Assembly (NCBI GenBank): GCA_017506865.1
Contig: JAFCMP010000090.1
Span: forward strand, 558,001-622,000
Source of the DNA: Tribonema minus
Taxonomy: Eukaryota; Sar; Xanthophyceae; Tribonematales; Tribonemataceae
Direction of reading: 5' to 3'
DNA length: 64,000 bases
Below the pieces are notes generated by a model. That model had not been told where the DNA came from. It was given only the letters and a program-made list of their open reading frames with translations, and did no database searches. Shown here piece by piece: positions 1 through 64,000 of the stretch; position 1 is the stretch's first letter, and every line of letters starts with the position of its first letter. A program made the translations under genes and the position numbers.

Positions 1-2
1 CT

Positions 3-968
3 TGCGTACTTGACGCCAGTGCTCTGCAGTTGCAGTGTAGCCTGAAGCGCCCCAATCAGAGTGCGCTTGCAGATGCCGTCGCTACCGAGCTTGCAGATAA
101 GGTGGAGGCGGACCTGCAACAGCTGCCGCAGGGCACGCAACGCACGCAAGCACTTGCTCGATTCCGGTCGCAGCGCCACATGCACTCGATCGGCATGGCA
201 TTCCTCAACGAGCCCATGTACTCCACAACGGCTTCGTTCGATGGCCTATCCTGGCAGCTGGCCGTCAAACGCGCCATCGGAGTAGAGGAGCAGACGGCAG
301 GCTGCAAGCTGTGCGGAAAGTCGCCGGGCGGCACCCTGCATGCACGGCTGTGTCAAGCGCCACGCGTCAAGGCGCACGACACCATTGTCCACAATAGCGT
401 CAAGAGGGCCACGCAGCGCCTCCTGCGGCAATACCTCAAAACGGGACTGGTGGACGAGGACTACACGCCGTTTCTGGGGTCCGCCGGGCCGCCGGGGAGT
501 CGCAGGATGGACATTGTGCTGCCTGCCGACGCCTTCCCGGTGACCGGCTACGACGACCCGACACGCCACCTACCGCTCATGGTGGACGTTACCTGCTTCG
601 AGGCACAGGTGGCGTCGCGGGCGGCGAAGACTGCAGCAGACCCCGAGCGATGCTGCCGCGACCAAGAGGCCGCCAAGACTACCCACTATTCTGGTCATTA
701 TGATCAGAATTGCTACAAACTTGCCACATTGGCAATAGGGTCATTTGGCAGCATCGGGGAGCAGGGGCGGAAGCTGCTGGAGGCTGTGGCGACGGAGTAT
801 GCCAGCAGGATGTCAGTGCCCGGAGGAGCGCGCCCTAAAGCTCTCAAGGGCATCGCCCTGGCGCGCTTACGCTCGGCACTGTCGGCAGCGCTCCACATGG
901 CGTACTCTGGCCGTGTCATGACACACATGGCAGAATCCAGGGGGGGGGGCACATGGAGGAGGACGTAG
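3..968 (+). CDS. Non-LTR retrotransposon reverse-transcriptase polyprotein, C-terminal part (truncated by window edge)
   Basis: The reading frame is open from the window edge to a TAG at 966-968, so the 5' part lies outside. About 320 residues are visible. The segment matches the usual tail of non-LTR reverse-transcriptase proteins. After an alpha-helical region comes a Cys-x2-Cys-x8-His-x3-Cys knuckle (CKLCGK...HARLC), then a block with RRMD and, about 25 residues later, MVDVT, resembling the spaced acidic residues of a PD-(D/E)XK-like nuclease fold. The polymerase core (YADD box) is not in the window. The last residues run over a G8 tract, so the C-terminus could be frameshifted. The family reading comes from motif order; the nuclease reading is an inference. 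It could be a live element or a relic. Confidence 0.6.
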   Translation, partial: CVLDASALQLQCSLKRPNQSALADAVATELADKVEADLQQLPQGTQRTQALARFRSQRHMHSIGMAFLNEPMYSTTASFDGLSWQLAVKRAIGVEEQTAGCKLCGKSPGGTLHARLCQAPRVKAHDTIVHNSVKRATQRLLRQYLKTGLVDEDYTPFLGSAGPPGSRRMDIVLPADAFPVTGYDDPTRHLPLMVDVTCFEAQVASRAAKTAADPERCCRDQEAAKTTHYSGHYDQNCYKLATLAIGSFGSIGEQGRKLLEAVATEYASRMSVPGGARPKALKGIALARLRSALSAALHMAYSGRVMTHMAESRGGGTWRRT

Positions 969-1647
969 GGGAGGACCCCGAGATGCCATTTGGCGGCGGC
1001 GGCGTTTGAGTGGTTGTCGTTGCGACACTTTCAGACTGTCATACGACATGTAGATTCCTTACAGCTAGATGCCAATCATCTGGGCTTTTCGCGCCCTGAG
1101 CGAGAATTAATAAAAAGTACAAAAAGTCCTAGGGCACAGCGCAGACTAGGCAACCCGGCCTCCCTTGGGCCTTTATAAATACAAGTCCATACGTACAAAA
1201 AGTGCAAAAGGGTGCATTGGGCACTGAAGCGACTCGTCAAAGGCACATGTAAACCTGACATGTGTGTGTGTGTGTGAGTGTGGTAGCTTGCATTACTTTG
1301 AGGTGCAACGCCAAAGCAGATTGAGCACTACCACAGAAGCAGCTATGCCCGTGAGCTAACCAAGCCACCTACCCCCCCCCCCCCCCCCCCCCCCCCCGCC
1401 CCCCGCCACACTGTCACTCTACATACACAGGAGGACTAGAACGGTCCAAGAACGGTTCTAACGCTCGTGCGCTCGGGAGGACGCCGCAGCTGCGCTGGCA
1501 CTCGCTGAGCACGCAAGGATGAACAGGCGCAGGGTGGCACAATCATGCAAGTGCAGCCCATCCACCGGCGGCATTGCCGAGGCGACGGGCAGCGGTGCAC
1601 AGAACGACCCCATAGCTGGTCCACAGAATGGTCCCAGAACTGTCAGA
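969..1647. other. Intergenic, simple repeats only
   Basis: No gene is supported here. The stretch holds a TG dinucleotide run at 1261-1276 and a nearly pure C tract at 1372-1397. It may contain the 3' end of the retroelement at 3-968 and the 3' untranslated region of the minus-strand gene ending at 1648. Confidence 0.5.
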
Positions 1648-4624
1648 TCACATGACCGCGCCCTCCTTGATGATCATCTTGATGATGTCATCCACGTCGA
1701 TCTCTCCAAACGCGCTACTGCAAGGGGAAGAAGCGCGAGCTTGCGAAGGTCAGAGACTCACGCTGCCGTTGGCGCTGGCTGAGCGATTTTGAACTGGCAA
1801 ATAATATCTGATAATAAAGCAGCAAACCGAGCTGAGAGTTGGCATTACATTTGCAGTGAGATTGACTGAGCGAAGGCGTCCTGGTATGTACATTGGTGCA
1901 CCATCTGGTAGACCGAGACAAAGTTGATAGTACTGTCGACATGCAAACAGCCAATGTGCCAACTCCAAAAACAACCATGTACAACTGCAATGCCGCGAGC
2001 ACAGGGGCAGCGAGTCAGTGGTTCCAGGTTCTGCAAAACAGACTGCGCACTATCACGCACTCATAAACGTCACGTCTACCCGTAAGATATCTCCCCATGT
2101 GTGCCAGCAGCCCTCTGCGGATTTGACTGAATGAAATGGTCCTGTGTGATTGTGTAGACTAGGATCTATAGGCCTGAGATGATGAGATGTGGTGTGTTCG
2201 ACTGTGCAGCTCACTGCATGGACACGGCGAACTTCATTCGGGTCTGCGTAAAGGGCGCGTATCTGCGCAAGAGCACAGTCACGGCTTCCTACTTCAGCAG
2301 TGCAAGCTGTGGAGCATTCACCCCCTATGTACCAGGCCTTAAATGAGCGCGGTAAACGTCCACTAGGTGCAACGCACCGGCTCATGCATCAAATTATGGG
2401 AACAAGAGGACGGTGCCACCATGGGTGAAGAAAAGCACAGAGTCCAATGAAGCTTTGCTGCAGTTCAGTGGACTACGGCGATCTGCAGTTCACTGAACTG
2501 CAAAGCAGTCCAGTGGACTGCGACGGGCGAAGTAGTCCAGCAGTCCGATGTACTGCTGTCCCCAGGTGCGGTGCAGCCACTCCACTCTTTCCCAGTCCTT
2601 GGCGCGAGACAGCCGCTGTATTACATTTCATCTACATTCATAGTGCCCGCGAAAAATTGCGGGCAGATGGCGCCACGCGATGCAGCGTAACCTTCTTGAT
2701 CAGCCCCTAGGGCTCTGACGATGCATCCATAGAGTTTTGCTACAGCATTCAGGGTGTGTAATTGTTGTATGTGTTTGTTATCTACCTAAGAAGCTCTACT
2801 TCAAACGCGTCACGTCAAGCACAAGCGTGCTCGTACGCTGACCTGTGCCAATGCACTCATAACCAGGTCAGCCAGTGCAAGGCTGATGATGGAATGACAT
2901 GGAATTGTTGTGGCCACAACGTCCGGATTCGACATTCATAGCATTTCAGATGTTGTCATCGTCAGGAGTATGCCAAGACAACGAATGGTAAAATTGTGGC
3001 GCAGCAGACCTGTAAATTGTGGCGCAGCAGAGAACTGTAAAATGTTGCCCTCTAGATACGCGTGGCACATCCAGAAAATTCATCATGGATCTGCTTCTCC
3101 GCATGACGCAAATTATGTGCGTAGCCACCAGAAGCACACGCAAGTCTTGATGAAAAAATTTCTTTAGTTGACATACATGACTTGTGGGCGACGCAACAAG
3201 TAGGCACAGCTGCACAGCACTGGATGAAGCAACTGTAGGAGTTGTCTGCTTGCACCATCTGGCCCGTTGGTGCGTGTAGTGTGGCAGCAGCGCTTGAGCC
3301 CAGTCTATGTCACCGAAGACGGCCCGCCTGCGCTGAGGCACCAATCATGCTGTCACACCAATGACTATTGAGCCTTGCAAAGCCAGCGGTAACTGGGTTG
3401 TTGCACCAGCTAGCTCGACGACAAGCTCAATCATACTTCACAGTCTAACCGTCAGAGCCATGCATAGCCAGTGGTGACTGGGCTGTTGCATAGCCAGTGG
3501 TGACTGGGCTGGTGCACCAGTTCGCTCGACGATACGCGCAATCAAACTTCACAAACTATCCTTCACACATGTTGAAGTGTCTATGTATAGGTAGGCTGCG
3601 TCAAAAGCCTTGATAGTGCATTTTCCCCGAAATCTGCGGCTGGGATACAAAGTTTGTCACACTGCAGCTCAGGGCCGCTGCTTTCATCTGATGGCATCAT
3701 TGCTCCGCTGCTGCGGTTTTGTCGAGAGAAGCAGGCTGTCATGCGCATTCCAATTTTTTGACGTTATTGCTGGACCTGGCACATGACTCGATGACTCTTC
3801 ATGAGTACAGAGTCGTGCAGCTGCTGTTCTAGTCCACCACGTAGGAGTTGATGGGACCACAATGCTGTGACATAATTTGTTTCTTGGACAGACGCTGATT
3901 GACCAGTACGCTTGCCAAACAGAAAACTGTTGCAATATGTGCTCTGATCTGCGACTGAGCTTAGCGGAATGTCGATTGCTCTGTACTGACCAATCTATGG
4001 GCTTGCTTGTGACGAAGAGGCTATAGTCTATATCATTCAAGCATAAAACATTTTCATAAGCACCTCAAGTATATACATGCAAGTACAGAACAGAATGTTG
4101 CGATACACGACTCAAGCGTTTCACATTGTCAAAAAAAGCACAAGTAGAGAACGGTATGTTAAAATGTGACTTGAGTGGGTCAGGTGTGCAAAAGCTCAGC
4201 TAACTCCCGGGCCGCATCACGTAAGAACGTAGGGTTATGGGTGATTGCCTCCGTGATGTGAAAAGTGGCACCATATCTAGGTCAGTTACGTAGGTCTGGC
4301 GGTTACAATCCTACTCGAGGCCAGAATGGTTGGCTTCGACCTTGGCCATCAGCTCATTTTCATTGCCAAACTATTACTCTTACCAAATCTACAAATTGAC
4401 AATGAGTGCAAGGCTCGTGAACCAGACTGACCTGAGCATTGCGCGCGAGGCGCGGTTCGGCTCGCCCTGCTTCCCAAAGTACACATCCGAGTTTTCGACC
4501 ACATCAGACAGCATGATGTCCTCTCCCGCCTTCAGTCTCTCCGCTCGCGTCTTGTTCGCCATGATCCAGAACTTCTCTCCTCCTTTTTTGATGGTAATGT
4601 GAACGTAGTCCGCTGCCTCATTGT
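1648..4624 (-). CDS. SBDS N-terminal-domain / RTC3-like protein (two exons seen; 5' end unresolved)
   Basis: Two minus-strand exons join in matching phase: 4624-4432, ending in donor AG|GTCAGT, and 1717-1648, after acceptor CCTTGCAG, with stop TGA at 1650-1648. The product has the pattern of the small SBDS N-terminal domain shared with yeast Rtc3: a beta strand (VHITIKKGGEKFWI), an ERLKAG helix, a DVVENSDVYFGKQGEPNRAS loop, then AFGEIDVDDIIKMIIKEG. In SBDS this fold binds RNA in ribosome maturation; Rtc3 proteins are stand-alone copies with poorly defined roles. The coding exon could extend upstream to an ATG at 4727. I prefer an acceptor at 4626-4625 because the same sequence (GGCGCAGACAATGAG on the minus strand) recurs upstream at about 5661-5675, the echo pattern seen at other acceptors here. 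The initiator exon would then lie further upstream. The 2.7-kb intron is long. Confidence 0.6.
3375..3565. repeat. Tandem duplication with nested 27-bp repeat
   Basis: Within the intron of the SBDS-like gene, a block containing CCAGTGGTGACTGGGCTG, a gap, and CTCGACGA...CAATCA...CTTCACA occurs twice at about 100-130 bp spacing. Inside the second block the core GCATAGCCAGTGGTGACTGG is itself doubled at 27-bp spacing (3466-3518). This is direct sequence repetition with no coding meaning that I can see. Confidence 0.6.
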
Positions 4625-5892
4625 CTGCGCCGGCGTCGTTCGGTGACTTGGACCGTGAGACTCCCTGGTGATCGGCTTTGGCAGCCCTCTTGCCGCTGCA
4701 GAGGAAGCACAATGGGACCAATGGCACACAGCAAGCGGTGTCATGGCAAGCGTGGCGTGGCTACTTTGCCGAGCAGTTTTTGATCAACTCGGATCTTTAC
4801 GGTCACCGGACGACAAACGCTGCAATAAGGCAGTCCGAATCGCGAACGGTATGAGGCTATGCAGCACCGACATGAGGCAGTGATCGGTTTTTAGCGATAA
4901 CTGGCTCAAGGCCGCTACACACGGAGCCTCCGTGTGGAGCCTACAGGGTCGGAATTCATGTGGATATGGGCTGGCACACGGGTGACTCAGGCTGCCGCTC
5001 AAGGGCAGGCCAGTCTGAAGCTTTCAGTAGACAGAAGCCAGCCTTACACAGGAAGATAACGCCACAGGGGCGGCTGGCAAGGATACGCAAGTCAGCAGGT
5101 CAAGTTGAAGAAAATCAGCAGGCGGTGTTCTTGCCAGCCACGCACGCTTACCCGTGGAAGCCAGCCTCATCGCTTGTAATAGGCTTCGGCATCGTCGCTG
5201 GGTGTTTGTATCTTCGCTTTCGTGTCTGCTATTGCTTTGTTGCGTGTTGCGTGGAATGAAAAAACAACAATTGGTTTTTTTTTACTGTTTTTTTTAAAGT
5301 AGGTGGTGATGATCATTGCCTGAAGTTCGCAGCATTTTTTTGACGAGCTGTGCTTTACAAGAGCTAGCATCTGCCGGCCGGCCAGCTCTAGACTACACCG
5401 CGTGCATCGGGCTGTGAGGGCTCGGCAGCGTCATGATCCATCTTCGAGCTGGGCGCCGGCTAGCGGAAGCCACTGCCCATCATGCTAGGATCAGCGTGCG
5501 CACCTACAAAGCCCCTAAGAAGCCCGTCGGTGCGTGGCTTGCATCTTCCATTTTTTATGAATGCATGTGCAGGTTTGTCTGCTTTGGCAATGAATGCATG
5601 CGAAAAACAACTTTTGCAGACAAGATCCCGTATTCCATCACATTTGAAGTTGGAGTCATGCTCATTGTCTGCGCCTGAAGCCAATTTGTGAACAAATGCG
5701 AAGGTAGCTATAATGGCCAGGCGAGATTGACCATGCCGAGGACGACGTGCATATGCGTGTGCAGTGTTTGCAGCCTGCAAGGCTGCATTTCCTGAAGGCT
5801 GCTGCATCCTTTCAAAATCTTCATGTACTATGTACATTGCGCCCAATTTGAGCGCCTGTGTGTTAGGTTTATACATCACATTTGCGGATACC
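4625..5892. other. Intergenic / possible 5' part of the SBDS-like gene
   Basis: No confident gene. A minus-strand open frame at 5460-5894 has no recognisable domain. Around 5661-5675 the minus strand repeats the acceptor and first bases of the SBDS-like exon, so part of this stretch is probably its intron. The gene's initiator exon could lie here but I could not place it. Short T and A homopolymers occur at 5274-5340. Confidence 0.4.
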
Positions 5893-8800
5893 ATGCGCAG
5901 TCATACATGTGCACGCGTTGCTCGCGTTGCTCGCAGCGCATGTCACTTTCAAACAATTGTTCAAAATTACATGGAAGACCTCCCTCTTCATCGGTTCGCA
6001 AGCCCATCCTCGCGCAAGTCACATCCTCCTGACGCGCAAATGCAACCCGCAGTGCCGCTGTCAGGCGCGGCGCCGCGCGTGCCCCCCCCCCTGTCGCGCG
6101 CCCAGGGCGCAGCAGGCTCCACCCCCGCCGCGCCGCCGCAAGGCGCCGCATCAGCGGCAGGCGCCAGCGCCAGCGGCGGCGGCGGCGGCAGCACCGGCCG
6201 CCTCCTATTACTGGCAACGGGGATCACCGGAACCGCCATATTCGTCGGTTACGCCAAGGTCCCCGCATTCAAATCGCTGTTGACGGAGCGGGGCATTGAC
6301 ATGCCGGAGCCCGTGCACGGCCTCTACCGCAAGCTCGGCTGGGAGGGCGGCGCGACTGCCGCGGGCGCTGATGCCCCTGCCGCCGCCGCCGCTGCGCCGC
6401 CGCCAAAGCGCGCCGCCGCCCCCGCGCCACCCGCTCCTGCTCCCGCACCCGGCAGCAGCAGCGGCAGCAGCGCTCAGGTCCAGGTGGCGCGCCGCCACAC
6501 CGCCAAGCAGGCCGACACGGCCGGCGGCGGCGGCGCTGCGCCCGCTGCCGCGCGGCGGGCGCCGCCGCCGATCACGAGCCCGGAGCCCGCGCCCCCGGCG
6601 CCGCTTGCCGCCGTGAAGCTGCCCATGTCGAGCGGCGACGTTGCCGAGGTGCTGCACAAGTCTGCGGACCCGTCGAAGGCAGCTGCGGGTGGGGGGGAGG
6701 CGGGGGGTGGCGGCGGCGGGGGGGGCGCACGGGAGGAGGCGGCGGCTGCGCCGGCGGCGGCGGCGGCGGATGCGCGCAGCCCTGCAGCACAGGAGGTGAG
6801 CACGCCGCTCGTGATGCGCGCTCCCACAGCAACGCACTTGCGGATGCACCCATCGTGTTGTGTTGTGTTGCGCGGCGGCTGCGAGGGCGGCAAATGTGCA
6901 GCGTCTGCGTAATGCGCATTGCGCAGCGCACGCACCCCACACATGCCACTGTCCATGCATGAAGGCGGCTGCCACTACTTGTGTCTTGGCCAGCGGTGGT
7001 GGCTCAGCACGGCAGTGCTGGCAGGGGAGCGGCCGCAGCGGCAGTTGCAGAGAGGCAGCACGGGCGGCACAGACAACGGCGGGAGCTCAATTGAGCAGTG
7101 CTTTCATGCACCGCGAATCCTCACCGTGGCACGTAAATGCGGGGTCAACTGTTTGCCTGCACTTTCATGTCACTGACTCGGACCGCCAGCGCCGCTGACC
7201 ACCCTGCACCGCATCGCAAAAACCTGACCGTCGCCGCCGGCAGGAGGCGACAGCAGAGCAGCAGCAGCAGCCGCAGCGGCAGCAAGAGCGGCTGCAGGCG
7301 GCGCAGGAGGGCGTATTTGACGCGGGCGCGGCACTGCGGCGCGAGCTCGACGCCAGCGTCCTCGGCGACCTCGACTCGGTCAGTGCGCCACTGCCCCATT
7401 GTGATAATTATATGAAAACGAATCAAAAGATCGTAGAGCTCTAGGTGACAAGGTATGGTTAGCTGCAAGTGCCTTCCACCAATTATGTTGGTAGGTACTG
7501 GCGGGGCTCGGCCTCAAGGTTAGGGTTCGGCGCTGCGGCGCGAGCTCGACGCCAGCATCCTCGCCAACCTCGACTCTGTCAGTCCGCCACCGCCCGATAG
7601 ATGTGTACTTCTGTCGGTAGGTACAGCCGGTGCTCGGTGACCACGACTCGGTGCGTCTGCCACTGCCCGATTGTGATGTACTTCTAGCAGTTGGTGTTGC
7701 CGGTACTCGGGGACCATGGCTCCGTCCGCCGCCGCCGCCGTGCCTGCAGCGTGTGGCTCCGGCGATGCGGTCCACCGTCGATGTCTCGCCGCGTTGCGGA
7801 CGTACGTAGCTGGCGTGCAGAGGCGCGCCTGGGAGGGCATGTAGGTATCCTACCTAGGGGACTGTGAGCTTCTCCGCAGGGCAGAGGCATGCGTGACGGC
7901 ACGCGGCAGCAGCGGGCGGCGCGCACAGCTGACGAAGCACGCCGCCGCCGCGCTGCCGCGGCGGTCGATGCGACGCACGCGTGCCTCTGACAGAGCGCGC
8001 CTCTGCTGTTGCGCAGCTCTCAAGGCAAATGGCCGCAGGCGGCGCTCCCAGCTGCAGCTCGCCTCTGTCGCACATGAGTGTTCTGTGCAAACACCTTCAA
8101 CTCAGGTATCTCCACTCATACATCGCATTCCAAGACCGCCAGTCGCACAGGCGCACACCGGCCTACGCAGCTCGGCGCACTGTCGCGTGCGCACGCTCGC
8201 GCGCACGCTATCTTCGCGCATCTCTCGTGCCTACGTGTTGTTTGAGTGCGCCTGCGAGGCATGCATGGAAGTCTTTGCGTAAACTACAGCGCCGCGGGCC
8301 GCGCGTGCTGCAGTGCGGCAGCGGAGGAGCTTGTGCCTCCATGTACTTCAAGTTTGAAGTAATGGGAGTTCCGCGCCGTCTGCGTGTGGTGCGCTGCCCA
8401 GCTGGACGCGACGGCGCTGCGCTACCGCCTCGTGCAGCTCGCGGCAGAGGTGCAGGACAGTGTGCGCCTACACATTTGCATACGCTGCACATTCTTGAAA
8501 CTGCACTTGAAGCTGCGAAGTATGGATATCATGAATGAATTCCGCGCTGTGCGCTGCAGCTGGACGCAACGGCGCTGCGCTACCGGCTCGTGCGGCTCGT
8601 GCAGCTCGCGGCGGAGATGCAGGACCGCGCGCGCCAATGTACCTCAAATACGTGCTGCGCTGCGCGCTTTCCGCCCTTTACTTGAAGTTGCACGACGCAC
8701 AGTACGAATGACATCCGTGCTGTCCGTGCGCTGTGCGCGCCGCAGCTGGACACGACGGCGCTGCGCTACCGGCTCGTGCAGCTCGCGGCGGAGATGCAGG

Positions 8801-11800
8801 ACCGCACCAAGTGGGAGGCGCTGCGGCTGCAGCAGAGCCTCAGGGCCGCCGAAGAGGAGGTGAGCAGATTATCAACCTTCCCCACCCACCTGCTGTGCGT
8901 GGGTACGAGATGAGACGGACTTGATGTTTGTCAACTTCAAGACGCAGTTTTCAGCTTGCACGACGCTCACCTGACATACTGGCTGTGCGCGCTCTCGCAG
9001 CAACCACCCGCAAGCCGTCCGGCGCTACCTGAGCCTGCTGTGCGTGGTGACGACGCATTTGTTTTTCTGTCAACTTCAAGTTGAAGCTCTCAGCTTGCAC
9101 CACGCTTGCCTGACATACTCTCGCCGCCGCGGCTGCCCGCAGGCCGGCCGGCACTACCTGAGCCTGCTCTCGCAGCAGGAGGTGGAGGCGGCGGAGAAGC
9201 TCAAGACGGAGCTTCTTGCACAGGAGGCGCGCGTGAGGGACACGATACACGAGGAGTTTGAACAAAAGCTGCAGGAGGCGAGTGCAACCTGGCGTTTGAA
9301 ACGGCGCGCGATAAGTGCGAGTGCAACCTGATATTTGAAACGACGCGCGATGTGCGCGAACGCAGCGGCAGGAGTAGCGCGGATCCGCGCCGTTTACGCT
9401 AACATTCGTCAGTGGACAGGGGAAGGGGGTGGGCGGGGGGGCACGCTGGGGGGAGCTGCGCATGACTCTGACTCAAGAGTCTGAGCCTACTTAGCGCGAC
9501 ATTGACCGTACCGTGAAAGCAGCATGCGCACGTGCCGTCGTCAACACTTGTAGGTGCCGCGGCTCGCAAACTCTGTGGCGCACAAGCATCTCACTGTGCC
9601 CTTTTGCGCCGCCGCCGCCGCCGCATCGTGCGTCCTCCCCCTCCGCGCGCAGCTGCTGGGCCAGCAGGCGCGGTCGTACGACGACGCCGTGCGCGCGCAG
9701 ATGCGCGCGCAGGAGACGGAGCTCGCCGCCAAGTACAGGTGCGTCGTGCGTTGCAGTTGAGGTTGAAGTTGAAGTCGGAGATGAAGCTGCCAAGTACACG
9801 GTTTGCCGCGCAATTGCAGTTGAAGTTGAATTTGAAGTTGGTACAGGTGCGTCGCACATCTGCAGTTGAAGTTGGATACGGAGCTCGCCGCCAAGTGCAG
9901 GTGCGTCGCGCGTTGCATTTTCAGTTGAAGTTGAAGTTGGATGGTCGCACACGTCGGCACCTGCTCTGACCCTACTGTAGTCTCTGCTGCTGGTAGTGCG
10001 CTTCGCCTTGGGTCACGCGCTGTGAAACGTGTGAGGTGTATACACGCTTGGCGTTGCTTCAGCGCCGTGCTGCCGCGGTCGCCGCGCGAGACGAGAGCGC
10101 GCGCCAGCTGCCGCACAGTCGACACACGCGCTCAGCACGCGGAGGCCAGCGGAGACACTCTTTGTGTTGGTGAACTACTGTCGTACTTGAAGTATCTACT
10201 TTTGTACTTGAAGTATTTCCACAAAGTACACCTACTACGGTGCGTTGCGAGCTGGCGCGGCGCGGTCAGCGCAAAGCTCTCCTGCTGCCACTGGCTCCGC
10301 TGCGCGACCGTGCAGCACCGTCAGGCGTGACGGCGCCAACGACGGCGCGTGGCACACACGCCAGGCACCGCCTGTGACGCCCTGCAGACATCGCGCCCCG
10401 CTGCTGCCAGCGCGCAGGGCGGACGGCGCGCCGCTGGCAGGCATCTGCTGCGGCAGCGCGCAGGTACAGACCGTCTGCTGCCGCACAACGGCAGAGGTTG
10501 GCCTGGCGCGCCTTGCGGTGTGCCGCTGGCAGAGGTCTCGAGCGCCCGCGTCGTGCCCCGCAGTGAGCGCGTGCCTGATGCCTGGTAGTGCCTGGATTCT
10601 CAGTATCTGCCTGACATTGATGGGCGTGTTTGCAGTCATGCCCTGATGAAACGATTGTGACAATGAACACAAGCGTGGTGGTGACAGCAGCGCTGTGTCC
10701 CCCTCCCCCTCCCCCCCCCCCCCCCCGCCGCCCTGCGCATCATGTCCTGTAGCGAGCAGCTTCAGACGGAGCTGTCGGCGCTGCGGCGCGGCGCTGCGCA
10801 CGACGCGGAGGAGCGGCAGGCGGCGCTGGCCGACATGCGCGTGCAGGTTAAGGTGAGACATGCAACGCCGCTGTCGTAAAATGCAGAGCGCGATTCGCAG
10901 GCGCTGTTTCACATCCAGAGGGCCATGCGCGAAGGGCTTCTGCGTGCGCGCCGCCGGGAGGAAGGGGGATGTACGGGGGGAGGGGGAGATGGGGGGTATT
11001 GTCGGAGTGGTTCTGTGGCGCGGCGGCGGTCGGATGCGTGCGCAGATTGGTTGAGGTGCGCAGCGCACCTGCGCTGCTAGTCAGTGGCGCTAAAAAAAAA
11101 CGAGAGGTGGCGTGTGCAGATGCCGCACGGACCGTCGCACGACGGCACACAGCGCGCCGCTGCGCTCGCGAGCACCGCAGTGACGCGTGCGCCGCCGCGC
11201 CGCTTGCGCGGGACCAGCAGGAGGTGCCGCCTGCGGCAAGCGCGGGATGACAGGGCACCACCCTGACTTCAACCGTAACCCTAAGCTGAAGGCAGTGGAG
11301 CGCAGGTAGGGGCGCAACCGCTGGGCGCGTCATGTCGCGCTACGGCGCGTTGGCCATGGTGTGCTTTTGCACCTCGTTGCAAAACGCACGCTGCCGCGTC
11401 GGTTCTCGTGGAGGCGCTGGCTGCGGCCCTGAGGGATCGTAAGGAGAGCCAGGGCGAGGCAGCGCTCTACCCCTCACATCCGCAAAGGTGGCAGCTTGTT
11501 TCTGCAGCGACGCTGCACGGTCGCGTGAAGACGAGCTGCGCGCAGTCCGTCCATTGCCCCGTGCGCGCATCCACAACTCGCGTGAGCGCTAGGTGGGCGC
11601 TTCACCGCGCCCGCAGCACAAAAATTGTCGCGCGCACTACTGAGCGCCACGAGGTTTTCCGAACCCAGCACGAATTCGGTCACGCGCCCTTGCGCGCCCG
11701 GTGTTTCCCAACCCCCCTTCCCCTCCTCACGCCGCGCAGGCCATCGAGTTGGCGTGGCGCGCCGTTGGCGACCCCGAGCGCGACAGCGCCGCCGTGCACC

Positions 11801-12839
11801 GCGTCACCGCAGCAGCGCTCGCGCTGGCGGAGCGCCTCGCCACGTCCGCGCCCGCCGCCGCCGAGTTGGCGTCGCTGCGCGCGCTGGCGGCGGCGGACGG
11901 CACCGCGTCCGCCACAGCCGCCGCCGTGCCTGCCGCCGCTGCCGCGGCAGGTGTGCCCACCGCGGCGGAGCTGCGCGCGCGCTTCCCGCGCGTGCGCGCG
12001 GAGTGTCTGCGCGCGGCCCTCGTACCTGGTGAGCGCTGCTGCTGCTGCTCTGTCGGCGACGATGTGTTGTGGAATACTTGAAGATTGGCATTGATGCCCA
12101 CTTGAAGTTTGGGGTGCAGTCGGCACGGCGCTGCCCGTGGTCACCCCCCAGCGCCTCACTTGAACTGAACCCTGCTAATTTCCTACACACCACTCACCAC
12201 CGTTGCGTCACCCTGCCTGAGCAGGGGGCGAAGACGCGGGCCTGGCACGCCAGGCCGTTGGCGCAGCGCTCGCGGCAGTTACGCTCAAGCGGCGCGGCAT
12301 GGTGGAGGGCGCGGGCGCGGACGACGCGCTCACGCGCGCGGAGCACCTGGCGGACGCCGGCGATCTCCGCGGCGCGGTCAGGGAGCTCAAGGCGCTGCAG
12401 GTGAGGAGCGCTGCTGCTGCTGCGCACGATGCTCACCTCAGCTCGGCGGACTGGTGTCTGCGAGTGGCGCTGCCGCGCGGCGGCGCACGCATGGCTTGAG
12501 GGAGCACCTCTGTTATTGTTTGTTTTCACACAGAACCTCACGGCTGCCTCTGCATCCGCGAAAAGTCTACCATGGCGCATAGGGCTGCCCTGATTTGATG
12601 TCATTGCGCTGATCGCTGTCTACCATGGCGCAAAGAGCTGCCTCTGATTTGATGTCACCACTGTTGATCGCTGCTGGTGCTGCTGCTGCTGCTGCGCGTG
12701 CGGCGGCGCGCAGGGCCTCGCGGCGGTCACCGCGCGGGACTGGGTCGCCGACGCCGAGGCGCGCCTCGCGACGGACGCCGCCGTCGCCGCGCTGCGCGCA
12801 CGTGTGGCGCTGCTCAATTTGCAGAAGGCATCGCCTTGA
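5893..12839 (+). CDS. MIC60: MICOS complex subunit MIC60 (mitofilin), about ten exons
   Basis: Exons: 5893-6795, 7244-7378, 8746-8859, 9143-9277, 9653-9738, 10753-10852, an uncertain one near 11306-11458, 11740-12028, 12225-12400 and 12714-12839 (stop TGA). Outside exon 7 the phases agree. MIC60 sits in the inner mitochondrial membrane and builds cristae junctions and contact sites. Order seen: Arg-rich acid-free start (MRSHTCARVARVARSACHF) suiting a presequence, Ala/Pro-rich linker, one membrane helix (RLLLLATGITGTAIFVGYA), a Pro/Ala/Gly-rich stretch, Glu/Gln/Arg-rich coiled coils over exons 2-6, then the mitofilin C-terminal domain (AELRARFPRVRAECLRAALVP, then RAEHLADAGDLRGAVRELKA and ARDWVADAEARLATDAAV). 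Length about 690-740 residues fits the family. The exon 4 donor is GC (GAG|GCGAGT). The start is uncertain: a downstream ATG at 6041 is possible. Introns carry decayed copies of neighbouring exon edges. Confidence 0.8.
7529..7730 (+). repeat. Decayed copies of MIC60 exon 2 end plus donor
   Basis: The end of exon 2 (CTGCGGCGCGAGCTCGACGC ... CTCGACTCG|GTCAGT) recurs at 7529-7590 with the donor-like CTCTGTCAGT. It recurs in weaker form at 7631-7680 and 7701-7730, where the intron phrase CCACTGCCCGATTGTGAT is also repeated. All lie downstream of the real exon. Confidence 0.8.
8370..8630 (+). repeat. Two decayed copies of MIC60 exon 3 start plus acceptor
   Basis: The acceptor and first about 60 bases of exon 3 (CAGCTGGACACGACGGCGCT then CGCTACCGGCTCGTGCAGCT) are copied at 8398-8460 and 8556-8630, upstream of the real exon at 8746. 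The second copy carries an extra internal duplication of CGGCTCGTG. Both copies stop resembling the exon before its end. Confidence 0.85.
9765..9912 (+). repeat. Two decayed copies of MIC60 exon 5 end plus donor, with GTTGAAGTT repeats
   Basis: The exon 5 end GAGCTCGCCGCCAAGTACAG|GTGCGTCG is echoed at 9776-9800 and at 9874-9912, the latter keeping the donor as GTGCAG|GTGCGTCGCG. Between the copies lie runs of GTTGAAGTTGAAGTTG-type sequence, a motif that recurs in many introns of this window. Confidence 0.8.
12560..12665 (+). repeat. Short tandem repeat in last MIC60 intron
   Basis: The phrase GTCTACCATGGCGCA, then AGCTGCC(TCT)GATTTGATGTCA, then TTGATCGCTG occurs twice in a row at about 55-bp spacing, just upstream of the final exon's CTG-rich acceptor region. 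It does not copy coding sequence. Confidence 0.6.
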
Positions 12840-14512
12840 ACGCGCGAGCGGGGGCACCGGGGCTCTCAGCATCGCGGACTGCGTTGCCGCGCCAGTATAG
12901 CTACTGCTGGTGCTCGGCGTGCCGAATGATCATGCACGGTGCCTGATGGCGGCGGCAGCGGCAGCGCAGGTGGCAGTAGCAGCGGCGGCGGCAGCGGCGG
13001 CGGCGGTAGCAGCAGCCGCTGCGGCAGCTGTACTGCAAGCGCCATGAGGCTGAAGCTCCGCGTGCGGTGCGCTGCTGTCCAGCATGACAATACTTGCAGT
13101 GCGCGCTTGCGGCAGCAGCACTTCCACCAAGTAGCAGCGGCCCTTCCACTAGCAGCGGCAGCGGCGGTGGTGCCGATTGCGCCATCGCCAGCAGCAGCAC
13201 CGGCGCAGCGGCAGGCGCGCAGTGAGCTTTTGCGCCTGCATTGTGGGCTGCTCGCCCTGCGGCAGTTTTGACTGAGCGAACACACAGGACGAGCGCAACA
13301 GATCACACACGCATTGGGTTCATGACATGTGAGCCATTTTAAATGTCGCCGCCGTCCGTGATTGGCCATCATGTGCAGTAGGCGGGGTAATTTTGACACC
13401 GCGGCACCTGTGCCCTTGCACGCAGCCTTTGCGTCGGCCCTCGTTGCATAATGTTGCCTGAGAAGTCCTCATGGCTTTGTTGTTTTTGCGAGACTCTGGT
13501 GCGCGTTTGAGTGGCGTGTGTGGGGGAACTTGCGCTGTATGCTCACTGCTCTGGTCACAGCGGCTTTACAAGCTGCCAGACATGGCGGCATACCATGAGG
13601 TACCCCAAGACATGTTTTTTCTGTCATATTGTCTTCGCAACTTGCCAGCATTGCATGTGGCCATGCTCAGAGAAACTGCCGCTTACGCAGCCGCTCAGCT
13701 TAGGCTACAAATGTCTTGCTTACCACCGGGCTCACTGCCCCAAACCGCAGCGATGGTGTCGCACCATGTTCTTGTAGCAAGCGGAGACGCCATGAATGAG
13801 CCTTTAGTTTGCAACAAAACCACAGGTGGCAGCGTAGGGTACCGTTTCAACCTTGTGTGCAGGGCTGCGTTTGCAAGAGCCAGACACAGAGCATGCTACC
13901 GGATGCATCAGCGCTACAGCGATCTTGCGAGCATGCACATAGCTGCAGTCGCCAAACGCGCCTACGATGATCGAGTGCGATCAAGCGGGGGGTTCACACA
14001 TCCAGAGAGCTAGTATCAAATGTTCAACAGACCTCATTGGGGTTCAACATATGTTCAATTGATGACGAGAGCATCGACGGCAGCCTTCAGGCGGCAGCAC
14101 TCAACGACTGCACCACAGCACCGCCTATGCACAGTGTCGTACTCCAGTGCTGCATGTTTTTGCACGGTTCTGTACAGTATTTTTGAACAACTTAATCCTC
14201 CCAGGCGGCCGCCAAGCACATCACTTCGCGCCCTGACCGTACTTCATCTCGGCAATGGACAGCAGCTCTGCCCTGTGTGTACACGCCATGCGGCGCTTCG
14301 GCGGCAAGCGCGCGCGCCACGCCCCCCCCTTTTAGCCCCCCAACGCTGGTCCGTGTCCTCTGCGCTCTATACATGGGAGGGACGCCTGAGCATTGGCAGA
14401 TGCTGGCGGGATGTGCAGCGCCCTCGATGCTATTTGCACCGCCGTGCAAAACGATGCTATATGCACCGCCGTGCAAAAAGGCGTGGTGGCGGCGGAGTGT
14501 GCGCAGCGCGCG
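12840..14512. other. Intergenic between MIC60 and the Yippee-like gene
   Basis: Apart from the weak open frame at 13471-14013 listed separately, I see no gene. The first 400 bases are GCN/CAG-rich (12940-13200) and probably carry the 3' end of MIC60. The later part has lower GC and random-looking frames. Confidence 0.4.
13471..14013 (+). CDS. Hypothetical open frame, 180 codons, no recognised domain
   Basis: An ATG-to-TAG frame in moderate-GC DNA. Nothing in its sequence matches a family I know. A central Ala/Leu-rich segment (MLRETAAYAAAQLRLQM) could be helical, and the rest is of mixed composition. It sits alone between MIC60 and the Yippee-like gene on the opposite strand, with no clear promoter. 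It may be a chance frame, although its length is above what the local composition would usually give. Confidence 0.2.
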   Translation: MALLFLRDSGARLSGVCGGTCAVCSLLWSQRLYKLPDMAAYHEVPQDMFFLSYCLRNLPALHVAMLRETAAYAAAQLRLQMSCLPPGSLPQTAAMVSHHVLVASGDAMNEPLVCNKTTGGSVGYRFNLVCRAAFARARHRACYRMHQRYSDLASMHIAAVAKRAYDDRVRSSGGFTHPES

Positions 14513-16478
14513 TCATGGGCCCAACTTCATGCGCGTCTTCTCCAGTATGAACTTGCCCTCCTTGTACTTCTGGCTCTCCTCGAAGGCGCGCTCGTAGCGC
14601 CAGCCGACCAGGCTCTGGCAGTCCACGCAGTAGATGTCCGCGACGGTGTGCATGCCTGCGGGGGGCGCGCGGCGCGCGAGAGAGGCGCATTGGTTAGGAG
14701 ACTGATCTGCGGAGCGCTGCGGCGTCATCAAGGTCATGGCAGGGGAGCGTGGAGTATGTACTTTTATTATATTCCACTTGTGGCTGTGGAAATGCCATGT
14801 TGTAGGTGTGTCGCCTTGTTCTCACTCTTGCATGTAGCATGCAAAGCTTGCACGCCACACCCCGCCCCCCACATCACCCCCAACAAAGCACCCGCAAGCG
14901 ACTGTCCCCCACATACTAGCAGGGATACCAAACAAAGCTACAAGACTCTCCCCCCACAGACAGACCCGTCTTAGGGCCACCCAGCTCCACGCAGACTCCA
15001 TCTCAAAGTTTTCATGCAGGCCAAGGTCACCATAATGGGCCCTGAACTAGAGATTGTGGCTATCTACGTGAACCCCGATATCATAAAGATAAGCAGAGGG
15101 AGTCACTGGGCGCCAGGCGCTGACGCTAGAAAGAAAGGCTATATCACTAAGCAAAGCATTGCCTCCTTGATGAGCAGGACGGTGGTTCACCGGCCCCCCC
15201 CTATCACCCCCAACAAAGCATCCGCAAGCGACTGTCCCCCACACACTAGCAGGGATACCAAACAAAGCTGCAAGACTCTCCCCCCACAGACAGACCCTTC
15301 TAAGGGCCACCCAGCTCCACGCAGACTCCATCTCAAAGTTTTCATGCAGGCCAAGGTCACCATGATGGGCCCTGAACTGGAGATTGTGGCTATCTAAGTG
15401 AACCCCGATATCATAGAGATAAGCAGAGGGAGTCACTGGGCGCCAGGCGCTGACGCTAGAGAGAAAGGCTACATAACTAAGTAAAGCATCGCCTCCTTGA
15501 TGAGCGAGGTCACGGCTCACCGCAGGCTGCAAGCCTGACAAGATATTGCCATATACCGCTGCGAGTAACTTGTGGTTGGTGCCGTGGCGTGCAGCCGACT
15601 CCGCTTGCTCTCCAAGCACGCCAAGCCGCTGCCTGTCCCTCCTCCGCACGCCAGCCAGGGCTTCCGAGACACCACCACAAGTTTGAAGTTCTCTCGAAGG
15701 AGCTACGCACACTGGCATCACCTGAGGGCCGCTGGTGCTAGCTCCTGCAAGCCCTGCAGCCCAGCCCACCCACCAAACCAGCCGCATTCGCTGCCATGCC
15801 TCTCGGCGTTAACGAGCATGCATGTACTTTTTATGTACATGTCTGCGTGGTGAGCTCGTATGTAAACGAGGTGAGCACGCCCCCTGCGAGAGTGCCTGGC
15901 CCGCGAATTTGGGCTTGTCCGCAGAGACACTGTCACGGGCAGTGTGCGGCAGAATAAGGAGCATAGGCATTGCTCTGCGGCCGGCTTTGTGTGATGTGCA
16001 CAATGCCTGGCTGCCATAGCAGCGGGCGTTGAGACCAACGCAACGAAGTTTTGAGGCCTGCAAGGGCCCGCTTGGACGAGCGGAAATCGTGCATGGCGAA
16101 CTGACATTCTGCCGATTGTCTCTGATATGCGCCAACAGTTTGAGCATATGTATGCTGATGATGAAAGGCAAGGCCCTTCCTAAGATGATCCTGCTCCTAG
16201 GATGCCAATTGTCTTTTGATGAAGCAACTGAAACTCATGATTAAGATAAGTGAGCTGCTCTCGGTTCCTAGATAATCGCCAAACTCACCAGTGATCAGCA
16301 TGCGCTTTTCCAGAGGCCCTTGAGTCACGTTGACAGCCTGATTGAACAGGAACGCTCTCCCCCCTCTGCCGTGGAAGTTCTCGCTGATGATGTCCTGCTT
16401 GGTGGTGAAGTGGGTACCACACTCCAGGCATGAGTAGATCTGCGGGCCCTCCAGGTATCGCTTGAATATACGACCCAT
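14513..16478 (-). CDS. Yippee-like zinc-binding protein (two exons, complete)
   Basis: Exon 1 is 16478-16289 (ATG at 16478; donor ACTG|GTGAGT). Exon 2 is 14655-14513 (acceptor CCCCGCAG, stop TGA at 14515-14513). The joint is phase 1 and gives about 110 residues, the normal Yippee size. Hallmarks are an N-terminal MGRIF, the first zinc pair YSCLECGTH, the [18 protein letters not shown] block, the joint [13 protein letters not shown], the second pair [24 protein letters not shown] and a basic tail. Yippee proteins bind one zinc through two Cys-x2-Cys pairs; in animals and fungi they associate with the GID/CTLH ubiquitin ligase or with nuclear structures. The role here is unknown. The 1.6-kb intron holds a 330-bp tandem duplication of foreign-looking sequence. 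Confidence 0.9.
14873..15504 (+). repeat. 330-bp direct tandem duplication inside the Yippee intron, retroelement-like
   Basis: Bases 14873-15174 and 15203-15504 are nearly identical with a period of 330. Each copy reads on the plus strand as a short frame with [20 protein letters not shown] followed by NPD. This resembles the beta strands of the apurinic endonuclease of LINE elements (strand, YI-N/P-D turn). One copy has a stop in place of Tyr (TAC to TAA). The duplication is directly visible; the endonuclease reading is weak and rests on one short block. Confidence 0.55.
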
Positions 16479-16983
16479 AGCTCCGCTTGCTCCCAAGCAA
16501 GTTCGGCAAAAACCGAACTTCAACACAAACTTCAAGAGTGTCTGATCATGAGCTGGAAAAAAGATACTTGCTGGACTGCGCGGCACCTGCAGCAGGGCCT
16601 GGTTGTGCTGGCGCATCGGCGGTGCTGTCGCACGTGTTGAACAGTCCACTTCACCTGGTAATGATCTGCGCAAGCGTGCTGCTGCTCTCCGGTGCCAACA
16701 AGTAATTCCTGCGTGCATGCACATCTTTTTCGGCATATATCCTGGATTTGCGCGGCGGCAAGCATGCGTGACCGCATCAATCATGCGCCTAGAGCTTAAG
16801 TGTGTTAATGTGTTGCAGACATCGTTACTCATTATCACTGCACCAGCCGTCGTCTAGCTTGCCCCTCGCGTTGCTGCTTCAACTGCCTGATCCTGGCTGC
16901 ACGAACCCAGCAGCATGGATCCACGCATCATCCGATCTCCCTGCTCTCTCCGCATGTCAGGCAGGTGGCAGCTCAGCACAACA
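16479..16983. other. Divergent intergenic space between the Yippee-like gene and NNT
   Basis: The 505 bases between the Yippee start codon and the NNT start should contain both promoters. I see no clear TATA box; GGCATATATCC at about 16733-16743 is the nearest candidate, roughly 240 bases before the NNT ATG. An upstream in-frame ATG for NNT lies at 16915. Confidence 0.4.
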
Positions 16984-19900
16984 ATGCTGCAGCGAGCTCT
17001 TTCCCATGGACTCAGGGCGCGCACCGCCCTGCGGCCCACCGCGGCGAGGCAGCAGCTGCAGCAGCAGTCTCCATGGATCACTCGCACGGCCCCCGCCCGG
17101 CGGATCCGCTTCTCCACAGAGACCCCGGAGGCCGCCGCCGCCGCCACCATACTCCAGTCCAAGCCCTACGGCGACATCACCGTGGGCGTCCCTAAGGAGA
17201 CCATGAGGCTGGAGAAGAGGGTGGGGCAGACCCCGCAGACGGTCAAGAAGCTGACGGCGGTGGGGGTGAAGGTGCGCGTGGAGGCAGGGGCGGGGGCGGC
17301 GTGCGACTTCGCGGACGAGCAGTACAGGGCCGCCGGCGCCGCGATCGTGAGCGCCGCGGAGGTGTGGAAGTCGGACCTCGTGATCAAGGTGAGCCAGGGC
17401 GCGCAAGGCGTGGTGGAGATGACAGTTTCAGATGAGACAGCGCGCGCGCGTGTGCTGAACTTGAGGGGTTGCAGTGGTACGGCGAGGGCTAGTGCAGAGG
17501 TTTGCAAGTCGGATTTCGTGGTAAGATGAGCCAGGGCGCGTGCTGCGATTCAGGATTGCAGTGGTGAGGCGCAGGCTAGCGCGGAGTTTTAAAAGTCGGA
17601 TCTCGTGATCAAGGCGAGACAGGGTGCGCGCGTGTGCCGAATGTCAGGATTGCGGTGGTGCGGCGCAGGCTTGCGTGTGAGGCGGGTCTGCGGCAGCGCT
17701 GATGATGAGGTGTTGTGCTGTAGGAGGCGTCACGGCACCTTGCTGCTGAGCAGCGCTGCAACAGCGCGCGGCGATACCGCAGCGCTGCTGCGCAGTCACG
17801 CTCCAACGTGCACGGAATAGCTGCTGCATGTTGAATGCGCAGGGCGCGTTACGCGGCATCATGTACGTCCACATGCTGCTCCATAGAAGCGTATTATTGC
17901 AATGCCACTGTCTTGAGCAAGGCTGCAAGTTGGCAGATACCCGGCAGAATTTAAACATTTGGCCGTCACACGCTGCAACTTTATGGACCACAACAACCTA
18001 TGCGCAAGGCATGGTGGAGATGACATTTTCAGATTGCCAAAACTTCATTTTCTTGCAGTTTGCTCGTAACGCGCTAGACTGGTGCCACATGGCAGGTGCA
18101 TCAGCAGCAACGTACTACTACCTACAACAGCCATTAACATGTACAAGGCGCCACAAGACGCATGCGCGCTATGATACTTGCAGCACTTGTGCCTCATGTA
18201 CCAGTAGCACAGGGCAATGAGATGCCAGAGCCTGTATTATAGAGTGCAGTTCGCATAAAAGTACCTACACCGGAGTTCACACGAGTCTGGGCAACATCAG
18301 CGGTGTGCTGAGCGCTGCACGTGCGGACGCCCGCATCTGAGTTGTCGAATCGAGAGACCATGTATGTCATCACAGATCGCCGCTTTGAAGTTCCAACGGG
18401 CCTGGGTAACATCACAGCTTGAACCATTTCTGATAACGTGAAACGCGTTGCGGCGGTAATGCGGTGCTGAGCGCTGCAGGTGCGGGCGCCCACGAAGGAG
18501 GAGGCGGCCAAGCTGGAGAACAGGGCGCTGCTGAGCCTGTTCTGGCCCGCGCAAAACAAGGAGCTGCTCGACCTGGTGAGCGCCGTATTGTGGTAATATG
18601 TTGACCATTGTTTCCAGTTACACAGTGAAGTAGACAGTGGTACAGGTGACTGGAACTACATGATCAATGTGTACACTTAAAGGTATGCATGTTCTGGCCC
18701 GCGCAGAACAGGGAGGTGCTCGACGTGGTGAGCGCCGCCCTGTGGTGATATGTTGACCATCATTCCTTTGACGCCGTTCCGTTGCATTGAAGTATGCGGT
18801 GGTACATGTGATCTTGAACTTCATGATCACTGTGTGCACTTTAAGGTATGCCTGTTCTGGCCGGCGCATGCAGCACATACCTTTCGTGTGTATGCATGTA
18901 ATGTACGCAAGGTGATCGTCATCTCCAATCATTCGCTGCAGCATCATCATCAAGATCATCGCCACCACGACCATAGCGCGCGCTGGCCCTTACCATGTCG
19001 CCATTGCGCCTGTAGAGAGCGCGGCGCGCTGCACGTATAGAGTGTATGGACGTATTCGTATTCATACTCATGTACTTCGAAGTATGTTCATATTGCATGT
19101 ACGCGCATCTTAAGTCATACGATATGTATTGTACATGTTCATATTCATGATCATGTATATTCATGTTCATGTATGCGCAGCTCAAAACGCATGGTATGTT
19201 ATGTACGTGTTTATAGTCATAGTCAGTATACTCATATCTGACGGATGCGCAGCTCAAGGTGCATGGTTCGTATGTACATTGCGTTATTCATTTTCATTTT
19301 CATACTCATGTATATTCACCTTTCATGTATGCGCAGCTCAAGGCGAGGAAGGTGCATGGTACACATGTACATCAAAGTATACATTTCCATTTTTCGTACT
19401 CATCTACATTCCTATTCTCATGTATGCGCAGCTCAAGGCGCAGGGGGCCACGGTGCTGGCGCTGGACTGCCTGCCGCGCACGCTGTCAAGGGGGCAGGCG
19501 TTCGACGTCCTGTCATCGCAGGTGAATCTTCAACATACAGCTGTCACTGACTTGAAGTGCTTTGTCTGAGCGTGGTGGCGTATTGTCTCACCAATGAAGC
19601 TGGTGACGCGCCATCCTCAATTGTCAACATTGGAACAGTTGGCATAGGCGTTTGACGTCCTGTCATTGCTGGTGATTCAGAGCAGTTGGTCCTGATATGT
19701 CAAGTGTCTTGTCTGAGCGTGGGACGGGCATTCTGCCAGACTGAAGCAGGTGACGCACCAGCAAGACTTCAGCAGCAGTGAAGTAGGTGAGGCTCATGAC
19801 CTCAGCGTAGATGATGCACAGCAGCAGGTCTAATTGGGAGTGCTTCATGTGAGCTTGTTGAAGCTCTTACCTCCAGAGTGAAGTCAACAGCGCTCCGAAC

Positions 19901-22900
19901 GCGAGTCGTTGTCTTTCAGAGTGATCGAACGGGCTGCTGATCAGAAGCGCACGCACTCGTGTTGACCTGGGATCATCCGCGTTGAGAGTACACGTTGCAA
20001 CCTACATGGACCCGGCGTGTTCTCGAGCCCTGGCGCTTGTCGGACGCATTTGCCGTGGAGCGCTGCTACCGTGCGCTCTCTGACCCTGTCCCTCACCTGA
20101 CGCTTCTCGGGCCAACATTGCGGGCTACAGGGCGGTGCTGGAGGCGGCGCACGCCTCTGACAGGTTCTTACGACCTTGTGATCAGAGGCGTGCGCTGTTC
20201 ATGTCATCTGTCATCCTCGCGACCGCGGGTGCAGTTCAACAACAGCTGAATGGACTACCTTAAGTCCTCATTGTGGGGACCGCTGCTGCCGCGTGCCCTC
20301 TGACGCTGCCCCTGACCTGCCTCTTCTCAGGCCAACATTACGGGCTACAGGGCGGTGCTCGAGGCGGCGCACGCCTTCGACAGGTTCTTTGCGGGGCAGA
20401 CGACGGCGGCGGGGCGCGTGCCGCCGGCGCGCGTCCTCGTGCTCGGCGGCGGCGTCGCGGGGCTCGCCGCCATACAGGTGTGTCAGTGCTCAGCGTCGCT
20501 GTATTTAATTCCATCATATGTTGCGCAGGTCCCTTCTGTGCTCATAGCAAAATTGTGGGGCTCGCCTCCCGCGGGGGCGCGTCACGACCTAGGGTTAGGG
20601 TAAGGATTGGGGTCGGGGTGCTGATTGTCGGCGGCGGCGGCGGCGCGGGGCTCGCCGCCATCCAGGTGTGCATCAGTGCTCAGCAGCGTCTACCTTGCAG
20701 TAACATATGTATATACCCACATGCGTGTCGCCCGCGCGCGTGCTCGTTCTCGGCGGCGGCGGCGCGGGGCCCGCCGCCATACAGGTGCGTCAGTGCTCAG
20801 CGGCATTGTCATTCCGTCATACAATGCGCCCCCTGCGGAGACCGCGCTTTGCGGTCTGTCGTGGCGGCATCGCGGGGCTCGCCGCCTGCCGTCCAGGTCA
20901 GGGGCGTGTCTCGGCATCCAGGAGTGCATCAGTGCTCAGCAGCGTCCACCTTGCAGTGACATGCGTACACACCTGCATGCATGCATGCCGCGCGCGTGCG
21001 CTCGCGCTCGGCGGTGGTGTGGCGGGGCTCGCCGCCAGACGTACAGGTGCACATGGCGGTCAGCGGAAGTGTCAATCAGTCACATGCCTGCGCTGTTCAG
21101 ACCGCGCCCAGTCGATCAGTCTCATGTGCTGACCTGCTAGAGAAGGCTCGCCACGTGCGTGTCCTTGTGCTCAGCGGCGGCGTGTAGGGGCTCGGACTTC
21201 GCTGCATGTGCTGCAGCACAGGCCATGCAGCATTCTGAAGCGCTCGATAACGCGCCGTTGATGTACCATTACTCCGGTGCAGCGTTAGGAATGTGTAGTC
21301 GCTTCTGGCGCTGGCCCCTTGTGCTTGCGCTTGCCGTCGCGTTTCCTCATATGCAGTGTGCGAGCCAGCATGGGCTGTCATGAATGCGCCGATGCGACTC
21401 GCATTTAAGCAGTCTTACCCTCACCCGCTGCTGCCCTGGTAATAAGGGTCGTAATGAATGCGCCGGCGCGCCACGGATTCATGCAGTCTTACCTGAATCC
21501 GCCGCTGGTAGCCATGTGTAATGGAAGTGAGTACAGCTGCACGGCACCTCGAGTTATGGTTGGGTGTGGTTCAGAGTTAGTTGCGGCCCTCACGCATGCT
21601 GACGTTGCTGCGGTGGCGCTTCCCTGCAGGCGGCGCGGGGCATGGGGGCGGTGGTGAAGGCCTTCGACGTGCGCGCCGCAGTCAAGGAGCAGGTGAGGCG
21701 ACCATGCATTGTCTCATGAATTCATTGTTTCGTGCATGAATTTAGTGTTTGATGCATGAATTCATTCTTTCATTCATAAAAATAATGGATCCGTGCGTGC
21801 ATGCATGGATCGGAGCGCGAATGTGTTTAGCCCTGCGTATTCGTTGTCTCATGAACTCCATGCGCAATGCATGAATTCATGAATTGTGCACGCTTGCATG
21901 GATCGGAGCGTGAACGTGCCGCGCGCGCCGCACGTCGACTTCCGGTGAGTACTTGCGCCAGCGGACTCCCCGATGGAGCATGACCCGGCTTTAGCCACTT
22001 CCCGCGCTGACCCCCCGTTCCTCCACGCTTGCGCACATCGCGCCGTCTGGACCCACATCGTGGCCCGTCTCGCTGTATCGCGCTTGCAGCGGGCCCCGCA
22101 ATGGAGTCTGACCTGGCTGAGTCTCTTTTCGCCCTCACCAGTCGTGCGCCCGTGCCTCCCCACTCTCTCATCATCACCGTCTCGGCCCACTCCGTGGCCC
22201 TACTCATTGTATCGCGCTTGCCAACGCCGCCGCCGCTGCGCAGGTGCAATCGCTCGGCGGGGAGTTCCTTGAAGTGTCAACGGGGGAGGAGGGGTCCGGC
22301 GCCGGCGGCTACGCCAAGGAGATGAGCAAAGAGTGGTTTGACGCCGCTGCAAAGGTTCTGGCAAGAGAGGTATGGGCGGGTGGCGTATTGATGCCAATTG
22401 AACGGAGCGCACATCTACATGAAGTCCCATTCGCACACAACTGTACTTTTGTTTATTCTCGCTTAGGGCGCGACAGAGCGCGGATGATTGATGTAAGGAG
22501 TGGTTCGCCGCCAGGGTGCTGGCGCAAGAGGTGTGGATGGACCGCATTGTCATGGCCGCTGGGTACTTGGCGCGGCGCTCATGTGCACGCGGTCGCGACG
22601 TGTCGTACTTTTGTAGCGTTCCCGCGCGCAGGTGTAGTGTAGACGTGACAGAGTTTGATGCTGTACGCTGGCGCCTGGATTGACGCCGCCGCCAAGGTTC
22701 TGGCGAGAGAGGTACGGGCGGGCGGTGTATCGATACCAATCGAACGGAGCGCACATTTACACTGAGTCCCATTCCGCGCGTCTAAATCGATCCCACTACA
22801 CAAATGTACTTTTGTTTATTCTCGCTTAGGGCGCGACAGAGCGCGGATGATTGATGTAAGGAGTGGTTCGCCGCCAGGGTGCTGGCGCAAGAGGTGTGGA

Positions 22901-25900
22901 TGGACCGCATTGTCATGGCCGCTGGGTACTTGGCGCGGCGCTCATGTGCACGCGGTCGCGACGTGTCGTACTTTTGTAGCGTTCCCGCGCGCAGGTGTAG
23001 TGTAGACGTGACAGAGTTTGATGCTGTACGCTGGCGCCTGGATTGACGCCGCCGCCAAGGTTCTGGCGAGAGAGGTACGGGCGGGCGGTGTATCGATACC
23101 AATCGAACGGAGCGCACATGTGCACTGAGTCCCATTCCGCGCGTCTGAATCGATCCCACTACACAAATGTACTTTTGTTTATTCTCGCTTAGGGCGCGAC
23201 GAAGCGCAAAAGATTGATGTAAGGAGTGGTTCGCCGCCGCCGCCGTCAGGGTGCTGGCTCGAGAGGGCGGTGTATTGATGCCAATTTGATGGCTGCCTCG
23301 ATCCGTGGCGGTGCGCACGTGCACATTGTGGTGCCATTCTGCGAGTCCGTTTCGTCCCTACTCGAGTGAACCTTTGGCTACTCTCGAAGTGCGCGACAAA
23401 GCTCAGATGATTGATGTCCCCTGTGATGAAACGTCTCCGTGCGACGCCGCCGCCAGGGTGCTGGCACGAGAGCTGCGGATGGACGGCGTTTTCGTGGCCG
23501 CTCGATCAATGGGGGGGGCGATGGTGTGCGCACGGTCGCGACGTTCCGTACTTTCGTAGCGTTCCCGCGCGCGCGTGTAGTGTAGACATGACAGAGTTCG
23601 ATGCTGTCCGTTGGCGCCTGGATCCGTCGCGGGACGCTGCTATGAATACACAGAGTCTCGGTCCGCGCTTGTGTTTCATGCAAGTGTAGCTCAGCGGTGA
23701 CGCAGTTCCATGCTGTACAGCTCTGCGGGGAGTACACCTGCGGGGAGCACACTCGCACAGCGACAAGTCATGGACGCAAGTCACAATTCGTTTCATCGCT
23801 CACTTCGTGGGGCGGCACAGGCGTGAACCCGTATACTCCGACGAGAAGTCCATGTGCACCCCGCCTCAAGTACACACGTACTCTGCGGTGAGCTCCTGCA
23901 CTCCGCGGGGCATGCATCTGCACCCTGCCCCCAAGTGCACGTACTCTGCAGCGAGCCAAGTGCACCCTGCGCGAGTACACGTGTACTCTGCTTGCACTTT
24001 GCGGGGGTGCATGAGCATCCTGCCCCAGTTACACTGTACTCAACAGAGTCCAATCCGCAGTTTCGTCGCCGCTCACCATCCAATCTCTCGGTCCATGTAC
24101 TCGTAAGGTGCGTGATGGCGCAGCCTAAGCGCCCCAGGTGCGCGCTCTGCAGAGAGCTGTCCTGCTCATCCGATCTCTCGTTCCACATCCTCATGTAACG
24201 CTCGATGGCGCAGGTGAAGGACATGGACATCATCATTGCTACAGCGCTCATCCCCGGGAAGCCCGCGCCGCGCCTCATCACGGCGGAGATGGTGGCCACC
24301 ATGAAGCCCGGCAGCGTAACGGTGAGCAGTTACAGGCGGTTACGCGCAACCTTGACGGCAATCTCTCTAGCAGGACAAAAGCGGTTGGTTGCAGAAGCTG
24401 TGTTGGCGATGAGAGGAGCGCGTGCTGTTCAGAAGGCACAGAGGAGATGGTGGCCACCACGGAGCCCGGCAGCGTCACAGTCAGCTGACATGCGCGGTCA
24501 GGGATCGGGTTAGGATTAGGGACAGCGGTAGGTGAGCGGACTTAGGGTGAGGCACATCGACATTGCGTGCCCCTTGTCCACTTCCCTTTTGCGCCAATGG
24601 TATGCACCCATTCTTTGCGTGGCGCAGGTCGACCCGGCAGTGAAGTCGCGGCAACACCGGCACGACGCGCGCGGACGAAGCGCACCGCGCCGTGCATGTA
24701 TTTGCTGCAGTTCGGTCGAGTCGTATCGCACCGCGCCTGCATGCGCTTCAATCTGCAGATATCATTACCAGCCCTCGTCTGGCTTTCCCCTTCCGGGACG
24801 GCGCGCTCCCTCTGCCGCATGCCGCGGGTCGATTTTGCGGCGGAGTCGGGCGGCAACATAGTCACGGCTCGCGCCGACGAGGCGAACCGCACTAGCGCTC
24901 TTGTACTTCAACTTGAAGTTCTCATTTGTTTTTCACAATCACCTTCTTGTTGATGGTGCCATCCTTGCCCCTGTTCCTGAGCGGCGCAGGTTGACCTCGC
25001 AGCAGAGTCGGGCGGCAACAGTGGCACGACGCGCGCCGACGAGGCATACCACACCACGCGTGTCGTAACTTCAGCGCGAGGCTATGATGCATGCCCCCCC
25101 CCCTCTTCTCACCTCCCCCCTTGGTCTGTGCCCCCTTCGCTGAGCGCTGCAGGTTGATCTTGCGGCGGAGTCGGGCGGCAACATCGGCACGATGCGCGCG
25201 GACGAAGCGTAGCGCACCCCAATTACTTCCGCCTTAAGTTCCATGTTACGTGCCCCTTTTCAAATTCCCGCTCTCAGCGCCGGTGCCCCCCCTTTGCCAC
25301 TTGCCGCAGGTTGATCTCGCTGCAGAGTCGGGCGGCAACATTGGCACCACGCGCGCAGACGAGGCGTACCGCACCGCCAACGGCGTGTTCTGCATCGGCT
25401 ACACGGACATGGCGAGCCGCCTCGCAGCGACCGCATCTACGCTATTTGCCAACAACACGAGCAAGTTCTTCCTCAGCATGGGGCCCATCACCACAAAGGA
25501 CCAGACCAAGTGGCAGGCAAGGGTTGTGAGCATTGACTTGGCGGAAGCTATCACTGTGGCAGGGTAGGGCTTAGAGGCGCTGACTTGACGACAGCTGCTG
25601 TTTCGTACGCGTTCAAGGCATTGCTATGTGTCACAGCACACAGCTTGAGACAGCGGACATGGACAGAGCCATGCTCTGTGGCACTCCAGCGCCTACAGCA
25701 ATTGAACGCGCTCTCCACTCTGCAACGGCGTGTTATCTCAGATCAGATTTAGCAAGCAGTACTTACCAAGCACCGCGGCGCAGTAGGATGCTCGTTGTGG
25801 ATTTGATGCGGAAGCGCAGCAGCACTGTACCAGGCACGGTGGACTGCAAAGAAGTGATCGATACCAACGCGCTGGCACCATGTTCCAAGCAACAAGCAAT

Positions 25901-28900
25901 CATTTGGGGCAATTGCAACAGTGCTTTTGAGGGTCAGGGTTTTTTGTTTGCATAAGCGAGATGCGTTGATGGCTCAGAGTCAGCCACCGACTATCGTATT
26001 GCGCACACTCGCTAGCCAGGTAGGTGTCCAGACCAACCGGTAGGCAAGGATTCGGGCCATGCGGACTTTAGTGTTGTGTAGTATTAAAGATGTGTGCGCT
26101 AGAGAGGGTGCTTTGGTGACTCAGACTCGCCCGCTGAGTGAGTTTTATCTTGCACACGCTCTCCGCCGCATGCGCTGAGCGCTGCCGCAGTCGAGCGCTG
26201 CTATTACACTTCAAACCTGCGACGAGCGGGCATTCGGGTTCAGGTCCGGGGGTCTTGGCATTGCCTGTCAAGGGCGGTGATTATGTGGCAATCTCACGGC
26301 CAGGCTACAAGTCGAGATCACGCCGTGCAGCGAAGCTCAGCGCACGGCAAGGGGACGGGGGGACCCTCGCGCAAGCCGCCCCCACCGCATTGCCAGTCGC
26401 CGCCGTGTGCAAGTCGTGGCAGCAACTCAGGAGGAAGACTATTTACAAGATTTCAGAAAGAAACATTCAGTTCCCGACCTGACTGCACTACATGCCCCCC
26501 CTCCTCCATACACCCCCTTGTCCCGGTCACCTTGCCAATCCCTGGCGGGTATGTTGATGCAGAACCCCCTCCCCCCTGCATTTGCTGACACACTCAGTGC
26601 CCCGTGCCCTGCTCTTGCTTCAGTTGGACACGGCAGACGAGGCCGTCAAGGGCTGTCTGGTGCTTGACAGGGGGAACCTACGCTGGCCGCCCCCTCCCCC
26701 CCCCGCCCTCAAGGTCGCCGCCCCTGCTGCCGCGGCGGCAAAGGAGGTGCCCACAGTGGAGGCGGTGGTCGTGGACTACGAGCAGGTGACCCTTGCTGCA
26801 GCTCACTGCATTGCAGTACAGTACAGTTCACTAGGTGTACTCGCAGCGACTGAACGCTGCGGTCGCCGCGGTCTACGAGCAGGGCTGTGCTGCAGAACAC
26901 TGCACTGTGAAGCAGTGCAGTTCACTGGTTGTACTTGCAGCGACTGTACTATGCGGTTGCCGTGGACTACGAGCAGGTGAGCCGTGCTGCAGTTCAGTGC
27001 ACTCTGGTACAGTGCAGTTCACCGCTTGTACTCGCAGCATCTGAAATGTGTGATCGCCGTAGACTACGAGCAGGTGAGCCGTGCTGCAGTCAACTGGCAG
27101 CACTGCTCTGTGATACAGTGCAGTTCGCCTATTGTACCAGTAGCGCTCGCAGTCGTTGTGCAGTTGTTGTGGACCAGCAGCATGCGAGGCGTGCTGCAGT
27201 ACACTGGCAGCAGTTCACTGCCGCACACTGCAGTTCGCTGCTCTCATCTGCAGCGACTAAAGTGTACAGTCATTGACTCATTATGAACCGAGGCAACGAA
27301 GCAGTCCCGGCTGTCCCACCGCGCATGCCGGTGGTCCAATCGCAGCGCGCGGCGCGAGTTTCATCGGCTCATCCAGCAGCACACTGCATCATCGCACGGA
27401 ACGCGCATCATGGCAGCACCCGTGCAGCGCGAACCTGCGCTTCGCCACCCCCCCGCTCCCCTCCCCTTCAACACAGTGAATGCCCGTCCCCCGCCCTTAC
27501 CGCAATCCTTGCGCAAGTGCCCGGGCATGTGACTGCGCGCCGCTCACTCCCTCACCCCCCAAACTCTGCGCATACAGGAGTTCAAGAAGCGCGCGGTGCG
27601 GCTGTCGGCGGGCAGCGGCGCGCTGGTGCTGCTGGGCATGGCGTCGCCGAACGCGCCCTTCAGCTCCATGGTCACCACATTCGCGCTCTCGGGGCTCGTC
27701 GGCGTGCAGGTAACGCAAACACGGCGGCAGCGCTCAGCGTCCAGCGGGGGTGCAGCTCTCAGGCATTGTTGACGGGGTTGATCTTTGCAGCAGGCCCGGA
27801 ATAGCGAGCGGCTGTTCGCCGTCACGCGCACTGAGAGCTGCAGTGCCACCTGAGGCAGCGGTAGAGAGGGTGCAGCTCGTGCATGGCCAGCCTGGGATAC
27901 CGCCATCTACAGATCTGTTGCTGCCATCGGGTAGCGGTGCCCTCGTTGCGAATGTTGTGACACTGAGTCAGAGTTCCAGTTGATGCAGTCCCACCGCTGT
28001 GACCCCATGACTGTGGTTTGCAGGGGCAGCCTTACTGCAGTCCTCCCAATACTGCTGCTTCAGCACTGCTCACTTTTCCCCCCGCATCGGCTCCATGGGG
28101 TCGCGCTACCGCCCTCTGCCTCCCCCCCTCGCCACCCCCCCCTCCCCCCCCTCTCCCCGCCCGCCCAACGCACACGCCAACGCATCCCTCCCCCCCCCTC
28201 CCCCCCCGCCCCCCACCCCCCCCCGGGGTGGTCAAAGGAGTGACGCACTCGCTGCACTCGCCCCTCATGGCGGTCACCAACGCCATCTCGGGGCTCACCC
28301 CCCCCCTGCGCCTATGCCCCCCCCCTTTTCCCCGCCCCGGCTGACGCACACACCAACGCAGGGGGGGTAGGGGGGGTTACGCACTCGCTGCACTCGCCCC
28401 TCATGGCGGTCACCAACGCCGTCTCCGGGCTCACCCCCCCCTGCGCCAATGCCCCCCCCCCTGTCCCGGCCAGGCTGACAAGCATGCCAACGCATTCACC
28501 CTCCCCCTTCCTCCCCCCCCTCCGGCCCCCACAGGTGGTCAAGGGGGTGACGCACTCGCTGCACTCGCCCCTCATGGCCGTCACCAACGCCATCTCGGGG
28601 CTCACCGCTGTGGGCGGCCTGTACCTGCTAGGCCCCGGGCTGTACCCCACCAACGCCGCGCAGGCGCTCGGCGCGGGGGCAGTGCTCATCTCCACGGTAA
28701 CCCGACATACCTACCCTAAGCGGCACTGTTGCGTCTTGTCTCAGAAAATGCCAGTTTCATACGGTAGTGCGACAGACGTATGCCGATTGTGACAGCTCCT
28801 GGGTCCCCCGCTTACCGGTCACCTCAAATTGCATGCTCGCGGTTCATCTGAGCAGCCTTCTGACGCCCAACCTCAACCCCTAACTTCAACCATGAAGAGC

Positions 28901-31900
28901 GCACAGGACGACAGGCTGATAGGGAGAACAGGAACGGCGGGTGTACTTCTTGCTGCTGCATTGCCGCTAGGTGTGCTTGGCCTTAGGTGCAGCGGTCCTT
29001 TGACATCCTTGGAAGTGCTGATTAACAGACTCATAGAAAACATGCACGCTTCGAGGTCGCTTTGTACTGTAGTACCTCGGCCAGCTGTGCGTGACGTAGT
29101 GAAAAGGACCAGACGGCCATGACACCAGTAATGATTGATGCTCGTCTGGCCCTGTGTGTTGTATGTGTGTACAGTAGATTTGGTGGTATCCCGGCAACCC
29201 GTTCAGGGGTGGTGCGTCCCGTCAGAGCAGACATATGTGTAGTGCTGCCGAATGCATAGTTTCAGCTTCCTTCATCAGCCGCCCAAAAATATTGTGTCTG
29301 AGACCAGGCTGATAAGTGCAAAGCACCAGTCAAAATGCTCCGCAAAGCACTACTCCAAGTGCATCACCTGCTTGGAGTGCGTCACCTGCGTGTGAACTCT
29401 CCTGGTCCTCATCGGTACGCGCGCGCGCAGGTCAACATCTCCGGCGGCTTCCTTGTGACCAAGAAGATGTTGGACATGTTCAAGCGCCCCGATGACGCGC
29501 CTGAGTACTACCAGTACTACGCCATCCCGGCGGCGGTGTTCGTCGGGGGCTACGGCCTGGCCAAGGTGATCGCAGTACACGTGAACTGTACCTGTACTGC
29601 TGTTGTACTTTATTCCCCTTTGCTTGTGGGGCGGAAACCCTACTAAATGTGCAAGGCGTGGGGCTCTGCTACTAAGCGGCGGTGGCTGGGGGCTATGCGC
29701 TGGGCAAGGCAGGCTACGTCTTCAAGTTGACATGCCTATGATGGGCCTCATTCTTAGCTATGTGCAATGCTAGATCAGATTGTGGGGACCTGTTGTGGTA
29801 GCATCGCCATTTGCCTCTGGCGGCAGCAATCATTCATTATTCCATCCACTTGAAGGAAGGCCATTGGCTATCGGCAGACGGCTGCAATGCGCAAGCCCGC
29901 TTCTTAGCACTACGCCGGCCTATTAGGTCATTGGCAGCTGCTCATTCAGCAGAAGTCGACGTAGCTCATCATGACCAGAAGAAGGACACAAAAGGAAGTG
30001 CCCCAGCATTTCCTGTAGGCGCACGCGCCCCTGCACGGCCTTGTTTCCAGCGTCTGATGTGCTAACCTAACACACGACGTACCCACACACTGCAATCGTC
30101 GCCTTGCTGCAGGGCGTGGGCTACGCGCAGATGGACGCGATCGCGACGCACTGCATAGGCGGCATCGGCAACTGCTCGTCCAGCAGAAGTCGCCATATCT
30201 CAACATCACCAGAAGGTTGACATGAACTCTAAGTGCCAGCATTTCCCGCGCGTGCACATGCCCCTGCACGGCCTTATTTTCAACGCCTGACGCGCTCACA
30301 CAACTTGACGTGCCACCACACGCCACCTCGCTGATGACGCAGGGCATGGGCTACGCGCAGATGGACGCGATCGCGAGCACGGTCGCCGCAACGTGCTGCA
30401 TCGGCGGCATCGGCGGCCTGTCGAGCCAGAAGACGGCGCGGCTCGGCAACGTGCTGGGCATGTCGGGCGTAGGCATCGGCGTCGTCGCGACGCTCGGCAC
30501 GATCGCACCCACGCTGCCGCAGCTGCTGCAGGCGGTGAGCAATGCTGACGCCCGACTTTGGTTTGAAGTTATGGTAGTGCACCGTGCGCGACCAGCTGCA
30601 TGTGCGGCAAGTCATTAATTAGAGATGTTCTCATTAGGCCTTGGCTTAGCTTAGGCATCGGCGTCGTTGCGACGCTCGACAATCGCGCCCACGCTGCCGC
30701 AGCTGCTGTAGGCGGTGAGCAATGCTGGCGTGCAAGTTTGGTTTTGAACCCACCCTACTGCCGCGCCAAGTGGGAGCGTAGCGCCACGGTCTTGTTCGGT
30801 CTTACTGGACCTAGGGAAACGGCTCTTTCACTGGCGCATATGAAATCGCTCGTCCTCAATGGCCAACTGCGGGAGTGGGTTGTGCATCTTCCCACGGTGA
30901 CGCTCACCCACAGACGCTACGCAAGTGAGAGTTAGTTGAGCGTGTGTGTGCGCATGCGCGCCGGGCATCTGCTGCGCTGCGCAGCGCACTTAAGTACGCA
31001 TTGTCAGCTTATCACTCGCCTGTCTGAGGTGCGTACCCGGGGCACCGCTGCTCACACTCTCTTGCTGGTGCTGTCTGGAAACCTGAATGGCAGCTGCGCG
31101 TTCAGCAGCCTGCGTTGGGGGCGGTGCTACACTTTTAAACGCCTGCCTCTGAACGGGAAGCGACGGGGCAAGCGCCGACAACTTCAACAGTGTCTGTGAA
31201 TTGTCTGATCCCTCAAACCCTGCCTCGGCCATCCGCGCACCCCCGCTTGGCTGTTGGCAGCCGCCCTGATAATGCAGTCCAATAGCTTGATGAACTCAGG
31301 TTGATGAACTCCGCAACAAATTCATGTGCAGTTCATCACAATAAGCACGTCAAATCTCTGCCTTTCCCTCTGGCAAACAAAGCCGTAAATTCCTTTTCAT
31401 ACAGGCAACAGCGCACCACGTCAAACCCTTCCTTCCCCTCTGGTGTGATTATCCGCGTGGCATTGCTCAGACCGGCCTCATGGGCGCTGGCGGCGCGCTG
31501 GGCTACGCGCTCGCCAAGAAGGTCGGGCCGACGGAGCTGCCGCAGACGGTCGCCGCCTTCCACTCCCTGGTGAGTCCTCTGGTTGAGCACTGCTGCTGCT
31601 GCTGCCGCTGCCACCGCTGCTACTGCCGGTGCTGCTGCTGCTGCTGCTGCTGCGCAACATGCTGTTATCGTCGTGAGGTATGCAGTGAGGCAAGGCCCAT
31701 GCCCAAGGTTGATGATGAATGTGATGCCGTTGCCACTTCTGCCAGCTGTCGCTGCTGCTGCCGTCACTGCTGCCGGTGATGGCCAGACGTCGGCGGCTGC
31801 TGCCGCTGCTGGCTGCTGCTGCCGACCACTCACTGCTGCAGCCGCTTCCGCCGCTCACTGCTACCGCCACTGCCCGCCCGCTGCTGCTCAGTGCTGCCGC

Positions 31901-34900
31901 CACTGCTCATGCACACCACCGCTGCTCACCGCTGCCGCAGGTCGGCATGGCAGCCATGGGCGGCGCCGTGGGCGACTACCTGCACTGCCTGCACGACCCC
32001 TCGATCGTGCTCGACGGCGTGCGTCTCGTGTCCATCTACCTGGCCACGTTCATCGGCGGCGCCACCGCGACGGGGTCGCTCGTCGCCTTCGGCAAGCTGC
32101 AGGGGCTGCTGAAGAGCGCGCCGCTCGGTGAGCAGCGGCAGCAGCAGCAGCGCTCAGCGTTGCGGTGCAAGTTGACGCGCCGTGCAGGGGTGACGCTCCA
32201 TGTACGATTTGAAGTTGAAGCGGTGCAGCGCTGATGTGGCGTGCTGCGCCTCGTGTCCATGCTGCTGAAGCGTGAATTGCGGTCGTCGCAGTGCCCCCGT
32301 TCGCCGCCCCCGTCTGGCACCCTCTCATCACCACACAATTGCGCACCCATCCCTCGCCGCTCAGCCTTCAAGAGGGCTGGGAAATCAGACCCACGCAAGA
32401 ATTTACTACTACTAAGCTATTACGTGTTGGCACACGGCGCTGTGTGCATCTCACTTCAGCCCACACCCCCACTCCTCATAAAATGCTCGTTTTTTAACCA
32501 GCTTACCATTACCCCTCCCCCCCTTCCCCGCTCCCGCCCGGCCCCCCAGCCTCCACCCCCACCACATATGGCACTGTCCTGAACCACCTTCTCCCCCCCC
32601 CAATCCCCCCCCCCTCTCTCCCCAATCGCTCAGCCATCAAGGCCCGCGACCAGATGAATGCCGCGACGGGGCTGGCGTGCCTGGCGGGCCTCGGCATCTT
32701 CGCCGCGCACCCGTCGCCGGCTACGGGCATCGCGCTGCTGGGCGTCGCCGGCGCCGGCTCCAGCTTCCTCGGCGCGCACATGACGGCCAGCATCGGCGGC
32801 GCGGACATGCCCGTGGTACGTAGGTACAGATAGGCGCTAGGGTTAGGGCACTAGGGTTAGGCCCCTGTTGGGCGTCGTCGGCGCCGGCTCCAGGAAGCCG
32901 ACATGCCCGGGGTACGTAGGTATAGGCGCTAGGGTCAGGGCACTAGGGTTAGGTCGCATCTGGGCGTCGGCGCCGACTCCAATTTTCTGAGAGCGCACAT
33001 GACGGAGTGTCGGCGGCGCGGACAGCCCGTGGAACGAATGTATACGTAGGCGCTAGGGTTAGGGCACTAGGGTAAGGCCGCTGCTGGGCGTCGCCGGCGT
33101 CGGCTCCAGCTTCCTCGGTGCGCACACGATGGCCAGCATCGGCGGCGCAGACTGCCCGTGGTACGTAGGGCGCTAGGGTAAGGCCCATAGGGGCTGCGCG
33201 TAGGGGGGTAAGGGTCGATGAGCTGCTGCATGCGCAGCTGCACAGACTCCGCCTTTGCTGCTGCTGCTGCCATCCTTGCCGCCGCTGCTGCTGCTGCTGC
33301 CGTTCTGCCGCTGTCGCCACCCCTTCAACAACACCTTTCTGGCCTCATACCTACGCATTCGCTGAAGCGGGCACCGCGCCCCCTGCTGCTGCTGTCAGGT
33401 CATCACGGTGCTCAACAGCTACTCGGGCTGGGCCCTCTGCGCGGAGGGCTTCATGCTGGACAAGCCGCTGCTCACGGTCGTCGGCGCGCTCATTGGCTCC
33501 AGCGGCGCCATCCTCACCGACATCATGTGCAAGGCCATGGTGAGCGCCGCAGCGTCACATCCGTTGAAGTGAGCGTCAACTTCAAGTTGATGTGACCGTC
33601 GCGTCGGTCGCCGTGTTTGCGTCTGCCAAAAGTACGACGAGCCTCGGTGCTGGGCCTGAATAGTGATGATCTTATGTGCGCCGGCCAGGGCAGGCGGCGC
33701 GCTCATCGGCTCCAGCGGCGCCATCCTCACAGACATGATGTGCAAGGCCATGGTGAGCGCCGCAGCATTGCATCTGTTGAAGTGAATGGAAACTTCAACT
33801 CTTGATGTGCGTCGCCAAAGAGACTGTCTCGCTTGCGCCAGCCATGTAGGTCAGACTGAATTTTGCTGGAGGCTGCGGGTAGCGGCATCATGTGCAAGGG
33901 CATGGTGAGCGCCGCAGCGCAGAGGAGCACACGTGCTCTTTCGTCGACGCACTGCGCCTGCTGCATACTGGATTTTTGATACGTAACGGTCCTGACCAGC
34001 GAGTTATTTCACTGACATTATGTGCAACGCCATGGTGAGCGCAGCGCAGCGTCACAACTGTTGAAGTGATTGAAAACTTTAACTCCTGATACGCGTCGCC
34101 AGGGAAAGCGTCTTGGTCATGCCAGCCAGGGCGTTTTGATTGTGGCTCCTGCTCGTGCCAGGTAGGGCGCTTTGATTTTGGTTCCCGATAGAAATGCAAG
34201 TGTCGTGATCAGGTGCTGGGATGCCACTGCCTGCCCTTGTGTAGCGCCGAGTGGCGCTCGCTGACAGGGTCCCTTCTCTGCCCATTTGTTGTCGTAAGAG
34301 TAGTTGCACTGTCGCAGGCGCATCACGCGCGCACCAAAAGTTCAACAAGCCTTCACTGTGCATGAGTTTGCACGGGTTCTCTCTCAATGTCACATGGCTG
34401 TGGTCGGGTGCATCTTTTGCAGTTGCGCTTGGTGGTGGCACGTGCTATTGCGCCAATTTCCTGCCTGAACTGACATGATGAACGCTTCCCCCGTTGTGAC
34501 CCCCCCCCCCCCCCCCCCCCCCCCCCCACTCCCCGCCCGCAGAACCGTGATATCGTAAGTGTGCTGCTGGGGGGCTACGGCACCAAAGCCACGGGCGGCG
34601 GCGAAGCCATGAAGATCGTGAGTTACTTCAAGCACACATTTGCTCACTGTTTTTTGCCAATGGTTTGCAGTGCCTAGAGGCCTCCAGGCTGTCATGTGGC
34701 ACTGCCTGGAGTAGTGCTTGATCAGTCGTCAGCACGTCACTTGTGATGTACGAAACTTGATCGCCGCAATATAGTGGCAGCAGCCACGGTACATGCAAGC
34801 GGATCATCATGACACAGGGTCTTGGCAGAAACAAGAACATCGGCAGTGAACCACTTCTGTGCTTGCTGCCGACGGTGGTAGTGGTGATGTGCTGCAGCAA

Positions 34901-37900
34901 TGCTGCTGCCCCCTGCATTCTGCTTCAACCAAAACGCTTTCACCTCCTGGCAGACTTTTGCAGCAGCCATGTGTGGCTTACATACCCACCCCTGTCCGCC
35001 TCTGTGGCAACGCTCCGAACGCTCGTCATACTCATGCCGCCGGAATCAACTGTCCCACGTCGAAAATCACCCATGTCATGTATGGCATACTCTCAGCTGC
35101 GGTCAACCTCCCTGCTTAACATAGTTTCACACCCGTCTGTGCTCGTGGCAACGCTTCGTGCGCACCATCAAGCCCCCCCCCTTGACACCACACACACTAA
35201 ACGCCGCCGTGACACTTCCGTCTTTCATTCACTTTGATCCACAACTTCAACTCTGATCGTGTGTCAATGGCGACGCTCCACGCGCACACGCGACCTCTCA
35301 GATCGGCGAGCACACCGTGACGACCGTCCCCGAGACGACCGACGCGCTGACGTCCGCCAAGAGCGTCGTCATCGTGCCCGGCTACGGCATGGCGGTCGCC
35401 GGCGCGCAGTACGCTTGCGCGGAGATAGTCAAGGTATGTAGGTACATGCTGTAGTAGGGGTAGGCAGGTATGTGTTCACCGACCCCTTCATCGTTGTGGA
35501 CAGCCATGGCATAGCGGTCGCCAGCGCGCAGTACGCGTGCGCGGAGATGGTCAAGGTATGTATGTAGGTACATGTCACAGTAGGGTAGGCATGCACGTGT
35601 TTGCCAACAGCGTCGTCGTCATCGTGCCCGGCTACGGCATGGCGGACGCCGGCGCGCAGTACGCGTGCGCAGAGATAGTCAAGGTATGTATTTACATACT
35701 GCTGCAGTAGGGGTCGGCATGTATGTGTTCGCCAAGAGCGTTGTCATCGTGCCCCGCTACGGCATGGCGGTCGCCGGCGCGCAGCAGCGCACGTGCGCAG
35801 AGATAGCTAATGTATGGGCAGGTACACAGTAGGGTAGGGGGGCACATAGGTATGCGTTTGATGCACCTCCCGCGCACGCGAGAGATGGCCCAGGTGTGAG
35901 AGGGGGCAAATTCCAAAGTGAAGGCTCTAAAGTAGACGCATGCGCTTGATAAGCATGGCTGCGCCGCTGGTGGGAAGCAGAAAATTTCTTACGGAGCGCC
36001 ACATAGCCACTGCTGTAGTGGAATTCAATGTTGATGCCGACCACAGCATTGGCACCTTGACGTCCTCACAGACCGCTGCGCCGCCTGTGCAAGAGGCGTA
36101 CGACCACGTGATGCCGTCACGCGGGGCTGGCGTAGGCTGCGATGTCTTCCTCCCTCAGCGCCAGCGCTGCAGAGCAGGCCCGGTGGTGGTGTACTTGCAT
36201 TGTGTGCAGGCGTGGCTTGGCGGCAGGCGGGGGGCAGGGAGCATTGTGCGTTGAGGCGGGGGATGCCTCGGGCATGCACGCATGCATGCGCATCGCAATT
36301 CAGGGTCAGGGTACGAGTTGGTGTGAGGGGGGGCGTTAATGCGGGGATTGGCTTCGGAGCTAGCCTTAGTCCCAACTATCAATACTCGGCTATGCACGGC
36401 AGGCGTGCAAGTGCGCGTGCCGCCAGCGCTTGCGCTGCAGAATCCACATCTGCCAGCTGACGTGTGCTGCACGCACAGCGCGAGGGACGCATGGAGAGCA
36501 TGCAATGCGTGTGCGCAGCGGCTCTGAGATCCCATCTGTGTGCTGGCACGCGCGGGTGTGGCAGCAGCTGCCACCGCGAGGACTCGCTTCCATCTCTGTC
36601 TGGAGCATGCAGTCACACGCAAAATGCCCTGCTGAGCTGTTCCCTGTGATGTGGACACACGCTGCGCAATATATACTCCCGTTTCGATGCATGCAGTCAG
36701 TGGAAAAATGCCCTGCAGAGGGGGTGACTGTAAAAAAAAAAGATAATGGGCACGCACGTGCGTGCGCAATCAATGTGTTTTTTATTGATTAACTGGTGCC
36801 GCCCTCGCTGCTTGCTGCCGCAGATCCTGAGCCAGCACGGCGTCGACGTCAAGTTTGCCATCCACCCCGTGGCCGGGCGCATGCCGGTGAGTGCATGCGA
36901 GCAGCAGCGCTCCGCGCCCGCGCGCTTGCACATCAGCATTGCACGCAGCGCATGGCAATCCTGTTGGTTGCAGCAGTGCTCAGCGCCGGGGCGGTTTCAC
37001 ATCAGCGCTGCGCAAGCGCGCGCAAATCCTGTTGGCTGGCCGTCGTACAAGGGGCTGGCAGCGGGGCATTTCTCGTCGTGTGAGTCGTACGCGGGTAAAG
37101 AGTGCTTGTACGTTGCGGGGAATGGCTGTGTGCAAGCAAGTGGCTGAGCGTTGCCATCTGCTGACCAGTGCCGTCCGTTGCAAATGCGTGAAGGCGCCTT
37201 GCACAGCGGCGCGGCGCGGCGCGGCGGCCCTGCCATGCCCGTCTGTCAGCGGGCTCCAAACGCGCGCGCTTGTTTACCCGTTGTGTGCCGATTTTCTCCA
37301 CTGCTTGGCCGACTTGAAGAGCATGGGCCAAGTCGGTTTGGTTTGGCAGCGCAGCCTGGAAAGGTTCGGGTGAAGTACTTGGTGGTGGTCGCTCGGTCAA
37401 CTTCCTGCACGATACCCTGGTCGAGACATGCACTGAAGTGCCGCCGCTTTGTTCTCACTTGCCTGGGACGCCACCTTAAAGCGCCCCCGGGCGAGGTCAG
37501 CGTGACATCTTCTGCCAATCTCATCTCCTTCATTGAGGAAAGTACCCCCCTTCCCCCCACCCTCCATACCCTAGCAGCGGACAGAAGCAGCCACGCCACG
37601 TCCCACTCAGTCTTCTACGCTCCGTGATTGCAGCTGCATGTGCACTCACTCTGGCGTCATCAACGCTGCGCTCATTGAACACTTGTGACATTGGAGTTGA
37701 AAATTGCTGGCACCCCCCCCCCCCCTTACCGCCCCTTCTCCCAGGGCCAACTCAACGTCCTCTGCCCCCCAACCCCCCCCCCCCCCCCCCCCCCCCCCCT
37801 CATTGCAGGGCCAACTCAACGTGCTCCTGGCGGAGGCCAAGGTCCTCTACGACATTGTCCGCAGTTGTCACATTAGTTGCACTTACTCTGGAGTTGGTAC

Positions 37901-39957
37901 TGCCCGCACAGCCAAAGTTGAAGTTGCCCGCGTGCTCCCCCCTGTTACCCCCCCCCCCCCCCCCCCGAAGGGCCAACTCAACGTGCTCCTGGCGGAGGCC
38001 AAGGTCCCCTACGACATTGTCCACGAGATGGAGGACATCAATCACGAGATCAAGAACACGGACGTGGTGCTCGTCATCGGCGCCAACGACACGGTCAACA
38101 GCGCCGCGGAGGAGGACCCCAACTCGGTACGTATGTATTGCACGATGAAACTTCAAGAATGAAGTTGACAGAGGTTTTTGTGGTGGTTGTCTCGCATGCC
38201 TGCCACGCTGCAACAAATCCCCACGATGAACTCTTCGATAACTTTGCCGTGCCTCGCCGAAGTGAGAGTGGCGGCGGTGTTGCAGCATCGCCGAGCCCTG
38301 CAAGTACATTGCGGATCAGTGCCGCTTGCAATCACGGAGATGCACCCAGTCGCACTTTTTCAACGCAGTACAAGGTCAGCAGCACTACAGAAGAGGACTT
38401 CCACTCCGTATGCACTGGCGGCGCGGCTGGAGCAGTGTCCGCACCTGCTGCGCGCTGCCCCATGGCAGCGGCGCTCTCTAAAGCTGTTGACCGAAAGAAG
38501 GTGCGCGTTGGCATCAACGCGCCGCTGACCGCTTCTGCCGTCATCGTCGCCGCGTCCGTGCGCACGGCAGATCAGCGCGCGCATGCTCCCATCATCTGAA
38601 TCTCACTCCGTTGCCCCGCCTCCTTGCACCGCCCTGCGACGACGCTGGCACAGCCGTCGCAACAAATGGCTGCGCTCATGTCGCCTGACTGTGAGAAACG
38701 CGAAGGACGGGTCTAGCGTGATGCAGCTCGCACCTGTTTACGTCGCGCAGCTCCGTCAGAGGTTATGATGTTTCGTCCGCATCACGCATGACGGTCATCA
38801 ACCTGCGGGGCGCATCTCATGGGACGCACACGAACGCGCTGCTGACGCCTTGCGCTGTCGCTGCCTAACCCTAACCCTAAGTCGCTGCCTCCGCGCGCGC
38901 GCCACAGATCATTGCGGGCATGCCCGTCATCCGCGTGTGGGAGGCCAAGCGCGTCGTCGTCATGAAGCGCAGCATGCGCAGCGGGTATGCAGGTGCGCGC
39001 CCTCCTCCTTCAAGTTCAACATGAAGTTCATAGTAGCCAGCGCCCGTGGCCACGGTTCAGCGTCCCTGCGCGCGAACGCGCACGCTTGCGCACTTGGTCA
39101 CTGTTGTACAGTGTGTACACATATTTCAGTACGTGGTATGCCAATGCTATGATCAGGAGTATACTTCGCACCGTGTAGCCTTTTACCGAATGCGTGCAGC
39201 GCATGTAACGGTTGTGCTCGTGCGCCGTCCATTGATTGTGTCGAGTGCGCGTTTTGATGCTGATGTCGACGCTGACGCTGCGTGAGCGCTGCTGCCTGGT
39301 TAGACATGCCCTCGTCTCCAAAGCGCAGCGGCAGCATGTGCATTGCGTCCGCGCGGCGTGCAGCTGGCGCAAGCCCTGTCGTGTATCAGCTCAAGCCACT
39401 GTGAACTTGGCAACAGTTTGGCGGCATCAGAGGAGGGGAGCTTATGGATAGCGCGCTTGTGGTCGGCAGAAAGAATGTACCATTGAGAGCGTTTGCTTGG
39501 CTGCGGTGCAGCATTGTGTCGCCATTTCGCCTTCACAGACGGCACGGATCATGCTAGGCACTACGTTTTATCAGCGTCGAAGGTCTGGCCACGATCGCAG
39601 TGTGCAAGCAGCGTCGGATCTGAGCCTTGTAAGTCGAGGCTGCATAACATCAAAAACACACCTACATGCACACACATGTGCAGCGTACACCACCTGTGGG
39701 AGCGTCTTCCCGCGCAACAACGCTTCGTGTTGCGCATCCCCCCCTTCCCGTCTCCCCACGTACAGCGCTTCGTGGCACGAATCCCCCCTCGTTTCCGCCG
39801 CACTGACGCTGCGCACCTCTGACTGCGCACAGGCGTGGACAACCCGGTGTTCGTCAAGCCCAACACCGACATGCTCCTGGGCGACGCCAAGGACACGCTG
39901 GAGAAGCTGCTGCACGATGTCAAGGCGCACTACGCGCCGGGGGGTGGGGGAGCATAG
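16984..39957 (+). CDS. NNT: Mitochondrial NAD(P) transhydrogenase, single-chain form, 23 exons
   Basis: Exons: 16984-17388, 18480-18575, 19432-19521, 20331-20477, 21630-21692, 22244-22369, 24214-24321, 25310-25516, 26624-26785, 27578-27709, 28535-28696, 29431-29565, 30343-30534, 31471-31569, 31941-32127, 32634-32815, 33399-33539, 34543-34617, 35302-35433, 36824-36886, 37971-38126, 38908-38992, 39833-39957 (stop TAG). All phases agree; about 1,089 residues, like animal NNT. The enzyme couples inward proton flow to hydride transfer from NADH to NADP+. Seen in order: an Arg-rich presequence ([20 protein letters not shown]); NAD-binding domain I with [19 protein letters not shown] and [15 protein letters not shown]; membrane domain II with [34 protein letters not shown] and [22 protein letters not shown]-binding domain III with [47 protein letters not shown] and MLLGDAK. 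Exon 8 uses a GC donor (CAG|GCAAGG). An in-frame ATG at 16915 is an alternative start. Most introns carry decayed exon-edge copies. Confidence 0.95.
17490..17635 (+). repeat. Two copies of NNT exon 1 end plus donor
   Basis: The exon end GTGTGGAAGTCGGACCTCGT-GATCAAG|GTGAGCCAGGGCGCG recurs at 17493-17540 and at 17580-17635, diverged and shifted. Both keep the bases that follow the donor (GAGCCAGGGCGCG or GAGACAGGGTGCGCG). Confidence 0.85.
18687..18870 (+). repeat. Copies of NNT exon 2 end plus donor
   Basis: TTCTGGCCCGCGCAGAACAG...CTCGACGTG|GTGAGCGCCG at 18688-18736 echoes the exon 2 end and donor. A shorter echo (CTGTTCTGGCCGGCGCATGC) lies at 18850-18870, within a repeated intron phrase containing GTGATATGTTGACCAT and TTAAGGTATGC. 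A head echo of the same exon (GCGCTGCACGTGCGGACGCC) is at 18311-18330. Confidence 0.8.
19160..19430 (+). repeat. Three copies of NNT exon 3 acceptor and start
   Basis: GTATGCGCAGCTCAAGGCG, the acceptor plus first codons of exon 3 (real at 19432), appears upstream at about 19168-19195, 19241-19270 and 19326-19350. Each copy is followed by GCATGGTA/GCATGGTT and a CATGTACAT/ATTCAT AT-rich spacer. A tail copy (GCGTTTGACGTCCTGTCATT) follows the exon at 19646-19676. Confidence 0.85.
20056..20176 (+). repeat. Copy of NNT exon 4 start plus acceptor region
   Basis: About 120 bases match the intron end and exon 4 start, from CCGTGCGCTCTCTGACCCTG through GGCCAACATTGCGGGCTACA to GCACGCCTCTGACAGGTTCTT, and lie about 265 bases upstream of the real exon. 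The acceptor AG is mutated (TCTCGGGCC for TCTCAGGCC). Confidence 0.9.
20606..21195 (+). repeat. Five copies of the NNT exon 4 end (dinucleotide-binding glycine loop) plus donor
   Basis: The exon 4 end, GTGCTCGGCGGCGGCGTCGC then GGGGCTCGCCGCCATACAG|GTGTGTCAGTGCTCAG, is echoed at about 20614-20690, 20722-20800, 20850-20905, 20985-21052 and 21152-21195, spaced about 115-165 bases. The two nearest copies retain a usable-looking donor (ATCCAG|GTGTGC and ATACAG|GTGCGT). Later ones are broken by stops or indels. Confidence 0.9.
21715..21910. repeat. GCATGAATTCATT simple/compound repeat
   Basis: In NNT intron 5 the phrase CATGAATTCATT and near variants recur five or more times (21716-21775 and 21851-21885). 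They alternate with GCATGGATCGGAGCG, seen at 21803-21817 and 21896-21910. No coding content. Confidence 0.6.
22442..23476 (+). repeat. 363-bp tandem array carrying copies of NNT exon 6 end
   Basis: TGTACTTTTGTTTATTCTCG starts at 22442, 22805 and 23168, giving an exact 363-base period. Each full unit holds two echoes of the exon 6 end (GACGCCGCTGCAAAGGTTCT-GGCAAGAGAG|GTATGG): 22503-22535, 22679-22715, 22866-22898, 23042-23078, plus 23230-23268 and 23436-23475 in the decayed last unit. The echoes at 22679 and 23042 keep a good donor (GAGAGAG|GTACGG). The high identity of units one and two shows recent duplication. Confidence 0.95.
24440..24486 (+). repeat. Copy of NNT exon 7 end
   Basis: GAGATGGTGGCCACCACGGA-GCCCGGCAGCGTCACAGTCAGC copies the last about 40 bases of exon 7, with the donor changed from ACGGTGAGC to ACAGTCAGC. 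Confidence 0.85.
24622..25220 (+). repeat. Four copies of NNT exon 8 acceptor and start
   Basis: GCGCAGGTTGACCTCGCAGC, AGAGTCGGGCGGCAACA and CACGACGCGCGCCGACGAGGC are found at about 24622-24700, 24820-24895, 24983-25057 and 25148-25220, before the real copy at 25304-25375. Spacing is 155-200 bases. Three keep the CAG acceptor; the second has CGG. The copy nearest the exon carries a TAG in frame. Confidence 0.95.
26845..27195 (+). repeat. Four copies of NNT exon 9 end plus donor
   Basis: GTGGTCGTGGACTACGAGCAG|GTGACC...GTGCTGCAG is echoed at 26859-26895, 26951-26990, 27049-27090 and 27150-27200 at about 95-base spacing. Two echoes keep an intact GAGCAG|GTGAGC donor that looks better than the real one. 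Repeated CAGTTCACTG/GTACTCGCAGC phrases fill the spacers. Confidence 0.9.
28218..28445 (+). repeat. Two copies of NNT exon 11 start
   Basis: GTGGTCAAAGGAGTGACGCA-CTCGCTGCACTCGCCCCTCATGGCGGTCACCAACGCCATCTCGGGGCTCACC is present at 28227-28300 and again, slightly decayed, at 28372-28433, upstream of the real exon at 28535. C-rich pyrimidine tracts precede and follow each copy, so whole intron-end plus exon-start units were duplicated. Confidence 0.92.
29930..30345 (+). repeat. About 230-bp tandem duplication ending in NNT exon 13 start
   Basis: The block CAGCAGAAGTCG ... CCAGCATTTCC ... CCCCTGCACGGCCTT ... GCAGGGC(A/G)TGGGCTACGCGCAGATGGACGCGATCGCGA occurs at 29947-30155 and again at 30180-30378. 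The second copy runs into the functional exon. A tail echo of exon 13 with its donor (GCTGTAGGCG|GTGAGCAATGCTG) follows at 30648-30726. A weak tail echo of exon 12 lies at 29677-29712. Confidence 0.88.
32837..33172 (+). repeat. Three copies of NNT exon 16 end alternating with TTAGGG-type repeats
   Basis: Echoes of CTGGGCGTCGCCGGCGCCGG ... GCGGACATGCCCGTG|GTACGTAGG lie at 32863-32920, 32955-33048 and 33078-33172. Each is followed by TAGGCGCTAGGGTTAGGG(CACTAGGGTTAGG). Interstitial telomere-like GGTTAGGG is therefore part of the duplicating unit. Confidence 0.9.
33690..34050 (+). repeat. Three copies of NNT exon 17 end plus donor
   Basis: ATCATGTGCAAGGCCATG|GTGAGCGCCGCAGCG is copied at 33735-33770 (preceded by a long match to GGCGCGCTCATCGGCTCCAG from 33696), at 33887-33920 and at 34015-34050. 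All keep the ATG|GTGAGCGC donor. Confidence 0.9.
34500..34527 (+). repeat. C28 tract before NNT exon 18
   Basis: An uninterrupted C run followed by ACTCCCCGCCCGCAG, 15 bases before exon 18. It evidently serves as the polypyrimidine tract of this acceptor. Similar C runs precede exon 21 (37951-37966) and its echo (37773-37799). Confidence 0.7.
35490..35815 (+). repeat. Three copies of NNT exon 19 end plus donor
   Basis: AGCGTCGTCATCGTGCCCGG-CTACGGCATGGCGGTCGCCGGCGCGCAGTACGC...GTCAAG|GTATGTA is copied at 35500-35560, 35608-35690 and 35738-35812. The middle copy is near-identical and keeps GTCAAG|GTATGTA. Unit length is about 115-130 bases and includes the phrase TAGGTACATGCTGTAGTAGGG. Confidence 0.92.
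37741..37870 (+). repeat. Two copies of NNT exon 21 start plus C-rich acceptor tract
   Basis: CAGGGCCAACTCAACGTCCT at 37742-37764 and TTGCAGGGCCAACTCAACGT-GCTCCTGGCGGAGGCCAAGGTCC at 37803-37850 copy the acceptor and start of exon 21 (37971). The second matches for about 60 bases, then diverges. Confidence 0.9.
38864..38880 (+). repeat. Interstitial CCCTAA repeat
   Basis: CCTAACCCTAACCCTAA in NNT intron 21, about 28 bases before the exon 22 acceptor. It is the C-rich strand of a TTAGGG-type repeat. Confidence 0.8.
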
Positions 39958-40288
39958 AATGGGGAGTGGGAGTGGAGTGGGAGTGGGGGGCAGAGGGGCA
40001 TTTGGGGGGGGGGGGGTACGCGCCGGGGGTGGGGAGCATAGAAGGAGGGGGGGACGAAGGGGGCATTTTTTTGGGTGGGGGGGGTAATGTGCATTTTTAG
40101 ACGGCAGTGTATGAATGGGCTATGCGGTAATCACGGGCAACAAGCACAAATACAGATTGCGCTGCATTTTTTAGGGGGGTGTAGACAGTGGCGGGCGGAA
40201 GGGTCGGCCGGGGGGCAGGGGCTTTCTGAGGCCAACCAGTTTTTAAACATGTGCAGAGCGGAAGACAAGAAACATGTATGCAGAGGGA

Positions 40289-40322
<34 letters not shown>

Positions 40323-40782
40323 TGTGCACACGCACAGGGCACATCGAGCGCCAAAGGAAAGCCACATGAGAGCGCTCGAACGGCACTCAGATCCACGTTT
40401 CGTTCTTCCGTCTCATATAGCGCGGCAAATATACAGCCACACCACTTAGACTTGAATGCCTCTGAGCGCTTCTTTGACTCGCTGCACTTGCAGGCTTTCT
40501 GTCCCCACTGTGCGCTTTTCATGTGCATTGCTTGGGCGCTGTGTGTGCCCCGCGCGTGAGTCCATAATTGAGTAGCAACCTGGCAAATGCCAGTGGGCCG
40601 CGGCAAGTCCCACGCGCCCTGCGAGTTGCCCGCACTCACAGGAGAGCTTTAGCACACTCAGCGCACCAAGCACAACATACGTGCAGCGAGTGGCATCATG
40701 CCGGCAGCAGCGACAAGCCAAAAACAAACAAAAGAGGGATCGATCGCTCGCGTAGTTGTTAGGCCACGTCATCCATGATTTG
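39958..40782. other. Convergent intergenic space downstream of NNT, G-rich
   Basis: This is the 3' flank of NNT facing the 3' end of the minus-strand WW gene. It begins with GGGGAGTGGGAGTGGAGTGG repeats (39958-40080) and contains a nearly pure G tract at 40292-40321. No gene is supported. The poly-A signal is not obvious for either gene. Confidence 0.5.
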
Positions 40783-43700
40783 TCAATCGTGTTCAAAGCG
40801 CATCGCGGCGGCGGCATCTCCCAAATCGAGCGCCACCGCCTCCTCCTGCCACGCCTGCGGCCGCGTCCACTGCGCGACACCCGCACCGTCGTTCACGTAG
40901 AACGCCGCGCCGCCGGCGCCGTCGTGCACGCGCCGCCAGCCTCGCGGCAACCGTCCTTTGCGACTGTTTTGACGTGCGTCGCGCTTGCCAGAGGCTCCAT
41001 CGCCGGCTGTGTCGCCTGTGTCACCGCTGGCGCCGCTGCCGTCGCCACCGCTGCCGCTGCCGCGCTCTGTGCTGCTGCTGCTGCTTCGCAGTCTGCTGCC
41101 GGCGCTGCAATCGCTGCCGCTGCTGCTGGCGCCGCCGCTGCGCAGCACGCGCGCAAAGGCGGCGGTGACTCTCCGCTGCTGCGCGGCGCTCAGGCGCGGC
41201 CCGAGAGCGCGCACCACTGCTTGAGCATCGCCATCTGCTTCTGCGGCGCTGCCGCTGCGGCCGCTTGTGTGCTGCGCGCGGGATGGCGGATGCGACTGGC
41301 GTGCGCGCAACTGCTGCGGGACGGTCACCGGAAGGGCGGGGGACCAGCCCCCTCGGTAGCCCTCCTGCGTGCAAGGGATGCATGTGTATTCACGGTCGGC
41401 CGTGAACATGGCATCATGCGCTCTAACGGGGTCGCATCTTTGAAAGAGTGTTTGGCTTCTGTTGCAAACAAGGCTGCTTAAGAGGGCGCTCCGGCGGCAA
41501 TACGGCACTGCACTAGGCGGCCGCACGATGTTCTCAGAGCTCGCATTTGGAGCACCGCAGATGCGATGACTATGGGGTTGGCATTACTACGAGGGCATTG
41601 CAAATGCTAGACACGTCATGCCTGCTGCCGCTGCAGGCTCTTGTTTACATTCATCATGCAGCGCAGTTCACCATTTGTTCCTGCTAAAACGGCGCATGAC
41701 ACCGGCTCTCCAAGCCGCCGATTCCGCACTCGCCTCATTCTCCCTGCAGTGCGCAAACTCGTATCGCCCCCCGCCACCAGGCCCCCCACCGCCGCCTCCC
41801 CCTTCCTCCCCCTGTACACCTCCTGCCAAGCGCCCCCTCCGCCCCCCCCCCGCCTGCCTTCACGAACACCCTTCCGCCAGCAGCGTTGACACTGGCTTCA
41901 GGGCCAGCGTCGGCGCTAGTATCGCCGCCGATGGCGCTCCACTGGCGCGCCGTCGCGAGCGCGGTCTGCTGGTCGGCAGCGAGGTCCGCGCTCAGCATGG
42001 GCAGTCGGCGCCGCCGCAGCACCCAGCGGCCGGCGGCGGCGGCGCAGTCGCAGCCCATCTGCGGGACGGCAGCGCTCAAAACAAGGGGACGGGGGGGGGG
42101 GGGGGGGGGGGAGAGGCAATTGGAGGGCGGGGGAGGCACTGTGGTTGCTGGTGCTTTGAGAATTGCATACCCGCTCAGCGGCAGCGCTCGACACAAGGGG
42201 TACAGTGTAAGAGGGGGCTGGGTGTATGCGGCGGGCAGGGAGGCGATTGGCGGTGCCTTGAAGGCCTACGTGCCTACCGTGGCGTGGGTGATTGGTGTGC
42301 TGCGACGGCATGGCGGTGCGCAGGCGTGACGTGAGATCAGTGAAGCGTGCCAACGGCCGCTCAGTGGAAGGGGCAGGCAGCTGTGTCGCCGGGGTCGAAA
42401 GACCTCAGAGAGACAGAGAGTCAGGGTCAGGGCCACGGGGGTTTGGAATGCTTTTGGCCATTGTGAAATTTGGCCAATTGTGAAATGCACACAATGGCGT
42501 GAGCAGTGTCATCAGCACAGCCAGTCACACGGCCAGAGGAGCCTCACCAGTCTAGCTCAGCATCTTCGCTGTCTGGCGAGTGACGAAGCAATCGAGAACT
42601 GACATGAACTGCAGTATACTGCAACGGTCGCCAACGGCACAACAGCTGAGTACTGCACCTTCACATTGTCGTGTTGGGGGAACTGCAACAATGCTCCCAG
42701 CCATCAGACATTCATCTGCAAAACACACATCCTTTCTGCCCTACACCCAACAAACAAATGCCGAATACCTTCGTGTTTTATGGCCTCGCGCCTGCGTGCG
42801 CTGACGCTGTGCATCAAACAACACATCCTTCCTGCCATGTATACTGAAGCATATCACAAACAAGTGACAAATACCGACATACCTCAATGACGGCCACGCG
42901 CTCGTGCGCGCCGCCGCCGCCGCGCGGCAGCCACCGCGCCAGCAGCGGCGCGCGCGGCGGCGCCGCCGCCAGCGTGCACGCGCGCAGCAGCGCGACGCGG
43001 CGCCCCGCGGCGCGCACGCGCAGCGTGTAGGTGGAGCACTGCCTCAGGCCTGTGACCTCGCACGCGCCGGCGGCACCGGCGTACACGGCACGCCACGCAC
43101 TGCGCAGCGGCGCTGCTGCTGCCGCTGCGCTGCTGCCGGCGTCGGCACGCGGCGGCTGCGCGCAGGCGAGCGGCGATCCGTCGCAGTGGTGGAGGCGCGT
43201 GAGCTTTGCAGGCAGTGCCGCTCAAGTGGGCATGCCCTTTTAGTGCGTGAGCGGTGGTGCGGTGCGGCGCGGCGCGCTGGTGTGAGGCTGCGCGCAGCAG
43301 CAGCGACGGGGTTGAGCACTGCTGCAGGCCCCTGTGGGCTTGTGATTGAAGCGCGCCGGGGCAGGCGTACCTCCATGGTTATGTGCCTTGATGCGCACAT
43401 GCGTCGCAAGCGTCACCGCTGGCACACGACTACGCACATTGGCATGCTAAGCAGTGGAGCCGTGTACACTCGAAAACAGGATTGTTCAGAGCGAGCATGA
43501 GATGCGCAGAAGGGGGAGGGAGCGGCGCTGCAAGACAAGTGCAGCAATGCTCAGCACGGGCTCCAGCCTTGCACCGAGACCACATCGCGATGTCGGGCAA
43601 AGGCCATTCCAACAACTCGAAGCACAGCATCCAGATACATACAACCAACAGCGCCCGTCCCAACAGCATGAGACGACCTGCGTCACCAAACAAAACAGTA

Positions 43701-44257
43701 AACCTCAAGCACAGCTTACCTCAGTGCTCAGCAGCTCAACGCGCGCCTCGCCGGCGCCGCTCCACGCCACCAGCAGGCGCGCGACGCCCCTCTCCAGCGC
43801 TCGCAGCATCGGCGCGGGTAGCAGCAGCGCTCTGCCGCCACCCGCGGCAGCGGCCGCCGCATCGCCGGCGGCCGTGGCGGCGGCGCTGCGGCGCGTGTTG
43901 CTGGGTAGGTAGGAATTGGCGTCGCGGTGTTGAGCGCTGTTATGTTGAATTTTGCTGTCACTGGGCACGCGGCTCGCGCTGATGCCGTCGCCGCCGCTGG
44001 CAGTCGTGCGCGGCGTATGCTGCGTTGGGAGGCGCATGTGGGTGCATAGTGGTGGTGAGGCGCTCGGCATTCACAACGAAAGATGCGGCGCAAAGGTTAG
44101 AGTTGGGGTGGCTTTGTCCGGAAGCACCGCGAGGCTCGTGCTACCTTGCATGCTCTCCACTTCTTACTCTCTACAAACACCTGCTTACATGACATTATCG
44201 AGCTGTATAATCTCTTTTCTGCTTGCTAAAGAAGGAGGCGATGCGTTGAGAACACAC

Positions 44258-44316
<59 letters not shown>

Positions 44317-47300
44317 GCTCAAGAACGCCAGACAGCACAGCGTTTGGTCCAGCAATACCCATACCTACCTCGGGCTCAGCAGCATCGCTCCGCGCCCAGC
44401 GCCGCAGCTCGTCCACGGCGCCCGCGGCATCGGGCACCGGCAGCTGGAACGCCAAGCCGACGCAGCCCGTGCGCGGCGGCGGCGGCTCGGACCAGCGTGC
44501 CCCCGGGGCGTCAGTATTGAAGTCTTGGCTGGCGCAGGGCTGCGGGGAATAAAGTTCAACGAGCGCGGTAACGAGGAGAATAGCTGAGCGTTGCTGGAAA
44601 GGTGTATAGTGAGTGAAGGATGGACAAGAGGGGTGCGCGCCGGTGCAGCTGTCGGGGCTGACGCGGAGGGGGCAGAAAGGCGCGCATGCGCTACCCATCG
44701 CCGCGGAGCGCGCTGCCTTGTGCGACATGCCGCTCTCTTAGGGCTAGGGTTAGGGCTGGGGTCCACCTGTGCCGAAAAGGACTGGCAAAAAGCAGCAGCG
44801 GGTCGCGCGCGCGCGCACTCGTCTGCGCGCCGCCGCTCAATCCCTGCTTACTCGGGTATTTTTCTGTCACTGAAGAAGCAGCAGGCGGTCCCGTCCCCGC
44901 AGTATTATCCTCGACACTGCGCTCACTGCCTGTGGTTCTTTATTTGAAGTATCATGCACATCATCGCACGATGACTGAGCGCTGCTGCGCACCTCATCGT
45001 CCCTGAACACCCACGCGCCCCAGAGCTCCTCCAGGCCGACGCGCAGCGGGCGCCACGCGTCGCTGCCGCTGCGCGCGCGACGCGCGTCTGCGCCCGCGCC
45101 GCTGGCAGCAGCGGTGGCGGCGGCAGAGGCAGCGGCGGCGGCGGCGCTGCCACGCGCTGCCTCCGTGCGCCGCCGCGGCAGCTGCCAGGGACTGCCGTCG
45201 CTCTGCGCCAGCGCGAGTGTGCGACAATGAGGGAACTGTATGAGATGAAGCTGACTTGCGCAAAAACCTTCTTTACAGAACACTGAAAATGCTTGATTAA
45301 TGTAGGGAATGGAGTCCCCCCCCCCCTCCAGGTGTCCTGCTCGAGAGTTCACAGACCCGCTTGAACATCGCTCGCTGGAATTTCCTCGGGGAAGAGCTGC
45401 GCCTCCTTGTACGACCCGTCAAGGCTTCATCAACGATCGGATATGGCTGTCAAGTACGGCAACTTATCTGAAGTTGTTGCGGCGCAACACACCCCGGAAC
45501 TTGGCGTGAGCTGTCAGACACCCGCATGCGCACACGAACAGCAATGCTGAAATTCATTGTGAATTCGCCTGCGTGCCATACTCTATGAAAACCACCGTGA
45601 ATTCACCTGCGCACCGTACGCCCTGCTGCCACGCGCCCTGACCATGACAGCCGGCTGCAGCACCGACAGCCCAACTACTTGCCGCCACACGCCTGCAGCG
45701 GGCGCGCGCGGGCCAGAGCAGCAGGGCAGCAATGCTCAGCACAGTACATGGCGAGACCGCTCAGTACAAAAGCGCGAAACAGTCAGATGCTAGAAACGGA
45801 ACGGAACCGACGCGGAAAACGGGATGAATGTTTCGTTTGACTCAAGTCGTGAATACCTCTGAAGGTTCACTCGCACCCTTACACGACATGGTCATAACAT
45901 CACCTTTGTGAACAGCACCACGCTTTGCTCAGTACATAAGCGTGCAGCGGTGCTCGGCGCGCTGTAAAGGGAGGCAGCAGCGCTCAACATCAGACAGGCA
46001 GCAGCGCGCGCCGCACAGCGCAGGGCAGCGGCGCACAGCACGGCACGGCAATGATGGGTGCCAGTGCTCTGCGCATTGCGCGGCAGAAGCGATGGGGGGG
46101 GCAGTGTGCAGCGCAAGTGAAGCGGTCAAGCTTAGAGCACGATGCAGCAGCGCTCAACTCTGAATAGGCACGCAGCAACGCTCAGCGTCACGGCCAAGCG
46201 TGGGCCACGAAACCGCACACCGCAGGCACACCCTAATCCTACATGCATGTAAATGCTGCTGGTCCCTTGATAATACATGGTACGCCTCCACTGTGTCAAC
46301 AAAGCACTGCAGTACACTTGGTGATGAGGTGGTGCTGCCTGGACTGGCACTCAAAGGGATGAGAGACTAGATCATCTGGCAAATGGACATTCATGCGTGG
46401 GCAGCCTACTGTTTGGCAATTGTGGAGCTTGATTCTTAGGTATGTTTCCTGAACGTCCACAGCAACACTCACCGAACAACGTGCTGATGTGCACTTGTTG
46501 ACGTGCCACCTGAGAGCATGCTGCATCACGGCATTTAACCAAATGGGGTGCGGGTCACATCCTCAAGAATGACAAGGTCCATGAACTCACACGATTCACT
46601 CAGACGACAAAAGGCGTACCCTCTACACGCTTGTGTCATTGCATCTTATGATGAAAATGCTCACTGACGCGAGCTGCGCGGTTCGCTATGTCAGAGGTAA
46701 CATGGGCCATACACTGGTGAAGTCGCAGCTGCCGCGCAAACACGCGCGGCATACATGCATAACTTCTACAATCCTCATGTACTTTTCAGTTTATGGCAGG
46801 TCTCATTCACAAGCCTCCACTTTATGCACCTGTGCTGTGGGCTTTGACATATGTTGCTTTTTGCAAGCTCTTGTTTAGGGCACGAGAAAAGCCCCCATCA
46901 GTGACATGCTGGAGAAGTCAATGCCCTGTCGCAAACTGACGCAGTCCCAGTGCTCAACCACGCTTGGCGCTTGCGCCTTTGTCTGGGGTTAGGGTTAGCA
47001 CCTTTGTACTCCCCTCTTCTCAGCGATTGCTTCGCTAACAATCTGAGGCATACACGCCTTTAAACTTCAAATTTGTGGCATCGTTTGCGTGCCTCCAAAC
47101 CTATGTGCTCAGGGTAGGGTTTGTACCCCTTGCCTGGAACTAGGGTTAGTACCTTTGTAACCCCCCGTCCCGCTCGTGACCAGCAGCCAGTCTCCGGGGC
47201 GAACCTCCGCCACTACATCGCGGGGCACGAGAGTCAGCCCCTTCTGACCTCGTCGGTCCCCCTTTCCAGGGGGCAGGGGGAAAAGCCCCCCGATCCCCTT

Positions 47301-50300
47301 GCCAGGGGGCAGGGGGAAAAGCCCCTCTCCCATCAAGAACCCAGAAGGGGGCCCAGCGGGGGGGCCTGATAGGGGGGTCCGCACCATGGAGACCGCCGGC
47401 ACTTGAAGGGGCTCTGAGGAAGGCTCCAGGAACTGGAGAACGGTCCGCGTCCGCTCAGGAAGCTCTTTCACCTGAGGCACACAGCGCATCGGGGTATGCA
47501 AAAAGTTCGGGGGGCACGCGTGGGTTGATGCCTTGCTTGCGCCTGCAAGAGATTTCTGGCTCATATTGCGGCAGTTACGCAGAGCGAAACCGTCGCAGCG
47601 GGAGCTCAGTCAAAGCACTGCGGCGGCAGCCTCGTCTGCACCGTGCAACGCTCTGCAATCTTCATGCATGACGTCAAAACTTCAACTGCTCGAGGTTACG
47701 TTCTCTGGTGCCTGCCGTTGCAACTCTTTTGTGGCATGACGTGAGCAACAGCAACCCAGCATGATTAAACACGCGCTGAATGTGCCTTCGGCCGCATTGG
47801 GAGTCATCATCGTTCTCTGACCATGGGTTTTGTTTTGTTCAGCAAATAGAACACCCCGCCAACTGTCAAAGTGCACTTCAAGTGCAGCTCTGACAGTTCA
47901 CACAGCTTACATGGATACCAACTGCCAAAGTGGACTTCAAGTGCGGCTCTACAGTTCACACAACTCGACATGGAACACTGACATTGTAGTGCAGGGCCTC
48001 AACGTGCTGCATCATTGCTTCGATGAAAGGCATTGCTACAGCTTCAGCTTCGGCCTCAAGAGACGGCGTGTGCTGAGGAAGTACTGAACAAGTACTGACC
48101 GCCCTCGCACTGGACCCAAAAGAAAACTCTCTGAAGTGCCGCAGTGGCATGAGCCACTTGAGGCGCGAAGCAGCGCGTGCGACTCCTCTAGCCACGCCAC
48201 TACATCTCCCGGCGGCACTGACGACAGGGTTGCCGAAAGTGCAGTCCCGAGGCGCAGCAGTGGCTGTAAGCCACACTTGAGGTTTGCAGCAACGACGCGT
48301 GACTCTTCTACAGCCGCTAGCACGCGCTGCTGCAGGCGCATTTTGAGCGTCGCCGGTGACGCTTTGATCGCCAAGTAGCCAAGTCAAGTAACTGAGTCAA
48401 GTAACCACGTCGCCTGAGTCAAGTAACCACGTCGCCTGTGTGGGGTAGGCATGTATGACGGCGCCACACACGTGCGAAACGGGCTCCTCTCACCATCTGC
48501 TTGGCTCGCGCCAGGGCATCTCCGCGCAACGCGGACGACAGGGTCGCGGTCGGCGCGCCGCCGGCAAGCCTGTTCGAATCGCCCTGCGGTGAGGCAAAAA
48601 AAGAGCCGTATGATGCTGATGCTGAGGGTTAGGGTTAGGGTTAGGGTTAGGACCGTGCACAATCAAATGCGGGAGTCCCCCTGCAGGTCATAGAGAGCAG
48701 TATGGTGACCATGCACCTTTAAATGCGCGCCGGAAAACTCTGCGAGCTTGGCGGCGGCGGCGTCGCTCGCGTTGGCGCGCATGCAGTCGGAGAAAGTGTC
48801 GCAAACTGAGGATGAGCCTGCACCAGACCGCCACGGCGCAGCGCGCGGGCGAGGGCGGCGGCTGCTCTCCACGCGCCGTCGCAGCACGACGACACAGCGC
48901 AGCGCTTCAAAAACACATTGTACACAGCAGCGCTCGACGCGCTGACACGCGGCAAGAGTACAGGGATAAAACGACGGAGTGGATGGTGCTGCGCATCACG
49001 CGCATTGCGCGTGATGGATCGTACTACACGAATACACCACATGCACAGCGCTCAGCGCCATCCGCACCTGCACCCACGCGCGCAGGTTCACGAGCGCCGG
49101 CGCGTCCAGCGACGTGCGCGGCCGGAACCGCAGCCACGCCGCGCGGCAGTCGTCCGCCGCCGCCACCGCCCCCGCGGCGCCGCCGCAGCGCTGCCGCTGT
49201 GCCGCGGGCGCCGCCGCGCGCGGCCGCGCAGGTAGTCCCGCGCGCTGCTGCGCTGCTGCTGCCGCTGCCGCGCGCTGGCCCTCTGCGGAGAATTGCTGCC
49301 CTGCCTCCACCGCCGCCGCCGCTGCCTCCGTCCAGCGCGCCCACTCCGCGCGCAGCGCGCCGCGGCCGCGCCGCCCGCCCTCCGCCGCGAACAGCGCGCG
49401 CCCGACGGCCGCCCACGCGTCGCGCCGCAGCGCGCGCGCCGGCGACAGGCGCGGCAGCAGCGCGCGCGCCTCGCGGACGCGTGCGTCGGCGCGGTCGCGC
49501 AGCGCGCGGTCGCGGCGGCGCCGCCGCTCGCGCGCCGCCTCTGCCTGTGAGGGTGAGGGGCGGAGGCGTGCGGGTGAAGGGGGGACCAGGGAGGGTGGGG
49601 GGGGGGCAACATGACCTGCACGGCGCGGGAAATGTGCGCAAGAGCACTGCAAGCAGTGCTGCTTCCTTCCAGCTGGATGACGCCATTGTTGCAGCGATGG
49701 CGGACCAAGTGCTTATAGACCAAGCGCTCTGGCGTGCATTGCAGCATGCTGCCCGCTGAGGCAGCGCTCAACATGCCCCCTTCCCCCTCCCCCTGTGTGC
49801 CCTTGCGTCGTGGGGGGCACACGCATGCCCCCGATCTGCGCAGACGACCCCCCAGCTGCTGCTACTGTACATGCAACGAGGTGCGCATGCGGACGCGGCA
49901 AAACGCGCTGCTGCGCAGCATCGCACGCGGCGCGCTGCCGCACCTGCAGCGCCGCAGCAGCGCTCAGCGCGCCCCCCTCCGCGCGAGCCGCCAGCGAGTC
50001 CGCGCCCCCCAGGCGGCAGTCCTCCGCCGCGGCGGCGCGCAGCCAGGCGAGGCCCCACTCCGCCGACGGCAGCGGCAGCGCGAACGCCACCACGGTGCAG
50101 CCGGCGGCGGCGGCGGTGCGGAAGTCCGGCGGCGGCAGCGGCGGCGCTGCTGCCGCTGAGCGCGAGTCGCCGCGCTCGCGCAGTACAACGGCGCCCGCGA
50201 GGCGTGCGAGGGGCACCTCCAGCAGGCCGCCGTGCGCGCTTTCGGAGATGAGAAAGCAGGCCGGTAGGTGTGAGCGGAAGGGGGTCGCAGTCAGAGGCTC

Positions 50301-52114
50301 AGAGGCTGGGGAGCAAGGGGGGGGGGGGGGTAGGGAGGGGTATGCTGGCAAGACGGGTTGGGCGGCGCATACACGCACTACGAGACTCTGATCGCTGGCT
50401 ATGGCGGAGGGAGCGTTTTGATGACGTTACCGCAGTGTGGCTCACACGAGCCCAAGCAGCACGGGCCATGTACAGATGGCAGCAGCAGAATTCAGGTGCC
50501 GCTGTGCGGCACTAGGATGGCAGGCAGCTATGAACCGGCCTATCGACACGGCACCGCGTGCTGCGTTCCGCGCAGGGCACGCAGACATGGCATGAACATG
50601 CAACGCAGTGCAAGCTGCGGTGACGCAGAGGCGAGGGTCTGTAAAGTGCTGAACACTGCAGCATGGCGTTGCGCGCATGCGCCTAGCAAAATAATACATC
50701 AGCGCTCGAGGCAGCCGCCGAGGACTGGCAAAGCTGTTGTCAGCCTCCGATCTGCAGACATTGCGGAGCTCGTAAGCTGCGTTTTGCTCCCTGCGCTGGT
50801 GCAGCGCCGGTAGCGCAGAACACGCAAACCAATGTTGCTCGCACTGACACTGAGTGGCGTGTTTGACTCAAGGATACTGGTGATGCTTAGCAAGTCGCCG
50901 TGCGCCATCTGTGTGTGCCTGGCCTGCCGCATTGTGCGCTCGCCTCGGATTGCACTGCTGACCATGATGGCGCTGAGCACCGGTGTTGAACTTGAAGTTG
51001 TGTGCGCCCTTCCTTACTTCGCACTGTCGCTGACCACCAACGCATCGAGCGTCTGCACGTCACAGCAAAGTTGAAGTTGAAATTGTACCTGTCGCACTCA
51101 GCGAGGGGCGCCCCCCACTCCCCGCAGCGCCGCGCCAGCACCACGCACTCCTCGCGCACGGACACCACGGCGACGCGCAGCCAGAGCGGCGGCGCGCGCG
51201 CTCCGCCGCTGCCGACGACGGCGTCGCCGGTGACGCGGCACTTGCCCAGCCGCAGCACATCGCTGCACGTCAGTCATCAGCATTTGGTGCGATGGGGGGC
51301 GGGCGGCATGGTGCAGAGGCAGGAGTTAAAGCGAGATATTGTTGATTGATGTTCTGCTGTACGCATCGGGCCGTTGAATGCCGGACTCCTTGACATGCGT
51401 GCCTACGCTGATCCTTGGTCATGATGAGTGCGGCGGCAAGCGGCGGCTCTACGGCAGTGGTGTGGCACCGCTACGGCGTTGCGGCCGCGACTCGCAACAA
51501 CAGCTGATGATGCTGCGACTCAGAGATGAACACATACTGTAGCTGCTGTCATGGTCGCTCTCAGTGGTGGTACCATCTGATGCGCTCATGTACTTGCTGA
51601 CTCTGTAAACACCTTCTGTCTGCGTCACGCACCTCTCGCGCAGCGCAGCTGCCACTGTCCGAGCCGCAGCGACGTCCCCTGTTTCGCTCTGCACCGCAGG
51701 CAATCCGTCTGCTCCAAGCTCCACCACAGGCACCTGCACCGCCAACGCCTGTGCCTCATTGGCAGCACTCCCGCTACCCGCATCCCGCAAGAACACTACT
51801 TCGTTGTGGGCAGGATCGTTCGGACCGAAGGTCAGGTCGGCATTGGTCCTGGGCCGAAATGAATCCCAGGCTTCCCTCCAGATGTCACTGCAAACGGCAG
51901 TGCCGCCTTGGCGCACCCAGTGCAGCCAAGCCTCCAGCGAGCGCTCGTCAACAGCTCTCAGAGCCTTGCCTACCGCTATTGCTTCGCTGTCGCTGCAAGC
52001 GCGGGACAGCGCTACGGAATGCAGCAGAGACCGAGCCTGCTCAGACCGCTGTTTCGCCAGCAGCCACACCTCATGTGCGCTGAGCTGAGCCGGCTTACAG
52101 CTTGGTTTCGACAT
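40783..52114 (-). CDS. Large multi-exon protein with PriCT-2-like segments, fibronectin III and C-terminal WW domain
   Basis: Minus-strand exons I can support, 5' to 3': 52114-51633, 51262-51089, 50238-49944, 49544-49068, probably 48817-48717, 48583-48494, 47471-47153, 45202-44993, 44539-44369, 43900-43720, 43203-42883, about 42058-41880, and 41313-40783 (stop TGA). Phases agree for most neighbours; gaps near 48.9, 46 and 44 kb mean missing exons, or two genes. Exon 1 (ATG 52114; ALLHSVALSRA-like helix, VGKALR, LEAWLHWVRQ, WREAWDSFRPR) and exon 4 (ARALLPRLSPARAL, WAAVGRALF, DDCRAAWLRFRPR) share the spacing of the PriCT-2 domain of viral-type primase-helicases. Exons 43900 and 43203 make a fibronectin III domain (LLVAWSGAGEARVELL; AWRAVYAGAAGACEVTGL; STYTLRVRA). 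The last exon has a WW domain (LPRGWRRV...FYVND...QWTRP), a proline-motif binder. Function unknown. Domain calls are by eye. Confidence 0.6.
42091..42111 (-). repeat. G21 tract, poly-C on the gene strand, before a WW-gene exon
   Basis: On the minus strand this is a C run about 35-50 bases upstream of the acceptor of the exon starting at 42058. It matches the C tracts before plus-strand acceptors elsewhere in the window. Confidence 0.6.
44251..44314. repeat. (CA)n microsatellite
   Basis: A 64-base, nearly perfect CA dinucleotide run in an intron of the minus-strand WW-domain gene, about 55 bases from the donor of the exon ending at 44369. Confidence 0.95.
45315..46980. other. Long intron or gap within the WW-domain gene; no exon recognised
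   Basis: About 1.7 kb between the exon at 45202-44993 and the exon-like segment at 47471-47153. Open frames here are short and show no domain. Phrases such as GCAGCGCTCAAC and GCAATGCTCAGCAC recur at 45730, 45977 and 46148. At least one phase-1-to-0 exon should lie here if both flanks belong to one gene, but I could not identify it. Confidence 0.35.
46984..47155 (-). repeat. Echo of the exon end at 47153, with TTAGGG-like motif
   Basis: On the minus strand the exon end GGTTACAAAG|GTACTAACCCTAGTTCCAGG is echoed about 150 bases downstream as GAGTACAAAG|GTGCTAACCCTAACCCCAGA (47012-46985). This is the same exon-end-plus-donor echo as in the plus-strand genes, and it supports the minus-strand exon 47471-47153. 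Confidence 0.7.
47262..47330. repeat. Tandem GGGGGCAGGGGGAAAAGCCC repeat inside an exon
   Basis: Two copies of CCAGGGGGCAGGGGGAAAAG at about 36-base spacing. On the minus strand it encodes a doubled GLFPLPPGKG motif within the exon at 47471-47153. Confidence 0.75.
48130..48345 (-). repeat. Two decayed copies of the WW-gene exon ending at 48494
   Basis: Reading the minus strand, ACCCTGTCGTC(A/C)G...GGAGATG(T/C)...GCGTGGC of exon 48583-48494 recurs at about 48245-48190. The following block (GAGGAGTCGCACGCGCTGCT then CCTCAAGTGGCT...CCACTGC) is itself doubled at about 48310-48260. These lie downstream of the real exon, as expected for tail echoes. Confidence 0.6.
48375..48440. repeat. 26-bp tandem repeat
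   Basis: GAGTCAAGTAACCACGTCGC then CT repeats twice directly (48390-48440), with a further partial AGTCAAGTAACTGAG just before. Confidence 0.8.
48625..48651 (+). repeat. Interstitial (GGGTTA)4 repeat
   Basis: Four and a half tandem units of GGGTTA. It is the longest of several telomere-like tracts in the window; others are at 20588, 24505, 32837-33075, 38864, 44745 and 46986. It suggests the telomere repeat of this species is TTAGGG. Confidence 0.85.
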
Positions 52115-53214
52115 GACTATGATGGAGTTGCCTCGAAACTTTCGCTGAACACGGCAGCTACTCGGCACCACATGATGTCTGGTGCAACAACAAAGGATAA
52201 CTACAGTAGAGCCTCGGCATGTCTCCAGCGTATCGAGGACACACAAAAAATCAACATCTCATCCTACCCCTCATGCGGCGGGTTGACGGTTGAACCCTAC
52301 TTCAAAGGTGAAGTTGCATGGACCAACAGACGACAGAGGCCTGCCTGCCCTGTGCTCCTGGCCAGGGCAGATGGCTGCTGCTTGTGCTAGCACCGGAGCC
52401 TGCAGCGACAGCGGCTTCGGCCCTGCCGGAAGCAATCCTCAGCCCTCACTGAACCACTTCATGAGGTAAGTTGATCAACCATCGCTGACTGACAACAAGT
52501 ACTAGGTGATCGCAATCGCTCGTGATACATTGAGAAAACCTAAGGGGTTTTCTGAAGCTCGAAGATGAGGCTCGGTACTCGTGGGATCCCTCTGGGATGA
52601 TCGTGGTTCAACTTCTTTTGACGACAGTTCCCAGCAGGTGCAGGCAGTAGCTGCCCTGTCGCTGGCTTCATGCTGATCGAGCTACAAGCCTTTCATGTGT
52701 AGCTTCACTATGACTCTATTTTAGCCACATGGTCTGCAGGACATAATATATCGCAACGCCTGTGAGGACAAGGTCGGCCGGCGCTCATAAGAACTCGCTT
52801 TCATGAGCGCACGAGTGAGTGACAGGCGTGCTCAGTGCTCTCAACAGATCCAGTGCATCAGCCAGTGCATCAGCCAAGTAGGGAAGGCGTCTGAGCGATC
52901 AGCGCACTGAGGGCATGCGTCAGTGCTTTCAACTGATCCAGCGCATCAGCCAAGCTTCTGTGCTCAGCAGTACTCAGCGACGTGACAGCACTAGCACTGA
53001 TGCATGCAACCGTCCACCAGCAGCAGATCAGGTCTGCGACCATATGTCAGTTTCATCACCGTCATGACTTGGCGCAAGACGGGCGCATCAGCAGGTGCTC
53101 CTTTGCGGCAGCGCTCAACCTGATGCACCTCACTCTTACCCAGCGCTTCAGCTCTTTCCGAGAGCAGCACGCGCCACACTGCCCTTCACCCTTCGTCGCC
53201 GCACCGCCACTCGC
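52115..53214. other. Divergent intergenic space between the WW-domain gene and the repeat/PARP gene region
   Basis: No gene recognised in 1.1 kb. It should contain the promoters of both divergent genes. GACATAATATATCG at 52739-52752 is an AT-rich candidate, but no TATA element stands out. The phrase CAGTGCATCAGCCA(GTGCATCAGCCA)AG is repeated at 52850-52880, with a related copy at about 52935-52957. Confidence 0.4.
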
Positions 53215-55496
53215 ATGCGCAGCGACGGCAGCACTGCAGCGTGCGCGGACTGCCATTGGGTGGAAGAATCATCGCTTGGCGGAACCGGCAGCGGCAGTGG
53301 CGGCGGCGGCAGCGGCGGTGCGGATGGGAGGCGCCGCTTCGTGGCGCTGCGCTGCAAGCGCACGGGGCAGGTGGCGACGCTGCAGGAGATGGTGGCGCTG
53401 CTGTCAGGGGGCGGGAGCAGGGGGTTTGTGGTGTGCGCCCCCAGCGAGCGCCCGGGCTCGTCGCAGCGCGCGGTGAGCCAACAACGCCGCACTAACGTAT
53501 ACGGGGCTGAACAAGTATTGCTTGGCACCTCGGTCTCGTGCAGGTGCTAGCTGGGATATCCTCTTGGTAATGGGTACATCCATTCGCAGTGTGGTCTACT
53601 AGTCACACGAGCGTGCTAGTACGCATAGCCAGTAGGTGCGGTCGAGGTGTGTCGGGTGTCGACCGGCAACCGTTAGAAGCGCATGCCCATGTCAAGCACG
53701 CATTAGGCCGTCTGCATGTGCCGCCTGCAGCGCTCGCCCGCGCCGCCATCACCTCTGCACGTACTGTGCCAATGCTCATGCCATCCAGCTCTTTGTAAAG
53801 CCAACAATCACCGCCTCCTCACATCACCTGCCCCCCCCCCCCCCCCGAACCCCCATCGCCATCATCGCACCTCGCGCAGTGGCTCTACCGGCCGCAGCGC
53901 CCCCCTTCCCCCATGGCAGCGCTCTTCCCGGACAGCGCCGCAGCGCGCGGCGCCGTCTTCCTCGCTGGCGCGCGCGACGACGCCGACGTCGCGCGCGTCT
54001 TCCGCGACGCGTGGAGCGCTGCCGCGCGCGCCGCGCTCGCGCCGCTGAGCGAGCCGCTGACTCTGCGCTGCTTCTTCGACCCGGCGACGGGGCGCTTTCA
54101 GCGCGCCGCGCCACCGCCGCGCGACGCACTGCCGCCGCTGCCGCCGCGCCAGCAGCCGCCGCCGCTGGTGTTTAACGACGGCGCTGCGGCGGCGGCGGCG
54201 GCGGCGCTGCCGGGGCAGCCGTGGTTCGTGTTCGCAGCACCGGCGCCGGCGGCGCGCCCGCGGCGTGCGCTCGTACGCACACTGGGCGCTGCCGGCGCGC
54301 AGCGGCGCGTTGTGCGACTGAAGGCTGTGCGCGCTGCTGCCGCCGCTGCTGCTGCTGCTGCGCTGCAGGGCGGCGCTCCGCGCCGCGTGGTGGTGACGAC
54401 GCAGCGGCGGCGCTGCGGCGGCGGCGTGCCGCGCGCGACCGCGGCGGCGGCGGTGGAGCGCGCGCGGCGGCTGAGGCTGCCGTGCTCCTCCTTCGCCTCG
54501 GCGGCGGCGGCGGCGCAGCGCGCGTACATGGCGGCGGCCGCTGCACAGCCGCGGCTGATCTGGCGCGGACGGGCGGTGGTGGTCGCGGCGCGCGGCGCCG
54601 GCCGCGCTCCTCGCGCGAAACCGGCTGCGCAGCTGCAGCAGCTGCAAGGGCGCCGCACGCAGGTCGCTGCGCTGCGCAGCAGCGGCGCTGCCGCAGGCAG
54701 CAGCGGCTGCGCCGCCGCCGCGCCGCAGCGCGCGCCGATCAGCGCACCGCCGCCACCCAGCCAATGCCACGTAGCAGCGCCGGAGTTGGCAGCACCTGCG
54801 TCGGCCGTCGGCTCGTGGGGCTGCAGGCAGACAGACAGCAATGCTGCAGCGGCGGCGGCGCAGGCGGGGCCCTTCGCCTTCGGCACGCAGCAGCGGCAGC
54901 AAGGGGTAGCGGGTGCGACGGCAGAGCCTGCGGCGGCTGTTGACGTTGGGCAGACGAGCAGCAACGGCGCAGCGGCGGCGGCGCCAGCGCCAGCGCCGGC
55001 GGGGATCTTCGCTTTCGGCATGCAGCACTGGCAGCAAGGGGTAGCAGATGCAACAGCAGCCCCTGTGGCGAGCAGCCACGGCGCAGCGGCACCGCCGGCG
55101 CCGGCGGGGATCTTCACCTTCGGCTCGCAGCAGTCGCAGCAAGGGGTAGCGGATGCGACGGCAGAGCCTGCAGCGGCTGTTGACGTTGGGCAGGCGAGCA
55201 GCAGCGACGCAGCGGCGGCGGCGGCGCAGACTGCGACTTTGTCCAACGGCAAGCCCAACACGTCGGACGAGCGCATGCGCATGAAGCAGGAGCAGGAGCG
55301 TGCATTGCCAATGCAAACGACAGCAGGGCTAGCGCACGCAGAGAATACACGCATGTTACAGGAGCGACAGCTTGTATTGGATATACGAAAAGCAGCGGAG
55401 CTAGCGCACGCAGCGCATATGCGCACACAGGAGCAGCGGCGCGTATTGATGGCACGGACGACAGCAATATCAGCGCAATCGGCGCGCATTTCGTAG
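53215..55496 (+). CDS. Ala/Gln-rich protein with FG-containing tandem repeats (two exons; probably N-terminal part of the PARP-like gene)
   Basis: Exon 53215-53472 (donor GCGCG|GTGAGC) and exon 53880-55496 (C-rich tract, acceptor CGCGCAG) join in phase 0. The first has a Gly/Ser linker then RRRFVALRCKRTGQVATLQEM. The second begins WLYRPQRPPSPMAALFP and contains VFLAGARDDADVARVFRDAW and LTLRCFFDPATGRFQ, which I do not recognise. Residues about 390-520 hold three tandem units of about 40 residues with a central FAFG or FTFG, QQGVA and AAAVDVGQ; FG-in-Gln-rich repeats recall nucleoporins, but the resemblance is compositional. Next come about 23-residue helical units with AGLAHAENTRMLQE. The frame ends at TAG 55494-55496, yet the same unit continues in the same frame beyond it, so this stop may be a nonsense mutation or lie in an unseen intron. 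Start at 53215 or 53095. Confidence 0.45.
54838..55202 (+). repeat. Three tandem coding repeats of about 115-125 bp
   Basis: Units at 54838-54961, 54962-55076 and 55077-55202 share AACGGCGCAGCGGC, GCCGGCGGGGATCTTC, GCAGCAAGGGGTAGC, and GCGACGGCAGAGCCTGC then GGCTGTTGACGTTGGGCAG. A fourth, truncated unit follows. The reading frame is kept through all units, unlike the intron echoes elsewhere. Confidence 0.9.
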
Positions 55497-55511
55497 GGGC
55501 GGCAGCCAGTC

Positions 55512-55848
55512 ATGATGGCGCAGCCACCAGCAGGGTTAGCGCACGTCGCGACGGTGGACGCTATGCTGAGGCAGTTTAACCAAGAGTCAGCGGCGCGCAG
55601 GGCGGCAGCGGACCAGGCGACAGCTGCTGCTGCGGCAGCAGCGGCCGCGGCGATGCCAGAAGCAGCTCTGGTGGCAGCAGCAGTAACAGCAGCGGCTGCA
55701 GCGGCAGCGGCAGCAGCGGCGCCGGCGGCGACGCCAGCGACGGCAGCAGCTCTGCAGCAGGGAGCAGTGACCACCGGCTCTGGCGCTGCGGCAGCGGGAC
55801 GCGTGATTTTGACAGGAAAGAGGCCGGCTCACAAGGGCGCGGCAGCAG
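55512..55848 (+). CDS. Ala-rich exon continuing the 53880 frame after an in-frame TAG
   Basis: This segment uses the same frame as 53880-55496 and starts with another copy of its helical unit (AGLAHVATVDAMLRQFNQES), then a poly-Ala/Thr stretch encoded by GCAGCAGCGGCx repeats, ending at a donor-like GCAGCAG|GTGAGTGAT in phase 1. It is best read as part of the same gene, linking the repeat exons to the WWE/PARP exons. How the TAG at 55494 is handled is unknown. Confidence 0.4.
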
Positions 55849-56222
55849 GTGAGTGATTTTGCTGCAGGCGCTGGAGGCTTGCATATGCATGTACTTCAAG
55901 TATTCAAGACCGTGATGCTGGTGCTCGGAGCCCGTGCGTGTGCTTTGATGGGTGGCTGGTAGAGTGTGGGGGGGTAGGTGCCTGGCCGCACATGCGCCAC
56001 TGCATCACTGATACCTTCGTAATTTTCTCCGGGCACAATGGGCTCTCGCACGATAACCGCTCCAGCACGACCGACCCTCCAGCAACACCCGTGGACACTC
56101 GTGCGCACCCACTGCTGATACGGTATGTGCGTCATGTCTCTGTCAGGTAGTGCCGAATTGCCCCCCCCCTCCTCCCCTCACCTCAACTGCCTGACAGCTT
56201 TGTTCTTGCCCAACACCACGTA

Positions 56223-56986
56223 ATGTTGTCTCATTATCAGTCATCCGGCGCCTGTCATGTCATTCCCAGTGCGCAGCAGCAGCAGCGCGCCATGCCGCGC
56301 AGCGCTGAACGGTCAGCCGTCGATGCCTCCTGCAGCTCACGCGCAATGCACACGCGCTCGCACGCAGCAGCAGGTACCGGCGCAGCGGCGGCGGCACTTG
56401 GCGCCACGGCGGCAGCGGCAGCCCCGGTGGCGCCGCTTGCGAAGAGCGCGTCGAGCAGCGCGCCGGGAACGTCGTCCGCAGCGCCCGCCGCGGCGGCGCA
56501 AGCGTCCGCGGAGAGGGAGGCGGCATTACAGGCCAAGCTGAGGGCCATGTTCAGTAGCGAACGCACAAAGAAAGGTCGCGGTCAGACGGCGGCGCCGCTT
56601 GCGGCAGGCGCCGGCGCGGTGGCGGCGGCGGCAGTGCCATCGCGGGCGGCAGCGCCTGCGCCAGCGCCGTCGGCGGCAGCAGTGGCAGCAGCAGCGCCGA
56701 CGGCAGCGGGCGCCGCGTCGGAGGCAGCTGCCGCGGCGGCGCCGGAGGGCCCCGGCATCTGGGAGTGGGACACGGGCGGCGGCGCGTTTGAGGCGTACGA
56801 CGCCAAGACGAGCGCGTTCCTCGATGCGGCGCTGGCGCTGGGCGAGACGCGCGTCGTCTTCAGCCACCGCGGCGCGCGCCGCGTCGCCGACCTCGCGCTG
56901 CTGGTGCAACGAGCTGACAACGACGGCGGCGGCGCGGGCGGCGGCGGCGGTGGCGGCGGCGGCGGCGGGGGCGGCGGCGGCGGGGG

Positions 56987-57019
<33 letters not shown>

Positions 57020-59225
57020 CGGCGGCGGCGGCGCGCAAGCGCTGCGGCGCGTGCGTTGCGCCGGCGCCGGCGACGTGGACGGGCAGGTACGCGCCACCCC
57101 CACTGCCGCTGGATGCTGTGAGAGTGTGCACTGATGCCAGTGCAGGTGACGCCTGTGGAGTGACGCGGCGGCTTGGCCAAGATCATTTGGATCCTTTGGC
57201 GCTTCCCATATTTGACCTTGCAGACGCAGCGGCGCAGAACCACGGACCCCCCCCCCCCCCCCCCCCTGCCGCGGCTGCACGGCCCTCTCGCATCATTGCA
57301 TGCAGAGTGTTGAGCAACACTGCCGCCGACGTCACGCAGCTGCGGTGGCGCGTGCTATTCACAGCAAGCTGTTGAACTTGGCATTCTCTAGCCTGTGCTG
57401 CGCTGCCGCCACTGCTGCCGCCGCCGCTGCCGCCGCTGCGGAGCTGAAGTGACGCGGTCTACAGTAGGTGCGTAAATTAAGCAACTGAACCCCGCGCCCC
57501 CCGTGTGACGCCGCGCTGCCGCTGCTGCCACCGCGCAGCTGAGGCGGCGCGCGCTACCTACAGCACAATACGCCACTGAAATGTGCATCCCCTGTCCTGC
57601 AATGCGCTGCCGCCGCCGCCGCTGTCCCTGCCGCCGCCGCTGCGCAGCTGAAGTGGCGCGCGCCGCGCAAGGACGTCGCTGCCGACGGCTGCCGCGCAAC
57701 TATGTACGTGCTGAACGCGGTGGCCGTTGCGGACGCGTCCGTCACGCGCGACCTGAAGCACTTCAACATGGCCTGCGCGCAGTTTTGCCGCCTCCTGGAC
57801 GTGCCGATCAAGCAGGTCTTGCGGGTGCGTAACCGACGGCGGCGGCGGTTTCGCCTTCGGGCGATTTCGCGCTTGACGCACGCACGGCGCTGCCTGTCGT
57901 GCAGTGCGGCAGTGCCTCAAGGAATTGTAGTACTGTGGAACCTCGTCGAGACCTTGAAGTCCTTCAAAGCATGCCAAGTCGGCCATGCCGACAGTGGCTC
58001 ATTGTGGTGGCACTGCTGTCATGAAGGGCCCGCATCGTGCGTGGCATGTCGCTGCTGCGCATGCAGGTTGGTGTCTCCGCGAGCGAGCGTTGGCAGCGCT
58101 GCTGCGCGAGACCAACCTGTAAAGTTGAAGTTTGCTGCGCGTATGTCATGCTGGTGGCGCCAGCCGCTACACACACGGCTGCTGCGCACCAGACCAATGC
58201 AATGGCAACACTGATGTTAACTTCTACACCAGGTGATCGACGCTCAAGCGGTCCCCCATCGGCACCCCCCCCCCGCCGCCGCGCACACGCAGGTGGACGT
58301 CTACGAGAGCGAGACCACGCGCCGGCGCTACGCGGCCGCGCGCGAGAGCCTGGCCTTCGACGGCGTCGACACCACCGAGTCGTGGGTGTTCCACGGAACG
58401 GCGCGCGAGAACGTTCCCAAGATCATGTGCGCGGGGTTCCGCGTCGGCGGCGTGGGGGAGGGGAGCGTCGCTATCAAGAACGGCGCCACCTACGGCAATG
58501 GCGTGTACGCCGCCACCGGCCCAGGTAATCATGGTGAACCTGGTACACATGTGCGCCCTTGCGCGGTCGCCAGCCGGTTACACGACTACAAAATCTCATC
58601 GACTTGATGAGGTCGCGTAGTGGAAGTTGGGGTGCAGCGGCTCCAAGAAGGTCGCAGTCACAACGCACTGTCCCAAGCCGCGCTGACTGCCTCAACTTTA
58701 CTTCTTCAGCAGTAGAAGTAGGTCTACTGTACCTCAGCCCCGTTTCAGGCACCGCTGTTTTACAGACGCGCAGCGGCGCCTGTGACCTACAGCGCGCAGG
58801 ACGGCAACCCAGCATACTCATACACCTACACCCATACTCATCTACCTCATGCACCCACTTTCCCCTGCGCGCCTCCCCATCTGCGCGCGCGCCGCAGCGA
58901 CGCCCATTACCTACAGCGCGCGCGAGGGCGGCCGCTCCGTGATCCTCGCGCAGCGCGCGTACCCATACCTACATACCTATACTCATCTACCTCATACACC
59001 TGCTGCCTCACACACCCACTCGCCGCAGCGACGCCCATCGCATACAGCGCCCGCAACGGTAGTCGCTCCGTCATCCTCGCGCGCGCGCTGCGCGGCCGCG
59101 TCGGCGCGTGCCCCGGCGAGGGCGACTCGTGGCCCGCCAAGCTCGACTGGTGGGTCTTCGCGGACAGCGCCCAGCTCCTGCCCGTCTACGTCGTGCACTT
59201 TGTGCCGGCGGCGACGGGCGCGTGA
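56223..59225 (+). CDS. WWE-domain PARP-like mono-ADP-ribosyltransferase
   Basis: Exons: about 56277-57086 (donor CAG|GTACGC), 57648-57815, 58293-58524 (phase-1 donor CCAG|GTAATC) and 59029-59225 (stop TGA); the joints around 58 kb may miss a small exon. After an Ala/Ser-rich region the first exon has a WWE domain (IWEWDTGGGAFEAYDAKTSA ... RVVFSHRGARRVADLALLVQ), which in known proteins binds iso-ADP-ribose, then a polyglycine run. The last two exons form a PARP catalytic domain: WVFHGTARENVPKIMCAGF, YGNGVYAA, YSARNGSRSVILARALRG and LLPVYVVHF. The NAD-binding His (FHGT) and Tyr (VYAA) are present. The usual catalytic Glu before the last strand is Val (LPVY against LNEY in PARP1), as in mono-ADP-ribosylating or inactive members. 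WWE plus PARP recalls animal PARP11-14 and plant SRO proteins. It may be one gene with the exons from 53215. Exon-edge echoes occur in two introns. Confidence 0.8.
56925..57035 (+). repeat. (GGC/GGG)n polyglycine-coding tract
   Basis: About 110 bases of GGCGGC/GGGGGC repeats inside the WWE exon encode about 35 glycines with a few alanines. The tract separates the WWE domain from ALRRVRCAGAG. It is probably length-variable between strains and prone to assembly error. Confidence 0.9.
57300..57570 (+). repeat. Three copies of the PARP-gene exon 57648 acceptor and start
   Basis: CGCAGCTGAAGTGGCGCGCG (real at 57643) is echoed as ACGCAGCTGCGGTGGCGCGT (57335), TGCGGAGCTGAAGTGACGCG (57436) and GCGCAGCTGAGGCGGCGCGC (57533). 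Each lies behind a CTGCCGCCG-rich tract and is followed by (C)TAC(A)CAGCA-type intron sequence. Copies lie about 100 bases apart. Confidence 0.85.
58755..58965 (+). repeat. Two copies of the last PARP exon acceptor and start
   Basis: CGCAGCGACGCCCATTACCT then ACAGCGCGCGCGAGGGCGGC...CTCCGTGATCCTCGCGC at 58893-58955 is a near-intact copy of the final exon start (59023-59090). An older one (GCAGCGGCGCCTGTGACCTA-CAGCGCGCAGGACGGCAAC) is at 58771-58810. Each is followed by CCATACCTACA...CATCTACCTCAT. The nearer copy is open in frame and has an intact acceptor, so it could be mis-spliced or used as an alternative. Confidence 0.9.
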
Positions 59226-60780
59226 CCGCGCGCGCACGCGGGCGGAGGGAACGGAGGCGCCGCCGCTGTCGCTGAAGCGGGCGCCGCGTCGCATGGCGTA
59301 ACGCGCGGCAGCAGCAGCGGCTGCGGTGGCGGCGGCAGCAGCGGCGGCGCGCAGCAGCGGTGGAGGTGGTGGCGGCGACGACGAGCGTCCGCTACTGCGC
59401 GCTTTGCGAGTTGTGTGCAGGCGCGGGCGCTGCTGCGCAGGCAAGCGGTGCGGCATTTTGCCTTGCGGGGCGGGAGGCAGGGCGTGCCGCAGCGGCGCGG
59501 GCGTGCGCACAGAAACACTGTACCAACGATGCCGCGCTGGAGGGGATAGATGCATGCACTTGTGCTTGCGCCCCTGCTGCGCGTGGTAGGCAGCGCGCCT
59601 GCCGACGCCACTCTGCACGAAGCGCACAAGCCGGCGGCGCGTCCATCAGAACTACAGTGCTAGCCAGCTGCGGATGCTTTCATGCGCAGCGGAGGCAACA
59701 TCGCGCTCTGCAGCGGTAGACTGCAGTGCGCCGCGCATCATTGCTCAGCGCCGCCCACGAGCGTCCGCCCAGTTGCGTTCAGCTCAGCGCGCGCTGCGGC
59801 TGCAGGGCGTCTGACGTTATTTGTTTGTGTGTAGATGTTACTTGTTGAGGGGGGGGGAGGGGGGGGGGGGGAGGGGGCGGCATGCCAGGGCCTCAGCAAG
59901 GTTAAGTGGCCCCTCGTCCTACAACCCCTGGGAATGGCGCGCCTGTCAGCCCCTGTACCCCGATTGCGTACAGAAACGACACATGTTGCAGGAGTGAATA
60001 CGCGTTGCTGACCAAATTCGCTCAGAGGCGGGGGAAGGGGGGAAGAGAGGTTTCAGGTGCCGTGTATCCCAGTGGTGACTGTTGTGTGTTTGAGGGCGAT
60101 TATTCTTGTGAGGCACGTGCCTCTCACAGGGCACAAGCAGCTGCCAGTGATCACCTTCATGAGGGTGAAGAATCGACGGAAGTTGGCGCGTACGCGTGAC
60201 TGAACGTGGCAGCAGCGTACTGTACGAGAACACTACAACGTGAGTCGGGACTCTGCCTGCACACAACAGTGACTCGTTGCGACCTTTGGCGGCTTTGAGC
60301 CCCTCACGTTGTGTGATCCGACGGGTATTGATCAATATTGAAGGCTGGAACGATGTTTAAACTTGCTCTGTCACGTGTACGTCTCTGCTGACATGTGTTG
60401 ATGATGTGGCCTGCTTGTATGAGCTTCTGCTTCTTGTCTTTCTTGCCCATGTGCACGAGACAGACCCGCTGGTGGGCCTTGACACACCACAACAAACTCA
60501 CTTTGGTTTGTCCATACACACAGGTGACCTCGCATGTACTGTAGTGTACTGTGCGCTGCGACAAATTTTTGTACGTCCACACTCTGTAGAAGCCACGCTG
60601 TGTGCTGACATGATGATGGAAGCAGGACTTTTCATGTCCTCACTGGGTACACTGTGTACAAGCCATGCTGTGTGTTGATACATATGATGGAAGCAGGACC
60701 GCATGAAAACGAATGGAGGTCCCCCACTGCCTGCACTTACACACCTTCTCAATTCATGAAACCTTCATTGACGTGCCACC
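59226..60780. other. Intergenic between the PARP-like gene and the intronless gene
   Basis: The first 350 bases are GCA/GGC-rich and probably the PARP 3' region. An open plus frame there (59326-59720) is compositional. A G-rich tract lies at 59849-59880. From 59900 the GC content drops and no gene is visible. ATGATGGAAGCAGGA(C/CT) is directly repeated at 60612 and 60684, with GTACACTGTGTACA between. Confidence 0.45.
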
Positions 60781-60783
60781 AGA

Positions 60784-60792
60784 ATATATATA
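60784..60792 (+). promoter_or_regulatory. TATA box of the intronless gene
   Basis: ATATATATA at 60784-60792 is the only clear TATA element upstream of a gene in the window. A start site about 30 bases downstream (near 60815-60825) would leave a 5' leader of about 30-40 bases before the ATG at 60855. Confidence 0.6.
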
Positions 60793-60854
60793 GCATCACA
60801 AGTGACGAAGAGGAACACTGACTCGCAACTCACAACTTTGACTCTGCCCCGCGA

Positions 60855-61676
60855 GTGTACTCGTTGGCGCTGTTGCAATCTCATTCAAGTAGCCGCGTTG
60901 GCGGCAGCGACATGGAAGCAAGCACGTCTGCCTGGGACGATGGCGGCAGCCTGACGGTGCCCCAGGCCTTCCCCTGCGCTCCGCCACACACGGAGGACTC
61001 CACCAAGCCCGACGAGGGCGTTTGGGTTTTTGTTCCCACCAACTTGGACTGCCCTCCTGTTGCTGAAACCAATCCAGCCGAGCGCACAGCCGCACGTGCC
61101 CTCAGGGGCTACGTCAGGGGCCGAGCCGCAGGCGCTAAGTCATGGCTCAAGTCCCGTGTCAGCTCTCTCATCCCTCCCGGCCAAGCCAAGCACCTGAGCG
61201 GCGTGGCAGGCGCTGCTAGGTCCGTATGCGATGTCGTCGCAGAGAGGCCTGACCTCGCACTGCTGGCCCTGGGCACGGGTGCTGGGCTCGCCTGCGTGGC
61301 CACCAAGGTGCTCCTCCAAGGCGGCTTCGTCTACTGCTGCTTCATACCCCACTTCATATTCAACAGCGGCGGGGCGTCCTCAGGCGGTTGCGAGCACTGC
61401 GAGGCGTGCCGCGGAAAGCAGGCAGCGGAGACGGCGACTGCGGCACCGGGGTGGGAGGGCGCCGCCTCCAACGGCGCTTTCGCCAACAGCAAGGAGGCGG
61501 AGGCAGCAGCCTACAACTCTGCCGGCACCGCTCCCGGCAGCGCGGCGGCGCACAGCCACGAGCACCACGCACGGAGCGGGACCAGCCCCAGCCTCGATGA
61601 GGCTGTGAAGGCGCAGGGAGGAGCGTATGCGCCTGCAGCGGCGCCGCAGGCGCCCCGCGTGGAGGACTGGTTCTGA
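60855..61676 (+). CDS. Intronless gene for a small predicted membrane protein, family not recognised
   Basis: A 273-codon frame ending in TGA, behind a TATA box and with GC-rich third positions throughout, which supports real coding. An ATG at 60912 is an alternative start. The N-terminal third is acidic and Pro/Ser-rich (VWVFVPTNLD). The middle is basic and helical (RTAARALRGYVRGRAAGAKSWLKSR would be amphipathic), then a hydrophobic segment (LALLALGTGAGLACVATKVL, continuing GGFVYCCFIPHFIF) could form one or two membrane helices. A Cys-rich turn (GGCEHCEACRGK) follows, and the C-terminal third is Ala/Gly-rich and disordered, ending in VEDWF. I recognise no family. The lack of introns and echoes contrasts with its neighbours and could mean a retrocopy or a short highly expressed gene. 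Confidence 0.6.
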   Translation: MYSLALLQSHSSSRVGGSDMEASTSAWDDGGSLTVPQAFPCAPPHTEDSTKPDEGVWVFVPTNLDCPPVAETNPAERTAARALRGYVRGRAAGAKSWLKSRVSSLIPPGQAKHLSGVAGAARSVCDVVAERPDLALLALGTGAGLACVATKVLLQGGFVYCCFIPHFIFNSGGASSGGCEHCEACRGKQAAETATAAPGWEGAASNGAFANSKEAEAAAYNSAGTAPGSAAAHSHEHHARSGTSPSLDEAVKAQGGAYAPAAAPQAPRVEDWF

Positions 61677-64000
61677 GGGCTGGCGACAGGGGATATATGC
61701 AGCTGGGGGGGGTGGGCGATTGGCGGGCGAACAGGGCAAGAAAAGAAAAACACACTGTGCAAAAGAAAGCTGACGCGAACAGCGCAACAACAGGGTAGCA
61801 GTATAGCGACACCGATGGCTGCAGGCGGGACAGGGGTGGCTTGTAGTTACAAGCTGGCGTTTTCGGGCAACAGGGGCGGTGGTGTGTATCCAGTGTATAT
61901 AGAGGGGGGGGGGGGGAATGAGGTCTGCACTTTGCGGAGGCTCACAGTGCCGGCTTACGGCGACAACCCTCCGGTAAGGTAGCAGCGGAGAGGAAGCATC
62001 ATGGAAAGAGGGGGGGGGGGCATGTGCGTTACAGTGCTGTGCAAAAAAACAGAATGAACGTCAGAAAACCATCGGTGCTGGAGTGGCAGTTTGCATGGTA
62101 CTCAGTGGTGCTATGTGGTTAGCGTGCTACTGTCTCGCTGCAGAGCTGTACGTGCTGTCTTGTTAGGCGTTGAACTGGGTTTGGTATCAGCAGTCGCCTG
62201 CTTTTCCGTCGCCATCTGGCGGCAATCATCATCTGTGCATGCATCAGCAGCGTAGCGACACGTCTCACGTTATACGCACGCCTTCGACTGTCGCCATCGT
62301 TGCTTGCCTGGACTACGACATGTTGCGGATATGCGCTCAAGTCAATACTCGACATGTCATGGGCGGTGTGAGCATTGGCAAGTGACAGATTGCAGATGTC
62401 TCCGGCTTAAAAGCATGCCGTCAATGAGTGTTTTGTACGCAGCATGCATGCAGCAGGCAACGTGTTCATGAGCGTAAGCAAGAGGCAGCTTTATACGGTC
62501 CCACTCTGCCTCCTTTGTTACTTCAACCTCAACATCCGCGCCTTGCGTGAGCCTAAGCGCAAGGCAGTGGTCATGTCAACATCAAAATTAGGCAGCACAA
62601 CTCTGCCGCATCAGCGGCGAGTATTTCTAAGGAAGCCAGCGCAGATGTCCAGCTGGCCTCGCCTGAAGCCTCCAGCTGCTGTGGAGAGCTCGGGCCGTTA
62701 CCGGGTTGCACAACATGATGACCATTGCGGACCCAATTGTGACAGGTGATGCCGTCTCCGCTTCTGGTAAGTGCGCCTTGACATTGTTGTAAAGTGGAGG
62801 TATGTCGTCGCCACGGACTTGGCCTGGAGGCAGCTTCCCAGGCCTCAGGACGGGTGCTGCCGATATGGCATCACTGTACCTTTGCAGATCACAAGGGCTC
62901 AGCGCTTGTGCAATCGCCAACAGCACCACATTTCCAAGTTACATCGCTGCAGCACAATGCACATCTTCTGGTGACGTGCATGCAGGCAAAACTGATGATG
63001 CATGCAAGCAAAACCGCAAGAGTAGCAACAATGTTACAGTGCTCAGCATCTGACCATTTTCGATTATAAAAGTGTACACAATCGCACAGGGACGGTCAGC
63101 AGCGGTTGCAAGGCCTTTTCAAAGCATTGTTTTCTGAAATAGATGTCCCTTGCACATTCAGTCTGGTGTAGATGGGTACGGCATTGCTGCAGGCGCAGCA
63201 ATGCTCAACAGCGGCCAGCGCTTATTCTTGATTGTGGCCAGCTGCGGCACACACGCATGCGAAGGTGCAGCGCGCCTCTACTCCGTTAGTGCCAAAGCGC
63301 CGCATAGCATGTCAACGTACTCTGTATTAATTCTTGCTCAGGGCGCGAACCAGCTGGTGCATGTTCATGAACTTGAAACCGGCATCTACATGTGTCTTTG
63401 TGTCTATGTACCACAAGTAGTGAGATGACCATATGTGCGCCCAAGGGTCGTCAATGTCACACAGGCACCGAGATGTGTTGCAATGCACGCACTGGGCGCA
63501 CCATCACCCACGGTTACTGGGAAACATGCTGTGCTGTGCGTTGACCGGGTGTGCAAAGTAACCCCACGGCACCTGACCCAATGTGGCACGGCGCAACGGT
63601 TGAAAGACCATGTCAACTGGTCCAGGAGGCACTTTGCGAGCTCCAAAGCACACCCTCGCGTGCCGTCATCGCATCACAGCTCTGAAGTTGTGCCGCCGAT
63701 CACGCATCACAACTTCAATTTTGCGCTAGCGCTCAGCAGCGCGGCAGCATCGGCGGCACCGCTTCGGCGCGCCACCTCGCGCCAGCGCGCTGCCTGCCTG
63801 CATGTGTGCGTCTGCGTAGCTTGCGGCAGCATTGACTGCGCGGCGAGATGCGGCGCCCACTACTGCAGGTGCTTGCGCAGCAGTGCTCCGAGCAAGCGCG
63901 CGGCGGCGGCGGCGCCGGTAGCAGCGGCGGCCGACAACAACAGACCTTCACTCTGTACAGTGTGCGCCCAGGTGTTGTCGATACAATGCATCTCGTGTCG
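61677..64000. other. Intergenic; no gene recognised
   Basis: The 3' flank of the intronless gene has G runs at about 61904-61917 and 62008-62018. The moderate-GC DNA after it shows only short frames with no domain. In the last 200 bases GC rises again, and a plus-strand stretch at about 63851-63960 (Gln/Ala/Gly-rich frame followed by a GTGCGCCC donor-like site) could be the first exon of a gene continuing past the window. Confidence 0.4.

Follow-up and report, generated by a model that had tools for sequence, protein, structure and literature searches.

Recurrent tandem duplication across splice junctions as a probable source of intron lengthening in Tribonema minus

Among 164 splice junctions sampled in 82 introns of 17 Tribonema minus genes, one of them the NNT gene described below, 63 are accompanied in the adjoining intron by copies of the exon edge, here called echoes. 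They were first noticed in the window, i.e., the whole stretch of 64,000 nucleotides analysed here out of a 158 Mb genome; the phenomenon is real and extends past it. The best reading, which we consider likely, is that recurrent tandem duplications across single splice sites are tolerated and lengthen introns. Tandem duplications, mostly of about 75–240 bp, would recur in multi-exon genes. Where a unit spans one splice junction, the copy on the exon body would be spliced as previously, while the second copy, with its edge of the exon, its splice site and its stretch of adjoining intron, would turn into intron. As splicing appears to keep the exon-attached border, the extra copies would have become intron, and because the copy joined to the exon body would still be spliced as before, the protein would be unaltered. 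Through repeated rounds one echo would become an array, the intron gaining one unit per round. The earlier note on this DNA had proposed such serial duplication with exon-proximal splicing; duplication and intron growth are supported, whereas the choice of splice site is only apparent, from protein conservation.

The best-defined case in the window is the gene for nicotinamide nucleotide transhydrogenase (NNT), located by spliced alignment of protein P0001 (an NNT named Tribonema minus). The gene model has 1092 residues and 0 mismatches to P0001. Self-BLAST of the region gave the echoes listed below the gene.

16984..39954, plus strand: NNT, 23 coding exons and 22 introns (20 of phase 0)
17494..17629, plus strand: two donor-side echoes of the exon 1 end (17388)
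18305..18332, plus strand: short acceptor-side echo of the exon 2 start (18480)
18687..18868, plus strand: donor-side echo of the exon 2 end (18575), 152-bp shift
19061..19345, plus strand: array entering the exon 3 start (19432), 77-bp shift
19646..19760, plus strand: donor-side echo of the exon 3 end (19521)
20057..20169, plus strand: acceptor-side echo of the exon 4 start (20331), 59 exon nt, 87% identical
20632..20829, plus strand: two donor-side echoes of the exon 4 end (20477)
22676..23266, plus strand: donor-side echoes of the exon 6 end (22369), overlapping a young 363-bp tandem array at 22435-23238
24437..24485, plus strand: donor-side echo of the exon 7 end (24321)
24620..25222, plus strand: four acceptor-side echoes of the exon 8 start (25310), nearest copy aligned
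26859..27238, plus strand: donor-side array of the exon 9 end (26785), 97-bp unit
28122..28435, plus strand: acceptor-side echoes of the exon 11 start (28535)
29929..30151, plus strand: acceptor-side echo of the exon 13 start (30343)
30649..30744, plus strand: donor-side echo of the exon 13 end (30534)
32865..33192, plus strand: donor-side echoes of the exon 16 end (32815)
33695..34082, plus strand: three donor-side echoes of the exon 17 end (33539)
35508..35858, plus strand: three donor-side echoes of the exon 19 end (35433), unit of ~122-128 bp
37781..37860, plus strand: acceptor-side echo of the exon 21 start (37971)

In all, 18 of the 44 NNT junctions, 11 of them donors and 7 acceptors, are echoed in the intron next to them; echoes in NNT had been claimed in the earlier note. 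Within 16000-41500 there were 59 direct matches, 58 of them less than 1 kb apart, and 0 inverted repeats. An exon is touched by 35 of the 59; the remainder are intron-intron matches, many between copies within one array. Copies diverge by roughly 5-31%, and a 443-base echo array, the single array so searched, matches only itself genome-wide. Shuffled NNT DNA gave 0 repeat matches, and chance similarity was therefore ruled out. When a related NNT, P0002 (whose label begins 'Vauche' and has an MMETSP number), was aligned with the protein, only 10 gap columns were found in 981, and there is therefore no insertion of echo length. Conservation of the protein thus suggests that splicing uses the exon-attached site.

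Exon-edge copies were likewise found in the genes for MIC60 and a PARP-like protein, in agreement with the initial observation. Here the exon edges were placed by eye from coding potential and splice sites, with no verified protein behind them.

7528..7677, plus strand: MIC60, donor-side echoes of a putative donor at ~7379 (7329-7399 repeated at 7528-7598)
8370..8628, plus strand: MIC60, two acceptor-side echoes (8370-8458 and 8549-8628) of a putative exon start at ~8746
9874..9941, plus strand: MIC60, donor-side echo of a putative exon end at ~9738 (9712-9779 repeated)
58812..58958, plus strand: PARP-like gene, acceptor-side echo of a putative exon start at ~59029 (matches 58957-59088)

The claim was not confirmed for the WW-domain gene, which lies on the minus strand with a WW-like segment read at 40798-40932. 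Its region (40.3-53.0 kb) holds four direct matches; two are local, with shifts of 59 and 87 bp, and neither of these lies on a coding-like segment.

Outside the window, 20 further gene loci (160.7 kb in total) were picked from Pfam lists for matches spread across several exons, and the sample is therefore tilted toward intron-rich genes. They contain 267 direct repeats versus 3 inverted ones, which together with the result for NNT excludes an origin by inverted repetition; these counts are non-independent wherever a single array yields several matches. Exon-touching copies are present at 16 of the 20 loci, on many contigs. The cover of local repeats varies between loci from 0 to 45%, and L030, L039 and L045 have no local repeats whatever. 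Of six control stretches of 8 kb at arbitrary places on large contigs, three are covered to 29-43% by local direct repeats. At L032 the overlap rule put a Pfam match (model 57-103) among the echoes, yet judging from its peptide it is more likely a true exon, and the adjacent intron was excluded from the counts.

Introns with echoes are the longer ones: their median is 926 nt (n=38), compared with 519 nt (n=28) for introns without (p=1e-5). This comparison uses 66 introns with both ends placed, a score of at least 5 and a model mismatch of at most 5 residues, i.e., 44 of 53 placed introns plus the 22 from NNT; L035, L039, L044 and L045 contributed none. In the same set echoes correlate strongly with length (rho 0.57), weakly with exon GC (rho 0.32) and not with intron GC (rho 0.11). 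Echo introns are still longer when the extra copies are subtracted (667 versus 510.5 nt), and long introns may therefore also just be hit, or detected, more often. A pair of Cpn60 paralogs, L034 and L037, also bears on growth. They have six introns in common, at identical GroEL positions and in identical phases, which measure 141/357/479/772/302/524 nt in L034 (total 2,575) and 343/2382/897/1131/865/823 nt in L037 (total 6,441); a further intron at GroEL 436 is found in L037 only. At the common introns 1 of 12 junctions is echoed in L034 and 7 of 12 in L037, and the detectable extra copies amount to 103 nt in L034 versus 2,715 nt in L037, to be set against a length gap of 3,866 nt between the paralogs. 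At 357 echo sites where the paralog exons differ (25 repeat pairs pooled), the echo agrees with its own exon at 296, with the paralog at 32 and with neither at 29. As echoes mostly match their own gene, most of them are younger than the paralog split, while the common introns are older; L037 has thus gained units after the split, in support of the earlier view of echoes as a form of intron growth. A MIC60 locus on C224 was considered as a second paralog pair and dropped, its alignment being too poor for use.

The geometry of the echoes was followed at 56 fully bounded exons. The side rule claimed at the outset holds for all 101 matches between exon and intron: the 59 downstream partners all derive from the 3' half of the exon and the 42 upstream partners all from its 5' half. 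The copies had also been said always to include the splice site, which is true of the 96 matches that cross the junction but not of the remaining five. At these 56 exons neither a unit spanning an entire exon nor a duplicate of a whole exon was seen. Any tandem duplication across one junction gives a fixed side, and leaves the exon-joined copy alone in phase, so these two properties are in themselves no evidence for a special process. The intron part of the unit was examined at 46 of 49 echoed junctions, those with at least 15 exon nt; for the nearest echo it matched in tandem register with z>3 at 31 and with z of 2-3 at 8, while 7 gave no such homology (z<2). The shift to the nearest echo is 75-342 bp plus one of 710 at the 63 junctions, rather than the 95-363 bp first proposed, and 60 of the 63 units are 75-234 bp long.

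It is conceivable that junctions are themselves the target, breaks or template switches favouring them through e.g., R-loops, splicing-coupled damage or nucleosome placement. We regard this as a serious possibility, although we would not bet on it. In its favour, at 60 of 63 junctions the exon breakpoint of the nearest echo is no more than 80 nt from the splice site, which differs from uniform placement (KS p=6e-9), and shifts peak at 140-160 bp. Arrays were also sought with intron sequence as the sole input (minimum match 30 nt, low-complexity filter on) in the 82-intron set, in which the introns of L034, L036 and L037 were swapped for GroEL-guided models; of the 67 arrays obtained, 51 run on into the exon, as do 20 of the 21 that are at least 85% identical. 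A first analytic null, which expected 12.5 of 51 arrays to enter exons, was dropped as too low when simulations through the identical pipeline gave fractions of 0.31-0.72, and the claim is therefore limited to the excess above simulations. Over 52 runs the maximum was 0.72 overall and 0.85 for the arrays at least 85% identical. The reach of the real arrays exceeds every run and is a modest hint of a special process, but the simulations were hand-set and unfitted, yielding 101-121 clusters against the 67 real ones. Simulations begun with introns of 150 nt and little decay approach the real fractions (0.65-0.72 overall, 0.74-0.83 for young arrays), so that short ancestral introns would account for much of the excess; we infer that part of it arose because introns were short when first hit. 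An additional junction-centred bias remains. The shallow exon breakpoints depart more clearly from random placement than the array reach does, but selection against deep copies of exons could also produce them, and no breakpoint motif was seen by eye in the sequences listed. It is tempting to speculate about a junction-centred process in which units of about nucleosome length, with an exon breakpoint within ~80 nt, are copied in tandem repeatedly, so that splicing geometry itself would drive intron length; this fuller version we find somewhat more doubtful still.

Another reading is that selection keeps the echoes for a function, whether as alternative ends of exons, as decoys or as regulators of splicing, which we consider improbable. 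The decoy sites are often preserved in the echo alignments (GT in 43 of 52, AG in 36 of 43), and changes private to echoes show an excess at third codon positions: 64, 53 and 92 changes at the first, second and third position (of 1050, 1054 and 1055). This unevenness could reflect copying at different times or weak constraint. Gap openings are few in exon parts (27 in 4,522 sites, versus 240 in 8,786 sites of intron parts), a rate under half that of the intron parts and less than drift in the echo alone predicts. The first and second positions are nevertheless hit far more often than in the exon lineage, where the corresponding changes number 3, 2 and 17 (of 375, 375 and 374), consistent with exons that stay constrained and echoes that drift. 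By reading of the alignment, one echo of NNT exon 8 contains an in-frame stop. The disparity in echoed junctions between L034 and L037 at common introns also argues against a function. How tolerated decoys are kept silent may be explained by exon definition, as exons are short (median left-hand exon 142.5 nt in the 66 introns, some ends being set by a Pfam match) and introns long (median 753 nt in the 82 introns).

A third possibility, very improbable in our view, is the Rogers model, in which an intron is gained from a tandem-duplicated exonic AGGT segment and echoes would be relics of intron birth. The mutational class is the same and is documented in other species (PMC3443670, PMC4974935). 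The model however predicts an intron that opens with copied downstream exon and closes with copied upstream exon, and the observed arrangement, with every match on its own exon's side and nearly all crossing the junction, is the wrong one, on which ground the model was set aside. The echoes carry their own exon's splice site, mostly with flanking intron, and the intron therefore existed before the echo, as the relative ages in Cpn60 also suggest. An assembly artefact or collapsed haplotypes can hardly be credited and were rejected, since the copies are diverged with separate histories, occur at many loci and on many contigs, follow a strict side rule and vanish when the DNA is shuffled.

Intron lengthening is usually credited to transposons and small insertions. 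The frequency of self-copies at the sampled junctions points to an alternative route to long introns, one by which introns in the Cpn60 pair more than doubled, largely via echo copies, and by which growth becomes traceable event by event. The many intact decoys adjoining functional sites also provide natural test cases for how the spliceosome tells the correct site from near-identical ones beside it.

Intronic minisatellites and internal exon duplication also give head-to-tail arrays in introns, but here the last unit of an array reaches over the edge of the exon, and among the 56 exons examined none was duplicated whole. The earlier note knew of no standard name. This holds for the genome-wide form, of which no description was found among titles and abstract openings, with few subscription journals covered; a single boundary-crossing duplication has, on the other hand, been published. 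In the potato RdRp gene (Ma, Lan and Niu, 2016, PMC4974935) a tandem duplication across an intron-exon boundary led to intron gain; lying on the acceptor side, it copied the 3' splice site along with the branch site and the polypyrimidine tract. As in potato, the copies are direct, on the same strand, in tandem register and span one junction. The potato case is however one event that yielded an additional exon fragment and a new intron that is spliced, while in Tribonema serial events appear to lengthen existing introns, at donors and acceptors, in many genes and with the protein unchanged; the six Cpn60 introns are common to both paralogs and most echoes private to one, which is not the pattern of new introns. 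Similarly, in the AGGT model of tandem genomic duplication (reviewed in PMC3443670) splice sites are supplied by tandem duplication, but the Tribonema unit holds a pre-existing junction with its intron, and the duplicated site is apparently silent. Finally, introners, element families copied into many genes by transposon-driven intron gain (PMC9860276, whose main text does not mention 'Tribonema'), resemble the echoes in supplying introns with new sequence across the genome; unlike an introner, each Tribonema echo resembles its own neighbouring exon.

The genome that holds the window comprises 158 Mb in 554 contigs. The genes and segments recognised in the window are listed below; NNT was located with the sequences of E. 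coli PntA and PntB as guides.

Features of the window
1-1003: left end of the window; few local repeats, and coding-like segments that on reading resemble reverse transcriptase
~6-13 kb: MIC60 gene (coding potential, peptides, Pfam Mitofilin matches)
~14.5-16.5 kb, minus strand: small gene (coding potential and peptides), with segments that look yippee-like on reading of the peptides
14861-15505: tandem duplicate of a 329-bp unit (94.6% identity), outside NNT and near the small minus-strand gene
16984-39954, plus strand: NNT gene, 23 exons and 22 introns
~40.8-50.3 kb, minus strand: gene with a WW-like segment (coding potential and peptides)
~53.3-59.3 kb: PARP-like gene (coding potential and peptides)
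54846-55223: repeats in the long open frame of the PARP region (53799-55493), whose shifts, 123 and 237 bp, are divisible by three; these in-frame duplications of coding sequence are what one would see if exons retained only duplications that keep the frame

There is a strong phase bias, with phase 0 in 20/22 NNT introns and in 42/53 introns placed in other genes.

Self-comparison of the NNT region gave 59 direct repeats, 58 of them less than 1 kb apart, and no inverted ones. An exon was touched by 35 of the 59, and the remainder were intron-intron pairs, many linking copies within one array. Local direct repeats covered 33% of NNT, compared with 1.5-3.3% of the WW-gene region (12.7 kb) and of the two ends of the window (6 kb on the left, 4.5 kb on the right), and none of shuffled NNT DNA. 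The earlier note had reported echoes, i.e., decayed tandem copies of an exon edge and its splice site inside the adjoining intron, in MIC60, NNT, the WW-domain gene and the PARP-like gene. In NNT at least one copy lies in the adjacent intron at 18 of the 44 junctions (11 donor, 7 acceptor), and the arrangement is the same in MIC60 and the PARP-like gene. For the WW-domain gene the note was not confirmed: no exon-edge echo was found across its 12.7-kb region.

The same note held that exon-start copies always lie upstream of the exon, exon-end copies always downstream, and that a splice site is always included. Both flanking introns are known for 56 exons, of which 35 carry an echo. All 59 downstream partners come from the 3' half of the exon and all 42 upstream partners from the 5' half, and none of them contains the far junction. 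The fixed side is thus borne out; inclusion of the splice site holds for 56/59 donor-side and 40/42 acceptor-side partners and fails in the remaining few. The side rule is the automatic outcome of any tandem duplication that straddles one junction, and a duplicated segment containing the whole exon would change the protein. The rule is therefore evidence for tandem duplication under selection that keeps the protein intact, but not for any more special process. At 46 of 49 junctions the nearest echo was tested for tandem register in the intron part of its unit, which gave z >3 in 31, 2-3 in 8 and <2 in 7. Nearest-echo shifts at 63 junctions were 75-342 bp plus one of 710 bp (60/63 within 75-234 bp); the 166 repeat clusters in 273 kb had their peak shift at 140-160 bp, with quartiles of 112 and 211.

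Repeats were also detected from intron sequence alone and then checked for continuation into the exon. Clusters reached the exon in 36 of 51 cases in a first set of 66 introns (14/15 at ≥85% identity) and in 51 of 67 in a set of 82 introns (20/21). Random tandem duplication, with whole-exon and whole-intron duplications barred, was simulated and analysed identically; of the 52 runs, 15 used the 82-intron set and 37 the 66-intron set, 8 of these 37 with exon overlap capped at 80 nt. Across all arrays the simulated exon-reaching fraction was 0.31-0.72, and among young arrays it did not rise above 0.85. The real values exceeded every one of the 52 runs, with parameters that were set by hand and 82-intron runs that yielded 101-121 clusters against 67 real ones. 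Uniform placement does not account for the depth of the exon breakpoints: the nearest echo overlapped the exon by more than 80 nt at 3/63 junctions (p=6e-9 in a KS comparison with the uniform expectation). Maximum exon overlap had a 90th percentile of 79 nt, compared with at least 122 nt in 44/44 simulation runs without an imposed limit. The deepest single echoes hold 135 nt of exon. Short introns at the time of the first duplication could account for much of the exon reach, and runs starting with 150-nt introns and little decay gave 0.65-0.72 overall, a few points below the real value. The shallow breakpoints reflect either a junction-centred process or selection against deep exon copies.

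Changes were polarised at junctions with two or more echoes. Exon-lineage changes at codon positions 1, 2 and 3 numbered 3, 2 and 17 (of ~375 each) and echo-private changes 64, 53 and 92 (of ~1,050 each); exons are under constraint and echoes take changes at all codon positions. Exon changes between copying rounds can account for the excess at third positions in echoes; alternatively, echoes may be under weak constraint. Gap openings numbered 27 in 4,522 sites in the exon parts of echoes and 240 in 8,786 in the intron parts, an exon rate less than half the intron rate. Splice sites were intact in most echo alignments (GT 43/52, AG 36/43). The exon-attached site appears to be the one in use, which is supported at the protein level only: the NNT model that splices these sites matches the protein named NNT of Tribonema minus exactly (0 mismatches, 1092 residues), and a related NNT had 10 gap columns in an alignment of 981 columns, too few for an insertion of echo length. 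The related protein bears a Vaucheria-like partial label and an MMETSP number (MMETSP is a transcriptome project). Short exons between long introns fit exon definition, under which an echo, with its single true splice site, would presumably be passed over by the splicing machinery.

Whole-genome Pfam searches gave 62 matches to Cpn60/TCP1 and 134 to kinesin motors, both including some short duplicate matches adjoining longer exon matches. Twenty loci outside the window (ten per family, 160.7 kb), picked because their Pfam matches spanned several exons, held 267 direct vs 3 inverted repeats; 131 of the 267 pairs, in 16/20 loci, touched an exon. Of the 164 junctions of the 82 introns that could be placed at both ends (NNT included), 36 donors and 27 acceptors were echoed. 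Local direct repeats covered 22% of the 20 loci overall, from 0% (L030, L039, L045) up to 45% (L035); the three loci at 0% are conserved genes without any such repeat, and others in the same genome reach 30-45%. Six 8-kb control stretches at arbitrarily picked positions had a mean cover of 22%, three at 29-43% and the others at 1.8%, 6.9% and 10%. Judged by reading, the three repeat-rich stretches resemble multi-exon genes, and the one with 1.8% cover resembles a retroelement. Counts of coding-like segments (6, 6, 7 in the repeat-rich stretches vs 6, 4, 6 in the others) fail to separate them, and the contrast between intron and intergenic DNA is therefore weakly tested.

Echo-bearing introns have a median length of 926 nt (n=38) vs 519 nt in others (n=28; p=1e-5), and extra copies account for 22% of the 54.9 kb of intron sequence. 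With these subtracted the medians are 667 and 510.5 nt; since the gap persists, long introns may also be struck, or their echoes detected, more often. The clearest evidence for intron growth is a pair of Cpn60 paralogs, L034 and L037, with exons 68-81% identical in DNA and six common introns at identical GroEL positions and phases. These measure 141, 357, 479, 772, 302 and 524 nt in L034 (sum 2,575) and 343, 2,382, 897, 1,131, 865 and 823 nt in L037 (sum 6,441); the first is the least certain, since the first exon on which it depends is 15 nt long and was placed with a GroEL guide, and without this intron the sums are 2,434 vs 6,098 nt. Echoes mark 1/12 of the shared-intron junctions in L034 and 7/12 in L037, and detectable extra copies amount to 103 and 2,715 nt, respectively, against a length difference of 3,866 nt, to which shrinkage in L034 may add. 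A seventh intron of L037 (L037:8203-8847, 645 nt, GroEL position 436) is absent from L034 and is echoed at both junctions. The paralog exons differ at 357 echo sites (25 repeat pairs pooled, with some sites shared between pairs); the L037 echoes agree with L037 at 296 of these, with L034 at 32 and with neither paralog at 29. As they mostly match their own gene, most arose after the paralog split. Intron 5 of L037 (6131-6995) is mostly a donor-side array (L037:6012-6938) with a period of ~165 bp; extra copies make up 760/865 nt of the intron, and the copies hold up to 118 nt of exon 5.

The underlying mutation class is already known. Intron lengthening by serial echoes of splice junctions was described in none of the titles and abstract openings searched, which covered few subscription journals. 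Introns are known to be gained when exonic AGGT segments are duplicated in tandem (PMC3443670), and in one case, in a potato gene, a junction-type tandem duplication created a new intron (PMC4974935). The potato case and the Tribonema minus echoes are alike in mutation class.
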